Translations under genes and position numbers: made by a program
Source: an uncultured Bacteroidaceae bacterium
GTDB lineage: Bacteria > Bacteroidota > Bacteroidia > Bacteroidales > Bacteroidaceae
Direction of reading: 5' to 3'
NCBI GenBank assembly: GCA_905234605.1
Contig: CAJOIE010000002.1
Location: 62,001-126,000 of the forward strand
Length of the DNA stretch: 64,000 bases
Shown here: positions 1-64,000 of the stretch, piece after piece
How positions within the stretch are numbered: the stretch's first letter is position 1
Layout: each line of letters begins with the position of its first letter
The notes under the pieces: model-generated
Told to the model about the DNA's origin: nothing
The model's input: the letters and a program-made list of their open reading frames with translations, nothing else
The model's database searches: none

Positions 1-1042
1 CGTCGTCTATGTAGCGGTGTGCCTCGCTGACGATGTTGAAGAAGTGCTCCGAGGTGGAGTTGCCTCCGATGCATGTGGTGCGGTGTGCGGCCACGTCGGC
101 CCAGAAGTTGCGCGACGCATCGCGGTAGGCAGTCTGCGTTGGGTCGGCCTCGTAGATGCGTGCGAAGCCTATGTATTTCGGCACCTGTGTGTTGGCATGC
201 TTGCCGTCGAGGAACGTGGCCGACGGCGTGGCCATGCCTTGCAGCATCTGACGGTGGCTATATCGGCATGCGGCTTCGAGGTACTTGTCGTCGCCGAAGA
301 TGCTGTAGGCGTCGGCCATGGACTCATTCACTCCGCCATGTTCCCACCCCAGGACGGTCTGCATGTCGGCATCGGAGAGCTGTGCGGTGAGTGCCACCGT
401 CCAGTCGGCCAGCGAGCGGAAGCACTCGAGGGCGGTGTCGTTGCCGGCATAGAGCCAGGCGTCGCGCAGTCCGGCCAGCACTTTGTGCTGGCAGTAGAGC
501 GGCACCCATCCGCCGTAGCGGCGGAAGTCGCTGATGTTGCCGGCGTAGAGTGATGTCCACACGGAGCGCAGTGGCTGGCCTCCGATGAAGCCGTGCAGGC
601 CTTGTGTGTCGGCATCGTAGGCGGTCTGACAGTCGCTCAGGATGCTTATGCAGTAGCTGAGACGCTCGCCGAGCTGTGCTCGCAGGTCGCCCTCGCCCAC
701 GGCGGCATAGGCCAGTGCCAGTGCAGAGAGGTAGTGTCCGCCCACGTGTCCCTCGAGGCTCCAGTCGGCAAGGCCCCAGTTGGAGAATGAGGGGTGCTGC
801 GTGAGCCACCCGTAGTATGGGCTGTCTGTCTTGGCATCGAGGCCGGCCTCGCGTATGAAGGGTGCCATCAGGCGGTCGGCATCGTAGCTGAGGAGGAGGC
901 GGGCATTGTTGTCCTGGGCGGTGCGCAGCGGGCTGTCGAGGAGCTGCACCTGTGTGAGGCTGAAGTGCTGCGGATAGATGGTGGTCTGTGCATGTGTCGC
1001 GGCCGAGAGAGCCATCAGGGCGATGGTGAGGATGTGTCGCAT
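1..1042 (-). CDS. GH127/GH146-like beta-L-arabinofuranosidase, partial (C-terminus beyond left edge)
   Basis: The reading frame starts at an ATG at 1042 and is still open at the window edge, so about 347 N-terminal residues are visible. A short signal peptide ends near AATHAQ. The mature part opens with FSLTQVQLLDSPLRTAQDNN and continues with a DRLMAPFIREAGL segment, GHVGGHYLSALALAYA and, at the edge, HRTTCIGGNSTSEHFFN. That order is typical of the DUF1680/GH127-GH146 (alpha/alpha)6-barrel family, which releases beta-L-arabinofuranose from plant glycans. The family's metal-binding Cys and catalytic Glu motifs lie further downstream and cannot be checked. The protein is probably periplasmic or surface-exposed. 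It follows the small exported protein at 1077-1574 by 34 bp and is probably co-transcribed with it. The family call is by recalled motif pattern, and the exact substrate is not determinable. Confidence 0.78.
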   Translation of the reverse strand, partial: MRHILTIALMALSAATHAQTTIYPQHFSLTQVQLLDSPLRTAQDNNARLLLSYDADRLMAPFIREAGLDAKTDSPYYGWLTQHPSFSNWGLADWSLEGHVGGHYLSALALAYAAVGEGDLRAQLGERLSYCISILSDCQTAYDADTQGLHGFIGGQPLRSVWTSLYAGNISDFRRYGGWVPLYCQHKVLAGLRDAWLYAGNDTALECFRSLADWTVALTAQLSDADMQTVLGWEHGGVNESMADAYSIFGDDKYLEAACRYSHRQMLQGMATPSATFLDGKHANTQVPKYIGFARIYEADPTQTAYRDASRNFWADVAAHRTTCIGGNSTSEHFFNIVSEAHRYIDD

Positions 1043-1076
1043 AGTGTCAGGTGTGTGCTTGTGGCTGTTGTTGGTT

Positions 1077-1574
1077 CTATTTGTCTTCGTCGGTGTATGC
1101 GGCCACTCCCACGGCGTCCATTATCACGAATGTGGGGTTGTATCCGTCGGGTGTGGCGAGCATCACGGCACCTGTCGGCAGCTGCCACTGTATGCGGTCG
1201 CCTGCGGCGTCGGCGGGCTCGCCGTAGTGGCGGCGCAGGGAGTCGAGCAGCACGTCGGAGGGCATGTTGTGTGGCTGTGCCAGTATGCGGTATACTGTTC
1301 GCGTGCGCTTTGTGTAGCTGACGCGGAACACTTGTGTGGTGCCGAACACGGTTCCTTTGAAGACGAAGGAGCGTGTGTCGCCGTCACGCTTCTGTAGTTT
1401 GTAGCCTGCCTGACGCAGTGCGTCGGCGAACTCGTAGATGTCGCCTTTCACGGGTATGCCTTCGAAGCTGATGTGCTGCCGGCGCACGGCCGTGGCGCCT
1501 GAGGCTGCGTCCTGAGCTATGGCAAGGCATGGTGCCATGGCGCACAGGATGAGTAGCAGGAGTGTGCGTCTCAT
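1077..1574 (-). CDS. small exported protein of unknown function
   Basis: This encodes 165 residues if it starts at MRRTLLLLILCAMAPCLAIA, followed by Q as a plausible signal-peptidase I cleavage site. The upstream in-frame ATG at 1601 was rejected because it lies inside the -7 promoter element at 1601-1608. The mature protein has a segment HISFEGIPVKGDIYEFADAL, which resembles the start of many short Bacteroidales periplasmic proteins of unknown function, then a mixed alpha/beta stretch ending in DAVGVAAYTDEDK. No catalytic motif or cysteine pattern is evident. It is the first gene of a two-gene unit with the arabinofuranosidase-like gene 34 bp downstream. I do not recognise a named family with certainty. 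Confidence 0.7.
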   Translation of the reverse strand: MRRTLLLLILCAMAPCLAIAQDAASGATAVRRQHISFEGIPVKGDIYEFADALRQAGYKLQKRDGDTRSFVFKGTVFGTTQVFRVSYTKRTRTVYRILAQPHNMPSDVLLDSLRRHYGEPADAAGDRIQWQLPTGAVMLATPDGYNPTFVIMDAVGVAAYTDEDK

Positions 1575-1600
1575 GTCGGTAGTATGCTGCATTGATGCCA

Positions 1601-1608
1601 CAAAAATA
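1601..1608 (-). promoter_or_regulatory. -7 promoter element (TATTTTTG) for the 1574-1077 gene
   Basis: Read on the minus strand, this octamer matches the Bacteroidetes primary-sigma -7 consensus TAnnTTTG. Transcription would start near 1596, which sets the translation start at 1574. It faces away from the element at 1631-1638, so two divergent promoters share about 40 bp. Confidence 0.6.
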
Positions 1609-1630
1609 ATGCTATTTGCGTCGCGTGTGC

Positions 1631-1638
1631 TACTTTTG
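1631..1638 (+). promoter_or_regulatory. -7 promoter element (TACTTTTG) for the nitroreductase gene
   Basis: This is a perfect TAnnTTTG match, 41 bp before the chosen ATG at 1679. It predicts a leader of about 35 nt. A longer frame starting at 1616 overlaps the element and is therefore unlikely to be used. Confidence 0.6.
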
Positions 1639-1678
1639 CGTTCACCTTTTACCTTTCATCATTCACTTTTTTGCTTGC

Positions 1679-2419
1679 ATGTCTACAATTTCCGAACACC
1701 GCACCATCCGCCGCTACTCCGGCCGCGACATCGCTCCCGAGCTGCTCTCACGCTTGCTTGAGGAGGCAGGGCGCACACAGACCATGGGCAACCTTCAGCT
1801 CTACAGCGTGGTGGTCACGCGCTCGGCCGAGGGCAAGGCCGCGCTGTCGCCCCTGCACTTCGCGCAGCCCATGGTGACCGAGGCTGCAGTGGTGCTCACG
1901 GTGTGTGCCGACTTCCGGCGCACGAGCCGCTGGGCCGAGTGCCGCCGTGCCACGCCTGGCTACGACAATGCCCTGAGCTGCCTCAATGCCATGACCGATG
2001 CTCTGCTCTACACGCAGACGCTGTCCATCGTGGCGGAGCGCGAGGGTCTGGGTGTATGCTTCCTCGGCACCACCATCTACCAGCCGCTCTCCATCATCAA
2101 GGCTCTGCGGCTGCCCCGTTTGGTGTTTCCCGTGGCTACGCTCACCATGGGCTGGCCGGCCGAGGAGCCTCCGCTGAGCGACCGTCTGCCTGTCGGGGCC
2201 TACGTCCACGAGGAGGTATACCACGACCCTACAGAGGCTGACATTGATGCCTACTATGGCGCGAAAGAGGCTCTGGAGGTGAACCGCGAGTTTGTGCGCA
2301 TCAACGGCAAGGAGACCCTGGCGCAGGTGTTCACCGACCTCCGATATACGCGCAAGGATAATGAGGCCATGAGCCGCACACTGATAGAAGCCTTGCGCCA
2401 TCAGGGCTTCATAGAGTGA
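1679..2419 (+). CDS. nitroreductase family NAD(P)H-dependent flavin oxidoreductase
   Basis: This encodes 246 residues. The N-terminus STISEHRTIRRYSGRDI is the usual FMN-binding nitroreductase opening, with an R-[ST]-x-R-x-[FY] type motif. The frame continues with CLNAMTDALLYTQTLSIVAE, the dimer-interface and FMN region, and GVCFLGTTIYQP, followed by a hydrophobic LVFPVATLTMGWPAEEP strand. The C-terminal about 60 residues (NREFVRINGKETLAQVFTDL) match the extension of the NfsA/FRP-like subgroup. Members are cytoplasmic dimers that reduce nitro compounds, quinones or flavins. The natural substrate cannot be told here. The gene stands alone between a divergent promoter and the repeat array at 2430-2554, so it is probably monocistronic. 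Confidence 0.88.
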   Translation: MSTISEHRTIRRYSGRDIAPELLSRLLEEAGRTQTMGNLQLYSVVVTRSAEGKAALSPLHFAQPMVTEAAVVLTVCADFRRTSRWAECRRATPGYDNALSCLNAMTDALLYTQTLSIVAEREGLGVCFLGTTIYQPLSIIKALRLPRLVFPVATLTMGWPAEEPPLSDRLPVGAYVHEEVYHDPTEADIDAYYGAKEALEVNREFVRINGKETLAQVFTDLRYTRKDNEAMSRTLIEALRHQGFIE

Positions 2420-2429
2420 GGCGGCGGCG

Positions 2430-2554
2430 CGCAGGGTGGCTGTACCGCGGCGTGCAGGGTGGTGCGGAACAGGGTGCAGGGTGGAGGCTCGCCACCATGC
2501 AGGGTGATGCGAAACAGGGTGCAGGGTGACGGCCGTCACCCTGCACCCTGTTTC
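2430..2554. repeat. TGCA-phased intergenic repeat array 1 (convergent junction)
   Basis: Copies of CAGGGTG/CACCCTG surround TGCA centres at 2453, 2475, 2498, 2520 and 2542, with a degenerate CGCA at 2430. The spacings are 23, 22, 23, 22 and 22 bp. Two of the units form a longer direct repeat about 45 bp apart. The array fills the gap between the 3' end of the nitroreductase gene (plus) and the 3' end of the DUF4625 gene (minus). It contains no gene. Confidence 0.85.
2511..2554. terminator. perfect 44-bp palindrome, probable bidirectional terminator
   Basis: Bases 2511-2532 are the exact reverse complement of 2533-2554. The GAAAC...GTTTC ends give a short T-run on either strand. It lies between two converging genes, 92 bp after the nitroreductase stop and 38 bp beyond the DUF4625 gene stop. 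Termination in both directions is inferred from structure only. Confidence 0.65.
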
Positions 2555-2591
2555 ATGTCGGGGTGGCAGCGCGTGGTGCGCGTGTCTGCTC

Positions 2592-3071
2592 CTACTCTGC
2601 TATCTTGATGCTTATGGGCAGGTGTGCACTCCAGCCCACACGGTCGTAGAGGCGTATGGAGAAGTGGTAGTCGCCGGTGTCGACGCTGTCGGGGATGGCT
2701 ATGAGCATGCGTGCCTCATAGTGCTTGAGCCCTTCGGGGATGGTGAAGGGTGTGTCGGGATTGTAGTGCCACGGGTTGACGGGCTCGCTGTCCTCGTCGA
2801 ACTGGCATGCGCCTGCTGCGCCGGCATGGTTGTGGTGGTCGGCGTTGCTGTGCACTTCTATCTGGAAGTTGCCCAGCTCGTGGTCGTCGGTGAAGACGTA
2901 GGCAAAGGGTATGGTGTCGCCACGGTGGTAGACCTGGCAGTCCACGGGGTTTGCCACGATGCCGTCGGTGCTGATCACCGGTGGTTGCATGTCGCGGTCG
3001 TCGTTGTCGGAGGAGCATGCGGTGCAGAGTGCACAGAGCATGGCTATGGGAAGGATGTTGATGTATCGCAT
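2592..3071 (-). CDS. DUF4625-type lipoprotein, His-rich
   Basis: This encodes 159 residues. The signal peptide ends in a lipobox, LCTAC, so the protein is a predicted lipoprotein, followed by SSDNDDRD. The body matches the DUF4625 pattern as I recall it: a beta-sandwich with FTDDHELGNFQIEVHSNADH followed by more His, then a C-terminal strand set around GDYHFSIRLYDRVGWSA. The HxxxDHHNH cluster suggests metal binding. The gene is last in the run alaS, channel, Cys/His peptide, TonB receptor, lipoprotein, 74 bp after the receptor stop. That position fits an accessory lipoprotein of a metal-uptake receptor. The family assignment is fairly sure and the metal role is inference. Confidence 0.8.
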   Translation of the reverse strand: MRYINILPIAMLCALCTACSSDNDDRDMQPPVISTDGIVANPVDCQVYHRGDTIPFAYVFTDDHELGNFQIEVHSNADHHNHAGAAGACQFDEDSEPVNPWHYNPDTPFTIPEGLKHYEARMLIAIPDSVDTGDYHFSIRLYDRVGWSAHLPISIKIAE

Positions 3072-3145
3072 GGTGCAAGAGGTTTAGTGTTTAAGAGTCA
3101 GGGGTTGAGGATTGTTCTGTAGGGGTTGATGTATGCAGCTGCCGC

Positions 3146-5257
3146 TCAGAATTCCCATCCCAGCATGAACGAGACGCCGAAGCCTGGCTCGGGCACGTCG
3201 ATGAGCCGGTAGTAGCTTGTGTGGTCGTAGTAACGGCGGTTGAGCAGGTTCTCGGCCTGCAGCGTGAGATGGAGCATGCCGCGTGGCAGTGGTATGTGCT
3301 TGCCTGCGGTTGCATTGAGAGTCCAGTGGCTGGCAGTGGGCTTCTCTGGCGGCACTATCTCGCTCTGCCTGCCCACGATGTCGGCATCCAGGCCCACATA
3401 GCCCTCGCCGTGCCAGACATAGGAGTAGCGTATGCCCGGGCGCACACTCCACGGCGTGGAGAAGGGCAGCGTATAGCCCCGCATGGGTCCCGACTGCTGG
3501 CGGGCGTAGAGCCACTCGGCAGCGAGCTGGGCTGTCCAGTGGCTGTCCACGTGCCAGTCGGCAGCTGCCTCTATGCCGCAACGCCCCACGGAGGCTTGTG
3601 TGTAGCGATACAGTTGCAGGCCTTCCACTCCCTCGAGCGTGGGGCTCAGGTAGATGTAGTTCGGGAAATAGCTGGCGTAGGGCTCCACACGTATTGCAAG
3701 CCGGCGGCCGTTGTAGTAGACGGCGGCGTCGAGCTGGTAGCACTCTTCGGGGTCGAGGGCGGCATTGCCCTGCTCGTAGCGGAACACGTGGTAGTTGATA
3801 CCGTCAGCACCCAGCTCCTTGGGTATGGGCACGCGGAAGCTCTTGCCCGCGTTGGCCTTGACGACCCACTCTCCAAGGCTGTAGGCCATGCCCGCCGACC
3901 ATGTCATACTGCTGAAGCGGCGGCAAAGGTCGGCAGACCGCTGCATGTAGACTGACGTGCCTGCCACAGGCGTGGCATACCAGTCGGTATAGCTCAGGAT
4001 GTGGGTGCGCGCCACGTCGCAGCGCATGCCGGCCTGCAACATCAGTGCCTGTGTGGGGCGGTACTGCTCCATGGCATACACGCCGCCGCTCCATGCGTCG
4101 AAATCGGGCATCACAAAGCCCCATCCGCCACGACGGTTGCGCTGCCATTCGCCACAGACACCGGCCTGCAGCTCATGCTGCCCTGAGGGTTGCCAGCGCA
4201 CAAAGGCATTGCCCGACCATGTGTCCTTGACGAAGCGGCGCTCCAGCGTGCCCGACGGACGCGGCATATAGCCATGTGCCACAGGCTCGGAGTGCTCCTC
4301 GCGCACGTTGCGCTGGTAGGCCACGCGGCCGTCGGCGGCAAACCGCGCCGTGTGCCACGACGCATGGCCAAGCACATTGAAGTGGTTCACCCACTGCGAG
4401 GGCACGTCGATGTCGCGCGAGGAGCGGTTGTAGTCGATCTTGGAGAGGCGCACCTCCATGCCGTGGGCATCGGCGAAGAAGCCGCTGTGGCTGTAGCTGT
4501 CGGACACGCGGATGTCGGCGTGGAAGCGGTAGCCCGCGTAGCCCACCATGACGCTCCCGTCACGCTCCAGCCCTGCGGTGTTGCGCAGGCGGCGATTGGG
4601 GAGGCGGACATAATAGGAATAGTATTCGATGCTGTCGGTGGGCACACGGTAGTCGCCATAGTCGATGAGCGTAGCGTTGGCGCGATAGAAGAAGCGGCCG
4701 TGGCACCCGCCCACCTTGGCCGAGAGGCCGAGCTGTGCATTGTTGCTGCGACAGAAGAGCCGGGCCGTGCCCTCGAGAGCCGACGTGGGAATGTGGTTGG
4801 TGTAGAGGTTGAGCACGCCGCCTATGGCATCGCTGCCATAGAGCAGCGCGGCAGGACCCTTGACCACCTCGGCGCGGTCGACAGCGAACTGGTCGACCTC
4901 AAGGCCGTGGTCGGCACCCCACTGCTGGCCTTCGTGCTTGATGCCGTCCTCGCTGACCACGATGCGGTTGAAGCCCAGGCCGCGTATGGCAGGCTTGGAC
5001 TGGCCCGAACCTATCGACATGGCCTTAACGCCAGGGATGGCCTCAAGCGTCTGCATGAGGCTGCCGGCGAAGTGGTCTTGCAGATAGTCGGCACCCACCT
5101 GCACGCTGGCCTGCGAGGAACGCATCTGCACATCGTGCTGGCGCTGCGACGAGACCGTGACGGCGTGCAGCGTGATGGTGGTGTCGCCGGCTGCGCACAA
5201 TGACAGCGACGCAGCCAGGAGGGTGGCAAACATAGTAAGAGGTGTTAGGTGGGACAT
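3146..5257 (-). CDS. TonB-dependent outer-membrane receptor, probably for a metal or metal complex
   Basis: This encodes 703 residues from the ATG at 5257, which gives a clean signal peptide (MFATLLAASLSLCAA). An upstream GTG at 5350 would add an unlikely N-terminus. There is no N-terminal CarboxypepD-reg domain, so the plug follows directly. Plug landmarks are LMQTLEAIPGVKAMSIGSG, KPAIRGLGFNRIVVSEDGI and AEVVKGPAALLYGSDAIGG. The barrel ends in LLNRRYYDHTSYY and a terminal Phe (LGWEF). The plug, with its GADHGLEVDQF segment, resembles zinc or copper type receptors such as the ZnuD/CopA group. It lies between a Cys/His-rich membrane peptide and a His-rich DUF4625 lipoprotein, which supports metal uptake. 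The exact ligand is unknown. Confidence 0.88.
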   Translation of the reverse strand: MSHLTPLTMFATLLAASLSLCAAGDTTITLHAVTVSSQRQHDVQMRSSQASVQVGADYLQDHFAGSLMQTLEAIPGVKAMSIGSGQSKPAIRGLGFNRIVVSEDGIKHEGQQWGADHGLEVDQFAVDRAEVVKGPAALLYGSDAIGGVLNLYTNHIPTSALEGTARLFCRSNNAQLGLSAKVGGCHGRFFYRANATLIDYGDYRVPTDSIEYYSYYVRLPNRRLRNTAGLERDGSVMVGYAGYRFHADIRVSDSYSHSGFFADAHGMEVRLSKIDYNRSSRDIDVPSQWVNHFNVLGHASWHTARFAADGRVAYQRNVREEHSEPVAHGYMPRPSGTLERRFVKDTWSGNAFVRWQPSGQHELQAGVCGEWQRNRRGGWGFVMPDFDAWSGGVYAMEQYRPTQALMLQAGMRCDVARTHILSYTDWYATPVAGTSVYMQRSADLCRRFSSMTWSAGMAYSLGEWVVKANAGKSFRVPIPKELGADGINYHVFRYEQGNAALDPEECYQLDAAVYYNGRRLAIRVEPYASYFPNYIYLSPTLEGVEGLQLYRYTQASVGRCGIEAAADWHVDSHWTAQLAAEWLYARQQSGPMRGYTLPFSTPWSVRPGIRYSYVWHGEGYVGLDADIVGRQSEIVPPEKPTASHWTLNATAGKHIPLPRGMLHLTLQAENLLNRRYYDHTSYYRLIDVPEPGFGVSFMLGWEF

Positions 5258-5357
5258 CGGCTCGCACCCTGACCCCCGCGCAGAACATGACAGCAGGCTC
5301 AAGGCGGAGCAATAGCAGACCACGTGCCCGCACGCCTCACGCACAAGCACGCTCTCC

Positions 5358-5708
5358 TTACGCGATGCTCACCGGCGGGGCACGCAGCCCCACGACACCA
5401 CTGCCAGCCGCAGTGGTGCCACGATGCCACGCCATACAGATGCGCTTGCAGCGTGGCACAAAAGGAAGTACACGACACTCGGCTGCCACAAGCATGGGCA
5501 GCGTGAGGAACTGGCAGAGCACACAGGCATGGACGGCAACCGTGGACACGCCTATATGGCCACCGCAATGGTGGTGGACACACTCCACACACGCCTCCGG
5601 CTGCCCTGCGGCCGGCTTGTGGATATGGAGCGACGAGAGAACCACTACCGGCACAAAGACAGCCAGCAGCAGCCACGATGCAATATGTCGCCTGGGGGTG
5701 ACTTTCAT
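5358..5708 (-). CDS. small Cys/His-rich membrane protein (DUF2946-like)
   Basis: This encodes 116 residues. One N-terminal hydrophobic helix (ASWLLLAVFVPVVVLSSL) is followed by HIH, then a CVECVHHHCGGH segment, then HACVLCQFLTLPML, which gives two CxxC pairs and a His cluster. The protein ends in GLRAPPV, a tail I associate with the short DUF2946-like or Bacteroidales Cys/His proteins found beside TonB receptors. Its ATG overlaps the stop of the channel gene by four bases (5705-5708), so translation is probably coupled. The receptor ATG is 100 bp downstream. A role in metal sensing, chaperoning or receptor assembly is inferred from the ligand-rich motifs and context. No activity is known. Confidence 0.72.
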   Translation of the reverse strand: MKVTPRRHIASWLLLAVFVPVVVLSSLHIHKPAAGQPEACVECVHHHCGGHIGVSTVAVHACVLCQFLTLPMLVAAECRVLPFVPRCKRICMAWHRGTTAAGSGVVGLRAPPVSIA

Positions 5709-6589
5709 AGCTGCTGAGAGGCCGGGGGTGCGGCAGCAGAGCCGGAATTGGCTGTCTGGCTCTCCTTGAACCGTGTGAAAGCACGCTCGAAACGCTCCAG
5801 CTGCTCCTGCAAGAGGTCGCTCTCGTGGAGCAGGCCCTGACGTGAGCGGTACTCACGGAGCGCACGGATGTGCTGTATGCTGTCAACGATATAACCCAGG
5901 ATAATGTTGAGCAGCACGAAGTTGGCAATCACCGTGAACGACACCGCATAGCACCATGCCCAAGGATGCGACGGCAGCAGCGGCCTTATGATCTGTCCCC
6001 AGTCGTCGAGCAACATGAGTTGGAACAGGGTGAGATAGGTATCGCCCAAGGTGCCGAAATAGGCAGGTGCGGTGTCGCGGTAGAGGTTGACGCCTATGAT
6101 GGCGTATATGGTGGTGACGAAAAGGATATACAGGCTGGCACCCAGGATGGCCGGCACGGCACCGAAGATGGCTTCTGTCAGCTCGTGCAGATGGCGCTGG
6201 CGCACAAGCACCTTGCTCGTACTGGCCAGCTTGAGCAGGCGCAACGTGCGCACTCCCACCAGACCCATGACACCGCCCACGATGCTCACCGCCGAGATGA
6301 GCGTCACCACCAAGTCGAACACATTCCAGTAGCGCACCTTGCCATCCTTCACGAAGAAGCTGTGCACGCCATCACGCGACGGACGCATGAAGACGCGGCA
6401 CAGCACCTCGATGATGAAGACCACGATGCTGACGTCGCAGAACACGTCGAGCTCCATGCCCCAGCGGCTGCGCGCCTGCGCCGATGTGAGCAGCAGTGCC
6501 GCAACGAGGTTAAGCACCAACAGGACGTTGATGCTTGCCTCCACTCGATGTATGCGGCGCAGATAGCGCGCTGTGCGCGTGTAGTCCAC
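5705..6589 (-). CDS. six-helix voltage-gated-type cation channel with a DDW selectivity filter
   Basis: This encodes 294 residues and starts with GTG at 6589, sharing one base with the alaS stop (TAGTG). Six transmembrane segments can be placed at about 18-37, 48-68, 87-105, 110-128, 147-168 and 212-236. S4 carries only R114, R117 and K120 at three-residue spacing, plus K126 and R130. The pore helix leads into LLDDWGQ (193-199), which aligns with TLESWAS of NaChBac. A C-terminal helix (REYRSRQGLLHESDLLQEQL) looks like the tetramerising coiled coil of bacterial Nav channels, and the tail is Ala/Pro-rich. The family mediates Na+ or Ca2+ entry across the inner membrane. The Asp-Asp filter could favour Ca2+. 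Its stop overlaps the next gene by four bases. Confidence 0.85.
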   Translation of the reverse strand: MDYTRTARYLRRIHRVEASINVLLVLNLVAALLLTSAQARSRWGMELDVFCDVSIVVFIIEVLCRVFMRPSRDGVHSFFVKDGKVRYWNVFDLVVTLISAVSIVGGVMGLVGVRTLRLLKLASTSKVLVRQRHLHELTEAIFGAVPAILGASLYILFVTTIYAIIGVNLYRDTAPAYFGTLGDTYLTLFQLMLLDDWGQIIRPLLPSHPWAWCYAVSFTVIANFVLLNIILGYIVDSIQHIRALREYRSRQGLLHESDLLQEQLERFERAFTRFKESQTANSGSAAAPPASQQL

Positions 6590-9216
6590 TATGCCTTGCA
6601 GAGCTCTATGAACTTGTCGATGGCAGCACTCAGACCGTCGATGCTGCGGCCACCAGCCGTGGCGAAGTGTGGCTGTCCGCCGCCACCGCCCTGCATGAGG
6701 CGGGCAGCCTCACGTATGGCCTTGCCGACGTTGATGCCGTGGTCCTTGACCAAGGTGTCGGCAGCAGCACAGGTGAGCATCGGCTTGTCGTCGGCCAAGG
6801 AGCCTATGCACACCAGGGCATCGGGCACCTCCGAGCGTAGCTGGAAGGCGATGTCCTTCACGGCTTCGGCAGGAAGGATGGTGCGGCCACAGAGCACACA
6901 CATGCCGCCGCCCACAGTGGCCGTCCGCAGCAGTTCCTGCTTGAACTGCTGTGCCTTCTCGCGGATAAACTCCTCGGCCTGCTGCTTCATGCCGGCGTTC
7001 TCGCTGAGCAGACGCTCGATGGCACCGCGCACGTCGGGCACGCCGTTAAGCATGGCGCGCAGAGCCTCCATGCCGTCTTGCAGCTGATAGAGTGCTTCCT
7101 CGACACGTGCTCCCGTGATGGCCTCAATGCGGCGCACGCCGGCAGCCACGCTACCCTCGCCCACTATCTTGAACATGCCTATCTGACCCGTGGCCTTGAC
7201 GTGGCAGCCACCGCAGAATTCGACGCTGTCGCCGAACTGCACCACACGCACCCTGTCGCCATACTTCTCGCCGAAGAGGGCTATGGCTCCCAGCTCACGG
7301 GCTTTGTCGATGGGCACATCGCGATGCTCCTGGAGAGGCAGGTTCAGGCGGATGCGCTCGTTGACTATGCGCTCCACCTGCCGCAGCTCCTCGGCCGTGA
7401 CCTTCTGGAAGTGGCTGAAGTCGAAGCGCAGGCCCTCGGGTGTCACCAATGAGCCCTTCTGCTCCACGTGGGCACCCAGCACCTCGCGCAGAGCCTGGTC
7501 GAGCAGATGGGTGGCACTATGGTTGGCCTCGGAGGCACGCCGTCTGTCGGTGTCGACACATGCCATGAACTCGGCTTCTGGATGCTGGGGCAACGTCTGG
7601 GCGATGTGCACCGTGAGGCCGTTCTCGCTCTTGGTGTCGATGACGGGGATGGTCTCATACTCGCTCACGAGCACACCCTGGTCGCCCACCTGCCCGCCTT
7701 TCTCGGCATAGAACGGTGTGGCATCGAGCACGATCTGATACAGGGTCTGCTTCTTCTGGGTTACTTTGCGGTAGCGCAGTATGTGGCATGTGTGCTCGGT
7801 GAAGTCCCATCCCACGAACTGCCCTTCGGCAGCGACCTCGGCATGGAGCGTCACCCAGTCGTCGGTCTCCACCTTGGCAGCTCCGCGCGCACGTTCTTTC
7901 TGCTTCTGCATCTCCGCGTTGAAGCCGGCTTCGTCCACGCCGAGAGCGTGCTCACGGCATATAAGCTCTGTGAGGTCGAGAGGGAAGCCGTAGGTGTCGA
8001 AGAGGGTAAAAGCCTGCACGCCGTCTATCTGTGTGGCTCCGGCAGCCTTGGCCTCGTCCATCAGGCGGTCAAGCAGGCGTATGCCTGTCTCGAGCGTGCG
8101 CAGGAAGCTCTCCTCCTCTTCCTTGATGACTTTCGTTATAAGTTCTTGCTGTGCCACCAGCTCGGGGTAGGCTCCGCCCATCTGCTCCACGAGCGTTGGC
8201 ACGAGCAGGTGTATGCAGGCACGCTTCTGCCCGAGGAAGGTGTAGGCGTAGCGCACGGCACGGCGCAGTATGCGGCGAATGACGTAACCCGCCTTGGCGT
8301 TGCCCGGCAGCTGACCGTCGGCGATGGAGAAGGCCACAGCCCTGATATGGTCGGCTATCACGCGCATGGCCACATCGGTGTCCTCGGTCTGCCCATAGGC
8401 CTTGCCCGAAAGTTGCTCGATGGCGCGGATGGTGGGCTGGAACACATCTGTGTCGTAGTTGGAATGCTTGCCTTGCAGGGCGCGCACCAAGCGCTCAAAG
8501 CCCATGCCGGTATCGATGACATTCATGCCGAGGGGCACGAGCGAGCCGTCGGCCTTGCGCTCAAACTGCATGAACACTATGTTCCATATCTCAATGACCT
8601 GCGGGTCGTCCTTGTTGACCAGGTCACGCCCTTGCACCTTGGCCTTCTCCTCGGGCGTGCGGCTGTCGAGGTGTATCTCTGAGCATGGTCCGCAGGGACC
8701 CGTGTCGCCCATCTCCCAGAAGTTGTCGTGCTTGTTGCCGTTGATGATGTGGTCGGCAGGCACATGCTTGGCCCAGTAGCGGGCAGCCTCGTCGTCGCGG
8801 GCAATGCCTTCCTCGGGCGAGCCTTCGAAGACGGTGACGTAGAGGTCGGCAGGATTGAGGCCGATGACATCCACAAGATACTCCCACGCCATGTCGATGG
8901 CTCCCTCCTTGAAGTAGTCGCCGAATGACCAGTTGCCCAGCATCTCGAACATGGTGTGGTGGTAAGTGTCGTGGCCTACTTCCTCCAGGTCGTTATGCTT
9001 GCCGCTGACGCGCAGGCACTTCTGCGAGTCGGCACGGCGGCGTGGCTCGGGGTCTCTCTGTCCGAGTATGATGTCCTTCCACTGGTTCATGCCAGCGTTG
9101 GTGAACATGAGTGTGGGGTCATCCTTGACCACCATGGGTGCCGATGGCACGATGGCATGGCCCTTACTGGCAAAGAACTCCTTGAAGCTCTCGCGTATCT
9201 CATTAGCTGTCAGCAT
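6589..9216 (-). CDS. alaS: alanyl-tRNA synthetase
   Basis: This encodes 875 residues, the normal length for a bacterial enzyme, which charges tRNA-Ala in the cytoplasm. The class II catalytic domain opens with [20 protein letters not shown] and holds [15 protein letters not shown] and [20 protein letters not shown]. The editing domain keeps the zinc motif HSATHLL. The second motif reads [13 protein letters not shown], so the usual Thr of CGGTH is Cys, while both zinc ligands (Cys and His) remain. The DHHA1-like C-terminal domain ends in QPHFATAGG. It is the promoter-proximal gene of a run whose next member, the cation channel, overlaps its stop codon by one base. A -7 element lies 53 bp upstream. 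Confidence 0.97.
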
Positions 9217-9268
9217 AGATATATATAGGTGTTGTTACGGTTGCAGTGTAAGTGTCGGTAAACGGCGG

Positions 9269-9276
9269 CAAAAGTA
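9269..9276 (-). promoter_or_regulatory. -7 promoter element (TACTTTTG) for alaS and the genes downstream
   Basis: This is a perfect TAnnTTTG match on the minus strand. It predicts a start near 9264 and a leader of about 48 nt before the alaS ATG. No further match was seen ahead of the channel, Cys/His, receptor or lipoprotein genes, consistent with one transcript. Confidence 0.6.
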
Positions 9277-9319
9277 AGAAGAAAAAGCAGCGTAGGCGAG
9301 CCTGCATTGCATTTTCTTG

Positions 9320-9327
9320 TACCTTTG
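9320..9327 (+). promoter_or_regulatory. -7 promoter element (TACCTTTG) for the GH2 gene
   Basis: This is a perfect TAnnTTTG match. Because it lies downstream of the in-frame ATG at 9307, that ATG should not be the translation start. ATGs at 9337 or 9382 are the candidates. Confidence 0.55.
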
Positions 9328-9336
9328 GCTGTCATT

Positions 9337-11868
9337 ATGCTACTCTTCAAGCCTCATCACCTGTGCTTTGTGCGCGCAGCCATGCTGTGCGTGCTGCTGC
9401 ATGCAGCATCGTCACTGCATGCCATCACCTTCGTGCCCGACACCATCGCAGTCACGTCGCGACACACACGCATCGACGCCTCGTGGCGCTTTGCCCTTGG
9501 CGACTTCAGCCACGTGACGACGAACCCCGATGCCGCCGCCTCATGGCGCTGCCTCGATCTGCCTCACGACTGGAGCGTGGAGCCTGATGCCGCAGCTGCC
9601 GCCGGCGACGCCACAGGCCCCTTCTCGCGCAAGAGCATCGGCGGCTACCAGACGGGGCACACCGTGGGCGGCGAAGCGTGGTACGCCAAGAGCTTCGTGC
9701 TCGACGAGAGCAGCCTCGGGGACACTGCCATACGCCACTGGCTGCACTTTGAGGGCGTGTACAACGAATGTGAGCTGTGGGTCAACGGCCAGCTGCTCTG
9801 CACCAACCACTATGGCTACATGCCTTTCCGCGCCGACATCTCGGCAGCCCTCCGCCGAGGGCGCAACGACATAGCTGTGCGTGTGCTCAACCAAGGCAGC
9901 AACACCCGCTGGTATGCCGGCAGCGGCATCTACCGCCATGTATGGCTTGTGGCAGCTCCCTGTGTGTGGGCCGACGAGTGGGAGACGCTCGTCGACACCG
10001 AGACCGACGCCGTGAGTACCACGGTGCACAACGACAGCGGCAAGCCTCAGACGGCCACCGTCAGCGTGGCCATCAGCGACGCCGGCGGCAACGTGGTGGC
10101 CACGGCACAGCGCTCACAGCGCATCAAGGGCGGCAGCTCGTGGGTGGCCACCGTGCCTTTCGCAATGGCCGGCAGGCACATGTGGACCACAGCCACGCCC
10201 TACCTCTACACAGCCACCATCAGCATCACCACGGCGCGGGGCAAGATGCCATGCACGCTGCGGCGCACCTTCGGCTACCGCACCATCAGCTACTCACCCA
10301 CCGACGGGCTGCGCATCAGCGGCCAGCCCACACTGCTGCGCGGAGGCTGCATACACCACGACAACGGGCTCCTCGGGGCTGCTGCCTACGACCGTGCCGA
10401 GGAGCGTAAGATTGAGCTCCTGCTGCAGCAGGGCTACAATGCCATACGCTGCTCCCACAACCTGCCCTCGGAGCATCTGCTTGATGTGTGCGACAGCCTC
10501 GGCATGATGGTCATCGACGAGACCTTCGACCAATGGCTTCGACAGAAGAATGCCGACGACTACCACCGCCATTTCGCCACGCACGCCGTGGACGACATCG
10601 CCACGATGGTGCGGCGCGACCGCCACCACCCCTCGGTCATCATGTGGTCGATAGGCAACGAGATACCCGGACGCATCGAGCCCGATGGCCTGCGCGTGGC
10701 GGCACAGCTGCGGCAGGCTGTGCGCTCGCTCGATGCCACCCGCCCCATCACGGCCGCCATCTGCAGCTGGGACGAGGGCGACGGGTGGAATGCCGCCGGC
10801 CACGACTGGGCACGGCAGGACTCGCTGGCCTTTACGCAGCTCGACATTGGCGGCTACAACTACCTCTGCGACCGCTACGCCGACGACCACCGGCGGCACC
10901 CCTCACGCGTCATGGTGGGCACAGAGAGCTACCCCAAGGAGATGGGGCGCAACTGGCAGATGGTGGAGCAGATGCCCTACCTCATCGGCGACTTCGTCTG
11001 GACGGCCATGGACTACCTCGGCGAGGCTGGCATAGGCAGTGCCGCCATCCGCGAGCACGGCGGGCAGAGCATGTTCCAGCCGTGGCCTTGGTTCAACGGC
11101 TGGTGCGGCGACATCGACATCACCGGCCAGAAGAAGCCGCAGAGCTACTACCATGACGTCGTGTGGCGCCGCGCGCCCATAGCCATGGCCGTGGAGCAGC
11201 CGGTGCCCGCCGGTCACCACCAGAGCATCTCGGCATGGGGGTGGCAACTGGAAGAGCTGTCATGGACATTCGCCGGCCTCACGGAGTGCGACACCATGAC
11301 AGTCAACGTGTACAGCCGCGCGCCGCAGGTGAGGCTCTATCTCAACAACGAGTGCATGGGCACACGGTCCACGTCGCAGACGTTCTGGGCAGCATTCCGC
11401 GTGCCCTACCGCAGGGGCACGCTGCGGGCCGTCAACACCGATGCCGCCGGACAGGAGACAGGCGAGAGCGTCGCGCTGCGCACCACGGGGCGACCCGTGG
11501 CCGTGCGCCTCACCACCGACCGCCATGAGCTCCGCCCCGACGGGCAGGACCTGGCATTCGTCACCATCGAGGCCGTAGACGCACAGGGCAATGTCGTCAC
11601 CTCCGACAGCGACACGCGCCTGAGCATCAGCCTGACAGGAGCAGCCACGCTGCTCGCCGCCGGCAACGCCTCGCCCACCGACATGCAGAGCTTCTGCTCC
11701 GCCACGCCACGCCTCTACCGAGGGCGTGCGCTGGCCATAGTGCGAAGCAACACCGCCACACATGACGCGGCAGGCACGGCCATCAACACCGCAACGCTTG
11801 CCGTTACGACAGAAGACGCTACCTTTGCAGCAACAGCACAGCTGACCATCAACATCGCCGACCACTGA
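9337..11868 (+). CDS. glycoside hydrolase family 2 protein (beta-galactosidase-like), exported
   Basis: This encodes 843 residues from the ATG at 9337, chosen because the promoter element at 9320-9327 excludes 9307. A signal peptide ends near AASSLHA. The order is the GH2 sugar-binding domain (LDLPHDWSVEP, EAWYAKSFVLDE, WYAGSGIYRHVWL), the immunoglobulin-like domain, then the TIM barrel with SEHLLDVCDSLGMMVIDE. The barrel holds the acid/base motif MWSIGNEIPG (Glu near residue 442) and the nucleophile motif MVGTESYPKEM (Glu near 530). C-terminal beta domains (SWTFAGLTECDTMTVNVYS and after) match the DUF4982 and Ig-like tail of Bacteroidales GH2 enzymes. It should cleave terminal beta-linked sugars in the periplasm or at the surface. 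Beta-galactosidase, glucuronidase or mannosidase specificity cannot be separated by eye. A MerR-like gene follows 27 bp downstream. Confidence 0.9.
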   Translation: MLLFKPHHLCFVRAAMLCVLLHAASSLHAITFVPDTIAVTSRHTRIDASWRFALGDFSHVTTNPDAAASWRCLDLPHDWSVEPDAAAAAGDATGPFSRKSIGGYQTGHTVGGEAWYAKSFVLDESSLGDTAIRHWLHFEGVYNECELWVNGQLLCTNHYGYMPFRADISAALRRGRNDIAVRVLNQGSNTRWYAGSGIYRHVWLVAAPCVWADEWETLVDTETDAVSTTVHNDSGKPQTATVSVAISDAGGNVVATAQRSQRIKGGSSWVATVPFAMAGRHMWTTATPYLYTATISITTARGKMPCTLRRTFGYRTISYSPTDGLRISGQPTLLRGGCIHHDNGLLGAAAYDRAEERKIELLLQQGYNAIRCSHNLPSEHLLDVCDSLGMMVIDETFDQWLRQKNADDYHRHFATHAVDDIATMVRRDRHHPSVIMWSIGNEIPGRIEPDGLRVAAQLRQAVRSLDATRPITAAICSWDEGDGWNAAGHDWARQDSLAFTQLDIGGYNYLCDRYADDHRRHPSRVMVGTESYPKEMGRNWQMVEQMPYLIGDFVWTAMDYLGEAGIGSAAIREHGGQSMFQPWPWFNGWCGDIDITGQKKPQSYYHDVVWRRAPIAMAVEQPVPAGHHQSISAWGWQLEELSWTFAGLTECDTMTVNVYSRAPQVRLYLNNECMGTRSTSQTFWAAFRVPYRRGTLRAVNTDAAGQETGESVALRTTGRPVAVRLTTDRHELRPDGQDLAFVTIEAVDAQGNVVTSDSDTRLSISLTGAATLLAAGNASPTDMQSFCSATPRLYRGRALAIVRSNTATHDAAGTAINTATLAVTTEDATFAATAQLTINIADH

Positions 11869-11895
11869 CAGCGGCACAGACACGCACCCACACAG

Positions 11896-12240
11896 ATGGC
11901 ACTCAACACCAACAAAGACCTCAAGCAGTTCTACACCATAGCCGAGGTGAGCCAGCTCCTCGACCTGCCAGCCACACTGCTGCGCTACTGGGAGAAGGAG
12001 TTCCCCAACATACACCCCAAGAAGGGAGCCAGCGGCATGCGCGCCTACACCAAGGACGACATAGAGGAGATAACCCTCGTGCGTGACCTCGTCAAGGGGC
12101 GCAACATGAAGCTGGCAGCCGCACGCGAGCTGATACAGCGCAACCGCAAGGGAGCCACCGACGCCAACAACCTGATGAACAACCTCAAGGAAGTGCGCGC
12201 CGAGCTCATGGCCATCAAGAAGGAGCTCGACAGCCTGTAG
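11896..12240 (+). CDS. MerR-family transcriptional regulator
   Basis: This encodes 114 residues. The winged helix-turn-helix FYTIAEVSQLLDLPATLLRY leads into WEKEFP and MRAYTKDDIEEI, the standard MerR N-terminal pattern. The C-terminal about 40 residues form a dimerisation helix ending in LKEVRAELMAIKKELDSL. No Cys or effector domain is present, so this is the short type widespread in Bacteroidetes, usually near alaS. Here alaS is divergent, 2.7 kb away across the GH2 gene. It follows GH2 by 27 bp with no promoter of its own visible and is followed by repeat array 2. Its targets are unknown. Confidence 0.9.
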   Translation: MALNTNKDLKQFYTIAEVSQLLDLPATLLRYWEKEFPNIHPKKGASGMRAYTKDDIEEITLVRDLVKGRNMKLAAARELIQRNRKGATDANNLMNNLKEVRAELMAIKKELDSL

Positions 12241-12300
12241 CAGCCACACGACAGGTTCCCCTGCACACCCGCTCCACACAAGCCTTCACTCAAGGCCAGA

Positions 12301-12405
12301 CACCATGCACTGTAAACGCAGACACCCTGCATGGTGAACGCCCGACACCCTGCACTGTAAACGCGCAGACCCTGCACCCTCATTCAGAAGAGGATGCAGG
12401 GTCTG
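12301..12405. repeat. TGCA-phased intergenic repeat array 2 (convergent junction)
   Basis: Four tandem units with TGCA centres at 12306, 12328, 12351 and 12373 are followed by an inverted unit at 12395. The spacings are 22, 23, 22 and 22 bp. Three units share a downstream (G)TRAACGC stretch. Arms 12301-12309 and 12328-12336 are perfect inverted repeats. The array separates the converging MerR and rsh genes. The rest of 12406-12479 is GC-rich with no gene seen. Confidence 0.82.
12366..12405. terminator. hairpin with 11-bp arms, probable bidirectional terminator
   Basis: The arms 12366-12376 and 12395-12405 (CAGACCCTGCA and its complement) are perfect. After one mismatch, CCTC/GAGG extends the stem. 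An outer pair, GCACTGT at 12352 and ACAGTGC near 12414, could lengthen it further. It lies 3' of both flanking genes. Confidence 0.55.
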
Positions 12406-12479
12406 CTGCATTCACAGTGCTGCGGTCGGAGCTGCGGCCTGCTGCTGGCACGCCTGCGGCCTGCTGCGCCAACGGCGCG

Positions 12480-14804
12480 TCACGACACACGCGTCACCTC
12501 CTCCAAGCCGTCGATACGCTTCAGACTCTTTATCACGGCGTTGAGGTCGTCTGTGTCGTGCACGCTCAGCTCTATGTCGCCCTGAAAGAGGCCCTGGTTG
12601 GCAGCAATGGTGAGACGGTGCACGTAGACATTCATCTGCTCGGTGATGACGTCGGACAGGCTCTTGATGATGCCCACACGGTCTATGCCCTCCAAGTGCA
12701 GCGTGGCAGCAAAGGTGAGCTGCTTATGCATGTCCCAGAATACGGCCAGGATGTGATTGCCGTCGACATTCTTCAGGCGGTCGGCGATGTCGCACTGCCG
12801 CTTGTGGATGATGACACGGTTCTGCTCATCGATGTAGCCCAGCACCTCGTCGCCCGAGATAGGCTTGCATTGCGGGCACATGCTCACACGCCCAATGTTC
12901 TCCTCGCTCAGGTAGAGCGGCTTCTTGCGGTCGATGGTCAAAGCAGACTGCTGCACGCCCGCCGCCCCGTCGGTGCTCGCGGTGCTGCCCTTGCCCTTGC
13001 GCTTGTAGAAGGGGATGTAGCGCGACCAGCCCGATGCCCCTCCCTTGCTCTTGGCAGGAGCCTGCAGGGCAGCAAGGTCGTCGCTGTCAAGCACCACAGT
13101 GCCTGAGCCCACAGCCACGTGGAGGTCCTCGCGCGTGGCCAGAGAATGGAGCGCACACAGGCGGTCGAGCATCTGCGAGCTCTGCTCAATCTCGTTGGCG
13201 GCACACCACGCGGCAAGCATCTCCTCACCTTTCTTATGCTGCTCACGACGCTGCCTGCGCAGTATGGCGTCTATCTTGCCACGCGCCTTGGCCGTGGTGA
13301 CGATGCCGCGCCACGAAGGCTCCACACGCATCTGGTTGGAGGTGAGTATCTCCACCTGGTCGCCGCTCTTGAGCTCATGGCTTATGGGCACAAGCTGGTG
13401 GTTGACCTTGGCACCGATGCAGTGGGTGCCTATCACGGAATGGATGCTGAAGGCGAAATCCAACGCCGTGCAGCCCGCAGGCATGGTCTTGAATTCGCCT
13501 TTGGGCGTAATGACGAGAATCTCGGACGAGTAGAGATTGAGCTTGATGGTGGAGAGGAAATCCATGGCCGACGGCTGGGGGTCGTCAAGTAGTTCCTTGA
13601 TGGTGGAGAGCCACTTCTCAAGCTCCGTCTCGCTGGCCTTGGTGTCCTTGTCGCCCTCCTTGTACTTCCAGTGGGCGGCAAAGCCACGCTCGGCCATGTC
13701 GTCCATGCGACGCGAGCGTATCTGGAGCTCTATCCAACGGCCGCCAGGGCTCATGAGCGTGGTGTGGAGGGCACGATAGCCGTTGCTCTTGGGCTGCGAG
13801 AGCCAGTCGCGGAAACGCTCGGGGTGGGCACGGTAGATGCTGGTGCACGCGGCGTAAATCCGGAAACAGTCGTTGACCTCACTGTCGGCCTCCTTCGGGT
13901 CGAATATGATGCGCACGGCAAGGATGTCGTAGATCTCCTCGAAGGCCACGTGCTTGTGCTGCATCTTGACCCAGATGCTATACGGACGCTTGATGCGAGC
14001 CTTCATGTCGTAATGATAGCCCATGGCATCGAGCTTGGTGCGGATAGGACGGATGAAGTTCTGGAAGGCTTCGTCCAGATGCGGCCGTATCTCGTCGAGA
14101 CGGCGGCAAATCTCGGCGTGAGCCTCTGGATGCTCATAGCGGAAACCCAGGTCCTCCAGCTCCTCCTTGATGAGGTTCAGGCCGAGACGGTTGGCCAGTG
14201 GAGCATAGATGTAGAGGGTCTCACCGGCTATCTTATACTGCTTGTGAGTGGGCTGCGACCCGAGGGTACGCATGTTGTGCAGGCGGTCGGAAATCTTGAT
14301 GAGGATGACGCGTATGTCCTCGCTCATGGTGAGGAGCAGCTTCTTGAACGACTCGGCCTGAGCCGAGGCCTTGTCGCCGAAGATGCCTCCCGATATTTTG
14401 GTCAGGCCGTCAACTATCTGGGCTATCTTCTCGCCGAAGAGGTTGGTAAGGTCTTCGACAGTATAGTCGGTGTCCTCAACCACGTCGTGCAGCAGCGCGG
14501 CACAGATACTCGTCGAGCCCAGGCCTATCTCGCCGCAGGCTATCTGTGCCACGGCCAGCGGGTGCATGATGTAGGGCTCGCCCGAGAGGCGGCGCACCCC
14601 CTCGTGCGCCTTCTTGGCAAAGTTGAAGGCCTTGGCTATGAGGTCCACTTTCTTGCGGTGGGGCGAAGCCAGATAAGTGTCAATAAGGTGTTGGTAGGCT
14701 CGCTCTACCATGGCATCGTCGGCAGACGACGTGACCGCACCGGCACCCTCCCGCAAGGGGACTGCCGTGGCCACCGGAGGCTGGTTGTTAGTCTGTGTGC
14801 TCAT
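12480..14804 (-). CDS. rsh: bifunctional (p)ppGpp synthetase/hydrolase (RelA/SpoT homologue)
   Basis: This encodes 774 residues, the full length for a long RSH enzyme. The HD hydrolase domain has YIMHPLAVAQI and the intact ALLHDVVEDTDY motif near residue 108, followed by VILIKISDRLHNMRTL. The synthetase domain has YSIWVKMQHK, DILAVRIIF, QPKSNGYRALHTTLMSP and ELQIRSRRMDDMAERG. TGS (ITPKGEFKTMPAGCTALDFA) and C-terminal zinc-finger/ACT domains complete it. The motifs for both activities look intact, so it should make and degrade (p)ppGpp in the cytoplasm. It is the last gene of the parA-parB-DUF5683-mltD-rsh run, 24 bp after mltD, with no separate promoter visible. Confidence 0.96.
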   Translation of the reverse strand: MSTQTNNQPPVATAVPLREGAGAVTSSADDAMVERAYQHLIDTYLASPHRKKVDLIAKAFNFAKKAHEGVRRLSGEPYIMHPLAVAQIACGEIGLGSTSICAALLHDVVEDTDYTVEDLTNLFGEKIAQIVDGLTKISGGIFGDKASAQAESFKKLLLTMSEDIRVILIKISDRLHNMRTLGSQPTHKQYKIAGETLYIYAPLANRLGLNLIKEELEDLGFRYEHPEAHAEICRRLDEIRPHLDEAFQNFIRPIRTKLDAMGYHYDMKARIKRPYSIWVKMQHKHVAFEEIYDILAVRIIFDPKEADSEVNDCFRIYAACTSIYRAHPERFRDWLSQPKSNGYRALHTTLMSPGGRWIELQIRSRRMDDMAERGFAAHWKYKEGDKDTKASETELEKWLSTIKELLDDPQPSAMDFLSTIKLNLYSSEILVITPKGEFKTMPAGCTALDFAFSIHSVIGTHCIGAKVNHQLVPISHELKSGDQVEILTSNQMRVEPSWRGIVTTAKARGKIDAILRRQRREQHKKGEEMLAAWCAANEIEQSSQMLDRLCALHSLATREDLHVAVGSGTVVLDSDDLAALQAPAKSKGGASGWSRYIPFYKRKGKGSTASTDGAAGVQQSALTIDRKKPLYLSEENIGRVSMCPQCKPISGDEVLGYIDEQNRVIIHKRQCDIADRLKNVDGNHILAVFWDMHKQLTFAATLHLEGIDRVGIIKSLSDVITEQMNVYVHRLTIAANQGLFQGDIELSVHDTDDLNAVIKSLKRIDGLEEVTRVS

Positions 14805-14828
14805 ATCTCTGTGTTGCTGACTTGTCTG

Positions 14829-16118
14829 TCATCTCACCCGCAGTTTCTGCCCTGCACGTATGTCACTGCCGCGCAAGCCATTGAGGCTCTTCAGGCGAGC
14901 CACCGTAGTGCCGTTGCGGCGGGCAATGGCACCGAGAGTGTCGCCACGGCGCACCGTGACCGTGCGCGAACTGCTACTGCCAGAGCGCGAGCTGCGTCCT
15001 GCCTGACGTGCCCCCTGCGCCACCTCAACTTCACGGCGCGATGTGAGCAGCTCAGTGGCATGGTAGGAGTATATGCTGTCGCCGGCAGCGACGAAGGCCG
15101 CCATGGCCGACGTGGGCAGACGGAGGGTGCAGGGACGGTTGTCGCCGGGTATCAGTGATGTGCGGTATTGAGGGTTGAGGGCCACCACCTGCTCGGCGGG
15201 CACGTTGCACAGGGCTACTATCTGATCCATGTGCAGGTTGCGGCACACGGTCACCGTGTCGGTGGCAGCGGGCAACCGGGCTGCCACCGGACAGATGTTG
15301 TGCTCGCAGTAGTAGTTCATGGCGTAGTTGGCAGCTATGAAGGCCGGTACATAGCCGCGCGTCTCGGCCGGCAGGTAGGGATAAATCTGCCAGTAGTCCA
15401 TCGAGCCGCCGGCACGGGAGATGGCCTTGCGAACATTGGCCGGGCCGCAGTTGTAGGCGGCAATGGCCAGTGTCCAGTCGCCGAAGATGTCGTGCAGGTC
15501 CTTGAGGTAGGCAGCGGCGGCATAGGAGGAGCGCACAGGGTCGCGACGCTCGTCGATGAGGCTGGTCACCTCAAGACCATACTGCTTGCCTGTAGTGATC
15601 ATGAACTGCCACAGGCCGGAGGCACCGGCGCGGCTCACGGCGTTGGGGTTGAGTGCCGACTCGATGACGGGCAGGTACTTGAGCTCCAGCGGCAGCTGGT
15701 ATGCCTCGAGGGCTTCCTCGAAGATTGGGGTGTAGAAGTTGCTGGAGCCGAGTATGATGCTCACGGAGCGGCGCAGGCGGCCCGTGTACTGGTCAATGAA
15801 TTGCTGCACAACCTCGTTGTATGGCATCTCTATGACGTTGGGCAGACGACTCAGGCGGTGCATGACGGTCTCGCGGTCGCAGGCGGGGTTCTCGTCGCCA
15901 GCCTCGCAGTCGGGGTCGTAGAGCAGGTTGTTTTTGTTGTTCCACTCAGCAAGCAGACTGTCGAGCTCCGTCTCCAGACCAGCAGGCATGGCTACCTCCA
16001 CGTCGGCATCTGCCTCCTGCGCCGCTGCCGCTACGGAGCAGAGGGCGAAGCACATCGTCAGCAGCCTGCGGAGGAACTTCTGCACATGCCCGTTGTGGTG
16101 TCTGTGATGGATAAGCAT
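14829..16118 (-). CDS. mltD: MltD-like lytic transglycosylase with C-terminal LysM
   Basis: This encodes 429 residues. An N-terminal hydrophobic segment (LTMCFALCSVAAAAQ) acts as a signal peptide. The GH23-type SLT domain spans about 125-290, with catalytic Glu153 in LPVIESALNPNA, then SRAGASGLWQFM and LAIAAYNCGPANV. A Ser-rich linker (RSSRSGSSSSRT) leads to one LysM domain at about 386-429 (VRRGDTLGAIARRNGTTVAR). It cleaves the glycan strands of peptidoglycan in the periplasm and forms 1,6-anhydro ends. Typical MltD proteins have two or more LysM copies, while only one is clear here. The gene sits 51 bp after DUF5683 and 24 bp before rsh. Confidence 0.93.
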   Translation of the reverse strand: MLIHHRHHNGHVQKFLRRLLTMCFALCSVAAAAQEADADVEVAMPAGLETELDSLLAEWNNKNNLLYDPDCEAGDENPACDRETVMHRLSRLPNVIEMPYNEVVQQFIDQYTGRLRRSVSIILGSSNFYTPIFEEALEAYQLPLELKYLPVIESALNPNAVSRAGASGLWQFMITTGKQYGLEVTSLIDERRDPVRSSYAAAAYLKDLHDIFGDWTLAIAAYNCGPANVRKAISRAGGSMDYWQIYPYLPAETRGYVPAFIAANYAMNYYCEHNICPVAARLPAATDTVTVCRNLHMDQIVALCNVPAEQVVALNPQYRTSLIPGDNRPCTLRLPTSAMAAFVAAGDSIYSYHATELLTSRREVEVAQGARQAGRSSRSGSSSSRTVTVRRGDTLGAIARRNGTTVARLKSLNGLRGSDIRAGQKLRVR

Positions 16119-16169
16119 ATCTGGGTGTCTGTTAGTGGTGTAGGCATTGGCACGAAGGCTGCCGGCAGT

Positions 16170-16970
16170 TCAGAAGGTGAGGTTTAGCGACATGCCGAGA
16201 GCTGTCTCGTGGGGAGTGCTGCCGGCCGTGTGCCGTTGCATGGGTGCACCGCCATGTGTGGAGCCGCAGCGCGAGGGAGTGGTGGTCGTGAGCACCGTTG
16301 GCGAGAGGTGCAACGACAGGTCGGGCGAGATGTCGAAGCTCGACAGTTCGGCATCGACGTAGGCATCTATCACGGAGATGGCATAGACCGCGAAGAAGGC
16401 GAAGATACTCATGTCACGGTAGCGACGGTAGTAGTTCTTCTTGTTCTTGAAGATGGTCTGGAACTGGCTCTCTCGACCTGCTATGCTGTAGCCCATGGGC
16501 AGCATCTTCTCGTAGCTCTTGGTGTCGGGGTCGTCGTCCATGATGTCGAGGTATGCCTGCGAGTAGTCGCGCAGCATCTGGTTGTTCCACGACAGGGCGT
16601 AGAAGCATCCCAGATAGCCTCCGTACACTATGGGCAGCTTCCAGAACTTGCGGTTGTATATCTGTCCGCCGCCCGGGAGCACGAGTGCCAGCCACAATGC
16701 CCGCGTGGGGTCGGGCCGGAAGGTGGCGGGCTGCATGGCTTTGACTGCATCATCTACGGCCTGGGCCACCACGGCCTCGATGCCGATGGTGTCGGCTGCC
16801 GCCAAGGTGTCTGCGAGGCTCACTGTTGTGTAGCCTGCGTGTGTGATGCCCACCGTGTCGGCCGACAGGGACATGTCGGTGCTCTCCTGCCCACAGGCCT
16901 GTGCAGCCATGGCGAGCATGATTGCCACGATGAGCGCGGCACGTGTGGCTATGTCGCGCAGCGGGGTCAA
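16170..16970 (-). CDS. DUF5683 family membrane protein
   Basis: This encodes 266 residues. The signal or anchor region is ALIVAIMLAMAAQACG. The core begins DPTRALWLALVLPGGGQIYN, followed by KFWKLPIVYGGYLGCFYALS. This is the LPG-GGQ-YN motif of the DUF5683 (TM2-like) proteins that sit next to parB in Bacteroidetes. A Tyr-rich stretch (NKKNYYRRYRDMSIFAFF) and a second hydrophobic helix follow. The last about 60 residues (TTTTPSRCGSTHGGA and so on) look low-complexity and variable. The start overlaps the parB stop by four bases (ATGA at 16967-16970). The function is unknown. Link to chromosome segregation is by position only. Confidence 0.88.
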   Translation of the reverse strand: MTPLRDIATRAALIVAIMLAMAAQACGQESTDMSLSADTVGITHAGYTTVSLADTLAAADTIGIEAVVAQAVDDAVKAMQPATFRPDPTRALWLALVLPGGGQIYNRKFWKLPIVYGGYLGCFYALSWNNQMLRDYSQAYLDIMDDDPDTKSYEKMLPMGYSIAGRESQFQTIFKNKKNYYRRYRDMSIFAFFAVYAISVIDAYVDAELSSFDISPDLSLHLSPTVLTTTTPSRCGSTHGGAPMQRHTAGSTPHETALGMSLNLTF

Positions 16971-17860
16971 TGCTTTAGCTTGTCGAGTAGTGCCACAATG
17001 CGCTCCAAGTCGTCCTCAGAGGCAAAGGGTATGGTTATTTTGCCGCGTCCTTTGTCGGACACGGTGAACTGCACCTTGGTCTGGAAGCAGTCCTGCAGGT
17101 TGCGGCGCAGCGAGGCATACTGCTCGGAGAGCTGTGTGCGGGCAGGGCGCAGGCGTGTGGTGCCACGGTTCACGGTCTCGCCTTCGAGCAGGCGTTTCAC
17201 GAGTTCCTCGACCTTACGGACAGAGAGATGGTCGCGCGTGATCTCGCCGAACACACGGAGCTGCAGCGTGGGGTTGTCGAGTGCCAGGAGTGCACGTGCG
17301 TGCCCCATGTCGAGCTCGCGTCGCTGGAGAGCCATCTGTATGGAGGCAGGGAGCTTGAGCAGCCGCAGGTAGTTGGTGACGGTGGCCCGCTTCTTGCCCA
17401 CGCGCTCCGAGAGGCGGTCCTGTGTCATGCCGCTCTGCTCCATGAGGTGCTGGTATGCAAGGGCTATCTCCACGGCATTGAGGTCCTGGCGCTGTATGTT
17501 CTCGACCAGTGCCATTTCCATGACATTCTCGTCGTCGGCGGTGCGTATGTAGGCAGGTATCACCCTGAGTCCTGCCAGACGTGATGCCCGCCACCGGCGC
17601 TCTCCTGCTATTATCTCGTAGGTGCCATCGTCAAGCTGCCGGAGGGTCACGGGCTGTATGATGCCTATCTGGCGTATGCTGTCGGCAAGCTCGGCGAGAG
17701 CTTCCTCGTCGAACTCGCGTCGCGGCTGGTTGGGGTTGGGGTGTATGAGGTCGAGGTCTATCTCGTTGATGGCCGACGAGCCGTCGGTCTTGACCTCCTG
17801 TGTCTGTATCAGCGCGTCTAAGCCGCGCCCCAGGGCAGGGTATTTTTTATGGGGAGCCAT
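16967..17860 (-). CDS. parB: chromosome-partitioning protein ParB
   Basis: This encodes 297 residues. It begins with KYPALGRGLDALI, the usual ParB N-terminus. The CTP-binding N domain holds NPNQPRREFDEEALAELADS, IIQPVTLRQ and the GERRWRASRLAG box. The central helix-turn-helix is at about residues 140-165 (GMTQDRLSERVGKKRATVTN), and a C-terminal dimerisation domain ends the frame. ParB binds parS, spreads and acts with ParA in origin segregation. The gene lies 31 bp after parA and overlaps DUF5683 by four bases. I did not see a perfect canonical parS palindrome nearby, but the search was by eye. Confidence 0.96.
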   Translation of the reverse strand: MAPHKKYPALGRGLDALIQTQEVKTDGSSAINEIDLDLIHPNPNQPRREFDEEALAELADSIRQIGIIQPVTLRQLDDGTYEIIAGERRWRASRLAGLRVIPAYIRTADDENVMEMALVENIQRQDLNAVEIALAYQHLMEQSGMTQDRLSERVGKKRATVTNYLRLLKLPASIQMALQRRELDMGHARALLALDNPTLQLRVFGEITRDHLSVRKVEELVKRLLEGETVNRGTTRLRPARTQLSEQYASLRRNLQDCFQTKVQFTVSDKGRGKITIPFASEDDLERIVALLDKLKH

Positions 17861-17891
17861 GGTGTGAAGTCGTGGGTTGAACGTTGAGTAG

Positions 17892-18656
17892 CTATGCCTC
17901 CCGCTCCACTATCTCGCGGGCCAGGTCGAGGTGGTTGCGTGCGCCCACGCTGTCGGCATCGTAGAGTATTGCCGGCATGCCGTGGCTCGGTGCCTCGGAG
18001 AGTTTCACGTTGCGGTTGATGACGGTCTTGAACACGAGCTCCTGGAAGTGGCGCTGCACCTCGTCCTTAATCTGGTTGGCAAGGCGCAGGCGCGAGTCGT
18101 ACATGGTGAGCAGGAAGCCCTCTATCTGGAGTTGCGGGTTGAGCTTCTGCTTGATGATGCTGATGGTGTTGAGGAGCTTGGATATGCCTTCGAGGGCGAA
18201 GTACTCGCACTGCACGGGTATGATGACCGAGTCGGCGGCCGTAAGGGCATTGACGGTGATGAGGCCGAGCGATGGCGAGCAGTCGATGAGTATGTAGTCG
18301 TAGTCTGCCATGAGGGCACGGAAGAGGCGGCGCATCACCTGCTCACGCTGTGGCAGGTTGAGCATCTCTATCTCTGCGCCCACGAGGTCTATGTGGCTTG
18401 GTATGATGTCGAGGCCAGGAATGTCGGTCTCATAGATGGCCTCGCGCACGTCCACCTGATTGATGAGGCAGTCGTATATGGAGCATTCCACCTCCTTGAC
18501 GTCGACGCCGAGGCCGCTGGAGGCATTGGCCTGCGGGTCGGCATCCACGAGCAGGACGCGCTTCTCCAGTGTGGCCAGCGAAGCAGCCAGGTTCATCGAC
18601 GTCGTGGTCTTGCCCACTCCGCCTTTCTGGTTGGCTAATGCAATGATTTTACTCAT
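17892..18656 (-). CDS. parA: chromosome-partitioning ATPase ParA/Soj
   Basis: This encodes 254 residues from the ATG at 18656 (MSKIIALANQKGGVGKTTT). An in-frame ATG at 18695 overlaps the promoter element and would add residues before the deviant Walker A, so it was not used. KGGVGKTT, the VLLVDADPQANASSGLG strand and the YDYILIDCSPSLG Walker B region are intact. The ATPase binds DNA non-specifically and is triggered by ParB. It is first in the par-DUF5683-mltD-rsh operon, with a -7 element 37 bp upstream. Confidence 0.96.
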   Translation of the reverse strand: MSKIIALANQKGGVGKTTTSMNLAASLATLEKRVLLVDADPQANASSGLGVDVKEVECSIYDCLINQVDVREAIYETDIPGLDIIPSHIDLVGAEIEMLNLPQREQVMRRLFRALMADYDYILIDCSPSLGLITVNALTAADSVIIPVQCEYFALEGISKLLNTISIIKQKLNPQLQIEGFLLTMYDSRLRLANQIKDEVQRHFQELVFKTVINRNVKLSEAPSHGMPAILYDADSVGARNHLDLAREIVEREA

Positions 18657-18692
18657 TAAGGTTTGCGCGTATGCATTGGTTGGTTTGAATGG

Positions 18693-18700
18693 CAAAGTTA
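18693..18700 (-). promoter_or_regulatory. -7 promoter element (TAACTTTG) for the parA-rsh operon
   Basis: This is a perfect TAnnTTTG match on the minus strand, about 37 bp before the parA ATG. No second match was noticed within the 6-kb run, so it may drive all five genes. Confidence 0.6.
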
Positions 18701-18764
18701 GAGGTTTTCGCCCACACGGAGGCTGTTTTAATCCTTTTTAAGGACGGGGCAAGCCTTTTCTTGC

Positions 18765-18772
18765 TACCTTCG
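18765..18772 (+). promoter_or_regulatory. near-consensus -7 element (TACCTTCG) for tadA
   Basis: There is one mismatch to TAnnTTTG. It lies only 9 bp before the ATG at 18781, so the mRNA would be almost leaderless. If the start is instead the ATG at 18799, the leader would be about 20 nt. Confidence 0.4.
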
Positions 18773-18780
18773 CAGCGTCA

Positions 18781-19257
18781 ATGCCACCCACGCCCGCCAT
18801 GCCATCCGTCTCATCCACAGCTGCCGACGATGCCCGCTACATGCGCCTTGCCATGCAGGAGGCTGCTGCGGCTGCGGCGGCCGACGAGGTGCCTATAGGC
18901 GCCGTGATGGTCGCCGGCGGACAGGTGGTGGCGCGGGCGCACAACCTCACCGAGCGGCTTACCGACGTGACGGCGCACGCCGAGATGCAGGCCATCACGG
19001 CGGCAGCCACGGCACTCGGCGGCAAGTACCTCACGGGCTGCACGCTCTATGTCACGGTGGAGCCGTGCACCATGTGCGCCGGCGCGCTGGCATGGGCACA
19101 GGTGGGACGCATCGTCTATGCCACGCCCGACGCCAAGCGAGGCTACCGCCGCTATGCACCCGCATGCCTGCACCCGCGCACCACCGTGGACCACGGCATC
19201 ATGGCCGACGAGGCCGCAGCCCTCATGCAGAGCTTCTTCAGGGCAAGACGGCAGTAG
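18781..19257 (+). CDS. tadA: tRNA adenosine(34) deaminase
   Basis: This encodes 158 residues. The cytidine-deaminase fold has the zinc-ligand motif HAEMQAI with the catalytic Glu, and PCTMCAGALAWAQ with the two Cys ligands. AADEVPIGAVMV and GRIVYATPDAKRGY flank them as in TadA. It converts A34 to inosine in tRNA-Arg(ACG). The N-terminus is uncertain because an ATG at 18799 is also possible. The outer-membrane gene follows 53 bp downstream on the same strand. Confidence 0.93.
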   Translation: MPPTPAMPSVSSTAADDARYMRLAMQEAAAAAAADEVPIGAVMVAGGQVVARAHNLTERLTDVTAHAEMQAITAAATALGGKYLTGCTLYVTVEPCTMCAGALAWAQVGRIVYATPDAKRGYRRYAPACLHPRTTVDHGIMADEAAALMQSFFRARRQ

Positions 19258-19310
19258 CCACGCCACGCACACCCGCCAGCCACAAGAACAACAACCTACC
19301 ACACAAGGAT

Positions 19311-20384
19311 ATGAGACACCACACCCTGCTGCTTGCCACAGTGCTGGCCACCGCGCCGGCAGCGGCACAGTACAAGAGCAACTACGACTACCACACACGC
19401 GCCTTCGAGCACATAGACGTCTCCATCACAGCAGGCACCACAGGCCTGGGCTTCGATGTGGCCACACCCATAACACCTGCGCTGCGCCTGCGCGGCGGCA
19501 TGACCTTCATGCCCCACATGGACTACGACGTCACCTTCGCCATCAATGCCGGCCGCTACGACAGCGAGGGCCAATGGCACGAGACATCGATGGAGAGCAT
19601 GCAGCGCTACATCAACCTTATGCACGAGATGACGGGCATCACCGTCGACACCGAAGTGCAGATGACAGGCACACCCACCATGTGGGACGCCCACGTGCTG
19701 CTCGACGTGTTGCCCTTCCGCAACAAGCACTGGCACCTCTCGGCAGGCTTCTACGTGGGCTCACGGCAGGTGGCACGCGCGGTGAACAAGACCAGCGACA
19801 TGCCCTCGCTCATTGCCGTGGGCATATACAACCAGATGTACGACCATGCTGCCAACGGGGAGCCCGTGCTGCGCTACGGCTCGGGCGACGATGCCATAGA
19901 GCTCTACCGCCCCGACCTCGTGAACTACGGGCGCATGGGCTTCATGCTCGGCGAGTACACCCACGACGTGTACTACACCGAGGATGTGCTCTACACGGAG
20001 ACCTTCATGGACGAGACGGGCATACACTATGCCGGCGACGTGCGCATAGCCAAGGGCTCCATACGCTACCACGCCGGCGACCCCTACATGATGGAGCCTG
20101 ACGAGAACAGCATGGCGCGCGCACGTGTCCTCGTCAACCGCTTCCGCCCATACATAGGCTTCGGCTACGGAGGACGCCTGCTGCGTGGCTCCGACGACTA
20201 CCACATCAGCTTCGACGCAGGCTTGATGATGTGGGGCGGCACGCCGCAGGTCGTCACCCACGACGGCACCGACCTCACACAGGACGTGCGCAACATCGCC
20301 GGCAAGGTGGGCGACTACGTGTCGCTCATCAAGAGTGCACCTGCCTACCCCGTGCTCAGCCTGCGCCTGACACGCCGTTTCTGA
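19311..20384 (+). CDS. predicted outer-membrane beta-barrel protein of unknown function
   Basis: This encodes 357 residues. MRHHTLLLATVLATAPAAAQ is a signal peptide. The mature chain starts with alternating strand-like segments (HIDVSITAGTTGLGFDVATP, LRLRGGMTFMPHMDYDV), then an acidic middle with many Met and Tyr, and ends with aromatic strands YIGFGYGGRLLRG and VLSLRLTRRF with a terminal Phe typical of outer-membrane barrels. I do not recognise a named family. The start was chosen at the first ATG giving a signal peptide. A longer frame from 19065 runs inside tadA in another phase. The gene is probably co-transcribed with tadA and ends at repeat array 3. Confidence 0.75.
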   Translation: MRHHTLLLATVLATAPAAAQYKSNYDYHTRAFEHIDVSITAGTTGLGFDVATPITPALRLRGGMTFMPHMDYDVTFAINAGRYDSEGQWHETSMESMQRYINLMHEMTGITVDTEVQMTGTPTMWDAHVLLDVLPFRNKHWHLSAGFYVGSRQVARAVNKTSDMPSLIAVGIYNQMYDHAANGEPVLRYGSGDDAIELYRPDLVNYGRMGFMLGEYTHDVYYTEDVLYTETFMDETGIHYAGDVRIAKGSIRYHAGDPYMMEPDENSMARARVLVNRFRPYIGFGYGGRLLRGSDDYHISFDAGLMMWGGTPQVVTHDGTDLTQDVRNIAGKVGDYVSLIKSAPAYPVLSLRLTRRF

Positions 20385-20426
20385 CACGCTCTCCCCCTGC
20401 CGCCATACGGCATTGCCTCACCCAAA

Positions 20427-20508
20427 CACCCTGCACCTACAAAGCAAACACCCTGCACTGTCTGCGCAAAGACCCTGCAGGGTGTTCGTGTATCACCCTG
20501 CAGGGTCT
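20427..20508. repeat. TGCA-phased intergenic repeat array 3 (convergent junction)
   Basis: Units have TGCA centres at 20432, 20454, 20476 and 20499 (spacing 22, 22 and 23). The last two are complete ACCCTGCAGGGT palindromes. It lies between the 3' ends of the outer-membrane gene (plus) and the CHASE2 gene (minus). The remaining 20509-20627 holds nothing I can identify. Confidence 0.85.
20470..20508. terminator. hairpin with perfect 15-bp arms
   Basis: The arms 20470-20484 and 20494-20508 are exact reverse complements around a 9-nt loop (TTCGTGTAT). Each arm is itself a 12-bp palindrome, so cruciform or tandem folds are also possible. No long T-run follows. Bidirectional termination is inferred from position. 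Confidence 0.55.
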
Positions 20509-20627
20509 GCAACCGCTGGCGGCACTCTCCTGCCCACGCATTGGCACAATACGCCACGAAGACACCGCGGGCATGATGCCCGCACACCATGGCATACTGA
20601 GCGCGCGGGCAGCGAACCGCAGCGATG

Positions 20628-21845
20628 CTACTTCTCGGCCTCGCCGGTTCCCGCAGCAGGGAGCTGCGCCGTGGTCTGCCACATGAGGCGCTGGGCCAGA
20701 GCGTGCACCTTGTGATCGGGCTCGAAGACCACCTTGTAGAACTGCTCGGCAGTGTAGAGGAAGGCTATGGCCGAGAAGGCCCAACCGAGGTTGACGCTGA
20801 CATGCCAGAGGGCAAAGACCATGAAGCCAATGTACGTGAGGATGGCCATCCAGAGGAACTTGATGAAGCCTACGACAATGGCCGAGAGCATGAACGTGCG
20901 CCAGTAGTCGTTGTCCACACGGTCGGCAACAGCACGGCAGTAGGACACCACCATCCACTCTGTCAGCACCACGATGACGAGCGAGAGCAGCAGGGTGAGC
21001 CACAGGGGCAGCAGGCGCACGGAGCTGTGCTGGACGACTGTGTTGACGGCGTATGCCAGTAGCTCCACGCCGGGTATCTTGCCCAGGGGACAGTAGTGCA
21101 TGTCGGTCTCCTCCTTCATCGTGCCGTAGCACACTATGCGGTCCTTGATGAGGTCGGGGTTGGCGATGACCTCTGAGGCGTGGAGCGTCGGGAAGACCTG
21201 CGGGCGGAAGTTGATGTTGATGTCGGACACTGTGATGGGCATCAGAGGCGCGCCGGCATAGGTGTCGGCAACGCTGTTGACCCACGAGGTGACCATGCGC
21301 CCGTTGAGCATGCGCCCCACGGGGGTCTTGCGCTTGACACCCTCGTAGAGGTCGCGTGGCATGTTGGTGTAGCCTTCCTTGCCGGCAATGTCGGCCGCAA
21401 AGAAGGAGTGCACCTCGTCGGTGTACTGCTGTGTCGGCCCGTCGTAGTCAAGGAGCTTGAACGACCACGTGATGAAGTCGTTGGTGGAGGCTATCTCACG
21501 CAACCACTCGTCGCTGAGTGTATCGGGCTTCAGCCCCTCAAACACAATATCTATGCCCACGGCCTTGGGCCCTGCGTCAACGATGTCCTGCAGACCCGAG
21601 GCGATGGCGGCGCGGTCGGGCAGGTCGGTCATGTCGACGATGGTAATCAGCGAACTGGTGTCAGCAGCACCCGTGCTCTGCAGGATCTGGTAGTAGACAT
21701 CGGTCATGGAGAAGTTGTTGAGCGCACGCTGCACGGGACCGAGGAAAGAGAGGTTGAAGCAGACCAGTGCATAGAACCCCACCACGAGGAATGCTATGAC
21801 GGACGTTATGATGTACTTGATGGGGCTGGGCAGTTTCTTCTTCAT
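20628..21845 (-). CDS. CHASE2-domain membrane protein without an output domain
   Basis: This encodes 405 residues. One N-terminal membrane helix (YIITSVIAFLVVGFYALVCF) precedes a large extracytoplasmic CHASE2 sensor domain with ITIVDMTDLPDRAAIASGLQ, AVGIDIVFEGL, GKIPGVELLAYAVNTV and a late strand DRIVCYGTMKEE. Three C-terminal helices follow (LLPLWLTLLLSLVIVVLTEW and two more), then about 25 cytoplasmic residues. No kinase, cyclase or phosphodiesterase domain is present, unlike classic CHASE2 receptors. It starts 43 bp after the stop of the MBG-repeat gene and is probably co-transcribed with it. Signalling partner and ligand are unknown. Confidence 0.88.
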   Translation of the reverse strand: MKKKLPSPIKYIITSVIAFLVVGFYALVCFNLSFLGPVQRALNNFSMTDVYYQILQSTGAADTSSLITIVDMTDLPDRAAIASGLQDIVDAGPKAVGIDIVFEGLKPDTLSDEWLREIASTNDFITWSFKLLDYDGPTQQYTDEVHSFFAADIAGKEGYTNMPRDLYEGVKRKTPVGRMLNGRMVTSWVNSVADTYAGAPLMPITVSDININFRPQVFPTLHASEVIANPDLIKDRIVCYGTMKEETDMHYCPLGKIPGVELLAYAVNTVVQHSSVRLLPLWLTLLLSLVIVVLTEWMVVSYCRAVADRVDNDYWRTFMLSAIVVGFIKFLWMAILTYIGFMVFALWHVSVNLGWAFSAIAFLYTAEQFYKVVFEPDHKVHALAQRLMWQTTAQLPAAGTGEAEK

Positions 21846-21888
21846 GATTGCTCCGTTGGTTGTGGTGACATGTTATGGTGCGTTGATG

Positions 21889-24800
21889 TCAGCGCACGAT
21901 GACCTTGCGGCCGCCCACGACATAGACGCCGGCAGGCAGTCCCGCGAGGCTACGCGCGCCGCGACGTGCCAGCCGGCCCGCGACGGTGTAGACATCGGCA
22001 GGCCAGAGGCCGTCGGCAGCGAGGCCGCTCACGGCATTGTAGGGATTTACAGTCAGCGTGCCACTGACGTAGACAAAGCTGTAGCGGTCGCTCTCGCCGC
22101 CGGAGACACTGATGACATAGTCGCCGGCAGGGCTCTCGGCAGTGGCATCGGTGGCTGCCACAGGCAGCGCGAGCAGCACGGAGGCATCGTCGGTGAGCTT
22201 GAAGCCCTCATAGGTCACCTCGAGCTCTGGGTTGTCCTGATGCTCCTCGCGGCTGTAGGAGCAGGCGGTGACGGTGAGTGGTGCCGGCGTGATGGTGAGC
22301 GTGGCATCGGCGTAGGTGGCATGAAGGTTGGTCACGGTGCCCTGCAGGACGCGAATGGCGTATGTGCCGGCCGGACTGCCCACGACGGCATCGCACACCA
22401 GCTCGGGCTCGCCACTGAGCGTGGCACCGGCTGTGGTGTAAGCCAGTGCAGGCAAGGGCTCGCCATACTCCACGGTGAGACTGGTGGCAGCAATGAGTAT
22501 GCCTTCTGCCTCAAGCACCGTGAGGGTGCCGGCACGATAGCTGATGGCATAGTTGACAGCCTCGGCACCGCCGATGCTGATGGCATACTGCCCCGGAGCC
22601 GACGTCGCCGTGGCCTCGGTGGACGCCACGGCAGGCTGAGTGAGCACGGAGGCGTCGTCGGTGAGCTTGAAGCCCTCGTAGGTGAGTTCAAACACGGGGT
22701 TGGGGTCGCCCTCGGTGCGTGTGGCATCGCAGACGCCAATCGTGAGGGGTGCCGGCGTGATGGTGAGGGTGGCGTCGGCGTAGGTGGCATGGAGGTTGGC
22801 CACGGTGCCTGGCACGACGTGAATGGCGTAGGTGCCTACAGGGCTGCCCACGACGGCATCGCACACCAGCTCGGGCTCGCCACGGAGCGTGGCTCCGGCT
22901 GTGGTGTAAGTCAGTGCAGGCAGGGGCTCGCCATACTCCACGGTGATGTCGGTGGCAGCGATGGCGACGGCCGGAGCCTCGGTAACGGTGAGGGTGCCGG
23001 CACGGTAGCTGATGGCGTAGTTGACAGCCTCGGCACCACCGACGGTGATGGCATACTGCCCTGGAGCCGACGTCGCTGTAGCCTCGGTGGCTGCCACGGC
23101 AGGCTGCGTGAGCACCGATGCGTCGTCGGTGAGCTTGAAGCCCTCGTAGACGATTTCAAACTCAGGGTCGGGCTCCTCATCGGTGCGTGTGGCATCGGAG
23201 ACGGCGATGGTGAGAGGTGCGGGCGTGATGGTGAGGGTGGCAGCGGTGTAGTGGTCGTTGTAGTTGGCCACGGTGCCCTTGCTGACGGTGATGGCGTAGG
23301 TGCCTACGGGCGAGCCCTGGATGGCCGTCGTGGAGAGGGCGGGCTGGCCGCTGAGAGCAGCACCCGTGGAGGTGTAGGTGAGGGCGGGTATGGGGTCGCC
23401 ATACTCCACGGTGACATCGGTGGCCACGATGTCCACACGCTCGGCCTCAGTCACCGTGAGGGTGCCGGCAACATAGCTGATGGCATAGTCGTGGGCTGCC
23501 GCAGAGCTGACCTCGATGGGGTAGGTGCCGGGGGCTGAGGCGGCAGTGGCCGCAGTGGTCACCACAGGCTGCGAAGTGAGCACCGTGGCATCGTCGGTCA
23601 GCAGGAAGCCAGAGTAGTCGACCTCGAAGGCCGGGTTAGCCTCGCCCTGACGGCGGCTGTAGCTGCGGGCGGTGACGGTGAGCGGTGCGGCGGTGACGGT
23701 GAGGGTGCCGTCGACGAGGGTAAGGTTCTCGTTCTCGACAGTGCCGCGGGCTATGGTGATGGGGTATGTGCCGACGGGCGAGGCCTCGGTGGCGGCACAC
23801 GTTATGGTGGGCTGGCCCGAGAGGATGGTGCCCTCGGTGGCAAATGTGAAGTCGGGGTTGGAGGTGCCATACTGGCGGCTGACACTGATGGCAGAGAGGG
23901 TGACGGGGGTGCGGCGACGCTCCTCCTCGGCCTTGGCGGCGATGTAGGCGTCGTATTCGCTCTCCGTCATGAGGCGCAGCTCGGCAGGTGCCGACTTGGC
24001 CACGGTGAGGTAGGCAGAGTTGGCCGGCACATAGTCCACATCGGCAGTGACGAAGCCGAGGTGCCCGTCGGATGTGGTGCCAAGGAGGCGCATGGTGGCC
24101 GGCTTATAGGCCACCACATTGCGGTGCGGGTTGTTGGTCTTGACATCATTGCAGAAATATACACCCTTGAGCTTGTTGCCCGTGGGTGCTGCCGCATCGG
24201 TATGCAGAAGCTGAAGGCGGTTGTCGGAGGCCGAAGGCAAGGTGCTGGTGAGTATGACAGGTGTCTCGGCAGGCACGTCGCCGCTGAGCTCCTCATATAT
24301 GGCTACATCGTCCACCACACGCTTCACCACATAGGCACGGATGTGCTCGGCTGCCGATGTCTGCAAGCCAAACGAAGCATAGAATGTCTGGGCATAGAGG
24401 CCGTCGGCACTGACCGAGGGAGCGATGCCGAAGTAGTGGTCGCCAGCAGTGTTGACAGGGTGGATATACCAGTAGCGCCACATGGGGCGGCCGGCGGTGA
24501 GCACCTTGCCAACGTCCTTGGTGTTCTGCTGGTCGTAGAGATAGGCCACCTGCCCAGCCTTGGTGGCATAAGGCTCATAGCAGCCGGCAACCAGCGGTTT
24601 GCCGATCTGTATGTAGCCGCCCACAATATCAAACATGCCTGTGCCCTGGCCCTGAAGGTCGTAGTAGGTGTCACCCATGCTCTTTATGTATATGATGGAG
24701 CCTGGGTCGGAGACAATAGTCTCGAAGGGCTTCACGGTGGCTATGGCACCGAGGTCGGCATCGGTGGTGAAGAAGTCGATGGTCCCGTAGTCGTCGATGA

Positions 24801-24936
24801 CGGTGATGTAGCGCCCGGTGGTATAGTTCTGCACGCGGTAGTAGCCATCGCCATTGAGCTGGGCGGAGGCTGTTGCCGGCAGGAACGTTGCAGCAAGGAC
24901 TACGAGGGACTTACGGACATGGGCTGGGGTGTACAT
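21889..24936 (-). CDS. secreted MBG-domain repeat protein with sorting-signal-like C-terminus
   Basis: This encodes 1015 residues. A signal peptide ends near ATASAQ. Residues about 30-330 form a beta-rich domain that opens with GYYRVQNYTTGRYITV, a RICIN/carbohydrate-binding-like pattern, followed by a Glu/Arg-rich helix (YIAAKAEEERRR). From about 345 to 950 there are about eight MBG-type beta domains, alternating VEYGEPLPALTYTTAGATL and EVTYEGFKLTDDASVL styles. The C-terminus (DVYTVAGRLARRGARSLAG, then GVYVVGGRKVIVR) resembles degenerate type IX secretion tails. It is probably a surface adhesin or structural protein. The coding DNA contains a 468-bp internal repeat. The function is unknown. 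Confidence 0.85.
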   Translation of the reverse strand: MYTPAHVRKSLVVLAATFLPATASAQLNGDGYYRVQNYTTGRYITVIDDYGTIDFFTTDADLGAIATVKPFETIVSDPGSIIYIKSMGDTYYDLQGQGTGMFDIVGGYIQIGKPLVAGCYEPYATKAGQVAYLYDQQNTKDVGKVLTAGRPMWRYWYIHPVNTAGDHYFGIAPSVSADGLYAQTFYASFGLQTSAAEHIRAYVVKRVVDDVAIYEELSGDVPAETPVILTSTLPSASDNRLQLLHTDAAAPTGNKLKGVYFCNDVKTNNPHRNVVAYKPATMRLLGTTSDGHLGFVTADVDYVPANSAYLTVAKSAPAELRLMTESEYDAYIAAKAEEERRRTPVTLSAISVSRQYGTSNPDFTFATEGTILSGQPTITCAATEASPVGTYPITIARGTVENENLTLVDGTLTVTAAPLTVTARSYSRRQGEANPAFEVDYSGFLLTDDATVLTSQPVVTTAATAASAPGTYPIEVSSAAAHDYAISYVAGTLTVTEAERVDIVATDVTVEYGDPIPALTYTSTGAALSGQPALSTTAIQGSPVGTYAITVSKGTVANYNDHYTAATLTITPAPLTIAVSDATRTDEEPDPEFEIVYEGFKLTDDASVLTQPAVAATEATATSAPGQYAITVGGAEAVNYAISYRAGTLTVTEAPAVAIAATDITVEYGEPLPALTYTTAGATLRGEPELVCDAVVGSPVGTYAIHVVPGTVANLHATYADATLTITPAPLTIGVCDATRTEGDPNPVFELTYEGFKLTDDASVLTQPAVASTEATATSAPGQYAISIGGAEAVNYAISYRAGTLTVLEAEGILIAATSLTVEYGEPLPALAYTTAGATLSGEPELVCDAVVGSPAGTYAIRVLQGTVTNLHATYADATLTITPAPLTVTACSYSREEHQDNPELEVTYEGFKLTDDASVLLALPVAATDATAESPAGDYVISVSGGESDRYSFVYVSGTLTVNPYNAVSGLAADGLWPADVYTVAGRLARRGARSLAGLPAGVYVVGGRKVIVR
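22286..23689. repeat. 468-bp internal direct repeats in the MBG gene
   Basis: The anchor GGCGTGATGGTGAG recurs at 22286, 22754 and 23222, exactly 468 bp apart, which is 156 codons or two MBG domains. The first two units are very alike along their whole length. The third has drifted. This pattern points to fairly recent tandem duplication or gene conversion inside the gene. Confidence 0.8.
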
Positions 24937-24968
24937 GTTTGTCGTGGTGGATTAATTGTCAATGGTGA

Positions 24969-25044
24969 GGCCCAACCTCACGCTGGCATACCGGTCGCAG
25001 TCACTATGGATGAATGCGTGGGGATGAGAGCGTGGGGTTGGGCC
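24969..25044. terminator. 15-bp inverted repeat in the gap between ompA-like and MBG genes
   Basis: The arms 24969-24983 and 25030-25044 (GGCCCAACC... and its complement) match at 14 of 15 positions, with a 46-nt spacer. It lies 31 bp past the OmpA stop on the minus strand. It may be a terminator or attenuator. No T-run was seen, so confidence is low. Confidence 0.35.
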
Positions 25045-25074
25045 AGTGGGATGGGGCAGCGTCTGTGTCAGAGC

Positions 25075-26244
25075 TTACTCTGCTATACAGATGCTGACGC
25101 GGTTCTTGTCGTTCTCAGCATAGGGCTGCTCGAAGTGCCCCTTGGCGGCGGTACTGATGCGGCTGGCAGCGATGCCATACTTGGTGCGCAGCAGGGTGGC
25201 CACGGCATCGGCACGCTTCTGAGACAGACGGGTGTTGATCTCAACATTGCCTGTGCCCTTGTCGGCATAGCCAGTGATGACTACGTTGGCATCGGGGTTC
25301 TCGTTGAGGTAGTTGGCAATGTCCTCCACCTTCCGGAGCTCATCGCCCACGACCTGAGTCGCACGGATGGTGAAGAAGATGTCGCGACGAAGAGGCTCAA
25401 CAACCTGAGCAGCGGCAGCAGTGGCACTGGACTGCTCCACCACACGCTCGATAACCTGCACAGGCTCCTTGATGTAGATGGTGTCCACACGGTGGATGGG
25501 CTGAGGACCTGCGGGAATGACACGTGTGCTGTGGGTCTCGCCGAAGGCATACTTCACGCCCACAAGGCCGTTGAAGTACCAGTCGGTGTTGCCGGCACGC
25601 TTGCTGTTGTAGCCGTCGGGCAGAGTGTTGGCACCCAGCTCCAGACCTACGGAGAACTGGTCGTTGATACGGAAGTCGCCGGTGAGACCGAACTGCACCA
25701 CGGGACGTACTGTCGTGCCCTCCCAGGCGAGCTCAAGGTTCTGGTGCTCCATGCCCACCTTGTTGATGATGGTGCGGCGCAGGTCGAGGATACCGTCGTT
25801 GTTCCAAGCGATGTTGGCACCAATGCCCACGAAGCAGCCGAGATTGAACAGACGGTCGTACTTATAGCCGAGGAGCAGGTTGGAGAGATCGACGGTCAGG
25901 TCGACAGTGGGGGCAACGTAGTTCCATGTCCACTTGTTGGAGCCAATGCCATAGTAGTCCACAGCAGCCTGATTAATGTCGAGACCGGCCTTGCTGGTCC
26001 AGCCATTGATGGCCAGACGGGCACCTACGACAGGGGTAAAGCGATAGCCGCCGGCAACCTGAGCATTGTAGTAGATCAGGTTCTTGAAGGAGACCTCACC
26101 CAGAGTGTGCTGCATGCCGAGGGGCTGCACCTGCACGTACCAGTGGGGAGTGAAGACCTCTTCTGTCTGTGCCTTGGCCTGTGCCGATGCGGAGAGAGCA
26201 CCGAGGCACAGGAGGCTTGACAATAATACTTTCTTCAGTGTCAT
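25075..26244 (-). CDS. OmpA-family outer-membrane protein
   Basis: This encodes 389 residues. MTLKKVLLSSLLCLGALSASAQ is a signal peptide. Residues about 30-255 form an N-terminal barrel with strands such as NAQVAGGYRFTPVVGARLAI and DWYFNGLVGVKYAFG. A linker with IKEPVQVIERVVEQ leads to the C-terminal OmpA peptidoglycan-binding domain (about 280-389), with NVVITGYADKGTGNVEINTR and LSQKRADAVATLL. It should tether the outer membrane to peptidoglycan. It follows the 1094-residue coiled-coil lipoprotein gene by 58 bp with no promoter visible in between, so they are probably co-transcribed. Confidence 0.93.
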   Translation of the reverse strand: MTLKKVLLSSLLCLGALSASAQAKAQTEEVFTPHWYVQVQPLGMQHTLGEVSFKNLIYYNAQVAGGYRFTPVVGARLAINGWTSKAGLDINQAAVDYYGIGSNKWTWNYVAPTVDLTVDLSNLLLGYKYDRLFNLGCFVGIGANIAWNNDGILDLRRTIINKVGMEHQNLELAWEGTTVRPVVQFGLTGDFRINDQFSVGLELGANTLPDGYNSKRAGNTDWYFNGLVGVKYAFGETHSTRVIPAGPQPIHRVDTIYIKEPVQVIERVVEQSSATAAAAQVVEPLRRDIFFTIRATQVVGDELRKVEDIANYLNENPDANVVITGYADKGTGNVEINTRLSQKRADAVATLLRTKYGIAASRISTAAKGHFEQPYAENDKNRVSICIAE

Positions 26245-26302
26245 AATCGTATGTGTATTTATCGTTTTACGTGTGAATGATAGCTTGCTTGCCTGTCAGT
26301 GC

Positions 26303-29300
26303 TTACTTCTTGATAGTAACGTAGTACTTCTTGGCAGCCACCTTACCTGAGTAGTCGAGTGCCTCATAGACGATGGCATAGGTGTAGCCCGGCTGGAGTG
26401 TGAGCGACACACGGCGCACATCGCCGTCGAGGATGGTGTTGATGTTGCCGGTGTTGGCAGCGGCAATCTGGGCAGGAGCAGCAACGCCAGTCTTGGTGTC
26501 AAATGCCTCGGTCACGGCAATCCACTTCTTGTAGGCAGGCGAGATGAGCTCCACGGTACGTGTGGTGGGGAAGATGGTCATCTTGCCGCTCTTCAATACG
26601 AGGGGATGACCCAGATTTGTTGACGTCAAGCGGAAGAGACCGTCGGTGCTGTTATACCCGAGCAGGATGGGCTGCAGATACTCGTTGGGCGTCAGATAAG
26701 GAGCAAGAGCCGAGTTGAACTGTTCAAGGTACTTTATGATAGTGTTCTCAAACTCAGTGGTCCTTTCGTCGAAGGCGTACTCAATGCGTGCGGGCACGTT
26801 GTTGAGTGCCTTGATGACAGTGTTGATGTTGTTGATGTAGCCACGCAGGTTGACAATCATGTCGTTGACGGGAGCAAGACTGCCGGTAAGACTGTCGTAA
26901 ATCTTCAGCACCTGTGCTTCCATCTGGTCGGAGACATCAAGGTCGTTGACGTAGAACGTGGTGTTGAGATTAATGTCTACATACAAAGTCTGTGAATTCA
27001 CATCGAAATCAGCATCCTGTTCGGGAATCGTAGCTGTGCCCGTGACACCATCCTCACTCTGGATGTTGTAGGTATGTTCTGTATTGTCGTAAGACTCATC
27101 AGCAGGTATAGTGATGGCCATCCCGGTGATGCTCTCCTCTGGTATCGTAACAGTTGCTTCCTGCGCGGGGATGTGAACGGTGCCGTTGAGCCCAGTCACA
27201 GGCACTTCCACGTTTGTAATGGTGGTATTGACAGGGATAGCGAGATTAAGCTTGAACTCGACCTGTATCTCATTGCGGGTTGCAGTAAAGTCAACCTCCT
27301 GAAGCTTCTCAATGTTGAAGAGCATTGAGTCGACGGTAAGGTTGGGGTCTATGAACTTGAAGATGTCGTTGGGCAGAGCTGCCTGCATGGTCTTGTTCAG
27401 ACGGACCTTGAGAGAGTGCACGGCATTCTCGAGAGCATCCACGAAGGGCACACGTGTGAACTTGGCGCCCTTGGCGAAGCTGTAGGAGAAGGGATGGAGT
27501 GAGATGGCAGCAAGATCGTACTGCGACATCACGGTGTTGGTGGTGCCATTATCCTGCCAAGCATACTGTATGCCATAGGCGGGAGCGCTTGACAGCACCA
27601 CAGGAGCCACCTCTGTGGCAGCAGCGACGACGCCGCCTGCGATGCCAGCAATGCTCTTCTTGCCTTTAACTATGTCGCGGTATGCATCGACAAGGTCGTC
27701 GCGGTTGATGCTCAGGTTTGGCATAGCCTTGCCAGGGTTGCCCTTGAGGGTGACACGTGCCTTGTATAAGCCGTTAGGCGAGGTGGCACGGCTCCAGCCC
27801 CATGTGAGCACTTCCTTGCTGGCAGCCACGTTCTCGAGCTTGAAGGGAGCTTCCTTGCCTGCGCTGTTGACAAGCTTGAAGTTGTTGAGGTTGATGGAAG
27901 CCTGCGAGGGGTTGACGGTGAAGTAGAGTGTACCGCTATTGCCGGCCTTGTCGAGGATGATGTCGTCGTAGGCATCAAGGGTGAGCACGCTGCCGGTGAA
28001 GACATCCACGTCGGCTTGCTCAATGTTGTTGATGCCGTTCCAGAAGTATGTGGGGTCGGCTGTCGGGAACTCGGCACCGAGGCTGTTGACCTTGCCATAG
28101 TAGACGGTGAGCAAATTGGTGCGCACGCCGAAAGGCAGGTTGATGCTACCGAACACATTATTAACGGCCTGGTTGATGTTAATGCTGGTGACCAGCTTGT
28201 TCAGACGATCGGTGAGGTCGGCCACCTTCTTGTCGAGAGTATCAAGACGTGTCACGGCTTCGTTGACGACGCTGTCGAGGCTGTCGACCTTATCGTAGAG
28301 GTCGGCCAGACTGTCTGACACCTGCACATACTTGTTCTCAAGCTGCTTGATAGCCTCCTTGAGTGTAGGCAGCTGTACCACGCTGTCCTGCAGGGCCTGT
28401 AGCCTTTCGTTGATATCTTCGATGCTGCCGAAGATGCTGTCCACGTTGTTCTCGAGGGTGTCGATGCGCGGGTTCGTGTTAGCAATGTAGTCGTTGAGGT
28501 CGCTGCGTATCTCCTGTGCGAGGGTCACGGCACTGTCTGCCACGATGCGTGCACTATCAGCTGTAGCCTGAGCTGCTGCGATGTCGGTGGCGAGTGTGTC
28601 GACCTTGCGGTAGAGGTATGCTATGGAGTCACTCTGATCCGAATTACGGGCATTGAGGGCGGTCAGTGCGCTGTCCACAATCACGCTGAGAGTGTTGACA
28701 GCAGACCGTGCGGCGTCGGCATGAGCCAGGGCAGTGTCGGCGCGGACGATGGCAGACTCGGCACGGCCGATGGCGTAGAGAGCAGTGTCACGCACGGCGT
28801 TGACCTCCTCGTGTGTAGCGAAGTCGAGTGCTGCCAGGACGCTGTCTATGCGGGTGATGTCGCCCATAATATTCTGCACGGTATCCCTGAGGCCATCTAT
28901 CTCCTGTGCCTTAGTCAGAGCCTGGTCGGCAGTAGTCTGTGCAGCAAGTACGTCCTGACGGAGGCTGTCGAGGGCAGCCAGTGCGCTGTCGGCGGCAACT
29001 TGGGCACTATCGGCAGCAGCCTGAGCACTGTCGGCGGCAGCCTGAGCTTGCTGCGCTGTGCTTTCAGCACTGTTGGCGGTAGCCTGTGCAGAGTCGGCAG
29101 CAGCCTGGGCACTGTCGGCAGCAGCCTGGGCGGCCTGTGCAGCAGCGAGGGCACTATCGGCTGTAGCTTGTGCACTGTCAGCCTTTGCCACGGCATTGTT
29201 GATAAGGTTTACTACTGTTTCGCCGTCGGCTATGGCACCCATCTTGTCCTTGATGATGGCAAGCAGAGAGTCTACCTCATCCTGCGAGAAGCCGTTGTCG

Positions 29301-29587
29301 GTGTTGTTCAGCTTGTAGTAGCTGTCGAACATTGCTATGATTGCGGCACGCTCGGTCGAGCAGTTGGTGCTGCATGTCTGCTGGAGGCCTTCCAGGCGAG
29401 CAACTTCCAGGGCAAGGTCGTCTCTCAGTTCTTGGATAGCATCCGTGAGACGCTGCTCAAGGAGTTTGTCGGCAGCAAGCTGCTCAATCTTAAGGTCGTC
29501 CTCGTAGTCCTTGCAGGACACAAACGACGTCAAGGCAGCAATAGTTACTGCTACCAGGAGGAATACGCTTGTAAACTTCCTTTTCAT
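26303..29587 (-). CDS. large coiled-coil lipoprotein (PL29-lyase-N-terminal-like)
   Basis: This encodes 1094 residues. The lipobox is LTSFVSC with the lipid Cys at position 25, followed by KDYEDDLKIEQL, which matches the N-terminus of Bacteroidales proteins annotated by similarity to a PL29 lyase N-terminal region. Residues about 130-230 are Ala/Asp/Ser/Gln heptads (AADSAQA and variants), and further heptads continue to about 480 (DSLADLYDKVDSLDSVV). The C-terminal about 600 residues are beta-rich (NVFGSINLPFGVRTNLLTVY, YNIQSEDGVTGTATIPEQD) and end in VAAKKYYVTIKK. It reads as a lipid-anchored stalk carrying a distal domain, perhaps trimeric. No lyase catalytic motif is evident. It lies just upstream of ompA and may use the promoter at 29649. 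Confidence 0.75.
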   Translation of the reverse strand: MKRKFTSVFLLVAVTIAALTSFVSCKDYEDDLKIEQLAADKLLEQRLTDAIQELRDDLALEVARLEGLQQTCSTNCSTERAAIIAMFDSYYKLNNTDNGFSQDEVDSLLAIIKDKMGAIADGETVVNLINNAVAKADSAQATADSALAAAQAAQAAADSAQAAADSAQATANSAESTAQQAQAAADSAQAAADSAQVAADSALAALDSLRQDVLAAQTTADQALTKAQEIDGLRDTVQNIMGDITRIDSVLAALDFATHEEVNAVRDTALYAIGRAESAIVRADTALAHADAARSAVNTLSVIVDSALTALNARNSDQSDSIAYLYRKVDTLATDIAAAQATADSARIVADSAVTLAQEIRSDLNDYIANTNPRIDTLENNVDSIFGSIEDINERLQALQDSVVQLPTLKEAIKQLENKYVQVSDSLADLYDKVDSLDSVVNEAVTRLDTLDKKVADLTDRLNKLVTSININQAVNNVFGSINLPFGVRTNLLTVYYGKVNSLGAEFPTADPTYFWNGINNIEQADVDVFTGSVLTLDAYDDIILDKAGNSGTLYFTVNPSQASINLNNFKLVNSAGKEAPFKLENVAASKEVLTWGWSRATSPNGLYKARVTLKGNPGKAMPNLSINRDDLVDAYRDIVKGKKSIAGIAGGVVAAATEVAPVVLSSAPAYGIQYAWQDNGTTNTVMSQYDLAAISLHPFSYSFAKGAKFTRVPFVDALENAVHSLKVRLNKTMQAALPNDIFKFIDPNLTVDSMLFNIEKLQEVDFTATRNEIQVEFKLNLAIPVNTTITNVEVPVTGLNGTVHIPAQEATVTIPEESITGMAITIPADESYDNTEHTYNIQSEDGVTGTATIPEQDADFDVNSQTLYVDINLNTTFYVNDLDVSDQMEAQVLKIYDSLTGSLAPVNDMIVNLRGYINNINTVIKALNNVPARIEYAFDERTTEFENTIIKYLEQFNSALAPYLTPNEYLQPILLGYNSTDGLFRLTSTNLGHPLVLKSGKMTIFPTTRTVELISPAYKKWIAVTEAFDTKTGVAAPAQIAAANTGNINTILDGDVRRVSLTLQPGYTYAIVYEALDYSGKVAAKKYYVTIKK
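28925..29200. repeat. low-complexity heptad-coding repeat
   Basis: On the minus strand, units encoding A-D-S-A-Q-A-type heptads recur about every 21 bp (GCACTGTCGGCAGCAGCCTG and close variants). This gives a stretch of about 276 bp that could expand or contract by slippage. Confidence 0.75.
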
Positions 29588-29648
29588 GTGACTGAATGTA
29601 ATATTGTTAGTTAATGTTATTGTGTTAGCTACTGAACCTAAATCGTGG

Positions 29649-29656
29649 CAAATGTA
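29649..29656 (-). promoter_or_regulatory. promoter (TTG, 20 bp, TACATTTG) for the coiled-coil lipoprotein and ompA
   Basis: The -7 element is perfect, and a TTG (complement of CAA at 29677) lies exactly 20 bp upstream of it, matching the Bacteroidetes -33 spacing. It predicts a leader of about 55 nt before the ATG at 29587. Confidence 0.65.
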
Positions 29657-29748
29657 GACATGAATGGCGGAACGGGCAAGGTTTTTTGTTTTTATTTAGC
29701 TTTTGCCTTGTATTTGGGTGGTTGAAGCCGCTTCCCGCCACAACGTAT

Positions 29749-29789
29749 GCCTATGCCTTCCCCCGTAGCGCAACGGGGTGGGCATAGGC
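29749..29789. terminator. stem-loop downstream of the Gly-tailed barrel gene
   Basis: The arms GCCTATGCC and GGCATAGGC are perfect, with an inner CCCCGT/ACGGGG stem. It lies 3' of the gene at 29933-32944 (minus). The T-rich side is on the plus strand, so it is not a textbook terminator for the minus-strand gene. Confidence 0.5.
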
Positions 29790-29932
29790 TGTATTATTAA
29801 ACAATATTGCCTATATATAAATTAAAGTACGCGCGCATGCGCATCAGCGTGCTGCAACCTTAGCCACCGGCCATGGCTATGATGCCGTCCGCGCCACCGT
29901 GCGCGGCATGGACAGACATAGGTGCCTGACGG

Positions 29933-32900
29933 CTATCGGCGTCCGCCGAAACCGCCGCCACCGAAGTCCCCGCCGCGGTTGCCGCCACGGCCACCTTCGC
30001 GAGGCCCGTCACCGCCTGGACCGCCGGGACCGCCGGGGCCGCCTTGCCCCCAGCCCTCGCGGCGTGCCTCACGGCTGCCGAGCAGGTTCAGGCGGTATAC
30101 CACGTGGACCATGACGTAGGAGTTGATGGCATTGCTCCACGAGTCGCTGCGCTGTGTGGCGCTGATGGTGCGGCTGATGTTGCTGCGTTCACGCAGTATG
30201 TCATACCATTGCAGGCTCAGTGTCAGGGCCTTCTGTTTCAGGAACGACTGTGAGAGCTGTGCGTTCCAGATGAGTTCGTTGGTGTTCATCGATGCGTCCT
30301 CATATCCGCGACGGTTCTGCTGTGTGATGTCGGTGGAGAGGCTGGTGCCCCATGGGGCATTTAGCTGTAGGTTTCCGCCATAGCTGTATGTCCACGTGTC
30401 GAGATTGGCCGACTCGCGCACGGCGTTGCGGGCATGGTTGTAGCGCACTCCGCCATTGACGCCCACCTCGAGCCAGTCGTTGCGGTAGTTGAGTCGCATG
30501 TTGTCGTCGACCGTGGTCTGCCTTGTGGTGCTCTTGACGGAGCTTGACTGCTGGTCGAGAGCCATATAGGCCACGGCATTCTGGTAGTTGTAGTTGAGGG
30601 AGTTCTGTATGTTCCATGCCTTCTGACGGTCGATGGCCGTGTTGAACATGGCGAAGGCACCGAGGCTCCAGTTGCCGTTGATGTTGTCGGGTGTGGTCTC
30701 GCGCTTACCTGTGGTCATGTCGTATACCGTGCGCGACGAGATGCTGTTGAAGGTGTTGTTGAAGCGCACATTGGCAGCCCATCCCATCTGGCGGTCCGTG
30801 ATGTAGTTGTTGTAGAAGACAAAGAAACGGTTGCTCCACGAAGGCTTCAGGCCCGGATTACCGTGGGAGACGTTGAGAGGGTCCGATGTGTCGGTGACGT
30901 CGAGCAGTTGTGTCATCGACGGCTGTCCCATGTTGGCATTGTAGCGTGCCCGCAGCTGCGAGGTGTTGCTTATCTTCCACCTCAGGTCGAGACGCGGTGC
31001 CCAGTTGAACACGTGTCGCGTGATGGTGGTGTCGAGACGGTTCTTGGCATAGTCCATGTGGGTGGTCTGAGGCTGGAAACTGACACCGCCGCTGAAGTTG
31101 AACTCGCCCACCTTGTAGCGCATCATGACCGAAGCCTCATGGTTATACTCATTGTAGGTGGCATACTGTGAGTTCTCCACGTTGCGCAACAGTTGCAGCA
31201 GACCCTCGTCGTCGGGTTTGTAGCCGAGTGCGAGCATGGCTATGATTTCATCGTCGGTGCGACCGCTGAAGTACTGCTGTCGGAGTTCGTCGCGGGTCAG
31301 CAGCGAGTCGATGCTGTACATGGAGCGGTCGCTATCGGAGAAGCGACGCTGAAACTGGTAGGAGAACTGGAGGTTGGCTCCTGTGAAGAGGGGTTCGCTG
31401 TATGAGAGACGTGCACGCCAGTCCCAGTTCTTCGACGGGCTGTCGGTATACTGGTTGGTGAATGTGCGTGGCCGCGTCTGATTCTGAAAGAAACGTATGA
31501 TGCTGCGGGAGTAGCTGTCGTTCTGCCCTTCGCCTGTGGCACCGCCAATGTCGAGGGTCACGTTGCGCCCTTTTGCAGCGAGACGCCGGTTGACCTGCAG
31601 CGAGCCGTTGACATTGTAGGAGCTCGACGTGCTCTGGCTGGCACGGCGGTTGTCGTTGACGAGGATGTCCTGATAGAGCCATGTGCCGTCGGCCGCAGTG
31701 GCCTCATACTCGTCAAGTGGCACCACCATGCCGGCATCGTAGGGACTCTCGCTGAAGGTGACGCTGCTGCTCTGGCTCTCCGAGCCGTTGTCGCTGTAGG
31801 AGTACGCCGGTCGGAATATGATGTTGGTCATGGAGTCCGGCTGCCACTCGAGGCGGAAGTCGGCATTGACGGCAGAGTTGCTCCCATAGCTCTGGCTCAG
31901 CCGGTTGACGAACTGCGATGCCGAGCTGGTGAGGAACGACTCGCTGTTGGCACGTGTCAGGACGTCGGTCGAGGTATGGCGGTAGCGCACATTGCCTCCT
32001 GCCTCCAGACGCCCTGCCTCGTTCTGCTCGCGACCGTTCTTCCATGCGAAGTTGGCACCGGTATTCTTCGTGGCAGTGAGCCCACTGCCGCCGCGTCCGA
32101 AGCCGCCGAAGCCGCGGTCGCCCACGTTGTTGGCCGCACCGATGAGCGCGAAGTTGAGACGGTCGGTGAAGCGGCTCACATTCAGACGTCCTGAGTAGCG
32201 CTGCTCCGTGCCGTAGGCGGCATCGAGGTTGACCACCCAGCCCTCTGTCATGCCTTTCTTCACGGTGAGGTCGAGCACCGTCTCTTCCTCGCCGTCGTCA
32301 ATGCCTGTGATGCGGCTGTAGTCGCTCTGCCGGTCGTAGGCCTTGACGCGACTCACCATGTTGGCCGGCAGGTTCTTGAGTGCCATCTGGGTGTCGTTGC
32401 CGAAGAATTCCTTGCCATTGACAAGCAGGCGGGTCACCTCTTTGCCGTTGATTTTGATGGTGCCCTCTTCCGTGACCTCTGCGCCGGGGAACTTGCGTAG
32501 CAGTGCCTCGAAGTTCGCCCCCTCTGGGATGCGGAAGGCATCGGCATTATATATAAAGGTGTCGGCCTTCATCTCCACCTGCGCGGCATTGGCCGAGACC
32601 TCGGCGGCACGCATCAGGCGCGCATTCTCCTGCAAGGCTATCTCACCGAGGAGCACCTGGCGGTTCTTCTTCGTCAGTTCCAGGTGCTGGAAGCGTGTCT
32701 TGAAGCCTATGAAAGAAGCTCGCAGCAGGTAGCTGCCCACCTTGATGGAGCTTATGCTGAAGGTGCCGTCGGCCCGCGCCTGCTGCCCCGTCACCTGTGT
32801 GCTGTCGAGGGTCATAATCACTATGGTGGCTCCCGCCAGAGGCTCGCCCTCGGTGTCCACCACCGTTCCGCTCACGGTCACTTTCTGGGCTGTTGCCACG

Positions 32901-32944
32901 GTGGCAATCAGCAGTGAGAGAATAGCTGTGAGTAGTTGCTTCAT
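29933..32944 (-). CDS. CarboxypepD-reg outer-membrane beta-barrel protein with Gly-rich tail
   Basis: This encodes 1003 residues. A signal peptide (LLTAILSLLIATVATAQ) precedes an N-terminal CarboxypepD-reg domain (VTVSGTVVDTEGEPLAGATI). A plug-like region follows with FEALLRKFPGAEVTEEGTIK and INGKEVTRLLVNGKEFFGND, the pattern of the OMP_b-brl_3 or TonB-receptor-like family without a clear TonB box. The barrel ends near YVMVHVVYRLNLLGS. It is followed by about 50 residues very rich in Gly, Pro and Arg (GQGGPGGPGGPGG and GGDFGGGGFGGRR). A tail beyond the last strand is unusual for a barrel. Its role may be import or surface structure, and the substrate is unknown. No -7 element was seen in the 157-bp gap after cdsA. 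Confidence 0.87.
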   Translation of the reverse strand: MKQLLTAILSLLIATVATAQKVTVSGTVVDTEGEPLAGATIVIMTLDSTQVTGQQARADGTFSISSIKVGSYLLRASFIGFKTRFQHLELTKKNRQVLLGEIALQENARLMRAAEVSANAAQVEMKADTFIYNADAFRIPEGANFEALLRKFPGAEVTEEGTIKINGKEVTRLLVNGKEFFGNDTQMALKNLPANMVSRVKAYDRQSDYSRITGIDDGEEETVLDLTVKKGMTEGWVVNLDAAYGTEQRYSGRLNVSRFTDRLNFALIGAANNVGDRGFGGFGRGGSGLTATKNTGANFAWKNGREQNEAGRLEAGGNVRYRHTSTDVLTRANSESFLTSSASQFVNRLSQSYGSNSAVNADFRLEWQPDSMTNIIFRPAYSYSDNGSESQSSSVTFSESPYDAGMVVPLDEYEATAADGTWLYQDILVNDNRRASQSTSSSYNVNGSLQVNRRLAAKGRNVTLDIGGATGEGQNDSYSRSIIRFFQNQTRPRTFTNQYTDSPSKNWDWRARLSYSEPLFTGANLQFSYQFQRRFSDSDRSMYSIDSLLTRDELRQQYFSGRTDDEIIAMLALGYKPDDEGLLQLLRNVENSQYATYNEYNHEASVMMRYKVGEFNFSGGVSFQPQTTHMDYAKNRLDTTITRHVFNWAPRLDLRWKISNTSQLRARYNANMGQPSMTQLLDVTDTSDPLNVSHGNPGLKPSWSNRFFVFYNNYITDRQMGWAANVRFNNTFNSISSRTVYDMTTGKRETTPDNINGNWSLGAFAMFNTAIDRQKAWNIQNSLNYNYQNAVAYMALDQQSSSVKSTTRQTTVDDNMRLNYRNDWLEVGVNGGVRYNHARNAVRESANLDTWTYSYGGNLQLNAPWGTSLSTDITQQNRRGYEDASMNTNELIWNAQLSQSFLKQKALTLSLQWYDILRERSNISRTISATQRSDSWSNAINSYVMVHVVYRLNLLGSREARREGWGQGGPGGPGGPGGDGPREGGRGGNRGGDFGGGGFGGRR

Positions 32945-33060
32945 TACGCTTGTGTTTTGTTGTTCCTTGGCAAGACTTCACTGATAACACTGAAGCCTGT
33001 GCGCTCCACACCTACAGACAGGACTGCACGCACAGGCTTACATACGAAAGACACTCCGCA

Positions 33061-33079
33061 ACCGTTTATGTTTAACGGT
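33061..33079. terminator. small hairpin downstream of cdsA
   Basis: ACCGTT and AACGGT pair around a 7-nt loop, 23 bp past the cdsA stop (minus strand). The stem is short, so this is only a candidate. Confidence 0.3.
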
Positions 33080-33101
33080 ATGCTGATGCTTTTAACATTC
33101 T

Positions 33102-33989
33102 TTAGGCAAAAGCGAGACAGTATAGATATACCATGACGGCCGGCAGGGCAAGCAGACTGGAGTCGAAACGGTCGAGCATGCCGCCATGTCCGGGCAGTAT
33201 GTTGCCACTGTCCTTGATGCCGAGCTGCCGCTTGATGAGACTCTCCACGAGGTCGCCCCATGTGCCGAACACCACCACGACGAGTGCGAAGCCGGCCCAT
33301 TGCAGCCGCGTGAGGCCATAGACCAGCGTGCAGCCGTCGTCCATGCTCTGTTGCGGCCCGAGCCACACAATGAGCTGCGAGGCTGCCAGTGCCAGCAGGC
33401 CGCCGCCGATGCTGCCCTCCCACGTCTTGCCCGGCGACACACGGGGGAAGAGCTTATGCCGCCCTATGAGCGAGCCTGTGCAGTAGGCTCCCGTGTCGGA
33501 GCACCACAGGAAGATGAACACTGCCATGAGCAGCCATTGCCCATGGGTGGTGCCGCACTGAACGGCCTCATCGCCGCAGATGTCGGCAAACACCATCATG
33601 GGTGTCAGCGCGAAGGGCAGTGCCACATAGACCTGCGCCATGAGCGTGTAGGCCCAGTTGTTAAGCGGCGAGGTGTGCCCGAGGTACAGCTCGGAGATGA
33701 GCAGATAGACGATGCCCGCCATCCACGGCACAAGCAGCGGCATGGCATCATCGATGCCTGCGGCGTAGCCGTAGAGACCGAGGTAGAGGCAGACAGCTGC
33801 CACGGTGGTTATGAAACGGTTGACGTGCACGTCGGCACGCATGTTGACAATGCCTGTGAACTCCCACACGCTGAGAGCCGTGATGAGGAGGAACAGCAAG
33901 CCTGCCGTGAGTGGCGACCATAGTATGCCTGCCACCATGACCACCACGAAGAGCACGCCTGTGATGGAACGTAGTATAAGGGTTTTCAT
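33102..33989 (-). CDS. cdsA: phosphatidate cytidylyltransferase (CDP-diglyceride synthase)
   Basis: This encodes 295 residues with about eight membrane helices. The family signature is complete near the C-terminus: LIKRQLGIKD, then SGNILPGHGGMLDRFDS. FLWCSDTGAYCTGSLIGRHK and FPRVSPGKTWEGSIGG are the other conserved motifs. The enzyme makes CDP-diacylglycerol from phosphatidate and CTP at the inner membrane, the branch point to phospholipids. Its ATG overlaps the ftsH stop by four bases (33986-33989), so translation is probably coupled. It ends the rsfS-ftsH-cdsA operon. Confidence 0.95.
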   Translation of the reverse strand: MKTLILRSITGVLFVVVMVAGILWSPLTAGLLFLLITALSVWEFTGIVNMRADVHVNRFITTVAAVCLYLGLYGYAAGIDDAMPLLVPWMAGIVYLLISELYLGHTSPLNNWAYTLMAQVYVALPFALTPMMVFADICGDEAVQCGTTHGQWLLMAVFIFLWCSDTGAYCTGSLIGRHKLFPRVSPGKTWEGSIGGGLLALAASQLIVWLGPQQSMDDGCTLVYGLTRLQWAGFALVVVVFGTWGDLVESLIKRQLGIKDSGNILPGHGGMLDRFDSSLLALPAVMVYLYCLAFA

Positions 33990-36058
33990 GCCTGTTGAGG
34001 GTTGTTGTCGGTGTCGGTGCTTTCGCCGCGGGCAGCCTGTGCCTCATCAGCGACCGGCGCGGTGCCGTCCGGGGCATCGGCAGGCGTGGCGGCCTGTGCC
34101 TGCTGCTGGTTGTCGCGCAGGAGCTCCTCGGTGCGGCTGGTCCACGGACGCTTGCCGAAGATGCGCTCCACATCCTCGGCATATATCACCTCATGCTCTA
34201 CGAGCATGTCGGCCAGTGCGTTGTGGCCTTCGCGCTTGGATGTGAGCAGCTCCTTGGCACGTGCGTACTGCTGGTCCACCATGCGACGCACTTCCTGGTC
34301 TATGAGCTGCGCCGTAGCCTCGCTGTAGGGACGCTGCCACTGATACTCGCTGTTGTCGTAGTAGCAGAGGTTGGGCAGAGCCTCACTCATGCCGAGATAG
34401 GCTATCATGCCGTAGGCCTGCTTGGTGACCCGTTCAAGGTCGTTCATGGCTCCCGACGAGACGTGCCCCGTGAAGAGCTCCTCGGCGGCACGCCCGCCAA
34501 GCAGTGCGCACATCTCGTCGAGCATCTGCTCGCGCGTGGTGATCTGACGCTCCTCGGGCAGATACCACGCGGCTCCGAGTGCACGGCCGCGGGGCACGAT
34601 GGTTACCTTTATAAGCGGATTGGCATATTGCAGGTGCCACGAGATGGTGGCATGGCCGGCCTCGTGGATAGCGATGGCACGCTTCTCCTCCTCGGTCATC
34701 ACCTTGGTCTTGCGCTCCAGGCCTCCCACGATGCGGTCCACGGCAGCGAGGAAGTCGTCCTTGCCCACGGCCTCCTTGCCATGGCGCGCGGCAATAAGTG
34801 CTGCCTCGTTGCACACGTTGGCGATGTCGGCGCCGCTGAAGCCCGGTGTCTGTCGAGCCAGCAGGTCGATGTCGAGCGAGGTGTCGACCTTGATGGGCTT
34901 GAGATGCACCTTGAACACTTCCTTGCGCTCGCTCAGGTCGGGCAGGTCGACGTGTATCTGGCGGTCGAAGCGGCCGGCACGCATGAGAGCGCTGTCGAGC
35001 ACATCGGCCCTGTTGGTAGCTGCCAGGATGATGACACCCGAGTTGGTGCCGAAACCGTCCATCTCCGTGAGCAGCTGGTTGAGGGTCGACTCGCGCTCGT
35101 CGTTGCCGCCCATGACGGCATTGCGCGAGCGGGCGCGACCCACGGCGTCGATCTCATCGATGAAGATGATGCACGGTGCCTTCTCCTTGGCCTGGCGGAA
35201 GAGGTCGCGCACACGGCTGGCACCCACGCCAACGAACATCTCCACGAAGTCGGAGCCCGACATGGAGAAGAAAGGCACGTCGGCCTCGCCGGCCACAGCC
35301 TTGGCCAGCAGGGTCTTGCCCGTGCCCGGGGGGCCTACGAGCAGCGCGCCCTTGGGTATCTTGCCGCCCAGGTCGGTGAACTTCTTCGGGTTCTTGAGGA
35401 ACTCCACTATCTCCTGCACCTCCTGCTTTGCCGATGCCTGTCCGGCCACGTCCTTGAAGGTGACCTTCGACTCGTTGTCAGAGCCTTTCTCCACAAGCTG
35501 GGCACGCGAGCGTCCCACGTTGAAGATGCCGCCCATGCCTCCGAAGCCTCCGCCGCGCCCCACGCCGCGCATAATCATCATCCATACGACGATGATGACG
35601 ATGAGGGGCAGCATCTGCCAAAAGATCTGCAAGAGGGTGTTGTCGGAGCGCTTGAAACTCACTTCGCCGGCAAAGTTGCCCAGCTCCTGCTGGGTGGTGA
35701 TGAATTCTTCCAGCTTCTCCGTGGTGCCGTATTCCACGAGCACAAAGGGGCTCTTGCCGGCCTGGTTCACGCCGGTGAGGAACACGTCGCGTATGTGTTC
35801 GGGGCTTACGTACATGCGGGCTGTGTTGTCGGACCTGTCGACGACGATGCGTGCGGCATAGCCCTGCTCCACATACTGCTTGAACTCGGTGTAGGTGACT
35901 TTCTTCGAGGCACCTGTGGCCTTGGTGTCGTCGCCCATGAAGAAGAGGTAACCCAGCACGCAGGCTATCACGACATATACCCACGTGAAGTTGAAGCGGG
36001 GCATCTTGCCTTGGCCGCGCTGTTCGGGCCGCTGCCCGTTGTCTTTGGGAGTATCCAT
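33986..36058 (-). CDS. ftsH: ATP-dependent zinc metalloprotease FtsH
   Basis: This encodes 690 residues. It has a first membrane helix near 27-43 ([15 protein letters not shown]), a periplasmic FtsH-ext domain, and a second helix ([14 protein letters not shown]) followed by a Gly-rich linker. The AAA module has [18 protein letters not shown] (Walker A), [15 protein letters not shown] (Walker B) and the second region of homology. The M41 protease domain has HEAGH, and the C-terminal tail is Ala/Gln/Asp-rich. It degrades membrane and short-lived cytosolic proteins. It lies 4 bp after rsfS and overlaps cdsA. Confidence 0.97.
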
Positions 36059-36062
36059 GCTG

Positions 36063-36425
36063 TCAGTCTAAGTCGGGTATTTCAGTGAGCGGGGCATCGG
36101 CCCAGAGATGCTCAAGGTCGTAGTATTGGCGCGCGTCCTCAAGGAAGACATGGAGGATGACGTCGGTGTAGTCCATTGCCACCCAGATGGCATTGCGCAT
36201 GCCGTCCACAGCCGTGGGGCGCGCTCCGAGACGCTCGCGGGCAAAGCGGGCGGCACTCTCGGCCAGAGCCTGTATGTGCGACGGCGAGTTGCCCGAGCAG
36301 ATGACGAAGGCCTTGCACACAGCCTCGTCGATACCTGACAGGTCCACGATGGCTATGTCGTGACCTTTCTTCTCCTGGAGGCCAGCCTGAAGGGCTTCAA
36401 CAAGTTGTTCGATGTTGCGGTTCAT
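36063..36425 (-). CDS. rsfS: ribosomal silencing factor RsfS
   Basis: This encodes 120 residues from the ATG at 36425 (MNRNIEQLVEALQAGLQEKK). A longer frame to 36482 overlaps the -7 element and was rejected. The RsfS/Iojap fold shows HDIAIVDLSGIDEAVCKAFV, then ICSGNSPSHIQALAES, PTAVDGMRNAIWVAMDYTD and VILHVFLEDARQYYDLEHLW. It binds ribosomal protein L14 and blocks subunit joining when nutrients are scarce. It is first in the operon with ftsH and cdsA. Confidence 0.93.
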   Translation of the reverse strand: MNRNIEQLVEALQAGLQEKKGHDIAIVDLSGIDEAVCKAFVICSGNSPSHIQALAESAARFARERLGARPTAVDGMRNAIWVAMDYTDVILHVFLEDARQYYDLEHLWADAPLTEIPDLD

Positions 36426-36468
36426 TCTATAGGGATATTCGTTGCCTTGATAAACAATTTTGAGCTGA

Positions 36469-36476
36469 CAAATGTA
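36469..36476 (-). promoter_or_regulatory. -7 promoter element (TACATTTG) for rsfS-ftsH-cdsA
   Basis: This perfect match predicts a start near 36464 and about 39 nt of leader before the chosen ATG. It diverges from the tRNA promoter about 90 bp away. Confidence 0.6.
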
Positions 36477-36537
36477 AGCCATTAAGCTCTAATGCACGGA
36501 AAGGGCACACCGAAATTACATTTTTTTAGGGAAAAAC

Positions 36538-36568
36538 TTGGAGCGAGTTGCAAAAGCCCCTACATTTG
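36538..36568 (+). promoter_or_regulatory. promoter for tRNA-Gln (TTG, 20 bp, TACATTTG)
   Basis: TTG at 36538-36540 and TACATTTG at 36561-36568 have the ideal 20-bp spacer. The start would be near 36573, about 38 nt before the mature tRNA 5' end. This is the best-formed promoter in the window. Confidence 0.7.
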
Positions 36569-36610
36569 CACCCGCAAAACCAAGGGAGAGGGCTCCCGAG
36601 GTCATGCCAT

Positions 36611-36681
36611 TGGGCTATGGTGTAATGGTAACACTGCAGATTCTGGTCCTGCCTTTCCTGGTTCGAGTCCGGGTAGCCCAA
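36611..36681 (+). tRNA. tRNA-Gln (anticodon CTG)
   Basis: It is 71 nt. The acceptor stem TGGGCTA pairs perfectly with TAGCCCA, and the discriminator is A. The D-arm contains TAATGGTAA. The anticodon stem GCAGA/CCTGC has one A-C mismatch next to the loop TTCTGGT, which gives anticodon CTG. The T-arm is CCTGG TTCGAGT CCGGG. No CCA is encoded. A strong promoter lies 43 bp upstream and a hairpin 29 bp downstream, so it is transcribed alone. Confidence 0.95.
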
Positions 36682-36709
36682 CAGAGAACGAGATACTGCT
36701 CTCACCGCC

Positions 36710-36742
36710 AAGGGTAGTTGCCACACGTTGGCAGCTACCCTT
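36710..36742 (+). terminator. terminator of tRNA-Gln
   Basis: The arms 36710-36723 and 36729-36742 (AAGGGTAG... and complement) pair over 14 bp with one G-T wobble around a 5-nt loop. The sequence TAGCTTTG follows. Confidence 0.65.
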
Positions 36743-36750
36743 TAGCTTTG
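36743..36750 (+). promoter_or_regulatory. possible -7 element (TAGCTTTG) for birA
   Basis: This perfect TAnnTTTG match directly abuts the tRNA terminator. If used, birA would have a leader of about 250 nt that transcribes repeat array 4. It could equally be the weak T-tract of the terminator. No other promoter was seen before birA. Confidence 0.35.
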
Positions 36751-36910
36751 CGCAAATGCGGCAGCCACCGAGGTGAGGGCACACGGCAGCAGCATGCCCT
36801 GACCACGGCTCCCGAGCATCGCAGCATGCCCCACTCTGCCATTCCTGCCGCAGGGGCTTGCCGGTGTAGCCGCTATTGCCTCTCTCTCCACATGCTGCAT
36901 GCACAGCAGC

Positions 36911-36990
36911 CACCCTGCAGGGTGCCGGCCGGGAGGGTGCACCCTCACGGCTGCCACCATGCAGGGTGTTAGCCCCACACCCTGCACCCT
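36911..36990. repeat. TGCA-phased intergenic repeat array 4 (birA leader region)
   Basis: TGCA centres lie at 36916, 36938, 36960 and 36983 (spacing 22, 22 and 23). Two are 14-bp perfect palindromes (36911-36924 and 36933-36946). The arms 36960-36968 and 36978-36986 form a hairpin with a 9-nt loop. Unlike arrays 1-3 and 5, it lies between genes on the same strand, ending 14 bp before the birA ATG. The preceding 36751-36910 holds no gene I can see. Confidence 0.85.
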
Positions 36991-37003
36991 GTTTTCACGC
37001 CCC

Positions 37004-37768
37004 ATGCAACACATCCGCCTCGACACCATAGGCTCCACCAACGACTACGTGCGCTCACTGCCTCCCACACCCTCCATGGTCCTGGTCACGGCGGAGCAGC
37101 AGACGGCCGGCCGCGGCCAAGGCACAAACCGATGGGTCTCCGCCCCCCGCGCCAACCTGCTCTTCAGCCTGCGTCTCAGTCCCCGTGCCCTGCGCGCCGA
37201 CACGGCATTCGTGGTGAGCCAGGCCGTGGCACTCAGTCTGCGCACAGCAGCCGTGGAGGCTCTGCACGGCGTGGTGCCGGCAGAGCGTGTGAGCGTGAAA
37301 TGGCCCAACGATGTCTACGTGGACAGCCGTAAGCTCGCCGGCATACTCATCGAGAACACTCTCAGGGGCGAAATGGTGGACAGCATCATCGCTGGCTGCG
37401 GCATGAACGTCAACCAGACGTCATGGCAGGGGCTGCCGCCGGAGCCCGTGCCGGTGTCGATAGCCATGCTCACGGGCCGTGAGGCCGACATCGACGGTGT
37501 GCTGCACACCATCATGGAGACTTTCGCCGCACACATGGCGGCCATCGACCGCGGCGAGTATGCCGCCGTGCGCGATGCCTACCGCCGTGTGCTCTACCAC
37601 GGCACAGGCGTGCACGCCTTCCGCTGCCTGCGGTCAGGCGACTGTCAGGGGCAGTTGCTGCAGGCCTCAATAGACGACGTGGCACCATCCGGCATGCTCA
37701 CACTGCGCACCACGGAGGGCGAGCGGCTCACCTTTGCCTTCAAGGAAATAGCCTTCGTGCACCACTAA
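37004..37768 (+). CDS. birA: biotin-[acetyl-CoA-carboxylase] ligase, monofunctional
   Basis: This encodes 254 residues from the ATG at 37004. Upstream ATGs lie within the repeat array and encode no conserved sequence. Motifs are IGSTNDYVRSLPP, TAGRGQGTNRWVSAPRANLL (the biotinyl-5'-AMP loop) and VSVKWPNDVYVDSRKLAGIL, followed by a small C-terminal beta domain. There is no N-terminal helix-turn-helix, so it should biotinylate carrier proteins but not act as the biotin-operon repressor. It may be translated from a long leader carrying array 4. A single repeat unit (GCCACCCTGCACGC, 37795-37807) follows it. Confidence 0.93.
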   Translation: MQHIRLDTIGSTNDYVRSLPPTPSMVLVTAEQQTAGRGQGTNRWVSAPRANLLFSLRLSPRALRADTAFVVSQAVALSLRTAAVEALHGVVPAERVSVKWPNDVYVDSRKLAGILIENTLRGEMVDSIIAGCGMNVNQTSWQGLPPEPVPVSIAMLTGREADIDGVLHTIMETFAAHMAAIDRGEYAAVRDAYRRVLYHGTGVHAFRCLRSGDCQGQLLQASIDDVAPSGMLTLRTTEGERLTFAFKEIAFVHH

Positions 37769-37827
37769 GATACCTGCCCCGCACAAGTAACTTGGCCACC
37801 CTGCACGCATTACTTAATTAAAAAGCA

Positions 37828-37835
37828 TATTTTTG
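37828..37835 (+). promoter_or_regulatory. -7 promoter element (TATTTTTG) for tamB-tamL
   Basis: This is a perfect match. It lies only 8 bp before an ATG at 37843, which makes the next in-frame ATG at 37855 the more likely start, with a leader of about 15 nt. Confidence 0.55.
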
Positions 37836-37854
37836 TCGCGCAATGTGTGAGCCC

Positions 37855-40800
37855 ATGAGTGAGACCGAAGCACAGCAGCCACAACCCGCAGCAACACCAC
37901 GCCGCAGCATAGGCCGACGCCTGCTCAAAGCGGCAGGATGGATTGTGGCCGCGCCCTTCATCCTGCTGGCCATAGTGGCAGTAGCCCTCTACCTGCCGCC
38001 AGTGCAGGACGCCGCCGTGCGGGCTGCCGCCGCCTACGCCTCGGAGGCCACGGGCATGGACATCACCATAGAACGCCTGCGCCTCAGCTTCCCCCTCGAC
38101 CTGGCCGTCAGCAGGGTGGAGGTCAGGCAGGAGGGGCACACCATTGCCGCCGTAGAGAGCGTCGTGGTAGACCTCGACATCACACGCCTGCTGCACGGCA
38201 GCCTCGGCGTGGACGCCGTGAACATCGACGGTCTCACTCTCGACACCCGCGACCTCATAGCCTCCATGGCACTGCAAGGCACAGCGGCACACCTCGAGCT
38301 GCACGACGACATAGCACTGCGAGAGCAGCGGGTGGACATTGCTGCAATCGCCGGAGGCGGCATAGACCTCAGCATAGCCCTGCGCGACACCACCGTGGCC
38401 GACACAGTCGTGAGCACGCCACCCGACTGGACCATAGCCCTGCGCCAAGCCTGTCTCACCGACACACGCGTGAGCCTCAGCCTCAACGCCGACACCACGA
38501 CGCTCGACACACACCTCGACACCATAGCACTGCACGGAGGCCTCTTCGCCCTGGCCGAGGCTTGCTACAGCGTGGCACATGCCGTCATCACGGCCGACAC
38601 GCTGGCAGCCACCATGCTCACTGCCGACACACTCGCCGCCCCCTCACGCTACGCCATAGGCCGACTCACACTGAAGGCCGACTCACTATGCTACGACGGC
38701 ACCGCCGCACACATAGCACTGCCAGCCCTCACACTGCGCACCGACAGCTCAAGCATCAACCTGGCAGCACAGGCAGACCTTGCAGCCCTCGAGCCAGGCG
38801 CCGGCGGCCATCTCAGCGCCACACTGCGCACAAACATAGCCAAGGCCGACATCGTAAGCCTCACTGCCAGCATGCTGCCGCCCGAATTCGCCGCAGCATA
38901 TCCCGACAGACCACTGCACATAGGCGTCAGCGTGGAAGGCAACATCGACCTCATGCGCCTCACACAGCTTGAGGCAGCCCTGCCTGGCAGCATATATGCC
39001 GATGCCGCCGGCACGCTGGCACTCACCAACGCCACCGACACCACCGCGCTGGCTGGAACAGCACAAGCCGGCATCGGCTTCAACGTGAAGACGCAAGACC
39101 TGGCATGGGTGCGCACACTGGCCGGCGGCGCACTGCGCGGCATCAGCCTGCCACCCATGCAGGCAGGCGGCACAGTAACCGTCGATGGCAGCCACTATGC
39201 CCTGCAGGCAATGCTGCAAGAAGGAGCAGCCGTCATCAGCATCAACGGCAAGGTGGACAATGCCGACGTGCCAGCCTACGAAGCCGACCTCAGCATACGT
39301 CGCCTCAACATGCGCCACTTCATGCCGCGCGACTCGCTCGGCATGGTGGAGCTCGCAGCAAGCGTCAGCGGGCGCGGCACCGACCTGCTACGCCACGACA
39401 CGCGCCTGGCTGCCGAAGCCACAGTAAGCCGGCTCGACTACGGCAGCATGGACTTAGGCGGACTGTCGGCACAGGCAAAAGTGGAACAGGGCAAGGGACA
39501 CGTGCACGCCGAGGCCGACTGCGACCTCCTACGCATGAGCACCGACATCTACGCACTGCTGAACCGCCAGACCGACATCACCTTCGGCATCGACCTCACA
39601 GACATAGACCTGCACGGACTGGGGCTTACCACACGCCAGGAACGCGCCTCGATGTGCCTCCACATGGACGGCACCACCAACCTCCGAGACAGCCACTCCA
39701 TAGCCGGAGGCATAAGCGACATAACCATCATGCCTGCCGACACCGTGTTCCGACCCGACGACATCACACTCGAAGCCGTGTTGAGACCCGACACCACACA
39801 CGTGTACCTGCAAAGCGGCGACCTGCTGCTCACAGCCAACGGCCATACGGCCTATGACAAGCTCCTCACACAGATGCAACGCTTCATCGGTGAGCTCACA
39901 CGGCAGATCGACAACCGTCATCTCGACAACATGGCCATGCGACATTGTCTGCCACAAATAGACATGCACCTCAGAGCCGGCAGCAACAACCCCGTGCACG
40001 ACATGCTACAAGCCAACGGACTTGCATTCAGCCAGATGCGCTTCGACATGCTGTTAGGCCCCGATGCAGGCCTCAACGCCGGCGGGCATGTATACCAGCT
40101 CAACACAGGTACCCTCGTAATCGACACCATAGCACTACGCGTGGCCGAGGACACCACAGGCATACACCTCAACAGCCGCGTGCGCAACGGACGACGCAAC
40201 CCGCAGGTGACGTTTGAGGCACGCTTCACTGCCGACATGCTCCCCGATGGAGCACGCGCCAACCTGCTCTTCTACGACCAGTACGGGCGCAAGGGCGTCG
40301 ACCTCGGAGCACAGGTACAGATGCTTGAGGACAAGGTGAGTGTGCACCTCGACCCGCTACATCCCATCATCGCCTATCGCACCTTCCACCTCAACGACAG
40401 CAACTACGTCAGCATCGACAACGACAGCCACATTGAAGCAGATATAGACCTCGTGGCCGACGACGGCACCGGCCTCAAGCTATACAGCACGCCCAACGAT
40501 GCTGCCGAGCAGGACCTCTCACTCTCCATAAACCAACTCAACCTGGGCGAACTCTCCAGCGTGCTGCCCTACATGCCGCACCTCTCAGGCTACCTGCACG
40601 GCGACGCACACCTCGTGGCCACACAGGCCGACATGAGCGTCTCGGCAGAGATGGAGACATACGACTTCACCTACGAAGGCGCCTATCTGGGACAACTCGG
40701 CTTGCAAGCCGTATACCTGCCCAACAACGACGGCAGCCACTTCGTCGACGGCAGCCTCCTGCACATGGGGATGCCTGTAGCCGCCTTCACCGGAACATAC

Positions 40801-42402
40801 GCCAGCATACCACACACCGACCTCGGACAGCTCGACATAGATGCCACACTCGACCGCTTCCCCTTCAGCCTCGCCAACGGCTTCATACCCGACGGCATGG
40901 CACGGCTCGAGGGCGTGGCCATCGGCGACGTGCACGTGGGAGGCACGACAGCCCGACCCGTCGTGGACGGACACATGAGCACCTCGGGCCTGCGCATGCT
41001 CTCCGAGATGTACAGCCTCGACCTCAAGTTTGCCGACGACACGCTGCACGTCGACGCCAGCAACCTCAGCCTCGACCGCATGGAGGTGTACAGCGCAGGC
41101 ACAAACCCCTTCGTCATCGACGGGCAGGTCAACTTCGCCGACCTCGACGCCATACGCCTCAACATCAACATGTCGGCCAAGGACTACGAGCTCATCAACG
41201 CCCGCAAGACACACCGCAACCGCAACGCCGTGGCCTACGGCAAAGTGTTCGTCGACGTCAGTGCCATGCTCCGCGGCACACTGGATAACCTTAACATGTA
41301 CGGACGGCTCAAGGTGCTGGGCGACACCGACGTGACCTACGTCATGGGCGACTCGCCCCTCACGGTCGAGGACCAGCTGGCAGACCTGGTTGAGTTCGTG
41401 GAGTTCGACGACACCGTCGCCGTGCACAACGCCAAGAGCGAGAAGCCCCAGAACCTCAACATCGCCATGAACGTGTCGATAGACAACGCCGCGCAGGTGC
41501 ACTGCCTGCTGAGCAGCGACGGCTCGAGCTATGTCGACATTGAAGGTGGAGGCGACCTCATGGTCACCTACACGCCGGAGCGCGACCTGCAGCTGCATGG
41601 CCGCTACACCATCAACAGCGGCAAGCTCAAGTACACCATGATGGTCATCCCGCTCAAGGAGTTTGCCATAAAGAGCGGCAGCTACGTGGAGTTCCGCGGG
41701 TCCCTGCTCAACCCGCACCTCAACCTCAGTGCCACAGAGCGCATGCGCACCACCGTGACGGAGAACGACCAGCCACGCTCCGTCAACTTCGACGTGGGCA
41801 TGAACATCACCCAGACGCTTGATGACCTCGGTCTGGAATTCACCCTCGACGCGCCCGAGGACATGAACATACAGAACGAGATCGCAGCCATGAGCACTGA
41901 GCAGCGCGGCAAGGTGGCCGTGACGATGCTGGCCACGGGCATGTACATCACAGACTCGAGCCTCGCTTCGGCCGGTGCCGGCTTCTCCACCCAGAACGCC
42001 CTCAACGCTTTCCTCCAGAGCCAGATTTCGAGCATCGCCGGCAAGGCTCTCAAGAGCGTGGACCTCTCGCTCGGCGTGGAACAAGGCACCAGTGCCACGG
42101 GCTCCACCACCACCGACTACAGTTTCCGCTTTGCCAAGCGTTTCTGGGGCAACCGCGTGAGCGTCATCGTGGGAGGCAAGGTGAGCACAGGCGAGGATGC
42201 GCAGAACACAGGCCAGACGCTCATCGACAACGTGTCGATAGAATATCGCCTTGACAAAGCAGCCTCGCGCAGCGTGAGCCTCTTCTACGACAAGAACTAC
42301 GAGACACTGCTCGAGGGCGAGGTCACGGAGATGGGTGCCGGCCTCGTGCTTCGCAAGAAGGCCAAGACCTTCGGTGAACTGTTCATCTTCAGCAACAAGT
42401 GA
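37855..42402 (+). CDS. tamB: TamB-like translocation and assembly module protein (DUF490)
   Basis: This encodes 1515 residues from 37855 (37843 is also possible). One N-terminal membrane helix (AAGWIVAAPFILLAIVAVAL) is followed by the AsmA-like start GMDITIERLRLSFPLDLAVS. A very long run of repetitive beta structure (VDNADVPAYEADLSIRRLNM, LATGMYITDSS and many D-x-D strands) leads to the conserved C-terminal TamB domain with GVEQGTSATGSTTTDYSFR and VRFAKRFWGN-like strands (RFAKRFWGNRVSVIVGG). It would span the periplasm as a hydrophobic groove, moving phospholipids or assisting outer-membrane-protein assembly. It is followed directly by tamL. Confidence 0.92.
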   Translation: MSETEAQQPQPAATPRRSIGRRLLKAAGWIVAAPFILLAIVAVALYLPPVQDAAVRAAAAYASEATGMDITIERLRLSFPLDLAVSRVEVRQEGHTIAAVESVVVDLDITRLLHGSLGVDAVNIDGLTLDTRDLIASMALQGTAAHLELHDDIALREQRVDIAAIAGGGIDLSIALRDTTVADTVVSTPPDWTIALRQACLTDTRVSLSLNADTTTLDTHLDTIALHGGLFALAEACYSVAHAVITADTLAATMLTADTLAAPSRYAIGRLTLKADSLCYDGTAAHIALPALTLRTDSSSINLAAQADLAALEPGAGGHLSATLRTNIAKADIVSLTASMLPPEFAAAYPDRPLHIGVSVEGNIDLMRLTQLEAALPGSIYADAAGTLALTNATDTTALAGTAQAGIGFNVKTQDLAWVRTLAGGALRGISLPPMQAGGTVTVDGSHYALQAMLQEGAAVISINGKVDNADVPAYEADLSIRRLNMRHFMPRDSLGMVELAASVSGRGTDLLRHDTRLAAEATVSRLDYGSMDLGGLSAQAKVEQGKGHVHAEADCDLLRMSTDIYALLNRQTDITFGIDLTDIDLHGLGLTTRQERASMCLHMDGTTNLRDSHSIAGGISDITIMPADTVFRPDDITLEAVLRPDTTHVYLQSGDLLLTANGHTAYDKLLTQMQRFIGELTRQIDNRHLDNMAMRHCLPQIDMHLRAGSNNPVHDMLQANGLAFSQMRFDMLLGPDAGLNAGGHVYQLNTGTLVIDTIALRVAEDTTGIHLNSRVRNGRRNPQVTFEARFTADMLPDGARANLLFYDQYGRKGVDLGAQVQMLEDKVSVHLDPLHPIIAYRTFHLNDSNYVSIDNDSHIEADIDLVADDGTGLKLYSTPNDAAEQDLSLSINQLNLGELSSVLPYMPHLSGYLHGDAHLVATQADMSVSAEMETYDFTYEGAYLGQLGLQAVYLPNNDGSHFVDGSLLHMGMPVAAFTGTYASIPHTDLGQLDIDATLDRFPFSLANGFIPDGMARLEGVAIGDVHVGGTTARPVVDGHMSTSGLRMLSEMYSLDLKFADDTLHVDASNLSLDRMEVYSAGTNPFVIDGQVNFADLDAIRLNINMSAKDYELINARKTHRNRNAVAYGKVFVDVSAMLRGTLDNLNMYGRLKVLGDTDVTYVMGDSPLTVEDQLADLVEFVEFDDTVAVHNAKSEKPQNLNIAMNVSIDNAAQVHCLLSSDGSSYVDIEGGGDLMVTYTPERDLQLHGRYTINSGKLKYTMMVIPLKEFAIKSGSYVEFRGSLLNPHLNLSATERMRTTVTENDQPRSVNFDVGMNITQTLDDLGLEFTLDAPEDMNIQNEIAAMSTEQRGKVAVTMLATGMYITDSSLASAGAGFSTQNALNAFLQSQISSIAGKALKSVDLSLGVEQGTSATGSTTTDYSFRFAKRFWGNRVSVIVGGKVSTGEDAQNTGQTLIDNVSIEYRLDKAASRSVSLFYDKNYETLLEGEVTEMGAGLVLRKKAKTFGELFIFSNK

Positions 42403-42407
42403 CTGCC

Positions 42408-44939
42408 ATGACAACGCCCCTATCCCACCACCGCCTGCACAGGCTTGCCATAGTGGCCGCAGCTGCCATGCTTGCTGCCTGCTCCTCTACGTCACACCTG
42501 CCTGAGGGCGAAGAGTTATATATAGGTATCTCACGCATTGACTACGGGCATGGCACCAAAGCAAGGCCTACCGTCGGCACACGCACCGACTCTACGGGTG
42601 TCATTACTGCCCTTGCCGATGCCTACAACTCTATCGAGGACATCTTCTCCGGCAACTACGATGCCCGTGCCGTGCTGTCCGACAAGCTCAAGGACAAGAG
42701 CCTCACGCCGGCACAGCGCGACTCCCTGCGGCGCGAGATGGCAGTCTACGACGATGCCCTCGACGCCGTGAAGGCCGAGGTAGAAGGAGCCCTGGCCTAT
42801 GCGCCCAACAACAGCGTCTTCGGCAGTTCCACCATGCGGTGGCCGTTCCCCGTAGGGCTGTGGATGTACAACCGCTACGTTGACTCCCACACCATGTTCG
42901 GCCGATGGATGTTCAACACCTTTGCCACCAAGCCTGTGCTACTCAGTGCCGTCAACCCGCAGCTGCGCACCCAGGTGGCACGCAACACCCTGCGCAACTA
43001 TGGTTTCTTCCGTGCCACCGTGAGCCACGACATCGAGACCTCGCGCCACGACCCCCTCAAGGTCCGCGTGGCCTACGACGTGGCCCCGCGCCAGCTCTTC
43101 CGCTTAGGCACCATTGAGTACCAGCAGTTCGACGCATACGCCGACAGCCTCATCCATGCCCAGGCCAGCCGCTCACTGCTCCACACGGGCGATGCCTTCA
43201 GCGTCGTCAACCTCGATGCTGAGCGCACACGCCTCAGCGAGCTGCTGCGCAACAACGGCTACTACTTCTACCGTCCCGAGCACATTGCCTTCCGCGCCGA
43301 CACAGTGCAGACGCCGCTCACCGCCCACCTCCAGGTGCGCCCCAAGGCCGACCTGCCGCCAGCGGCCCGCAACCGCTACTACATCGGCCACACCTACATC
43401 ACCGTGCTCGAGCCAGACAACTTCCAGGTGGCCGACAGCCTTCGCTTCCGCGAGAGCACCATGCGCTGGAGCAGCACCAAGAGCGGCAAGGCACCACTCC
43501 GTTTCGGTGCCATCCGCCACAACCTCTTCTACCGCAAGGGCGACCTGTATCGCTACCGCCTGCATGAACTCATACAGGAGAAACTCACCGGCATGGGCAT
43601 CTTCTCCAACGTGCAGATGAGCTATGCTGCCCGCGACTCCAGTGCCACGTGCGACACCCTCGACATCAACATCATGGCCATCCTCGACAAGCCATATAGC
43701 AGTCAGCTCGACGCCAAGTTCACCAACAAGAGCAACGGGCTGCTGGGTCCCGGCCTGAACTGGAACTTGTCGAAACTCAATGCCTTCCATGGCGGCGAGA
43801 TGCTGGCCTTCAACTTCTACGGCAGCTATGAGTGGCAGACGGGCGTCGACTCCAAGGCAGCCGACCGCAGCCTGCTCAACAGCTACGAGCTGGGAGCCTC
43901 GGTGACGCTCACCTACCCGCGCATCAAGTTCTTCGGCATGCCCTTCGTGCGCCAGTTCAACCGCCGCGCCACGGCCACCACCACCTACAAGGTCGACGCC
44001 AACTGGCTCAACCGTGCCGGCTTCTTCCAGATGGTGAACTTCGGCGGACGCGTGGCCTACACCTACTACAAGCGTCGCCGTGTGCGCCATGAGCTCACAC
44101 CGTTCCGCTTAGAGTATAACCTGCTCTCCAACCGCACGGCGCGCTTCGACTCCATCATGAGTGCCAACCAGGCCCTCTACGTCAGTATGCGCGACCAGCT
44201 CGTGCCCTCCTGCGCCTACACCATGACCTACCAGCCGCGCAGCATCGGCGGCCGCAGCCGCGCCGTCATCCTCGGGGTGAAGGAAGCCGGCAACGTGCTC
44301 AACACGGCCTATGCCCTTGCCGGCCATGCCGCCAAGGAGCGCGGCAAGAAGCTGCTCGGGGTGCCTTTTGCCGAGTTCTTCAAGCTCACGGCCGAGTGGC
44401 GCGAGACGCAGCCCCTGACCCACTCCGTCAGCCTCGCCACACGCCTCTACGCCGGAGCCGTGTGGAGCTATGGCAACAGCACCATGGCACCCTACTCGGA
44501 CCTCTTCACCGTGGGTGGTGCCAACAGCATACGTGCCTTCGGCGTGCGCACCATAGGCCCTGGCAGCTACCATCCGTCCAGCTCCCACTGGAGCTATGTC
44601 GACCAGGTGGGCAACGTGCGCCTTGAGGCCAATGCCGAGCTGCGCTTCCCCATCATAGCAAGCCTCAACGGGGCACTCTTCGTTGATGCCGGCAACGTGT
44701 GGCTGCTACGCCCCGACGACAGCCGCCCCGGCGGCTGCATCGACGCCTCCACGTTCCTCAAGGAGGTGGCTCTCGGCACAGGCTTCGGCTTCCGCTACGA
44801 CATGGACTTCCTTGTGCTGCGCTTCGACGTGGGCATAGGCATCCATGCCCCCTACACCACATCGCGCAGCGGCTACTACAACATGCCTCGCTTCTGGGAC
44901 TCCATCGGCTACCACATTGCCGTGGGCTACCCCTTCTGA
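42408..44939 (+). CDS. tamL: TamL, lipoprotein BamA/TamA-family outer-membrane protein
   Basis: This encodes 843 residues from the ATG at 42408. A GTG at 42399 overlapping the tamB stop is an alternative. The signal peptide ends in lipobox LAACSS (Cys25), the mark of the Bacteroidetes TamL form of TamA. POTRA-like modules lie in about 30-430 (LGTIEYQQFDAYADSLIHAQ, YRYRLHELIQEKLTGMGIFS). The Omp85 barrel follows, with the conserved VGGANSIRAFGVRTIGPGSY loop and a terminal Phe (GYHIAVGYPF). It partners TamB across the periplasm. tamB and tamL are 5 bp apart. Array 5 follows the stop codon. Confidence 0.93.
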   Translation: MTTPLSHHRLHRLAIVAAAAMLAACSSTSHLPEGEELYIGISRIDYGHGTKARPTVGTRTDSTGVITALADAYNSIEDIFSGNYDARAVLSDKLKDKSLTPAQRDSLRREMAVYDDALDAVKAEVEGALAYAPNNSVFGSSTMRWPFPVGLWMYNRYVDSHTMFGRWMFNTFATKPVLLSAVNPQLRTQVARNTLRNYGFFRATVSHDIETSRHDPLKVRVAYDVAPRQLFRLGTIEYQQFDAYADSLIHAQASRSLLHTGDAFSVVNLDAERTRLSELLRNNGYYFYRPEHIAFRADTVQTPLTAHLQVRPKADLPPAARNRYYIGHTYITVLEPDNFQVADSLRFRESTMRWSSTKSGKAPLRFGAIRHNLFYRKGDLYRYRLHELIQEKLTGMGIFSNVQMSYAARDSSATCDTLDINIMAILDKPYSSQLDAKFTNKSNGLLGPGLNWNLSKLNAFHGGEMLAFNFYGSYEWQTGVDSKAADRSLLNSYELGASVTLTYPRIKFFGMPFVRQFNRRATATTTYKVDANWLNRAGFFQMVNFGGRVAYTYYKRRRVRHELTPFRLEYNLLSNRTARFDSIMSANQALYVSMRDQLVPSCAYTMTYQPRSIGGRSRAVILGVKEAGNVLNTAYALAGHAAKERGKKLLGVPFAEFFKLTAEWRETQPLTHSVSLATRLYAGAVWSYGNSTMAPYSDLFTVGGANSIRAFGVRTIGPGSYHPSSSHWSYVDQVGNVRLEANAELRFPIIASLNGALFVDAGNVWLLRPDDSRPGGCIDASTFLKEVALGTGFGFRYDMDFLVLRFDVGIGIHAPYTTSRSGYYNMPRFWDSIGYHIAVGYPF

Positions 44940-44957
44940 CGCTGCGAGACGGCAGAA

Positions 44958-45037
44958 CACCCTGCATGGTAAAGGCAAACACCCTGCACCCTCAAGACAA
45001 AGAGGGTGCAGGGTGTTTGCCTTTACCATGCAGGGTG
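44958..45037. repeat. TGCA-phased array 5: hairpin with perfect 36-bp arms (convergent junction)
   Basis: The arms 44958-44993 and 45002-45037 are exact reverse complements around an 8-nt loop (AAGACAAA). Four TGCA centres lie at 44963, 44985, 45007 and 45029, all exactly 22 bp apart, including across the loop. It sits 18 bp past tamL and 112 bp past the amylase stop on the other strand, so it could terminate both transcripts. The rest of 45038-45149 shows no gene. Confidence 0.9.
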
Positions 45038-45149
45038 ATGAGCCTGCGCACTGCGCGGAGCCGGCACGGCCACTGCTGTGAGTCTGCCCAAACACCGCTG
45101 TGACTCTGACGAGGCAGCACAGTTGGTTGGCGCGGGCTGTGTGGGTGGA

Positions 45150-47114
45150 CTACTCGAACTGAAGCACGAGAGCCTCTCGTGCGGGCAGACGGAGGTCGGC
45201 TGTGAGGTCGAAGGTGCGGCCTGTGGGAATGTCGGTGGCGCGGCGTGAGGTGCGGCCGGCAAAGAGCTCTGCATAGTGGCCTACGCGGAGCGTGGCGGGC
45301 GAGGAGGTGCCGTTGAGCACGGTCATGACGAGGTCACCCATGTGTCGCCGTGCCACGACGTAGACACCGTCCACGGGTGTGAACTGCGTCATGGTGCCCT
45401 CGATGACTGTTGCCGAGGCGCGGCGCCAGTGCAGGAGGCGTGAGAGCCATGTGTACATGGCCTGCTGCTCTGCCGTGCGCCCCTCGGCGGTGAAAGCGTC
45501 GTGTGCGTCGCCCGGGAAACCGCCAGGGAAATCCTGCCGGACGTGGCCGTCGGTCACGGCCTTGGTGCCCGCCATGAGTATCTCCGTGCCGTAGTAGAGC
45601 TGAGGAATGCGCCGCACGGTCAGCAGCAAGGCGAGTGCCTGGCGCAGGGCTGCCACGTCGTGGCCGTCGCCGAGGAAGCGGTCGGTGTCGTGGTTGTCGA
45701 CAAAGGCCATCACGTGCGTGGGGTCGGGGTAGAGATAGTCGTAGACGAAGCTGTTGTAGAGGCGGTTATAGCCCTGCCACCAGCCGTCGGTTTCCTCATG
45801 CTTTGCCTGCGAGAGACGGTCGAAGAAGCTGAAGTCCATCACCGTGGGCAGGAAGGTGTCGCCGATGCGCCGGCTGTCGGCATTGGCCTGACGGAAGCCC
45901 TTCTGCCACGCTGCCGTGTAGGCCGGCTCGGTGACCCATGTCTCGCCCACGACATTGAAATGCGGGTACTCGCGCTGCAGGGTCTGCATCCATCGCGCCA
46001 TGCCTGCCGCGTCGGCGTAGGGGTAGGTGTCCATGCGTATGCCGTCGATGCCCGATGTCTCAATCCACCAGATGCTGTTCTGTATGAGATAGGTCATCAC
46101 GTGCGGGTTGCGATGGTTGAGGTCGGGCATTGTGGGCACGAACCAGCCGTCGACGGTCTGCCGCAGGTCGACGTCGGCAGCGTAGGGGTCGAGCACAGGT
46201 GTGAGCTTGTAGGATGTCTGTAGGAAAGCCTCGTTGGTGTGCACCTCGCCGTTCTGGTCGCGGCGTCCCTCGCCAAGCCACTCTGGCGCATTTAGCCAGT
46301 CGGCCGACGGCAGGTCGGCCACCCACGGGTGTTCAAATCCACAGTGATTGAAAATCATGTCCATGACCACCTTGAGCCCCTTGGCGTGGGCGGCATCGAT
46401 GAGTGCGCGGTAGTCGGCGTTGGTGCCGAAGCGCGGGTCGATGCGGTAGTAGTCGGTGGTGGCATAGCCGTGGTAGGTGGAGAAGCCGTGGTCGTCGGGC
46501 GAGTCGTTCTCTAATACAGGGGTGAGCCAGAGAGCCGTCACGCCCAGGTCGCAGAAGTAGTCGAGATGCCGGCGTATGCCCTCCAGGTCGCCGCCATGGC
46601 GCAGCGAGGGCTCGGCGCGGTTCTCCACATAGTGCTGCATGCCTGGCAGCTGCGAGCGGTGGCCGGGGCCTTGGGCAAAGCGGTCCGGCATGAGCATGTA
46701 GAGCACGTCGGCATTGGTGAACCCCTTGCGTGAGTCGCCGTCGCACTCGCGTTCCAGCAACTGGTAGCCGACGGTCTGGTAGCGACGTCCGAGACGGAAG
46801 GTAAGAGGCAGCGTGCCGGCCTGGGCACCGGTGAGGTCGAGATATAGCAGCAGGTAGTTGGGCGAGTCGAGGCGCACCACCGAGTCGAGGCGCACATCCG
46901 TGCGCCCTACCGAGACGTCGGCCTCGCGGATGCCCTGGCCATAGACCATGAGCTGCAACTGCGGCGTGCGCAGCCCCACACGCCAGTCGGTGGGGTCGAT
47001 GCGTGCCACTAACGGTGCCTTGCGGCTGGCGCACAAGGCATTGAGGCTGAAGGATGGAAATAGTGATAGCACAAGCAGCAGGATGAGTGTCAGCAGGGAG
47101 TGAGTGTTGCGCAT
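45150..47114 (-). CDS. GH13 alpha-amylase / neopullulanase-like (SusA-like), exported
   Basis: This encodes 654 residues. A signal peptide (LLTLILLLVLSLFPSFSLNA) precedes an N-terminal beta domain of the cyclomaltodextrinase/neopullulanase type (LVARIDPTDWRVGLRTPQLQ). The GH13 barrel has all four conserved regions: VVMDMIFNHCG, IDGIRMDTYPYAD (nucleophile Asp near 361), VVGETWVTEP (acid/base Glu near 389) and MAFVDNHDTDRF. A C-terminal beta domain ends the frame. It should hydrolyse alpha-1,4-glucans such as pullulan or maltodextrins in the periplasm. No SusCD pair lies nearby. Its own promoter is at 47153. Confidence 0.94.
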   Translation of the reverse strand: MRNTHSLLTLILLLVLSLFPSFSLNALCASRKAPLVARIDPTDWRVGLRTPQLQLMVYGQGIREADVSVGRTDVRLDSVVRLDSPNYLLLYLDLTGAQAGTLPLTFRLGRRYQTVGYQLLERECDGDSRKGFTNADVLYMLMPDRFAQGPGHRSQLPGMQHYVENRAEPSLRHGGDLEGIRRHLDYFCDLGVTALWLTPVLENDSPDDHGFSTYHGYATTDYYRIDPRFGTNADYRALIDAAHAKGLKVVMDMIFNHCGFEHPWVADLPSADWLNAPEWLGEGRRDQNGEVHTNEAFLQTSYKLTPVLDPYAADVDLRQTVDGWFVPTMPDLNHRNPHVMTYLIQNSIWWIETSGIDGIRMDTYPYADAAGMARWMQTLQREYPHFNVVGETWVTEPAYTAAWQKGFRQANADSRRIGDTFLPTVMDFSFFDRLSQAKHEETDGWWQGYNRLYNSFVYDYLYPDPTHVMAFVDNHDTDRFLGDGHDVAALRQALALLLTVRRIPQLYYGTEILMAGTKAVTDGHVRQDFPGGFPGDAHDAFTAEGRTAEQQAMYTWLSRLLHWRRASATVIEGTMTQFTPVDGVYVVARRHMGDLVMTVLNGTSSPATLRVGHYAELFAGRTSRRATDIPTGRTFDLTADLRLPAREALVLQFE

Positions 47115-47152
47115 GGCGTTGACAGGGTTATACGGGTGTCACTTTATGGCCA

Positions 47153-47160
47153 CAAATATA
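47153..47160 (-). promoter_or_regulatory. -7 promoter element (TATATTTG) for the GH13 gene
   Basis: This perfect match lies 38 bp before the ATG. It sits in the short gap after the giant gene, showing that the amylase is transcribed separately from it. Confidence 0.6.
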
Positions 47161-47246
47161 GGAATAAAAACAAAAGCCCCTCGCACTGGCCGCCCTTTAT
47201 GGGCACAGCCGTGCGAGGGGCACACTGTATGTCGCTTTCCGCCGCC

Positions 47247-50200
47247 TTAGTGCACGATGCGCTTCTCGCCGTTGACGATGAAGACGCCCTTGGCATTGGG
47301 ATGCGTGCTGAAGAACGACTCGTCGTCGGCCATCTTGCGGCCGCTAACGTCGTAGACACCACGACGCGCTCCGAAGTCGAGCAGCATGCGCATCTCCACA
47401 TCGCGCACTGCCGTGGCCTCGCGTGTGAGCATGTCGCTGAGCATCACCATGGACGGAGCATTGGCCTCGGCCAGAGCATAGGCCTGGAACGGATGCACAT
47501 CGCGCAGGCCTGCCACGAAGGCACTGCCGGTGAGCTCGGGCATGTCGGCTTCCTCCGGGTGGAGGGCCTTGTCCACATTGAGTGCCAGGATGTTGGCGGC
47601 TTGAGGCACCTGCATCATGGTTGGCAGGAAGGTGATGCTGCCCTTGGTGGTGGCATCAGCCTGATCTGCCTCGACCCACACGCCATCTGCGGCACCGGCG
47701 AAGGTGACCTCACCGGCCAGATTGAAGTGGTCGGCATACTTGGCGTTGTTGGGCATGCTGATGATGTAAGGTTTGTAGGCCTCTATCTCGGCCGCACGCA
47801 CGAAGCCTGTCTCGGCCAGTTCGTAGAGCCAGAACGGACGGAACTCGGTGACGTCGGCATCGGCAGCGAAGGGCTTCATCGCGCCATTGGTGGCATGAGT
47901 GATGGAGGCCACGTCGAAGGGTAGCGCCAGCGTCTCCCAACCCATGGTGACCGACGGCTCGGTGGCCTGGCTGTAGGTGTGGGTATAGCTGATGCTGCGT
48001 GCGAAGAAGCGGCGCGGGCAGTAGAAGTTGCCCCCCGTCTCGCTGTCATGCAGCACTATGCTCTCTGCCTCAGAGCCAGAGATGAGGTTGCCGGTGTAGG
48101 ATGCCGGAGCATAGATGCGCGACGGCACATAGACCAGGAAGTTGTCGTTGTCCACGTCGTCGAGCATCTGGGCCGGCATGTTGTCGGTGATGTTCCACAC
48201 TATGGCTGCCAACTGCTTGCAACCGGCAAAGACATGCTCACCGACACTGATGGCCTGGCTCTGCTGCGGTGATGAGTAGCTGACGAGCTGCATGCCCTCG
48301 AAGGCGCGGTCGGGCAGAGAGCCCTCAGCGATAGTGGCCCCCGTCATGTCGAGATGGCGGAGCGAGCGCATACCCTTGATGTAGCTGATGTCGGCAGCAT
48401 TGACGGAGCCCGTGACTGGCAGAGTCTCGATGTCGTCGGCACCGCCGCGCCACTCGAAGACCTCGTCCAAATGGCCTGCCTCGCCCGTGCTCACCCGCTC
48501 ACCGTCGAAGAGGTACTTCACGGCATAGGTGGCAGCAGGAGCATCGTTGAAGTAGCGCTTGGTGGCCACGGCGGTGACGGTGCAGAGCTCAGTAATCTCG
48601 ACAGGCTCCGTGTAGACATCCGACTGGCTGTTTGGCGTGGAGCGGTCGAGGGTGTAGTAGATGGTGGAGCCGTCGTTGGCCTCCATCGTGACGTAGCGGC
48701 CGTTGTAGGCGAAGGTGACCTCGGTGCAGATGAAGTCGCTGTGACTGAACTGTACCTCATCGCTGGTGTTGAAGTCGGGCTTCTCGGCGTAGGCTGCCAC
48801 CGTGCGGTTGTTGACGAGGGTGAGCGGACCTGTGTAGGGCTGCGGGTCATTGATGGCCGTGCCCTCGGGCGTGAGATAGCGGTAGTAGATTACCACGTCG
48901 TCGCCCTCGGTGCTGCAAGTGATGGTGAGTACATGGCCCTCATAGGCGAAGTCGGGCGGCGAGACGCGGAACCAGTCGACAGTCATCTGGCCCTCGGGCG
49001 AGTTGAAGTAGCCCGGATTGACAGCCACGGCACGCAGCGTGCAGTTATGGGTCATCACGATGGGCTCAGTGTAGAGAATGCCACTCTCGAGCGGGTCGCT
49101 GCCGTCGATGGTGTAGTAGATGCTGGTCTGCTCTGCCACAGGCGTAGCCTCGATGGCCACGATATTGCCGTCGATGCCGCCGCCCTCACGACGGAAGGCC
49201 GGCGTGCCACAGCTGTGGGCCGACACTTGATAGTTGAATGTGGCAACATCGGAGTTGTTGAACTCATCGCGCAGGGCTATGGCCTGGATGGTGGCATCGC
49301 CTGTCATGGTGAAGGTGCCATCGTAGGGAGTGCTCTCATTGGTGGGCGTGGTGCCGTCGAGGGTGTAGTAGATGCGTGCCTCGGGAGTGGTGGTTGCGAT
49401 GGTGACGTAGATGCCCTCGGTGGTTATCACCGGACGAGCCACCTTGAACCATGTGACAGCGAAGTCCTTCACCTCTGAGTTGTAGTAGTGGCGGTTGATG
49501 GCCACCGCACGCACCGTAACGTTGCTCTCCACGGTGACGTAGTTCTGCTCCTTGTCGTAGAGCAGGCTGCCCTCGGTGGGCTCGTCGCCATCGATGGTGT
49601 AGTAGATGTCGGCATCGGCTGTCGTCGTGGTGATGCGCACACGGTCGGTGCCGGTGATGCGGCTGATGGACGGCGTGCCGCACACCAGATTGAGGTTAGG
49701 CTCGAAGGTGCGCTTGGCTATGGCCGAGTTATTGTAGTCGTCCATGGCGGCATACGTCCATACCACCGATGCCTTGCGGGGCATCTGGAAGGCATCCGTG
49801 TAGACGTTCCAATCGTCGGTCTGCGGCTCGACACTGACATTGCTGCCGTCGACGATGGCGTAGTAGATGGTGGAGCCGGGCTTATCCTGGGTGATGGAGC
49901 AGTAGACGGTCTCATCGAATGCCGCAATGACAGGCGTGTGGAGCGTCACCCACGTGATGTTGGCCTGACTGATGGGCGAGTTAATCATGTCCTGCTTCAC
50001 GGCAATGGCACGTATCACCATGTTATGCTCCACCTTGACGGGCTCGGTATATACCGTGCTCTGTGTGGTGGGCTCCGAGCCATCGAGGGTGTAGTAGATG
50101 ATGGCATCCTCAGTGGCGGTGGCGATGGTGACGAGGCTGTCGGTGGTTGCACGGCTGACAGCACCGGCGAAGCTGGGCTGGCGGCATGTGTGGTCGGCCG

Positions 50201-53200
50201 CACTGAACCATACGGCTCTCGACTCAGAGTCGAAGAGGCCGCGACGCACAGCGATGGCGCGCACGTAGGAGTCGCGGGCCATGTCGAAAGGCCCTGTGTA
50301 GAGAGTGCTCTCGCGGGTGGGCTCAACGTCGCCTGCGAAGGTGTAGTAGATGGCATCGACCTCTTCTTCACAGGTGATGGTAGCTGTGATCTGGCTGAAG
50401 CTGATTTGCGGCGTGGCCACACGGCGCCAGCGGTCGCCCACCTGATACTCAGCACCACTCCACTCCGACTGAGCCCAGTCGTCGCGCAAGACCACGCAGC
50501 GCACATAACCAGGACGGGTGAGCTGGATGGGACCCTCATAGAGCGTGCCGTGAGCCACTATGTCGGCCTCATCGTCGTAGGTGGCGGGCCACCACTCCTC
50601 GCTCATGACATAATAAATATGTGTGGGCACTTCCACAGGCTGTTCTGTGGTGATGGTGAGCACGAGGTCGTCGGTGATGCTGATGGCGGGTGTGGCCACC
50701 TTGAAGTCGGTGCGCTTGTAGACCGCTATGGCTGATGCTGAGTAGCCCTCGGCTACGGCAATGGCACGCACCTGCATGTTGCGGTCGAACACCACGGGTC
50801 CGTCGTAGCTGTAAGCGTCGGCAGGGTCTGGGTCTGTGCCGTCGGTGGTGTAGTAGATGACAGCCCCTGGAGTCTGCGTAGTGATGGTGAGGGCATAGTC
50901 GCTGAAGAAGAATGTGGGCTGCGCTGCCGGCAGGTCGGTGAAGGTCTCCATGTTGCTATTGAAGAGCATCCATACGGGAACACTGGAGTAGCTGTCGTAG
51001 GCACTCTCGTGGACATAGAGCTTCACTCTGTCTGTCAGTCCCGAGAAGGGATTGCCGCTGAGCGACGGGGCCTGTAGCGGCAACGCGTAAATCTCTGCCA
51101 GGGCAGCACACTCGGTGAAGGCCTCGGCATCGATATTGGTCAGTGCCTGCGGCAGTGTCAACGCCTGTAGCGAGCGGCAGGTGTTGAACGCACGCTCGCC
51201 GATGCGCTGCAAGGTGGATGGCAATGAGACAGAGGACAGGCAGTAGCAGTCGTCGAAGATGCCGCTGGCCAGCACCGTGATGCCCTCGGGCACGACAATG
51301 CTCTGCAAGCGTTCACAGGCATAGAAGGCATTGCTGCCAATGCTCTGCATCTGCCGGGGCATCACGATGCTCTGCAGGTTGCGGCTGTACTGGAACACCG
51401 ACTCGCCCATGGTCTCAACGCTCTCGGGCAGCACCACGGCCTGCAAGCTGTTGCAGTCGGCAAAGGCGGAGCCACTGATGGCACGCACACGGGAGCCGAA
51501 GGTGATGTCGCGGAGTGCGCCGGCACTGTAGTAAGCACCAGGGCCAATGGTCTCGACGTTGTCGCCGAGAGCCACCGTTGTCAGGTGGTCGTGGTCGGCC
51601 AGATAGCGGGTTATGGTGCGGCTGTTGACACGTGCCACCTCTATGTTGTCGCAATTGGAGAAGGCGTAGTCCGCAATGCTTACGTCACGACGTTCTATCA
51701 CCACCTCGCCGAGCGACCAGCACTGGTTGAAGGCATAATCTCGGACAGTGAGATGCGGCAGTATGTTGCCTTCATCATCACGCCCGACCTCGGTGTCTTC
51801 CGGCTCAGCCTCTATGGTCAGTCGGGTGATGGGTGCCGAGTCGAAAGCACTCTGGGCTATCTCTGTGGTAGCCGCCGGTATGGTGAGGCTGGTGATGCCT
51901 GTGCCGGCGAAGGCACTCTCGCCAACACGTGTGGTGGCTGCGGGCAGTGTCCAGTCGCCTGTCATGGCACTACAGCCTGAGAACGCCCGCGCCTCAATGT
52001 AGCGTATGGCGGACGGCAACGTCACCGATGTGAGCTCGGGGCACTCGGCAAAGGCACTCTCGCCTACACCGACCACGGCGCACACGGAGCCCTTGTGCTC
52101 CAGTGTCTGAGGTATCACGATGTCGCCGGCGTACTTGATGTCACCCTCATGAGTGACTTCCACCTCACCTGCCACGCTGTTGTCGGTATAGCGATAGTAG
52201 ATGCCCTTGTAGGCAAAGGTGCTGTATACGCCAGTGACTGCCTGCGTGGCCACCGCCGAGTTGAAGTGACGGGGCTGCATGGCAATGGCCTTGACCACGA
52301 GGTTGCGCGGCAACGTGAAGGAGCCCTCGTAGCGTGTGCTCTCCGCTGTTGGCGTGCTGCCGTCGAGAGTGTAGCGGAATGTGGTGCCGCTTTCTATGTC
52401 GAAGTTCTCACCTATGTAGACGGTGGTCACATTGTTGACACTCTCATAACGGATGCTGGGTGCAGCCGTCACGTAGTCGTCCCAGAGATCGTTCCACGTC
52501 TGCTCCGACGCTATCCAGCCGTCACGCATGGCGATGGCACAGATGTACTGCGGGCGGTCGAGAGTGACAGGCTCGGTGTAGAGCGTAGCGTTCTCACAGA
52601 GCCAAGCCTCATCAGCGCGCATCTCCGGCCACGTCGGCTGGTAGCTCACGGTGTAGTAGTAGCGGGTATCCTGGTCGTAGGGGTTGTCGGAGCTGATGGT
52701 GAGCGTGTAGGTGTCGGCATCGAAGTTGACAACAGGAGTGGCCACACGATAATGCTCCATCACGAGGCTGCGGACATCGCTATTGAAGTGGGCCGGCTTG
52801 ACAGCAATAGCGCGGATGGTGTGGTTCTGCGTCACGAGGAAAGACCCTTCATAGAGCGTGCTCTCCGGCGTCGGGTCGCTGCCGTCGAGTGTGTAGCGGA
52901 ACGACACCTCGGTATCTTCGTCCGGGTAGTTTTCACCAATGTGCACAAGGTGGTTCTCGTCGACATAGATGTCCGGTTCCGAGAGATAGTAGTCATCCTG
53001 GAAGTTGAATTGCCGCATCTCCGACTTAATCCAGCCGTCGCGCAGAGCAACGACATAGACCCATCCCGGTGCTGTCAGCTGCACAGGTTCGGTGTAGAGC
53101 GTGGCATACTGACGCAGCTCTGCCTCGGAGGCTTCGCTGATATAGAGCGTGCCTTCCTCACCAATCCTGCCACCGATGCTGTAGTAGTACTCGGCATTGG

Positions 53201-56200
53201 CCAAACGCTCGTCGGCCTTCTCGGATGAAATAGTCATCACAAGGGTGGCGTCGTTGATAGCTGCCACAGGGTTCTCAACCTGGAAGTCGGTGCGTGAGTA
53301 CTCGGCAATGGCCGAAGGGCCGAAGCCATCAGCCAGAGCCACGGCACGCAGGGTCTGGTTGCGCAGGAAGTCGACAGGAGCCTCATAGAGCGTGCGAGGC
53401 GAGGTCGGGTCGCTTGGGTCGGAGCCGTCGGTGGTGTAGTATATATGTGCACCTGCGGTGGCCGATGTCATGGCAACGGTGAAGTTGTCGTATGCCAGCA
53501 CAGGAGTCTCACACGGTATATTGTCGAGGTCGTGCAGACTGGCGAACTCATTCCAGTATTGGGCAGCCTGATAGGCATTGGCAGCCTCTTCAGGCACATA
53601 GAGGTTAACACTGGCTGCCGTGGGGAAGGCTGTGCCGCCGGTCATGGCAGGCGGTGTGGTGGGGTTGGCATAGACAGCCGTCAGTGCCGTGCAGCCGCTG
53701 AAGGCGTCCTGCCCTATCTCTGCCAGTGAGGCCGGCAAGGTGAGCGTGGGCAGAGCCGTGAGGCCGGCAAAGGCATTCGTGCCTATTGATGTTAGCGTGG
53801 AGGGCATCACTATCGACACTATACCAAAGCAGCCGCTGAATGCATTGTTGCCTATGCTGGTCACGCCATCGGGCAGCTGCAGTGCCAGCAAACCGCTGCA
53901 ATCATTGAAGGCACTGGCACCGATGCTGCGCACACGGGCTCCAAAGGTCAGATTGCGCAAGTCGGTCTGTCCGTAGAGCCATGAGCCGACATTCTCAGCG
54001 TTGAGCGTTGCCGTGGTGATGTGTGCCCCGGCGAAGGCCACCCCTCCCATGTTCAAACGGCGACGCTGTATGTTGACGCTGACCAGCTGGTTGTTGCCAT
54101 AGAAGGCCGAAGCACCTACAGTGAGCAAGCCAGGACGCACGACGGCTTCGCCTATCATTATATTATATATGCGGCCAAGGTCCTCGCCATTGGATACACT
54201 GCCATCCTTGCTGTAGCTCACAGTGATGGTGTGAGAGCCGGCAGTGGTGAGGGTGCCGACGTAAGTATCGCTTGCAGAACCTGCCACGCGAACCACCTGC
54301 GTGCCGTCGAGCTGTATGGTAAGCCAGTCGCAGCCGCCCTCCGAGCTGACATAGTAATCGAACTGTATGCCTGCACCTGCTACAGCATCGAAGGTGTAGA
54401 CATGGTTTGATGTAGAGTTATGGCTGTGGTTGTCGCTCTCCCAGTCTTCAAGCCTGAGTGTCGAGGCCTCACTGACCTCCTCGTTGTCGAGAGGCGAGGA
54501 AGTCATCACTATGGCTTGCAGGCCTGTTGTGTTGAAGGCATTAGAGGCGATAGACGACACATTCCCTGGTATGGTCAGTGTGCCCGTGAGCGAGTGTGTA
54601 TCGCGGAAGGCACTCTCGCCTATCTCGGTCAGGTTGGAACCCAGCGTCAGGCCTGTGATGGCGGAGCCATTGAAGGCATTGGCAGCCACGGAGCTCACGA
54701 TGCATGTATGCCCGCCATGCTCTATGGTGGCGGGAATGACAATGGCACCGCTGTAGCCATTGTCGTCGCGGGCAGCAACCACGCTGACGATATTGTCGGT
54801 GGTGTAGTCGCGCAGCTTATAGTAGAGACCCTCGTGTTCGAATGCATAGTCGAGATCTCTTATCTCAATCCCCCACACATCGGAGTCGAAGTGGCCATCC
54901 ATCGTAGCTACGGCACGCACTGCCGTGTTGCGTTCCAGCAGGAACGGTGCCTCATAGCGGATGCGTGTCTCCGACGTGGTGGGGTCGGTGCCGTCAAGGG
55001 TGTAGTAGAACACAGAACCGCTACCCTCCTCATAGTTGGCTCCCACGGTGATGGTGCGTGTCGCCCCGTCCCAGTCTATCTGTGGCGCGTCAAGGCGGTA
55101 GGCCGAGTACAAGTCAATGTCTAAGCGGTCGGCGTTCTGCCAGTCGTCGCGGAAGGCATAGACACGCATCATGCCCGGACGTGTCGGATGGAGAGGCTCT
55201 GTGTAGAGCGTGCAGTTCTGCTCCACCTCCCCGCGTGTGTAGTATGTGGCAGGCCAGTCGCCGCTGTTCGTCGTCATGGAGTAGTAGATGACGGCATCGG
55301 CTATGGTCTCCTTAGGCTTGCTCACGGTGAGCGTCACGCTGAGGTCATCGCCGATGACATGCTCTGGCGTTGCAACCTTGAAGTCGGCGGCTGTCGGATG
55401 GTTGTATGTTGCCACGGGTGAGGCCGAGAAGCCATCGGCAAGAGCTATGGCCTTGATGGTCACGTTGCCCGTCAGGTCGATGTGGTCATTGTAGAGAGTG
55501 CTCTCTGCTGTGGGCACAGAACCGTCCATGGTGTAGCGGAAGGAGGCACCCTCAGTGGTTGATGCGAGGGTCAGAGTGTAGTCGCTGTAGCTGAAGGTGG
55601 GCTGTGCGGCAGGCATGTTGTCCGCAGCCACTATACTGCTGAAGTTCTGCCAAAAGGTTGCAGTCTGATAGGTTTCCACAGCCTCTTCGGGTACATGCAA
55701 GGTGGCTCGCGACATCATGTCGCTGAAGGGGTTGTAGCCGCCGTAGAAGGAGGCCGGCGTGGTGCCAAGGGCATAAATGTCGTTGAGCACAGGGCACGAC
55801 GTGAAGGCATATTCACCAATAAACTCGAGCGCAGCGGGCAGGGTGATGCTTTGCAGCTTAGTGCAATTATGGAAGGCGTAGCGCTCTATGCGTGTGATGG
55901 TCGATGGCAGCGTCACGGATACGAGCTCATAGCAGCTTTCGAAGGCCTGAGCTGATATTGATGTCACACCCTCAGGTATGACTATCGAGGTCAGGCGCGG
56001 ACAGTTGTAGAAAGGAAAGTTGCCCATGGATGTCACCGTGGCCGGTATCTGCACCGAGCGCAGTTGGTCGCACGTGTAGAACAGCTCCGCGCTGATAGTG
56101 GTCAGCCCTGAGGGCAGCACCACATCGGTGAGAGCATCGCAGTCGCGGAAGGCAGCCTGACCGATGGTTGTCAGCGATGCAGACAGTGACATGGAAGCCA

Positions 56201-59200
56201 TCGACGTGCAGCTCTGGAAGCACCTGTCGCCTATGCTGACAACACCGTCCGGCAGCGTGAGCGTGGTCAGCTGGAAACAGCCAGAGAAGGCCCAATCGCC
56301 TATGCTTTCCAGCCCTTCGTGGAAGGTGACAGTCTCCAGCTGATGGCAGTCCTCGAATGCTCTGTCCTCGATGGTCTTCACGCTGGCAGGAATGTCAATG
56401 CTTGCGAAGTTCTGACAGCCTGCAAATGCCTCGCTGCCAATGGTGGTGATTGTGTTGGGCAGGGTGACGGTGCCCAGCGCGTCGCAGTCGTAGAAAGCAC
56501 TATTGCCGATGCGCACCACGGTATACTCCACACCGTCGCGTGTCACGGTGGCAGGGATGGTGATGTCGCCACTGTACTTGCTGGGGTTGGAGGTCAGCTC
56601 AAGCACATTGCCAAGCATGCCGTCGGGTATGCGATAATAGATGTCGTCGGCAATGAATGTGGAGTTGATTGAGGTGATGTTGTTCTGCCGCTCGTCGGAG
56701 GGAAAGTGCTCAGGCCGCTCGGCCACGGCACGGATGAGCAGGTTACGGTTTATGACGAAGGCGTCGGTATACTCCATGCGCGTCTCCGATGTGAGCGGGT
56801 CGGTGCCGTCGATGGTGTAGTAGACGGTGGCCTCGGCATCCTCGTGAGCGATGGTCACGGTGCCCGTCTCGTCGTCGAAGTCTATCGTCGGCTGAGCCAG
56901 GTGGTAGTCGGTGTAGAGGTCGACGTTGCGACGGTCGGACATAATCCAGTTGTCGCGTATGGCGTAGGCAATCATAATGCCCGGATGTGTCGGGCGGAAA
57001 GGCTCGGTGTAGAGCTTATAGTTCTGCTTCACCCAGTCTATATCGCCATCTAAATAGTTTGGCCAATAGCTGCTTGCACTCATGGCGTAGTAGATGGCTG
57101 CATCTGCCACGGTTTCCTTGGGCGTGGCCACGCTCAGAGTGACGGTCAGGTCGTCGGCTACGCTTACCTCTGGCGTTGCCACCTTATAACTATTATAGGT
57201 ATAGGTGCCCACGGGCGACTGTGCAAAGCCCTCGGCCACGGCGATGGCACGCACGGTGCCGTTGGCCACGAAGTCTATCGGGCCTGTGTAGCGCGTGCTC
57301 TCCGTGGTGACCTCTGCCTCAGGGTCGGTGGTGTAGTAGATGGTGGCGTCGGGAGTAGTTGTGCTGATGGCGAGCATGTAGTCGTTAAGCACAAACGTGG
57401 GCTGTGCTGCCGGCACGTCGGATATCGCCTGTATGTTGAAGCCCTGCCAGACGGCAGCAGCACCGTAGGCCTCAATGGATGCCTCAGGCACATAGAGGTT
57501 CTTCGACGACGGTGTGTTGTAGAATGGGTTGTAGCTGGCTGATGTGGAGGGCGGTGTCTCGGCATAGCAGTACACATCCGTCAGGCGCGTGCAGTTGCTG
57601 AAGGCGTTGCCATCGACAGTGGTCACGCTGGCGGGGATGGTGATGCTGGCCAGCATGGGGTCGCTGTTGAAGGCGTTGTCGCCGATGAATGTCAAGGTGC
57701 CGGGCAGCGACACGCTCACGAGAGCCGAGCTGTTGCACAGTCCCTCGGGCGGGATGGATGTGATGCCCTCGGGCAGGGTTACCGAGCCGAGCGAGCGTCC
57801 GTAGGCGAGGAAGCCGCGCTTCAAGGTGCGCACACTGGTCGGGATGGTCACCTCCTGTAGGGCATAGAGGCTCGACATGGCCCACTCGCCTATCTCGGTC
57901 AACGTCTCGGGCAGGGTGATGCTGCGCAGCGAGATGCAGAGGTCGACGAAGTTGTCGGGCAGGCGCGTGAGGGAAGGCGGCACGGTGAGTTCCTGCAGAG
58001 CCGTACAGTTGTAGAACGTATGGTTGCCCACCTCGGCGAGACCGTCGGGCAGGTTGATGTGCTGCAGGCTCTGACTGTAGCTGAAGGCGTAGCTGCCTAT
58101 GCTGGTCACTGTAGACGGCAGCTGCACATTGACCAAGGATGTGTTGTAGAAGGCATAATTGCCAATACGCCGGAGACCTTCGTGCAGAGTGATGCTGCTC
58201 AGGTTGTAGCACTCATAGAAAGCATTGGCCTCTATCTCCTCCACGCTCGCGGGAATGTCTATGCTGGCCAGGTTGTCCACATAAAGGAAAGCCTCACCAC
58301 CAATGCTGGTTACGGTGCCCGGGATAGTCACCGTGCCGAGTGCGTCGCAGTCGTAGAAGGCTCGATAGCCTATGCGCACCACGGTGTAGTCCACACCGCC
58401 GTAGGTGATGGTGGCTGGTATGTTGATGTCGCCTGAGTATGTCTTGCCACCCGTCAGCTCAACCACGTTGCCCGACGAGTAGTCCACCTTGCGGTAGAGA
58501 TAGCCGTCCACGTTCATCGTGGAGTGCACGTCTGTTATGGTGTGCTCGCTCACGGTCGAGGGGAAGTGTGCCTCACGCTCTGCCACGGCGCGCACTTGCA
58601 GGTTGCGGTCGGGAACGACAGTCTCGCCGTCGTAGAGCACACGCGTCTCGGAGTCGCACGGGTCGGAGCCGTCGAGGGTGTAGTAGATGGCCACCGCGCC
58701 GTCGTTGTGACTGAATGTGAGGTTTGTGCCGTCCCAGTTGATGACGGGAGCATCGAGACGGTAGTTGCTGTAGGCATTGAAGCTCACGCAGGTTGCTCGC
58801 AGCCAGCCGTCGCGCAGGGCGTAGACTCGCAGGTAGGCCGGTCCCTCGGGACGGAAGGGCTCTGTGTAGAGCGCGCCTGCCTCGCGTATCTGCTCCTCCG
58901 TGGTGAGCTCGTCGGGCCATGAGCCGTCGTAGCGGATGTCATAGTAGACCTCGGCCACAGCCAAGCGCTCGTCGGGGTGTTCCACGGCGATGCTCACATA
59001 GAGTGTGGCGGGGTCAATGCTCACCTGTGGCGTTGCCACCTGGAAGTCCTGCTTGTCGAACACGCTCACGCCACTGGCCGCCATGCCCGTCTTCACAGCC
59101 ACGGCACGCACGGTGCCGTTGGCCACAAAGTCGATGGGTCCTGTGTAGAGACGCGTGCCTGCATCGCTGTCACCACCATCCTCACTGCCGCCACCTTCGC

Positions 59201-61418
59201 CTGCATCGGGCAGCACACTGGGCACCACTGGTTCGGAGCCGTCGGTGGTGTAGTAGATGAATGCATCCTCGGTGAGGGTGGAGATGGCAAGGGTGAAGTT
59301 GCTGTAGCTGAAGGTGGGCTGTGCAGCAGGCATCATCTCCAGCTGCTCTATGCGGCGGAACTCCTCCCAATAGTGTGTCTCGCGATAGCTGCTGACGGCC
59401 TCGGCCGGCACGTAGAGCGTTGCCCGCGTGAGGAAGGCTGCAAAGGGGTTGCCACCGGTGATGTCGGCAGGCGTCGGGTTGAGGGAGTATATCTGCGCGA
59501 AGCTGTCGCCTCCAAAGGCGTCGGGGGCTATGCTCTGCACACGCTCAGGCAGCGTTATCACCGTGAGCGCGCCGCAGTCGGTCAGGGCATTGCTGCCGAT
59601 AGTGGTCAGCGTCGACGGCAGCACCACCGATGTCAGAGCCGAGCAGCCACGCAGGGCCTCCTCCGGAAGTTCCTCTATGCCCTCGGGTAGCACCACCGAC
59701 GGTAGCATGCTACAACCATAGAATGTACGCGCGCCTATACGCGTGAGGGATGCCGGCAGCTCCACGCTGACGAGATGCGAGCACTCGCGCAGGGCATCGG
59801 CGTCCAGTGCGGCGATGCCTTCGGGCACCGTGAGGCTCGAGAGTCCCGTGCAGCCGCTGAAGGTGCCGGCAGGAATGGTGCTCAGGCTTGCCGGCAGGCC
59901 GGCGCTGGCCAGACTGGTGCAATTGGCAAAGACAGATATGCCCATCTCTGTCACCGACGGAGGCACGATGGCTGTGGTCAGTGACGTGCAACCCTCGAAC
60001 ACGCGGTCGCCGAGGCTTTCCACACTGTTGCCAAGGGTCAGTTCGTGCAGCTGTAGGCAGTTCTGGAACGCCTCATCATCCATACGGTGTGCACCCACGA
60101 CGGCCGTGGTGAGCCTCTCGCAGGCGGCGAATGCACCGCTGCTCACGGTTTCCACTGCACCGGTTATCTCCACGCTACGCAGCGAGCTGTTGCCCTGAAA
60201 ATAGCGTGGCACCTCGGTGCAGCCAATGCTGAGTTGCTCTATCTGGGTGTTGGCAAACGGGGTGCCCTGTATGGCCATCTGCTTCCGCAGCATGGAGAGA
60301 CTGTGTAGGGCGGGACACGAGCCGAAGCTGTTGTTCTCAAGGACGAGAGTGGTGCTTGGTGCACTGTGGGTGACCACTATGTTGCTGATGGTGCCCGTGT
60401 CGGTGCCGCTGTCCACAGAGCCGTCCTTACGGTAGCTCACACGCAGATAGGAGGCATTGGTGGAGCACGTGTAGTCAATGTGTCCGCTCTTGCCTGTCCC
60501 CGACTCACTCAGTATATTTGTGCCACCGACATTGACTGTGAGCACGTCGCAGCTGCCCTCGGAGTCCACGGTCCAGTCGAAGGAGATGATGTCGCCTTCA
60601 GCGGCCGTAATATCGTAGGTGTGCTCCGACGTGGTGCCGTGGTTGCCCTGGTTGGTGCTTGCCCAGTCGTCGTAGTAGTCGGGGGCTGGCACCTCGGGGT
60701 GGTAGCCGGCAGGTGCTGCCTGGAAGGTGACGCTGCTGTAGCCTGTGGCATAGAAGGCATTGCCATATATGCTGTTCACCGTGTAGGGCACCGTGAGCTG
60801 CCCCGTGAGACCGGAGCAGCCGGAGAAGGCCTGACTGCCTATGGTGACGAGTCCGTCGGGCAGGGCTATGGCTGTCAGTGACGTGCAGCCCTCGAAGGCT
60901 GCCGTGCCTATCGCTGTGAGAGTGGCCGGCAGCGATATGGTGGCGAGGCTGGTGCAGCCTTGGAAGGCGTTGCTGCCTATTGCCGTGATGCCGTCGCCCA
61001 GCGTCACCCTCGTGAGGCTCACACAATCGCGGAAGGCACTGCTGCCGATGGATTGCAGCGTGGAGGGCAGCGTCACCGACGTGATGCCTGCATGCCCCGT
61101 GCAGACGTTGTCGCCTATGGCACGCACGGTGTACTCCACGCCTTGCTTGGTGAAGGTGGCCGGCACGACGATGGCTGTCATGTCGGCGTCGATGCCTACG
61201 CCTGCCACGAGGCGCACATCGGTCGACCCCTCGGCAAGACGCTGGTAGTAGAGGCCCTCATTGTAGAAGTCGTAGTCCTGTGCGCTGGCCGTGAGCACGC
61301 CGCCGCAGAGCATGGCGACGACAGTCAGCATGCGACCTCCGCGCTTGCACCATGCCGCGCGTGAGATGATGGAGGATATGATATTGCTTTTCATCTTGTC
61401 GTAGATATCGTGGTTCAT
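47247..61418 (-). CDS. giant BspA-type leucine-rich-repeat / chitobiase-C-domain surface protein
   Basis: This encodes 4723 residues in one uninterrupted frame, about 500 kDa. After a signal peptide ending near GGVLTASAQ, five super-units begin at about residues 55, 970, 1590, 2200 and 3070. Each opens with a strand pair of the type YSGDINIPATITYGGVDYTV, followed by LRR_5/TpLRR repeats (IGSNAFQGCTSL type) and a linker ending in VPEEAVETYQ-like sequence. In the first four units, chitobiase C-domain modules with the IYYTLDGSDP motif follow. Units 1 and 4 also contain a jelly-roll-like domain (about 253-352 and 2323-2427, DWTVDSEGSCDVLTVNVGG). About ten more chitobiase-C modules lie in tandem at 3505-4300. 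The C-terminus (RRGVYDVSGRKMADDES, then GVFIVNGEKRIVH) resembles a type IX sorting tail. It is probably a surface adhesin or glycan-binding fibre. Confidence 0.9.
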   Translation of the reverse strand: MNHDIYDKMKSNIISSIISRAAWCKRGGRMLTVVAMLCGGVLTASAQDYDFYNEGLYYQRLAEGSTDVRLVAGVGIDADMTAIVVPATFTKQGVEYTVRAIGDNVCTGHAGITSVTLPSTLQSIGSSAFRDCVSLTRVTLGDGITAIGSNAFQGCTSLATISLPATLTAIGTAAFEGCTSLTAIALPDGLVTIGSQAFSGCSGLTGQLTVPYTVNSIYGNAFYATGYSSVTFQAAPAGYHPEVPAPDYYDDWASTNQGNHGTTSEHTYDITAAEGDIISFDWTVDSEGSCDVLTVNVGGTNILSESGTGKSGHIDYTCSTNASYLRVSYRKDGSVDSGTDTGTISNIVVTHSAPSTTLVLENNSFGSCPALHSLSMLRKQMAIQGTPFANTQIEQLSIGCTEVPRYFQGNSSLRSVEITGAVETVSSGAFAACERLTTAVVGAHRMDDEAFQNCLQLHELTLGNSVESLGDRVFEGCTSLTTAIVPPSVTEMGISVFANCTSLASAGLPASLSTIPAGTFSGCTGLSSLTVPEGIAALDADALRECSHLVSVELPASLTRIGARTFYGCSMLPSVVLPEGIEELPEEALRGCSALTSVVLPSTLTTIGSNALTDCGALTVITLPERVQSIAPDAFGGDSFAQIYSLNPTPADITGGNPFAAFLTRATLYVPAEAVSSYRETHYWEEFRRIEQLEMMPAAQPTFSYSNFTLAISTLTEDAFIYYTTDGSEPVVPSVLPDAGEGGGSEDGGDSDAGTRLYTGPIDFVANGTVRAVAVKTGMAASGVSVFDKQDFQVATPQVSIDPATLYVSIAVEHPDERLAVAEVYYDIRYDGSWPDELTTEEQIREAGALYTEPFRPEGPAYLRVYALRDGWLRATCVSFNAYSNYRLDAPVINWDGTNLTFSHNDGAVAIYYTLDGSDPCDSETRVLYDGETVVPDRNLQVRAVAEREAHFPSTVSEHTITDVHSTMNVDGYLYRKVDYSSGNVVELTGGKTYSGDINIPATITYGGVDYTVVRIGYRAFYDCDALGTVTIPGTVTSIGGEAFLYVDNLASIDIPASVEEIEANAFYECYNLSSITLHEGLRRIGNYAFYNTSLVNVQLPSTVTSIGSYAFSYSQSLQHINLPDGLAEVGNHTFYNCTALQELTVPPSLTRLPDNFVDLCISLRSITLPETLTEIGEWAMSSLYALQEVTIPTSVRTLKRGFLAYGRSLGSVTLPEGITSIPPEGLCNSSALVSVSLPGTLTFIGDNAFNSDPMLASITIPASVTTVDGNAFSNCTRLTDVYCYAETPPSTSASYNPFYNTPSSKNLYVPEASIEAYGAAAVWQGFNIQAISDVPAAQPTFVLNDYMLAISTTTPDATIYYTTDPEAEVTTESTRYTGPIDFVANGTVRAIAVAEGFAQSPVGTYTYNSYKVATPEVSVADDLTVTLSVATPKETVADAAIYYAMSASSYWPNYLDGDIDWVKQNYKLYTEPFRPTHPGIMIAYAIRDNWIMSDRRNVDLYTDYHLAQPTIDFDDETGTVTIAHEDAEATVYYTIDGTDPLTSETRMEYTDAFVINRNLLIRAVAERPEHFPSDERQNNITSINSTFIADDIYYRIPDGMLGNVLELTSNPSKYSGDITIPATVTRDGVEYTVVRIGNSAFYDCDALGTVTLPNTITTIGSEAFAGCQNFASIDIPASVKTIEDRAFEDCHQLETVTFHEGLESIGDWAFSGCFQLTTLTLPDGVVSIGDRCFQSCTSMASMSLSASLTTIGQAAFRDCDALTDVVLPSGLTTISAELFYTCDQLRSVQIPATVTSMGNFPFYNCPRLTSIVIPEGVTSISAQAFESCYELVSVTLPSTITRIERYAFHNCTKLQSITLPAALEFIGEYAFTSCPVLNDIYALGTTPASFYGGYNPFSDMMSRATLHVPEEAVETYQTATFWQNFSSIVAADNMPAAQPTFSYSDYTLTLASTTEGASFRYTMDGSVPTAESTLYNDHIDLTGNVTIKAIALADGFSASPVATYNHPTAADFKVATPEHVIGDDLSVTLTVSKPKETIADAVIYYSMTTNSGDWPATYYTRGEVEQNCTLYTEPLHPTRPGMMRVYAFRDDWQNADRLDIDLYSAYRLDAPQIDWDGATRTITVGANYEEGSGSVFYYTLDGTDPTTSETRIRYEAPFLLERNTAVRAVATMDGHFDSDVWGIEIRDLDYAFEHEGLYYKLRDYTTDNIVSVVAARDDNGYSGAIVIPATIEHGGHTCIVSSVAANAFNGSAITGLTLGSNLTEIGESAFRDTHSLTGTLTIPGNVSSIASNAFNTTGLQAIVMTSSPLDNEEVSEASTLRLEDWESDNHSHNSTSNHVYTFDAVAGAGIQFDYYVSSEGGCDWLTIQLDGTQVVRVAGSASDTYVGTLTTAGSHTITVSYSKDGSVSNGEDLGRIYNIMIGEAVVRPGLLTVGASAFYGNNQLVSVNIQRRRLNMGGVAFAGAHITTATLNAENVGSWLYGQTDLRNLTFGARVRSIGASAFNDCSGLLALQLPDGVTSIGNNAFSGCFGIVSIVMPSTLTSIGTNAFAGLTALPTLTLPASLAEIGQDAFSGCTALTAVYANPTTPPAMTGGTAFPTAASVNLYVPEEAANAYQAAQYWNEFASLHDLDNIPCETPVLAYDNFTVAMTSATAGAHIYYTTDGSDPSDPTSPRTLYEAPVDFLRNQTLRAVALADGFGPSAIAEYSRTDFQVENPVAAINDATLVMTISSEKADERLANAEYYYSIGGRIGEEGTLYISEASEAELRQYATLYTEPVQLTAPGWVYVVALRDGWIKSEMRQFNFQDDYYLSEPDIYVDENHLVHIGENYPDEDTEVSFRYTLDGSDPTPESTLYEGSFLVTQNHTIRAIAVKPAHFNSDVRSLVMEHYRVATPVVNFDADTYTLTISSDNPYDQDTRYYYTVSYQPTWPEMRADEAWLCENATLYTEPVTLDRPQYICAIAMRDGWIASEQTWNDLWDDYVTAAPSIRYESVNNVTTVYIGENFDIESGTTFRYTLDGSTPTAESTRYEGSFTLPRNLVVKAIAMQPRHFNSAVATQAVTGVYSTFAYKGIYYRYTDNSVAGEVEVTHEGDIKYAGDIVIPQTLEHKGSVCAVVGVGESAFAECPELTSVTLPSAIRYIEARAFSGCSAMTGDWTLPAATTRVGESAFAGTGITSLTIPAATTEIAQSAFDSAPITRLTIEAEPEDTEVGRDDEGNILPHLTVRDYAFNQCWSLGEVVIERRDVSIADYAFSNCDNIEVARVNSRTITRYLADHDHLTTVALGDNVETIGPGAYYSAGALRDITFGSRVRAISGSAFADCNSLQAVVLPESVETMGESVFQYSRNLQSIVMPRQMQSIGSNAFYACERLQSIVVPEGITVLASGIFDDCYCLSSVSLPSTLQRIGERAFNTCRSLQALTLPQALTNIDAEAFTECAALAEIYALPLQAPSLSGNPFSGLTDRVKLYVHESAYDSYSSVPVWMLFNSNMETFTDLPAAQPTFFFSDYALTITTQTPGAVIYYTTDGTDPDPADAYSYDGPVVFDRNMQVRAIAVAEGYSASAIAVYKRTDFKVATPAISITDDLVLTITTEQPVEVPTHIYYVMSEEWWPATYDDEADIVAHGTLYEGPIQLTRPGYVRCVVLRDDWAQSEWSGAEYQVGDRWRRVATPQISFSQITATITCEEEVDAIYYTFAGDVEPTRESTLYTGPFDMARDSYVRAIAVRRGLFDSESRAVWFSAADHTCRQPSFAGAVSRATTDSLVTIATATEDAIIYYTLDGSEPTTQSTVYTEPVKVEHNMVIRAIAVKQDMINSPISQANITWVTLHTPVIAAFDETVYCSITQDKPGSTIYYAIVDGSNVSVEPQTDDWNVYTDAFQMPRKASVVWTYAAMDDYNNSAIAKRTFEPNLNLVCGTPSISRITGTDRVRITTTTADADIYYTIDGDEPTEGSLLYDKEQNYVTVESNVTVRAVAINRHYYNSEVKDFAVTWFKVARPVITTEGIYVTIATTTPEARIYYTLDGTTPTNESTPYDGTFTMTGDATIQAIALRDEFNNSDVATFNYQVSAHSCGTPAFRREGGGIDGNIVAIEATPVAEQTSIYYTIDGSDPLESGILYTEPIVMTHNCTLRAVAVNPGYFNSPEGQMTVDWFRVSPPDFAYEGHVLTITCSTEGDDVVIYYRYLTPEGTAINDPQPYTGPLTLVNNRTVAAYAEKPDFNTSDEVQFSHSDFICTEVTFAYNGRYVTMEANDGSTIYYTLDRSTPNSQSDVYTEPVEITELCTVTAVATKRYFNDAPAATYAVKYLFDGERVSTGEAGHLDEVFEWRGGADDIETLPVTGSVNAADISYIKGMRSLRHLDMTGATIAEGSLPDRAFEGMQLVSYSSPQQSQAISVGEHVFAGCKQLAAIVWNITDNMPAQMLDDVDNDNFLVYVPSRIYAPASYTGNLISGSEAESIVLHDSETGGNFYCPRRFFARSISYTHTYSQATEPSVTMGWETLALPFDVASITHATNGAMKPFAADADVTEFRPFWLYELAETGFVRAAEIEAYKPYIISMPNNAKYADHFNLAGEVTFAGAADGVWVEADQADATTKGSITFLPTMMQVPQAANILALNVDKALHPEEADMPELTGSAFVAGLRDVHPFQAYALAEANAPSMVMLSDMLTREATAVRDVEMRMLLDFGARRGVYDVSGRKMADDESFFSTHPNAKGVFIVNGEKRIVH

Positions 61419-61453
61419 GATGGGGTTCGGCTTAGGTGGCGGCCTTTGCGGCG

Positions 61454-62998
61454 TCAGAGGCTGGGTGTCGGGTTATCGCCATCGCCCGGGGTGTCGCCGG
61501 TGGTGGTGAAGGTAGTCTCCGGCGAGTAGGCTATGCCGTTGGCGTTGCGGGCGTAGGCACGCACGTGATAGGTGGTGCCGGAGCGCAGCACGCCGCTGAG
61601 CGTGGTGCCTATGGTGGCGGCATAGCTGTCGGCATCCACCGCCACGGGCACCACGGTGTCGCTCACCGTGGGTGCGGCAGAGGTGGAATAGCAGAAGCCG
61701 GCCTCCGTCACGGCCAGCGGACTGGTATAGCTGGAGGAGAGGGTGGCGTCATAGCGTGCCACGGCAGAGGCCACGGGCGTGGTGGGCGACGGTGGTGTGG
61801 CACCCACCTGTGTGATGGTGCAGGTGGCTGTCTTGCCCGACTCGGAGGTGGCTGTGAGCACCACCGTGCGCGCACTGCCCGACGTGTTGTCCTGCAGTGT
61901 CACGGTGACGGGTATGCGGCTCTCCTGGGTGTCTCCCAGGCCCTGGTCGGGAGTGAAGCTGAACCAGTCGGCCTGCACGCTCGATGTGATGTTCCACTTG
62001 GCATTGCCCACGACGGCAAAGGTGTGCATGCCTGCGCGCGCCGGCAGGTCGGCAAGAGTGGTGGGCTCTATGGAGATGACCACCGTGCGCCCCACCTGCG
62101 ACACCTCGACGGTGACGGTGTGTGTGGTGTAGACTGCGTCTTGGATGGTGAGAGTGGCCGCGCGTGCTATCTCCGAGACGGCAGCCGCCACGTTGAGACT
62201 TACTTCCTGCGTGCCGGCACCCTGAGTGGCTGAGGGCGTAATCCAGGCCGGAATGTTGGTGATAGTCCATGTGGAATTGCTTGTCAGCGTGAAGTGGTAG
62301 GTGTCGGCACCCTCGTCGGCCGAGATGCTGGCCGGACTCACACTGAGCACCACCTCATGGGCTGCCTGGCTGACGGCTATGGTCTGCTGCTTCTCGCCCT
62401 TCTCGCCGGCTATTGTCAGCGTGGCCGAGCGTTCCTGCTCGTCGGGGTTGGCTGCCACCGTGATGGTGAGCTCCGCATTGCCCTGCCCCGACGTGGCCGA
62501 GAGTGTTATCCAGTCGGGCTGTCCCGTGATGCTCCAGCGCGTGTTGCTGGTGAGGGTCAGAGTGTATGTCAGGCCGGCCTCGGGAACGGCGAGCGTGCGG
62601 TCGGCTTCGGGCACGCCCACGGTCTCGCCGGCCACCAGCTGCGTCACATTGACCTTGCGTGCCACGCCGTCGGCCGAGGTGATGGTGACCACGCACGAGC
62701 GGGTCTCAAGGGCTGAAGGGTTGACGCCCGTGGTGATGGTGATCTGGGCGTTGCCCGAGCCTTGCGGAGTGCCCACGGAGGCCCACGAGGCACTGCTCAC
62801 TGCCGTCCAGCTGGTGTTGCTGCTCACGCTAATCTCCCCCGAGGATTTGTCACCCTCGATGGTGATGTCCTTGGCATCGAGATAGTCGGCCGAGGCAACT
62901 ACTTCTGAGAGGTCGCTGTTGTCGCCGCCGCATGAGCTCATGGCGAAGAGGGCTGCCACAAGGCCGGCACCGACGAGGTATCGGTATGTCCTGTTCAT
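61454..62998 (-). CDS. BACON-domain lipoprotein with C-terminal Fn3-like domain
   Basis: This encodes 514 residues. The lipobox is FAMSSC followed by GGDNSD. Four BACON-type beta domains span about 40-405, each with the pattern SNTSWTAVSSASWASVGTPQ or SNTRWSITGQPDWITLSATS. The last about 100 residues (YTSPLAVTEAGFCYST, then GTTYHVRAYARNANGIAYSP) are an Fn3-like module common at the ends of Bacteroidales lipoproteins. BACON domains bind glycans or act as spacers in carbohydrate-active and mucin-associated proteins. It is 35 bp upstream of the giant gene with no promoter in between, and has its own promoter at 63046, so both form one transcript. Confidence 0.9.
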   Translation of the reverse strand: MNRTYRYLVGAGLVAALFAMSSCGGDNSDLSEVVASADYLDAKDITIEGDKSSGEISVSSNTSWTAVSSASWASVGTPQGSGNAQITITTGVNPSALETRSCVVTITSADGVARKVNVTQLVAGETVGVPEADRTLAVPEAGLTYTLTLTSNTRWSITGQPDWITLSATSGQGNAELTITVAANPDEQERSATLTIAGEKGEKQQTIAVSQAAHEVVLSVSPASISADEGADTYHFTLTSNSTWTITNIPAWITPSATQGAGTQEVSLNVAAAVSEIARAATLTIQDAVYTTHTVTVEVSQVGRTVVISIEPTTLADLPARAGMHTFAVVGNAKWNITSSVQADWFSFTPDQGLGDTQESRIPVTVTLQDNTSGSARTVVLTATSESGKTATCTITQVGATPPSPTTPVASAVARYDATLSSSYTSPLAVTEAGFCYSTSAAPTVSDTVVPVAVDADSYAATIGTTLSGVLRSGTTYHVRAYARNANGIAYSPETTFTTTGDTPGDGDNPTPSL

Positions 62999-63045
62999 AT
63001 TGGGAAGGGATTTTCGTGCTTAATGGGATGCATACACTCTGCTGG

Positions 63046-63053
63046 CAAATATA
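63046..63053 (-). promoter_or_regulatory. -7 promoter element (TATATTTG) for the BACON-giant operon
   Basis: This perfect match predicts a leader of about 43 nt. It is the only match seen for the following 15.7 kb of minus-strand coding sequence. Confidence 0.6.
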
Positions 63054-63145
63054 GTCAAATCCGCTATCTACCATATATTTACGATGCAAAATCATCATTT
63101 TTCCCTTGCATGAGGCACAACAGCAGGTGACCACCCTATGCAAAT

Positions 63146-63250
63146 CACCCTGCACGGTCACGCCAATGACCATGCAGGGTGGTACGAGCACACCATGCAG
63201 GGTATGCGGCATGCAGGGTGCAGGGTGTACAGAAAGAGGGTGCAGGGTGC
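63146..63250. repeat. TGCA-phased intergenic repeat array 6 (3' of the PAP2 gene)
   Basis: TGCA centres lie at 63151, 63173, 63196, 63219 and 63241 (spacing 22, 23, 23 and 22), with an extra overlapping copy at 63212. The arms 63146-63160 and 63167-63181 form a 15-bp hairpin with one mismatch. It abuts the PAP2 stop codon (63252) and lies 93 bp upstream of the BACON-giant promoter, so it would separate two minus-strand transcripts. Confidence 0.83.
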
Positions 63251-63251
63251 C

Positions 63252-63881
63252 TCACGACAGCATGATGCCTGCGAAACCGAGCACGGCACCTGCCACGCTG
63301 CCGGCCACCACCTGCATGAGCGAGTGCTGGCGCAGGAGCATGCGGCTCGTGCCGACCAGGCCGGCAATGAGGATGCACAGCGAGAGCCACCACAGGGGGT
63401 TGAAGCCGAAGATGAGGCTGTAGGCCATCAGCGCGCCCACCACGCCGCCGGCTCCGGCTGCATGCAGGGAAATCTTCCACCACAGGTTGATGAAGGCACA
63501 AGTGGCCTGGATGAGCAGCGAGCCCACGATGATGCCGCGCATGTAGTGGGGCAGGTGCAGGCGCGTGAGCAGGTGCAGCGTGAAAGCGTAGTAGAGGATG
63601 TATACCAGATAGGGGAAGAAGCGGTTCTGCCGCAGACGCAGCAGGTGGCGCTCCATACGGTTGGCACGACGCCAGAAACGCACCGTCAGGCGCGGCAGCA
63701 CTATGGTGCCGAGGGCTACCAGCGAAAGCACAAAGACCTTGAACTGCCACGGCAGCAGCGACAGGTAGGTGAACGCGAACAGTGCCACGAACCCCACCAC
63801 GGGGAAGAACTCGGGGCGGAACACACTCGACAGCCAGCGTGCCAGACGCAGCTGGCTCACCGCAGCACGGCTATGCAACAT
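63252..63881 (-). CDS. PAP2-superfamily-like integral membrane protein
   Basis: This encodes 209 residues from the ATG at 63881. Longer frames to 63959 cross the -7 element and were rejected. Five or six membrane helices are predicted, including PVVGFVALFAFTYLSLLPW and WWLSLCILIAGLVG. The PAP2 motifs are recognisable but altered: KISLHAAGAGGVVG stands where PSGH-type sequence is expected, and SRMLLRQHSLMQVVAG gives SR-x5-H-x3-Q in place of a final Asp. That variant occurs in a Bacteroidetes subgroup as I recall it, so lipid phosphatase activity is possible but unproven. Substrates could be lipid A or undecaprenyl phosphates. It is monocistronic and ends at array 6. Confidence 0.75.
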   Translation of the reverse strand: MLHSRAAVSQLRLARWLSSVFRPEFFPVVGFVALFAFTYLSLLPWQFKVFVLSLVALGTIVLPRLTVRFWRRANRMERHLLRLRQNRFFPYLVYILYYAFTLHLLTRLHLPHYMRGIIVGSLLIQATCAFINLWWKISLHAAGAGGVVGALMAYSLIFGFNPLWWLSLCILIAGLVGTSRMLLRQHSLMQVVAGSVAGAVLGFAGIMLS

Positions 63882-63927
63882 GGTCGACTTCACTACCGGA
63901 ACAGGGTTGCTTTTTGATTTCTCGCGG

Positions 63928-63935
63928 CAAATGTA
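63928..63935 (-). promoter_or_regulatory. -7 promoter element (TACATTTG) for the PAP2-like gene
   Basis: This perfect match predicts a start near 63923 and about 42 nt of leader before the ATG at 63881. The remaining 63936-64000 shows no feature. Confidence 0.6.
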
Positions 63936-64000
63936 GTCTTTTCCCGCCAACATGCACACTCACTGACAGACAACCGTGCATTTGCCGACGGCAGAGCGTG

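Follow-up and report, generated by a model that had tools for sequence, protein, structure and literature searches.

Phased arrays in the window

Six short arrays of sites centred on TGCA lie in the window, by which we mean the whole 64-kb stretch of DNA analysed here (Table 1). The first-pass annotation had placed six arrays in this DNA with steps of 22 or 23 bp only; all six are present where it put them, and every core-to-core step is indeed 22 or 23 bp. Across the window, TGCA-TGCA distances of 22 bp occur 18 times and distances of 23 bp six times, while each of the other distances from 4 to 39 bp occurs 0-5 times. Of the additional TGCAs near the arrays, those at 12407, 20508 and 63212 are weak or off-register, and the one at 37005 extends into the next gene. 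In array 1, the final two sites and their flanks form an inverted repeat, as judged by eye.

Table 1 TGCA-centred arrays of the window and their neighbouring genes.
Array	Coordinates	Strand	Sites	Steps (bp)	Core positions (T of TGCA)	Left neighbour	Right neighbour	Gene arrangement
1	2442..2554	.	five	22,23,22,22	2453/2475/2498/2520/2542	nitroreductase-like gene 1679-2419 +	DUF4625 gene 2592-3071 -	convergent
2	12297..12408	.	five	22,23,22,22	12306/12328/12351/12373/12395	MerR-like gene 11896-12240 +	RelA/SpoT-like gene (name by eye) 12480-14711 -	convergent
3	20423..20512	.	four	22,22,23	20432/20454/20476/20499	gene without Pfam match 19341-20384 +	CHASE2 gene 20628-21845 -	convergent
4	36907..36996	.	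four	22,22,23	36916/36938/36960/36983	tRNA 36611-36681 +	biotin/lipoate ligase-like gene 37004-37768 +	
5	44954..45042	.	four	22,22,22	44963/44985/45007/45029	Omp85-like gene 42468-44939 +	cyclomaltodextrinase-like gene 45150-47114 -	convergent
6	63142..63254	.	five, plus one out-of-register TGCA at 63212	22,23,23,22	63151/63173/63196/63219/63241	BACON-domain gene 61454-62998 -	PAP2 gene 63252-63860 -	codirectional

A common lattice across the arrays

We took a census of arrays in 834 kb of contigs of the genome to which the window belongs (G000, from a Prevotella-like bacterium, 87% complete), with contig C3 covered to 160 of its 209.5 kb, and found 70 arrays, many more than first described. 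These comprise three, four, five, six and eight sites in 6, 39, 14, 9 and 2 cases, respectively, four being the commonest number. The genome-wide peak of TGCA spacing at 22-23 bp, on which the earlier claim of a distinct phased family depended, is present: the pattern TGCAN{18,19}TGCA occurs at 796 places, compared to 43 for a reversed control pattern, and ACCCTGCAN{18,19}TGCA gives 228+234 matches, compared to 0+0 for its control. Chains of at least three TGCAs at pitch 22/23 form 68 arrays in the 834 kb, whereas six control pairs of pitches give 0-2 each. By extrapolation, the genome would contain about 200 arrays, or about one per 12 kb.

The pitch is a cumulative lattice of about 22.35 bp, with a mean step of 22.36 bp. 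Three consecutive steps add up to 66, 67, 68 and 69 bp in 12, 60, 22 and 0 cases (n=94), and the variance of these sums is 0.350, compared to 0.678 after shuffling, with 0 of 2000 shuffles giving a value as low. Both step lengths do occur, but their alternation is constrained, following one ~22.35-bp lattice. Beyond the 140 array edges, TGCA recurs at 22 bp (8), 44 bp (7), 66 bp (6), 67 bp (7) and 111 bp (5), compared to a mean of 1.14 per offset, and the single other raised offset is 48 bp, with 4 TGCAs. The sites in G000 are therefore in cumulative register, as a phased protein-binding platform demands, and the three-step sums support such a rigid platform.

An individual site covers about 12 bp and usually combines one ACCC half with a different half. 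The perfect palindrome ACCCTGCAGGGT, previously regarded as the ideal site, is in fact depleted, with 7 of 314 sites compared to 42.5 expected. Restriction avoidance was considered as the source of this asymmetry, given that CTGCAG is found 281 times outside the arrays for 546 expected, which is insufficient alone to explain 7 against 42.5. Polarity is kept between units by 93 to 35. Spacers are more similar within an array (identity 0.523, 8 of 108 pairs identical) than between arrays in their best orientation (0.414), and judging from this likeness some units within arrays may be duplicates. The arrays are not copies of one another, the best pair in G000 reaching 85% over 60 bp.

Intergenic placement and even spacing

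In G000, 64 of the 249 intergenic gaps of at least 100 bp contain an array, namely 19/37 convergent, 14/61 divergent and 31/151 codirectional gaps. The remaining 6 of the 70 arrays lie outside such gaps, for example at the start of contig C1, overlapping a gene end or within a called gene.

The distances between neighbouring arrays (n=67) are strikingly even, with a minimum of 5.84 kb, a coefficient of variation (CV) of 0.459 and 64/67 values within 5.8-18.2 kb. A single one is below 6 kb, compared to 21-25 expected by permutation. In six modes of permutation, each run 2000 times, the mean CV was 0.86-0.93; no run came down to the observed value, and there were always at least 13 gaps below 6 kb. 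When labels were permuted within contig, context and length class for the intergenic arrays (61 gaps, observed CV 0.554), 0 of 5000 permutations were as low, and gaps below 6 kb numbered 12 or more in each, compared to the one observed. Chains of at least four sites defined by TGCA only (66 arrays) also show one gap below 6 kb, with a CV raised to 0.760 by missed arrays. On contigs C4-C18, outside the main spacing set, neighbours of one site type are separated either by no more than 80 bp or by 6.0 kb and more, which is weak evidence as this type is sparse.

Three gaps between arrays in G000 exceed 20 kb, two of which, of 34 and 38 kb, are on C1 and hold genes resembling housekeeping genes and long operons; a horizontal island at these two gaps is unsupported by GC content or by the gene starts as inspected by eye. 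Even spacing is not general among relatives, since three arrays in genome G379 lie 2.1-2.8 kb from the next and two copies of one palindrome family in genome G047 are 3.7 kb apart.

Same pitch, other sequences in relatives

The search for the motif in related genomes that the first-pass annotation had proposed indicates that they do not share it: none of 60 other genomes of the genus exceeds 4 matches per strand, compared to 228/234 here, and among 300 other genomes of the family, a sample that overlaps the 60, the maximum is 5. When relatives are scanned without a motif, 43 of 549 intergenic regions contain palindromic arrays at pitch 22, whereas each of the remaining pitches from 17 to 33 accounts for 0-4 regions. 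Before counting, 30 of 543 regions were removed as short-period repeats, and two hits in G274 were judged AT-rich or a single hairpin, G274 being excluded from the fold count. The palindromes of these arrays are unrelated between species, and also within one genome, and it is the pitch that they have in common. Genomes G185, G226 and G239 carry a few 22-23 bp repeats of other sequence.

In ten other genera of the family (82 regions), pitch 22 gives three hits, 1-2 of them convincing, and 76 regions sampled outside the family but within the order (seven genomes) contain no convincing array; the 1.3-kb locus L234 of G432 was excluded from these counts. When orthologous genes of G000 and other genomes are compared, an array is on the same side in both in 16 cases, in G000 alone in 74, in the other alone in 22 and in neither in 213, a weak association (odds ratio 2.1, p 0.05, pairs not independent). 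The corresponding counts among the other genomes (both, first alone, second alone, neither) are 23, 286, 127 and 2112.

Clustering of the flanking genes across genomes revealed no regulator gene that recurs beside arrays beyond orthologous sites. HU-HIG proteins (PF18291) were rejected as candidates, being present in 35 of 41 genomes of a phylum sample and thus not distinctive. A viral origin was likewise rejected: 27 contigs have a single match each, judged by a rough estimate to be chance, and a second motif has 0.

Arrays as putative binding platforms

We propose, with a probability of about one half, that the arrays are phased multi-site platforms for a putative DNA-binding protein, probably architectural in function and possibly seeded by mobile elements. 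This reading builds on the lattice, the prevalence of four sites, the location of most arrays between genes, their over-even spacing in the 834 kb and the pitch that is conserved while palindromes change. One TGCA-centred site of ~12-16 bp, with its two unequal half-sites, would bind one copy of a sequence-specific protein, probably a dimer, and the shared ~22.35-bp lattice would align, as a rule, at least four copies in one rigid assembly. Such platforms might act in chromosome architecture, as anchors of loops or supercoil domains, or as insulation between transcription units. They may first have been seeded by mobile elements, as in G047 (see below), and then held while spacers and flanks decayed.

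The first-pass annotation had suggested a protein-binding array with all sites on one DNA face. The lattice backs the rigid phased platform, but a single face would need ~11.2 bp per turn, not 10.5. The helical repeat of DNA in vivo is near 11 bp, and relaxed B-DNA does not have 11.2 bp per turn. If the helix has ~11.2 bp per turn, the bound copies would share the same face.

Similar phasing occurs in plasmid iteron and partition-site arrays, where proteins bind cooperatively to several sites about two helical turns apart, at one or a few loci per replicon, whereas the contigs sampled here carry 70 arrays in 834 kb. Regulators of Lrp or RHH type also use phased multi-operator arrays, in which an oligomer occupies several dyads in helical phase; here, however, the arrays are many and evenly placed, and the cognate regulator is putative. 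A CRISPR array was rejected, as it needs 24-48 bp repeats with unique spacers of similar size, whereas here the total pitch is 22-23 bp with a site of ~12 bp.

A bolder extension, which we hold only tentatively and consider unlikely, is that sequence-specific, rigidly phased anchor platforms form a quasi-periodic lattice that partitions the chromosome (~200 platforms, one per ~12 kb), mostly carrying at least four protein copies at an 11.2-bp-per-turn register, and that relatives keep the two-turn ruler and replace the sites wholesale, possibly via waves of mobile elements. The DNA itself would in that case encode the boundaries of ~10 kb domains. What determines the ~10-kb domains of bacterial chromosomes is an open question, and we are aware of no sequence elements whose placement is even enough to make them candidates; the arrays offer evenly spaced ones near this scale, with a built-in helical ruler. 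The turnover of palindromes at constant pitch would represent a case of binding specificity changing while assembly geometry stays fixed.

A possible mobile-element origin

An alternative, which we judge rather unlikely, is that the arrays are cores of MITE-like non-autonomous mobile repeats, spread by an outside transposase and devoid of host function. The 22-bp repeats would be transposase-binding or selfish tandem units, and the even spacing would come from target immunity. The arrays would then be repeats governed by a fixed 22-bp rule, a class of which we found no description in the open-access literature searched. The idea of a mobile palindromic repeat, already raised in the first-pass annotation, fits one palindrome family of G047. 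There, TTCCATCACGATGGAA occurs at 102 places, and the 100 listed form 41 groups, of which 24 are triplets with steps of exactly 22/22 bp, 11 are pairs with a distance of 22 or 44 bp and 6 are single sites. Twenty selected triplet copies have similar flanks, swapped in two of them; in most of 12 copies taken wider, the likeness extends up to ~200 bp leftward; on the right, degenerate direct repeats of 22 bp form a tail, with an inverted repeat near the right end. A species-specific burst is also indicated by TTCCATCNNGATGGAA, present at 107 places in G047, with no more than 11 in any of 138 other genomes. In G379, 5 of 13 arrays show flank similarity, partly due to another short repeat. Since the 22-bp pitch of G047 is found inside a dispersed element, including the non-palindromic tail, a fixed pitch alone is no proof of a binding protein.

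The arrays of G000 do not show these features. At equal depth, their flanks contain 0.086 bits of information, compared to 0.573 in G047, with weak in-register bumps only, up to 0.23 bits. Flanks are alike in 2 of 2415 pairs of arrays, but this pairwise test is not fully sensitive, as it flags 45 of 66 wide G047 pairs and 0 of 3 among three TTCCATC triplets; it thus misses some true sharing in G047, and the absence of shared flanks in G000 rests on the information content. Left and right flanks are not inverted copies (0.260 vs 0.270), and the spacers are little alike between arrays although the phase is kept. A REP-associated transposase had been suggested as a further search target; covering the Y1 family (RAYT, Y1_Tnp, PF01797), we obtained 0 matches in G000, where a missing copy is possible at 87% completeness.

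The closest known element is BrickBuilt, described in the sections cited as a minisatellite-bearing MITE of Porphyromonas gingivalis with a 23-nt unit, 19 copies, 1 to 22.8 repeats, and a leader and tail with inverted ends (PMC4596501). As far as this description goes, both systems consist of intergenic tandem repeats of near-equal unit length in many copies per genome, and the G047 family, from another species, shares the order of leader, repeat core and tail. The arrays of G000 differ in having no common leader or tail, four sites as a rule, diverged units, a 22.35-bp lattice, over-even spacing and, by extrapolation, ~200 copies.

REP/BIME sequences with their RAYTs are, in the parts of the literature cited, high-copy intergenic palindromes, grouped and regularly spaced, which reportedly bind host proteins and have a suggested chromosome-organising role (PMC2817692, PMC3733652). 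G000 likewise exceeds 100 intergenic copies, the 228+234 anchored pairs being genome-wide and the contexts taken from the 70 sampled arrays, and its palindromes are also grouped and regularly spaced. We nevertheless rejected this class, because we found neither a RAYT nor a GTAG/CGTC-type tetranucleotide head in G000, no such head being visible by eye in the site weight matrix (built from 305 sites) or the spacer columns. Compared to REP/BIME as described there, the arrays also lack a copy relation with one another, and one 22-bp pitch is common to unrelated palindromes.

Hairpins and slippage as improbable readings

We consider it improbable that the arrays function through hairpins in RNA or single-stranded DNA, i.e. 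as attenuators, 3'-end stabilisers or terminators. Compared to dinucleotide shuffles, 52 of 70 arrays fold with z < -2 on one or both strands (mean z -3.9), as do 33 of 48 in relatives, array 5 is by eye a long hairpin including its spacers, and polarity runs with gene direction in 23 of 31 scorable codirectional gaps. Nevertheless, the 18 arrays that miss z -2 hold the pitch, perfect site palindromes are avoided, and divergent gaps also carry arrays. Intrinsic terminators, a GC hairpin followed by a T-run, were rejected because T-runs are no more frequent than random at the edges (T5 within 30 nt in 6/70 arrays, compared to 23/185 random intergenic places). Rfam at gathering threshold found one tRNA and nothing else in the window and four G047 loci. 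The hairpin reading suits only part of the arrays.

Functionless tandem repeats with a 22-bp step, arising neutrally by slippage or unequal exchange, appear very improbable: spacers within an array are somewhat alike, and a shared array at two close Prevotella loci (90.7% nucleotide identity) differs by exactly one 22-bp unit, but adjacent units in G000 are mostly not copies (identity of the outer 5 nt 0.412 direct vs 0.348 random), the phase is corrected over three steps, unlike in slippage, and the relatives favour no step except 22.

Arrays in the window and in its genome

We favour a reading of the arrays as phased binding platforms for a putative protein. All six arrays of the first-pass annotation were recovered in place, with every step between TGCA cores being 22 or 23 bp. 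Within the window, 18 TGCA pairs lie 22 bp apart and 6 lie 23 bp apart, vs 0-5 pairs at every other distance from 4 to 39. The genome-wide search for pairs at 22-23 bp that the annotation had proposed bore it out: TGCAN{18,19}TGCA occurs at 796 places in the window's own genome (G000; 2.36 Mb, 26 contigs, 87% complete) vs 43 for the reversed control, and its ACCC-anchored version at 228 and 234 vs 0 and 0. By P0001, a window protein used as query, the closest named records are Prevotellaceae (71 and 52% identity).

Arrays were called with a weight matrix built on 305 sites in strict chains and a chain rule, in 400 of the 407 kb of contig C1, all 274 kb of C2 including the window, and 160 of the 209.5 kb of C3. 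This gave 70 arrays (C1 32, C2 24, C3 14), or by extrapolation about 200 in the genome, with 3, 4, 5, 6 and 8 sites in 6, 39, 14, 9 and 2 arrays, respectively. Chains of at least three TGCA alone yielded 68 arrays at the 22/23 pitch and, under the same rule, 0-2 chains at each of six other pitch pairs.

Site anatomy

The half-sites flanking TGCA (n = 596) include ACCC (229), ACCA (85), AGGG (60), ACGG (33) and ACCG (32), others being rarer. Halves within one site resemble each other less than random ones do (0.451 vs 0.567), perfectly palindromic sites are depleted (7 of 314 vs 42.5 expected), and adjacent units have the same polarity in 93 cases and the opposite in 35. The spacers show weak dyad symmetry of their own (self-complementarity 0.364 vs 0.25 shuffled), a second dyad that sets alternating half-sites about 11 bp apart. 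An RNA-level hairpin function is possible for some arrays, given that 52 of the 70 fold better than shuffles; nevertheless, the other 18 fall short of z -2, and the arrays lack terminator signals. Outside the arrays on C1-C3, CATATG (11 vs 114 expected), GATATC (18 vs 71) and CTGCAG (281 vs 546) are depleted, as under restriction pressure.

A cumulative register

Site steps in the G000 arrays are 22 bp in 150 cases and 23 bp in 83 (mean 22.356), and their sizes are interdependent, with (23,23) pairs found 11 times vs 20.6 expected and mixed pairs 98 times vs 74.3. Sums of three steps amount to 66, 67, 68 and 69 bp in 12, 60, 22 and 0 cases; their variance is 0.350, while shuffles had a mean of 0.678 and none of 2000 was as low. 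Beyond the 140 called array edges, TGCA recurs at 22, 44, 66/67 and 111 bp (5-8 each, vs a mean of 1.14 per offset); the offset of 48 bp has 4. The correlated steps and the in-register TGCAs past the edges indicate that site position is gauged cumulatively, not just from neighbour to neighbour, as would be expected along a stiff scaffold or one side of the helix. The lattice implies a helical repeat of 11.18 bp per turn, above 10.5; in vivo, bacterial DNA has an apparent repeat close to 11. Neutral slippage as the origin of the arrays fails to explain a phase that is cumulative among mostly non-identical units.

Placement and even spacing

Window genes were called with a simple purpose-made codon-usage caller; by this annotation, arrays occupy all 4 convergent gaps, 1 of the 4 divergent gaps, next to a tRNA, and 1 of the 22 codirectional gaps. 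Across the three contigs, an array is present in 19 of the 37 convergent gaps of at least 100 bp, in 14 of the 61 divergent ones and in 31 of the 151 codirectional ones; 6 of the 70 arrays fall outside such gaps.

Array-to-array gaps (n = 67) average 11.9 kb with a minimum of 5.84 kb; three exceed 20 kb and one is below 6 kb. Random placement in intergenic regions gave means of 21-25 gaps below 6 kb, with a minimum of 13 (six modes, 2000 runs each), and label permutation with contig, gene context and length class kept fixed a mean of 22, minimum 12 (5000 runs). TGCA-only chains of at least four (66 arrays) again leave one gap below 6 kb; the CV rises to 0.760 with TGCA-only chains because arrays are missed. 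Since placement is even, the favoured role of the putative protein is architectural. The two biggest gaps in C1 contain long operons and apparent housekeeping genes, and weaker chains occur within them. On C4-C18, outside the spacing analysis, places of one site type are separated either by no more than 80 bp or by 6.0 kb and upwards, a weak test with a sparse type.

A dispersed element in the nearest relative by P0001

By P0001, the nearest of 138 other genomes of the genus is G047 (71% identity). The palindrome TTCCATCNNGATGGAA occurs at 107 places in G047, at most 11 in each of 138 genomes other than G047, and 0 in G000. One form of it has 102 places, of which the first 100 listed make up 24 triplets spaced exactly 22/22 bp, 11 pairs and 6 singles, 41 groups in all. 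Flanks were similar in the 20 of 24 triplets fetched, swapped in two. In twelve copies viewed with wider flanks, a leader of about 200 bp (present in most) precedes the core, which is followed by a tail of degenerate direct repeats of 22 bp; an inverted repeat lies to the right. This family is a dispersed element, an apparently mobile version of the array, like BrickBuilt of P. gingivalis, a MITE with 23-nt repeats (PMC4596501); leader, repeat core and tail occur in both.

The G000 arrays differ from this element in their flanks, with pooled information per column at equal depth of 0.086 bits vs 0.573 in G047, and weak bumps of at most 0.23 bits where the next lattice site would come. Only 2 of 2415 G000 array pairs had similar flanks, and the best-matching arrays agree at 85% over 60 bp. 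Applied to the 12 wide G047 copies, the flank test flagged 45 of 66 pairs, and among three TTCCATC triplets 0 of 3, so its negative for G000 is weak if taken alone. On the favoured reading, the G000 arrays would be old or independently built, with selection on phase and site number maintaining them, and the G047 element would show the route by which new palindromes spread.

The arrays match REP/BIME elements (PMC2817692, PMC3733652) in copy number and location, but no RAYT was found in the 87% complete genome and no head motif is visible in the sites, and this identity was rejected for G000. No description of a 22-bp phased repeat class in Prevotella-like genomes was found in an open-access library. 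Against binding platforms count that no cognate protein was found, that spacing is uneven in the relative G379, that two G047 copies lie 3.7 kb apart, and that the tail of the G047 element has the 22-bp pitch too, although it is not palindromic.

Pitch and palindrome in relatives

Among 61 sampled genomes of the genus and 301 of the family, the array motif itself is confined to G000, the others having at most 4 and at most 5 matches per strand, respectively. A motif-free lag scan covered 543 intergenic regions taken from ten same-genus genomes, G000 excluded, and from 47 loci found with P0001 (mostly other genera; one being G047's own contig, two identical), 30 regions being removed as short-period repeats. 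It gave 58 medium-period arrays, with best lag exactly 22 in 34 and runner-up lags accounting for 3 each, whereas the ten Markov-shuffled sets together yielded 2. With a stricter palindromic-array score (threshold 37; no more than 35 in any of 1294 shuffled regions), pitch 22 passed in 43 of 549 regions and any other pitch of 17-33 in 0-4. The palindromes at pitch 22 are TTCCATCNNGATGGAA, GTATCACNGGTGATAC and CTCTTAAGAG in G047, TTAGGCCGGCCTAA, CTCTATAGAG, TTTTCCCACCGGTGGGAAAA and more in G015, and GAAGGTGTACACCTTC in G379. Across relatives, the pitch stays and the palindrome changes.

Downstream (3') of the Omp85-like gene of array 5, G379, G015 and G366 carry pitch-22 arrays of different sequence; the 29 loci include G000's own with its array, and the other 25 showed none by best lags, one offering just 96 bp to inspect. 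Same-side occupancy at orthologous genes (both/only here/only there/neither) is 16/74/22/213 for G000 against others, about twofold above expectation and borderline, and 23/286/127/2112, weaker, among other genomes. A close pair of Prevotella loci has a common array, which is one 22-bp unit longer in one locus than in the other. Seven genomes of other families of the order gave no convincing array in 76 regions.

Locations of individual features
Feature	Location	Strand	Remarks
MerR-type regulator gene	window 11896-12240	+	immediately precedes array 2
Open frame, 4723 aa	window 47247-61418	-	one frame, inside the window's largest array gap
G047 element	L276-L307		three 22-bp palindromic units in core; inverted repeat GTCCGCTAAATATTT...AAATATTTAGCGGAC near right end
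DUF3276 gene ending towards array, G000	C1:383027-383507 (L063)		palindrome differs from G391
DUF3276 gene ending towards array, G391	C60:50422-50890		
DUF4332/helix-hairpin-helix gene, array directly 3', G000	C3:92277-92851 (L203)		palindrome differs from G379
DUF4332/helix-hairpin-helix gene, array directly 3', G379	C21:4010-4502		83% identical to G000 copy

Both DUF assignments come from Pfam on the G000 copy alone; DUF3276 is a PUR-like domain with nucleic-acid binding. G185 (several contigs), G226 and G239 have repeats with ACCCTGCA at 22-23 bp, e.g. ACCCTGCACGAAACGGAGCGCAAACCCTGCA, with differing inter-core sequence. Other short tandem periods of 7 bp (TGACAGT-like), 8 bp and 11 bp (GTTAGGACTAG-like, ATCCCTCACCT-like) were seen in intergenic regions of G015, G040, G042, G379, G391, G392, G416 and G417.
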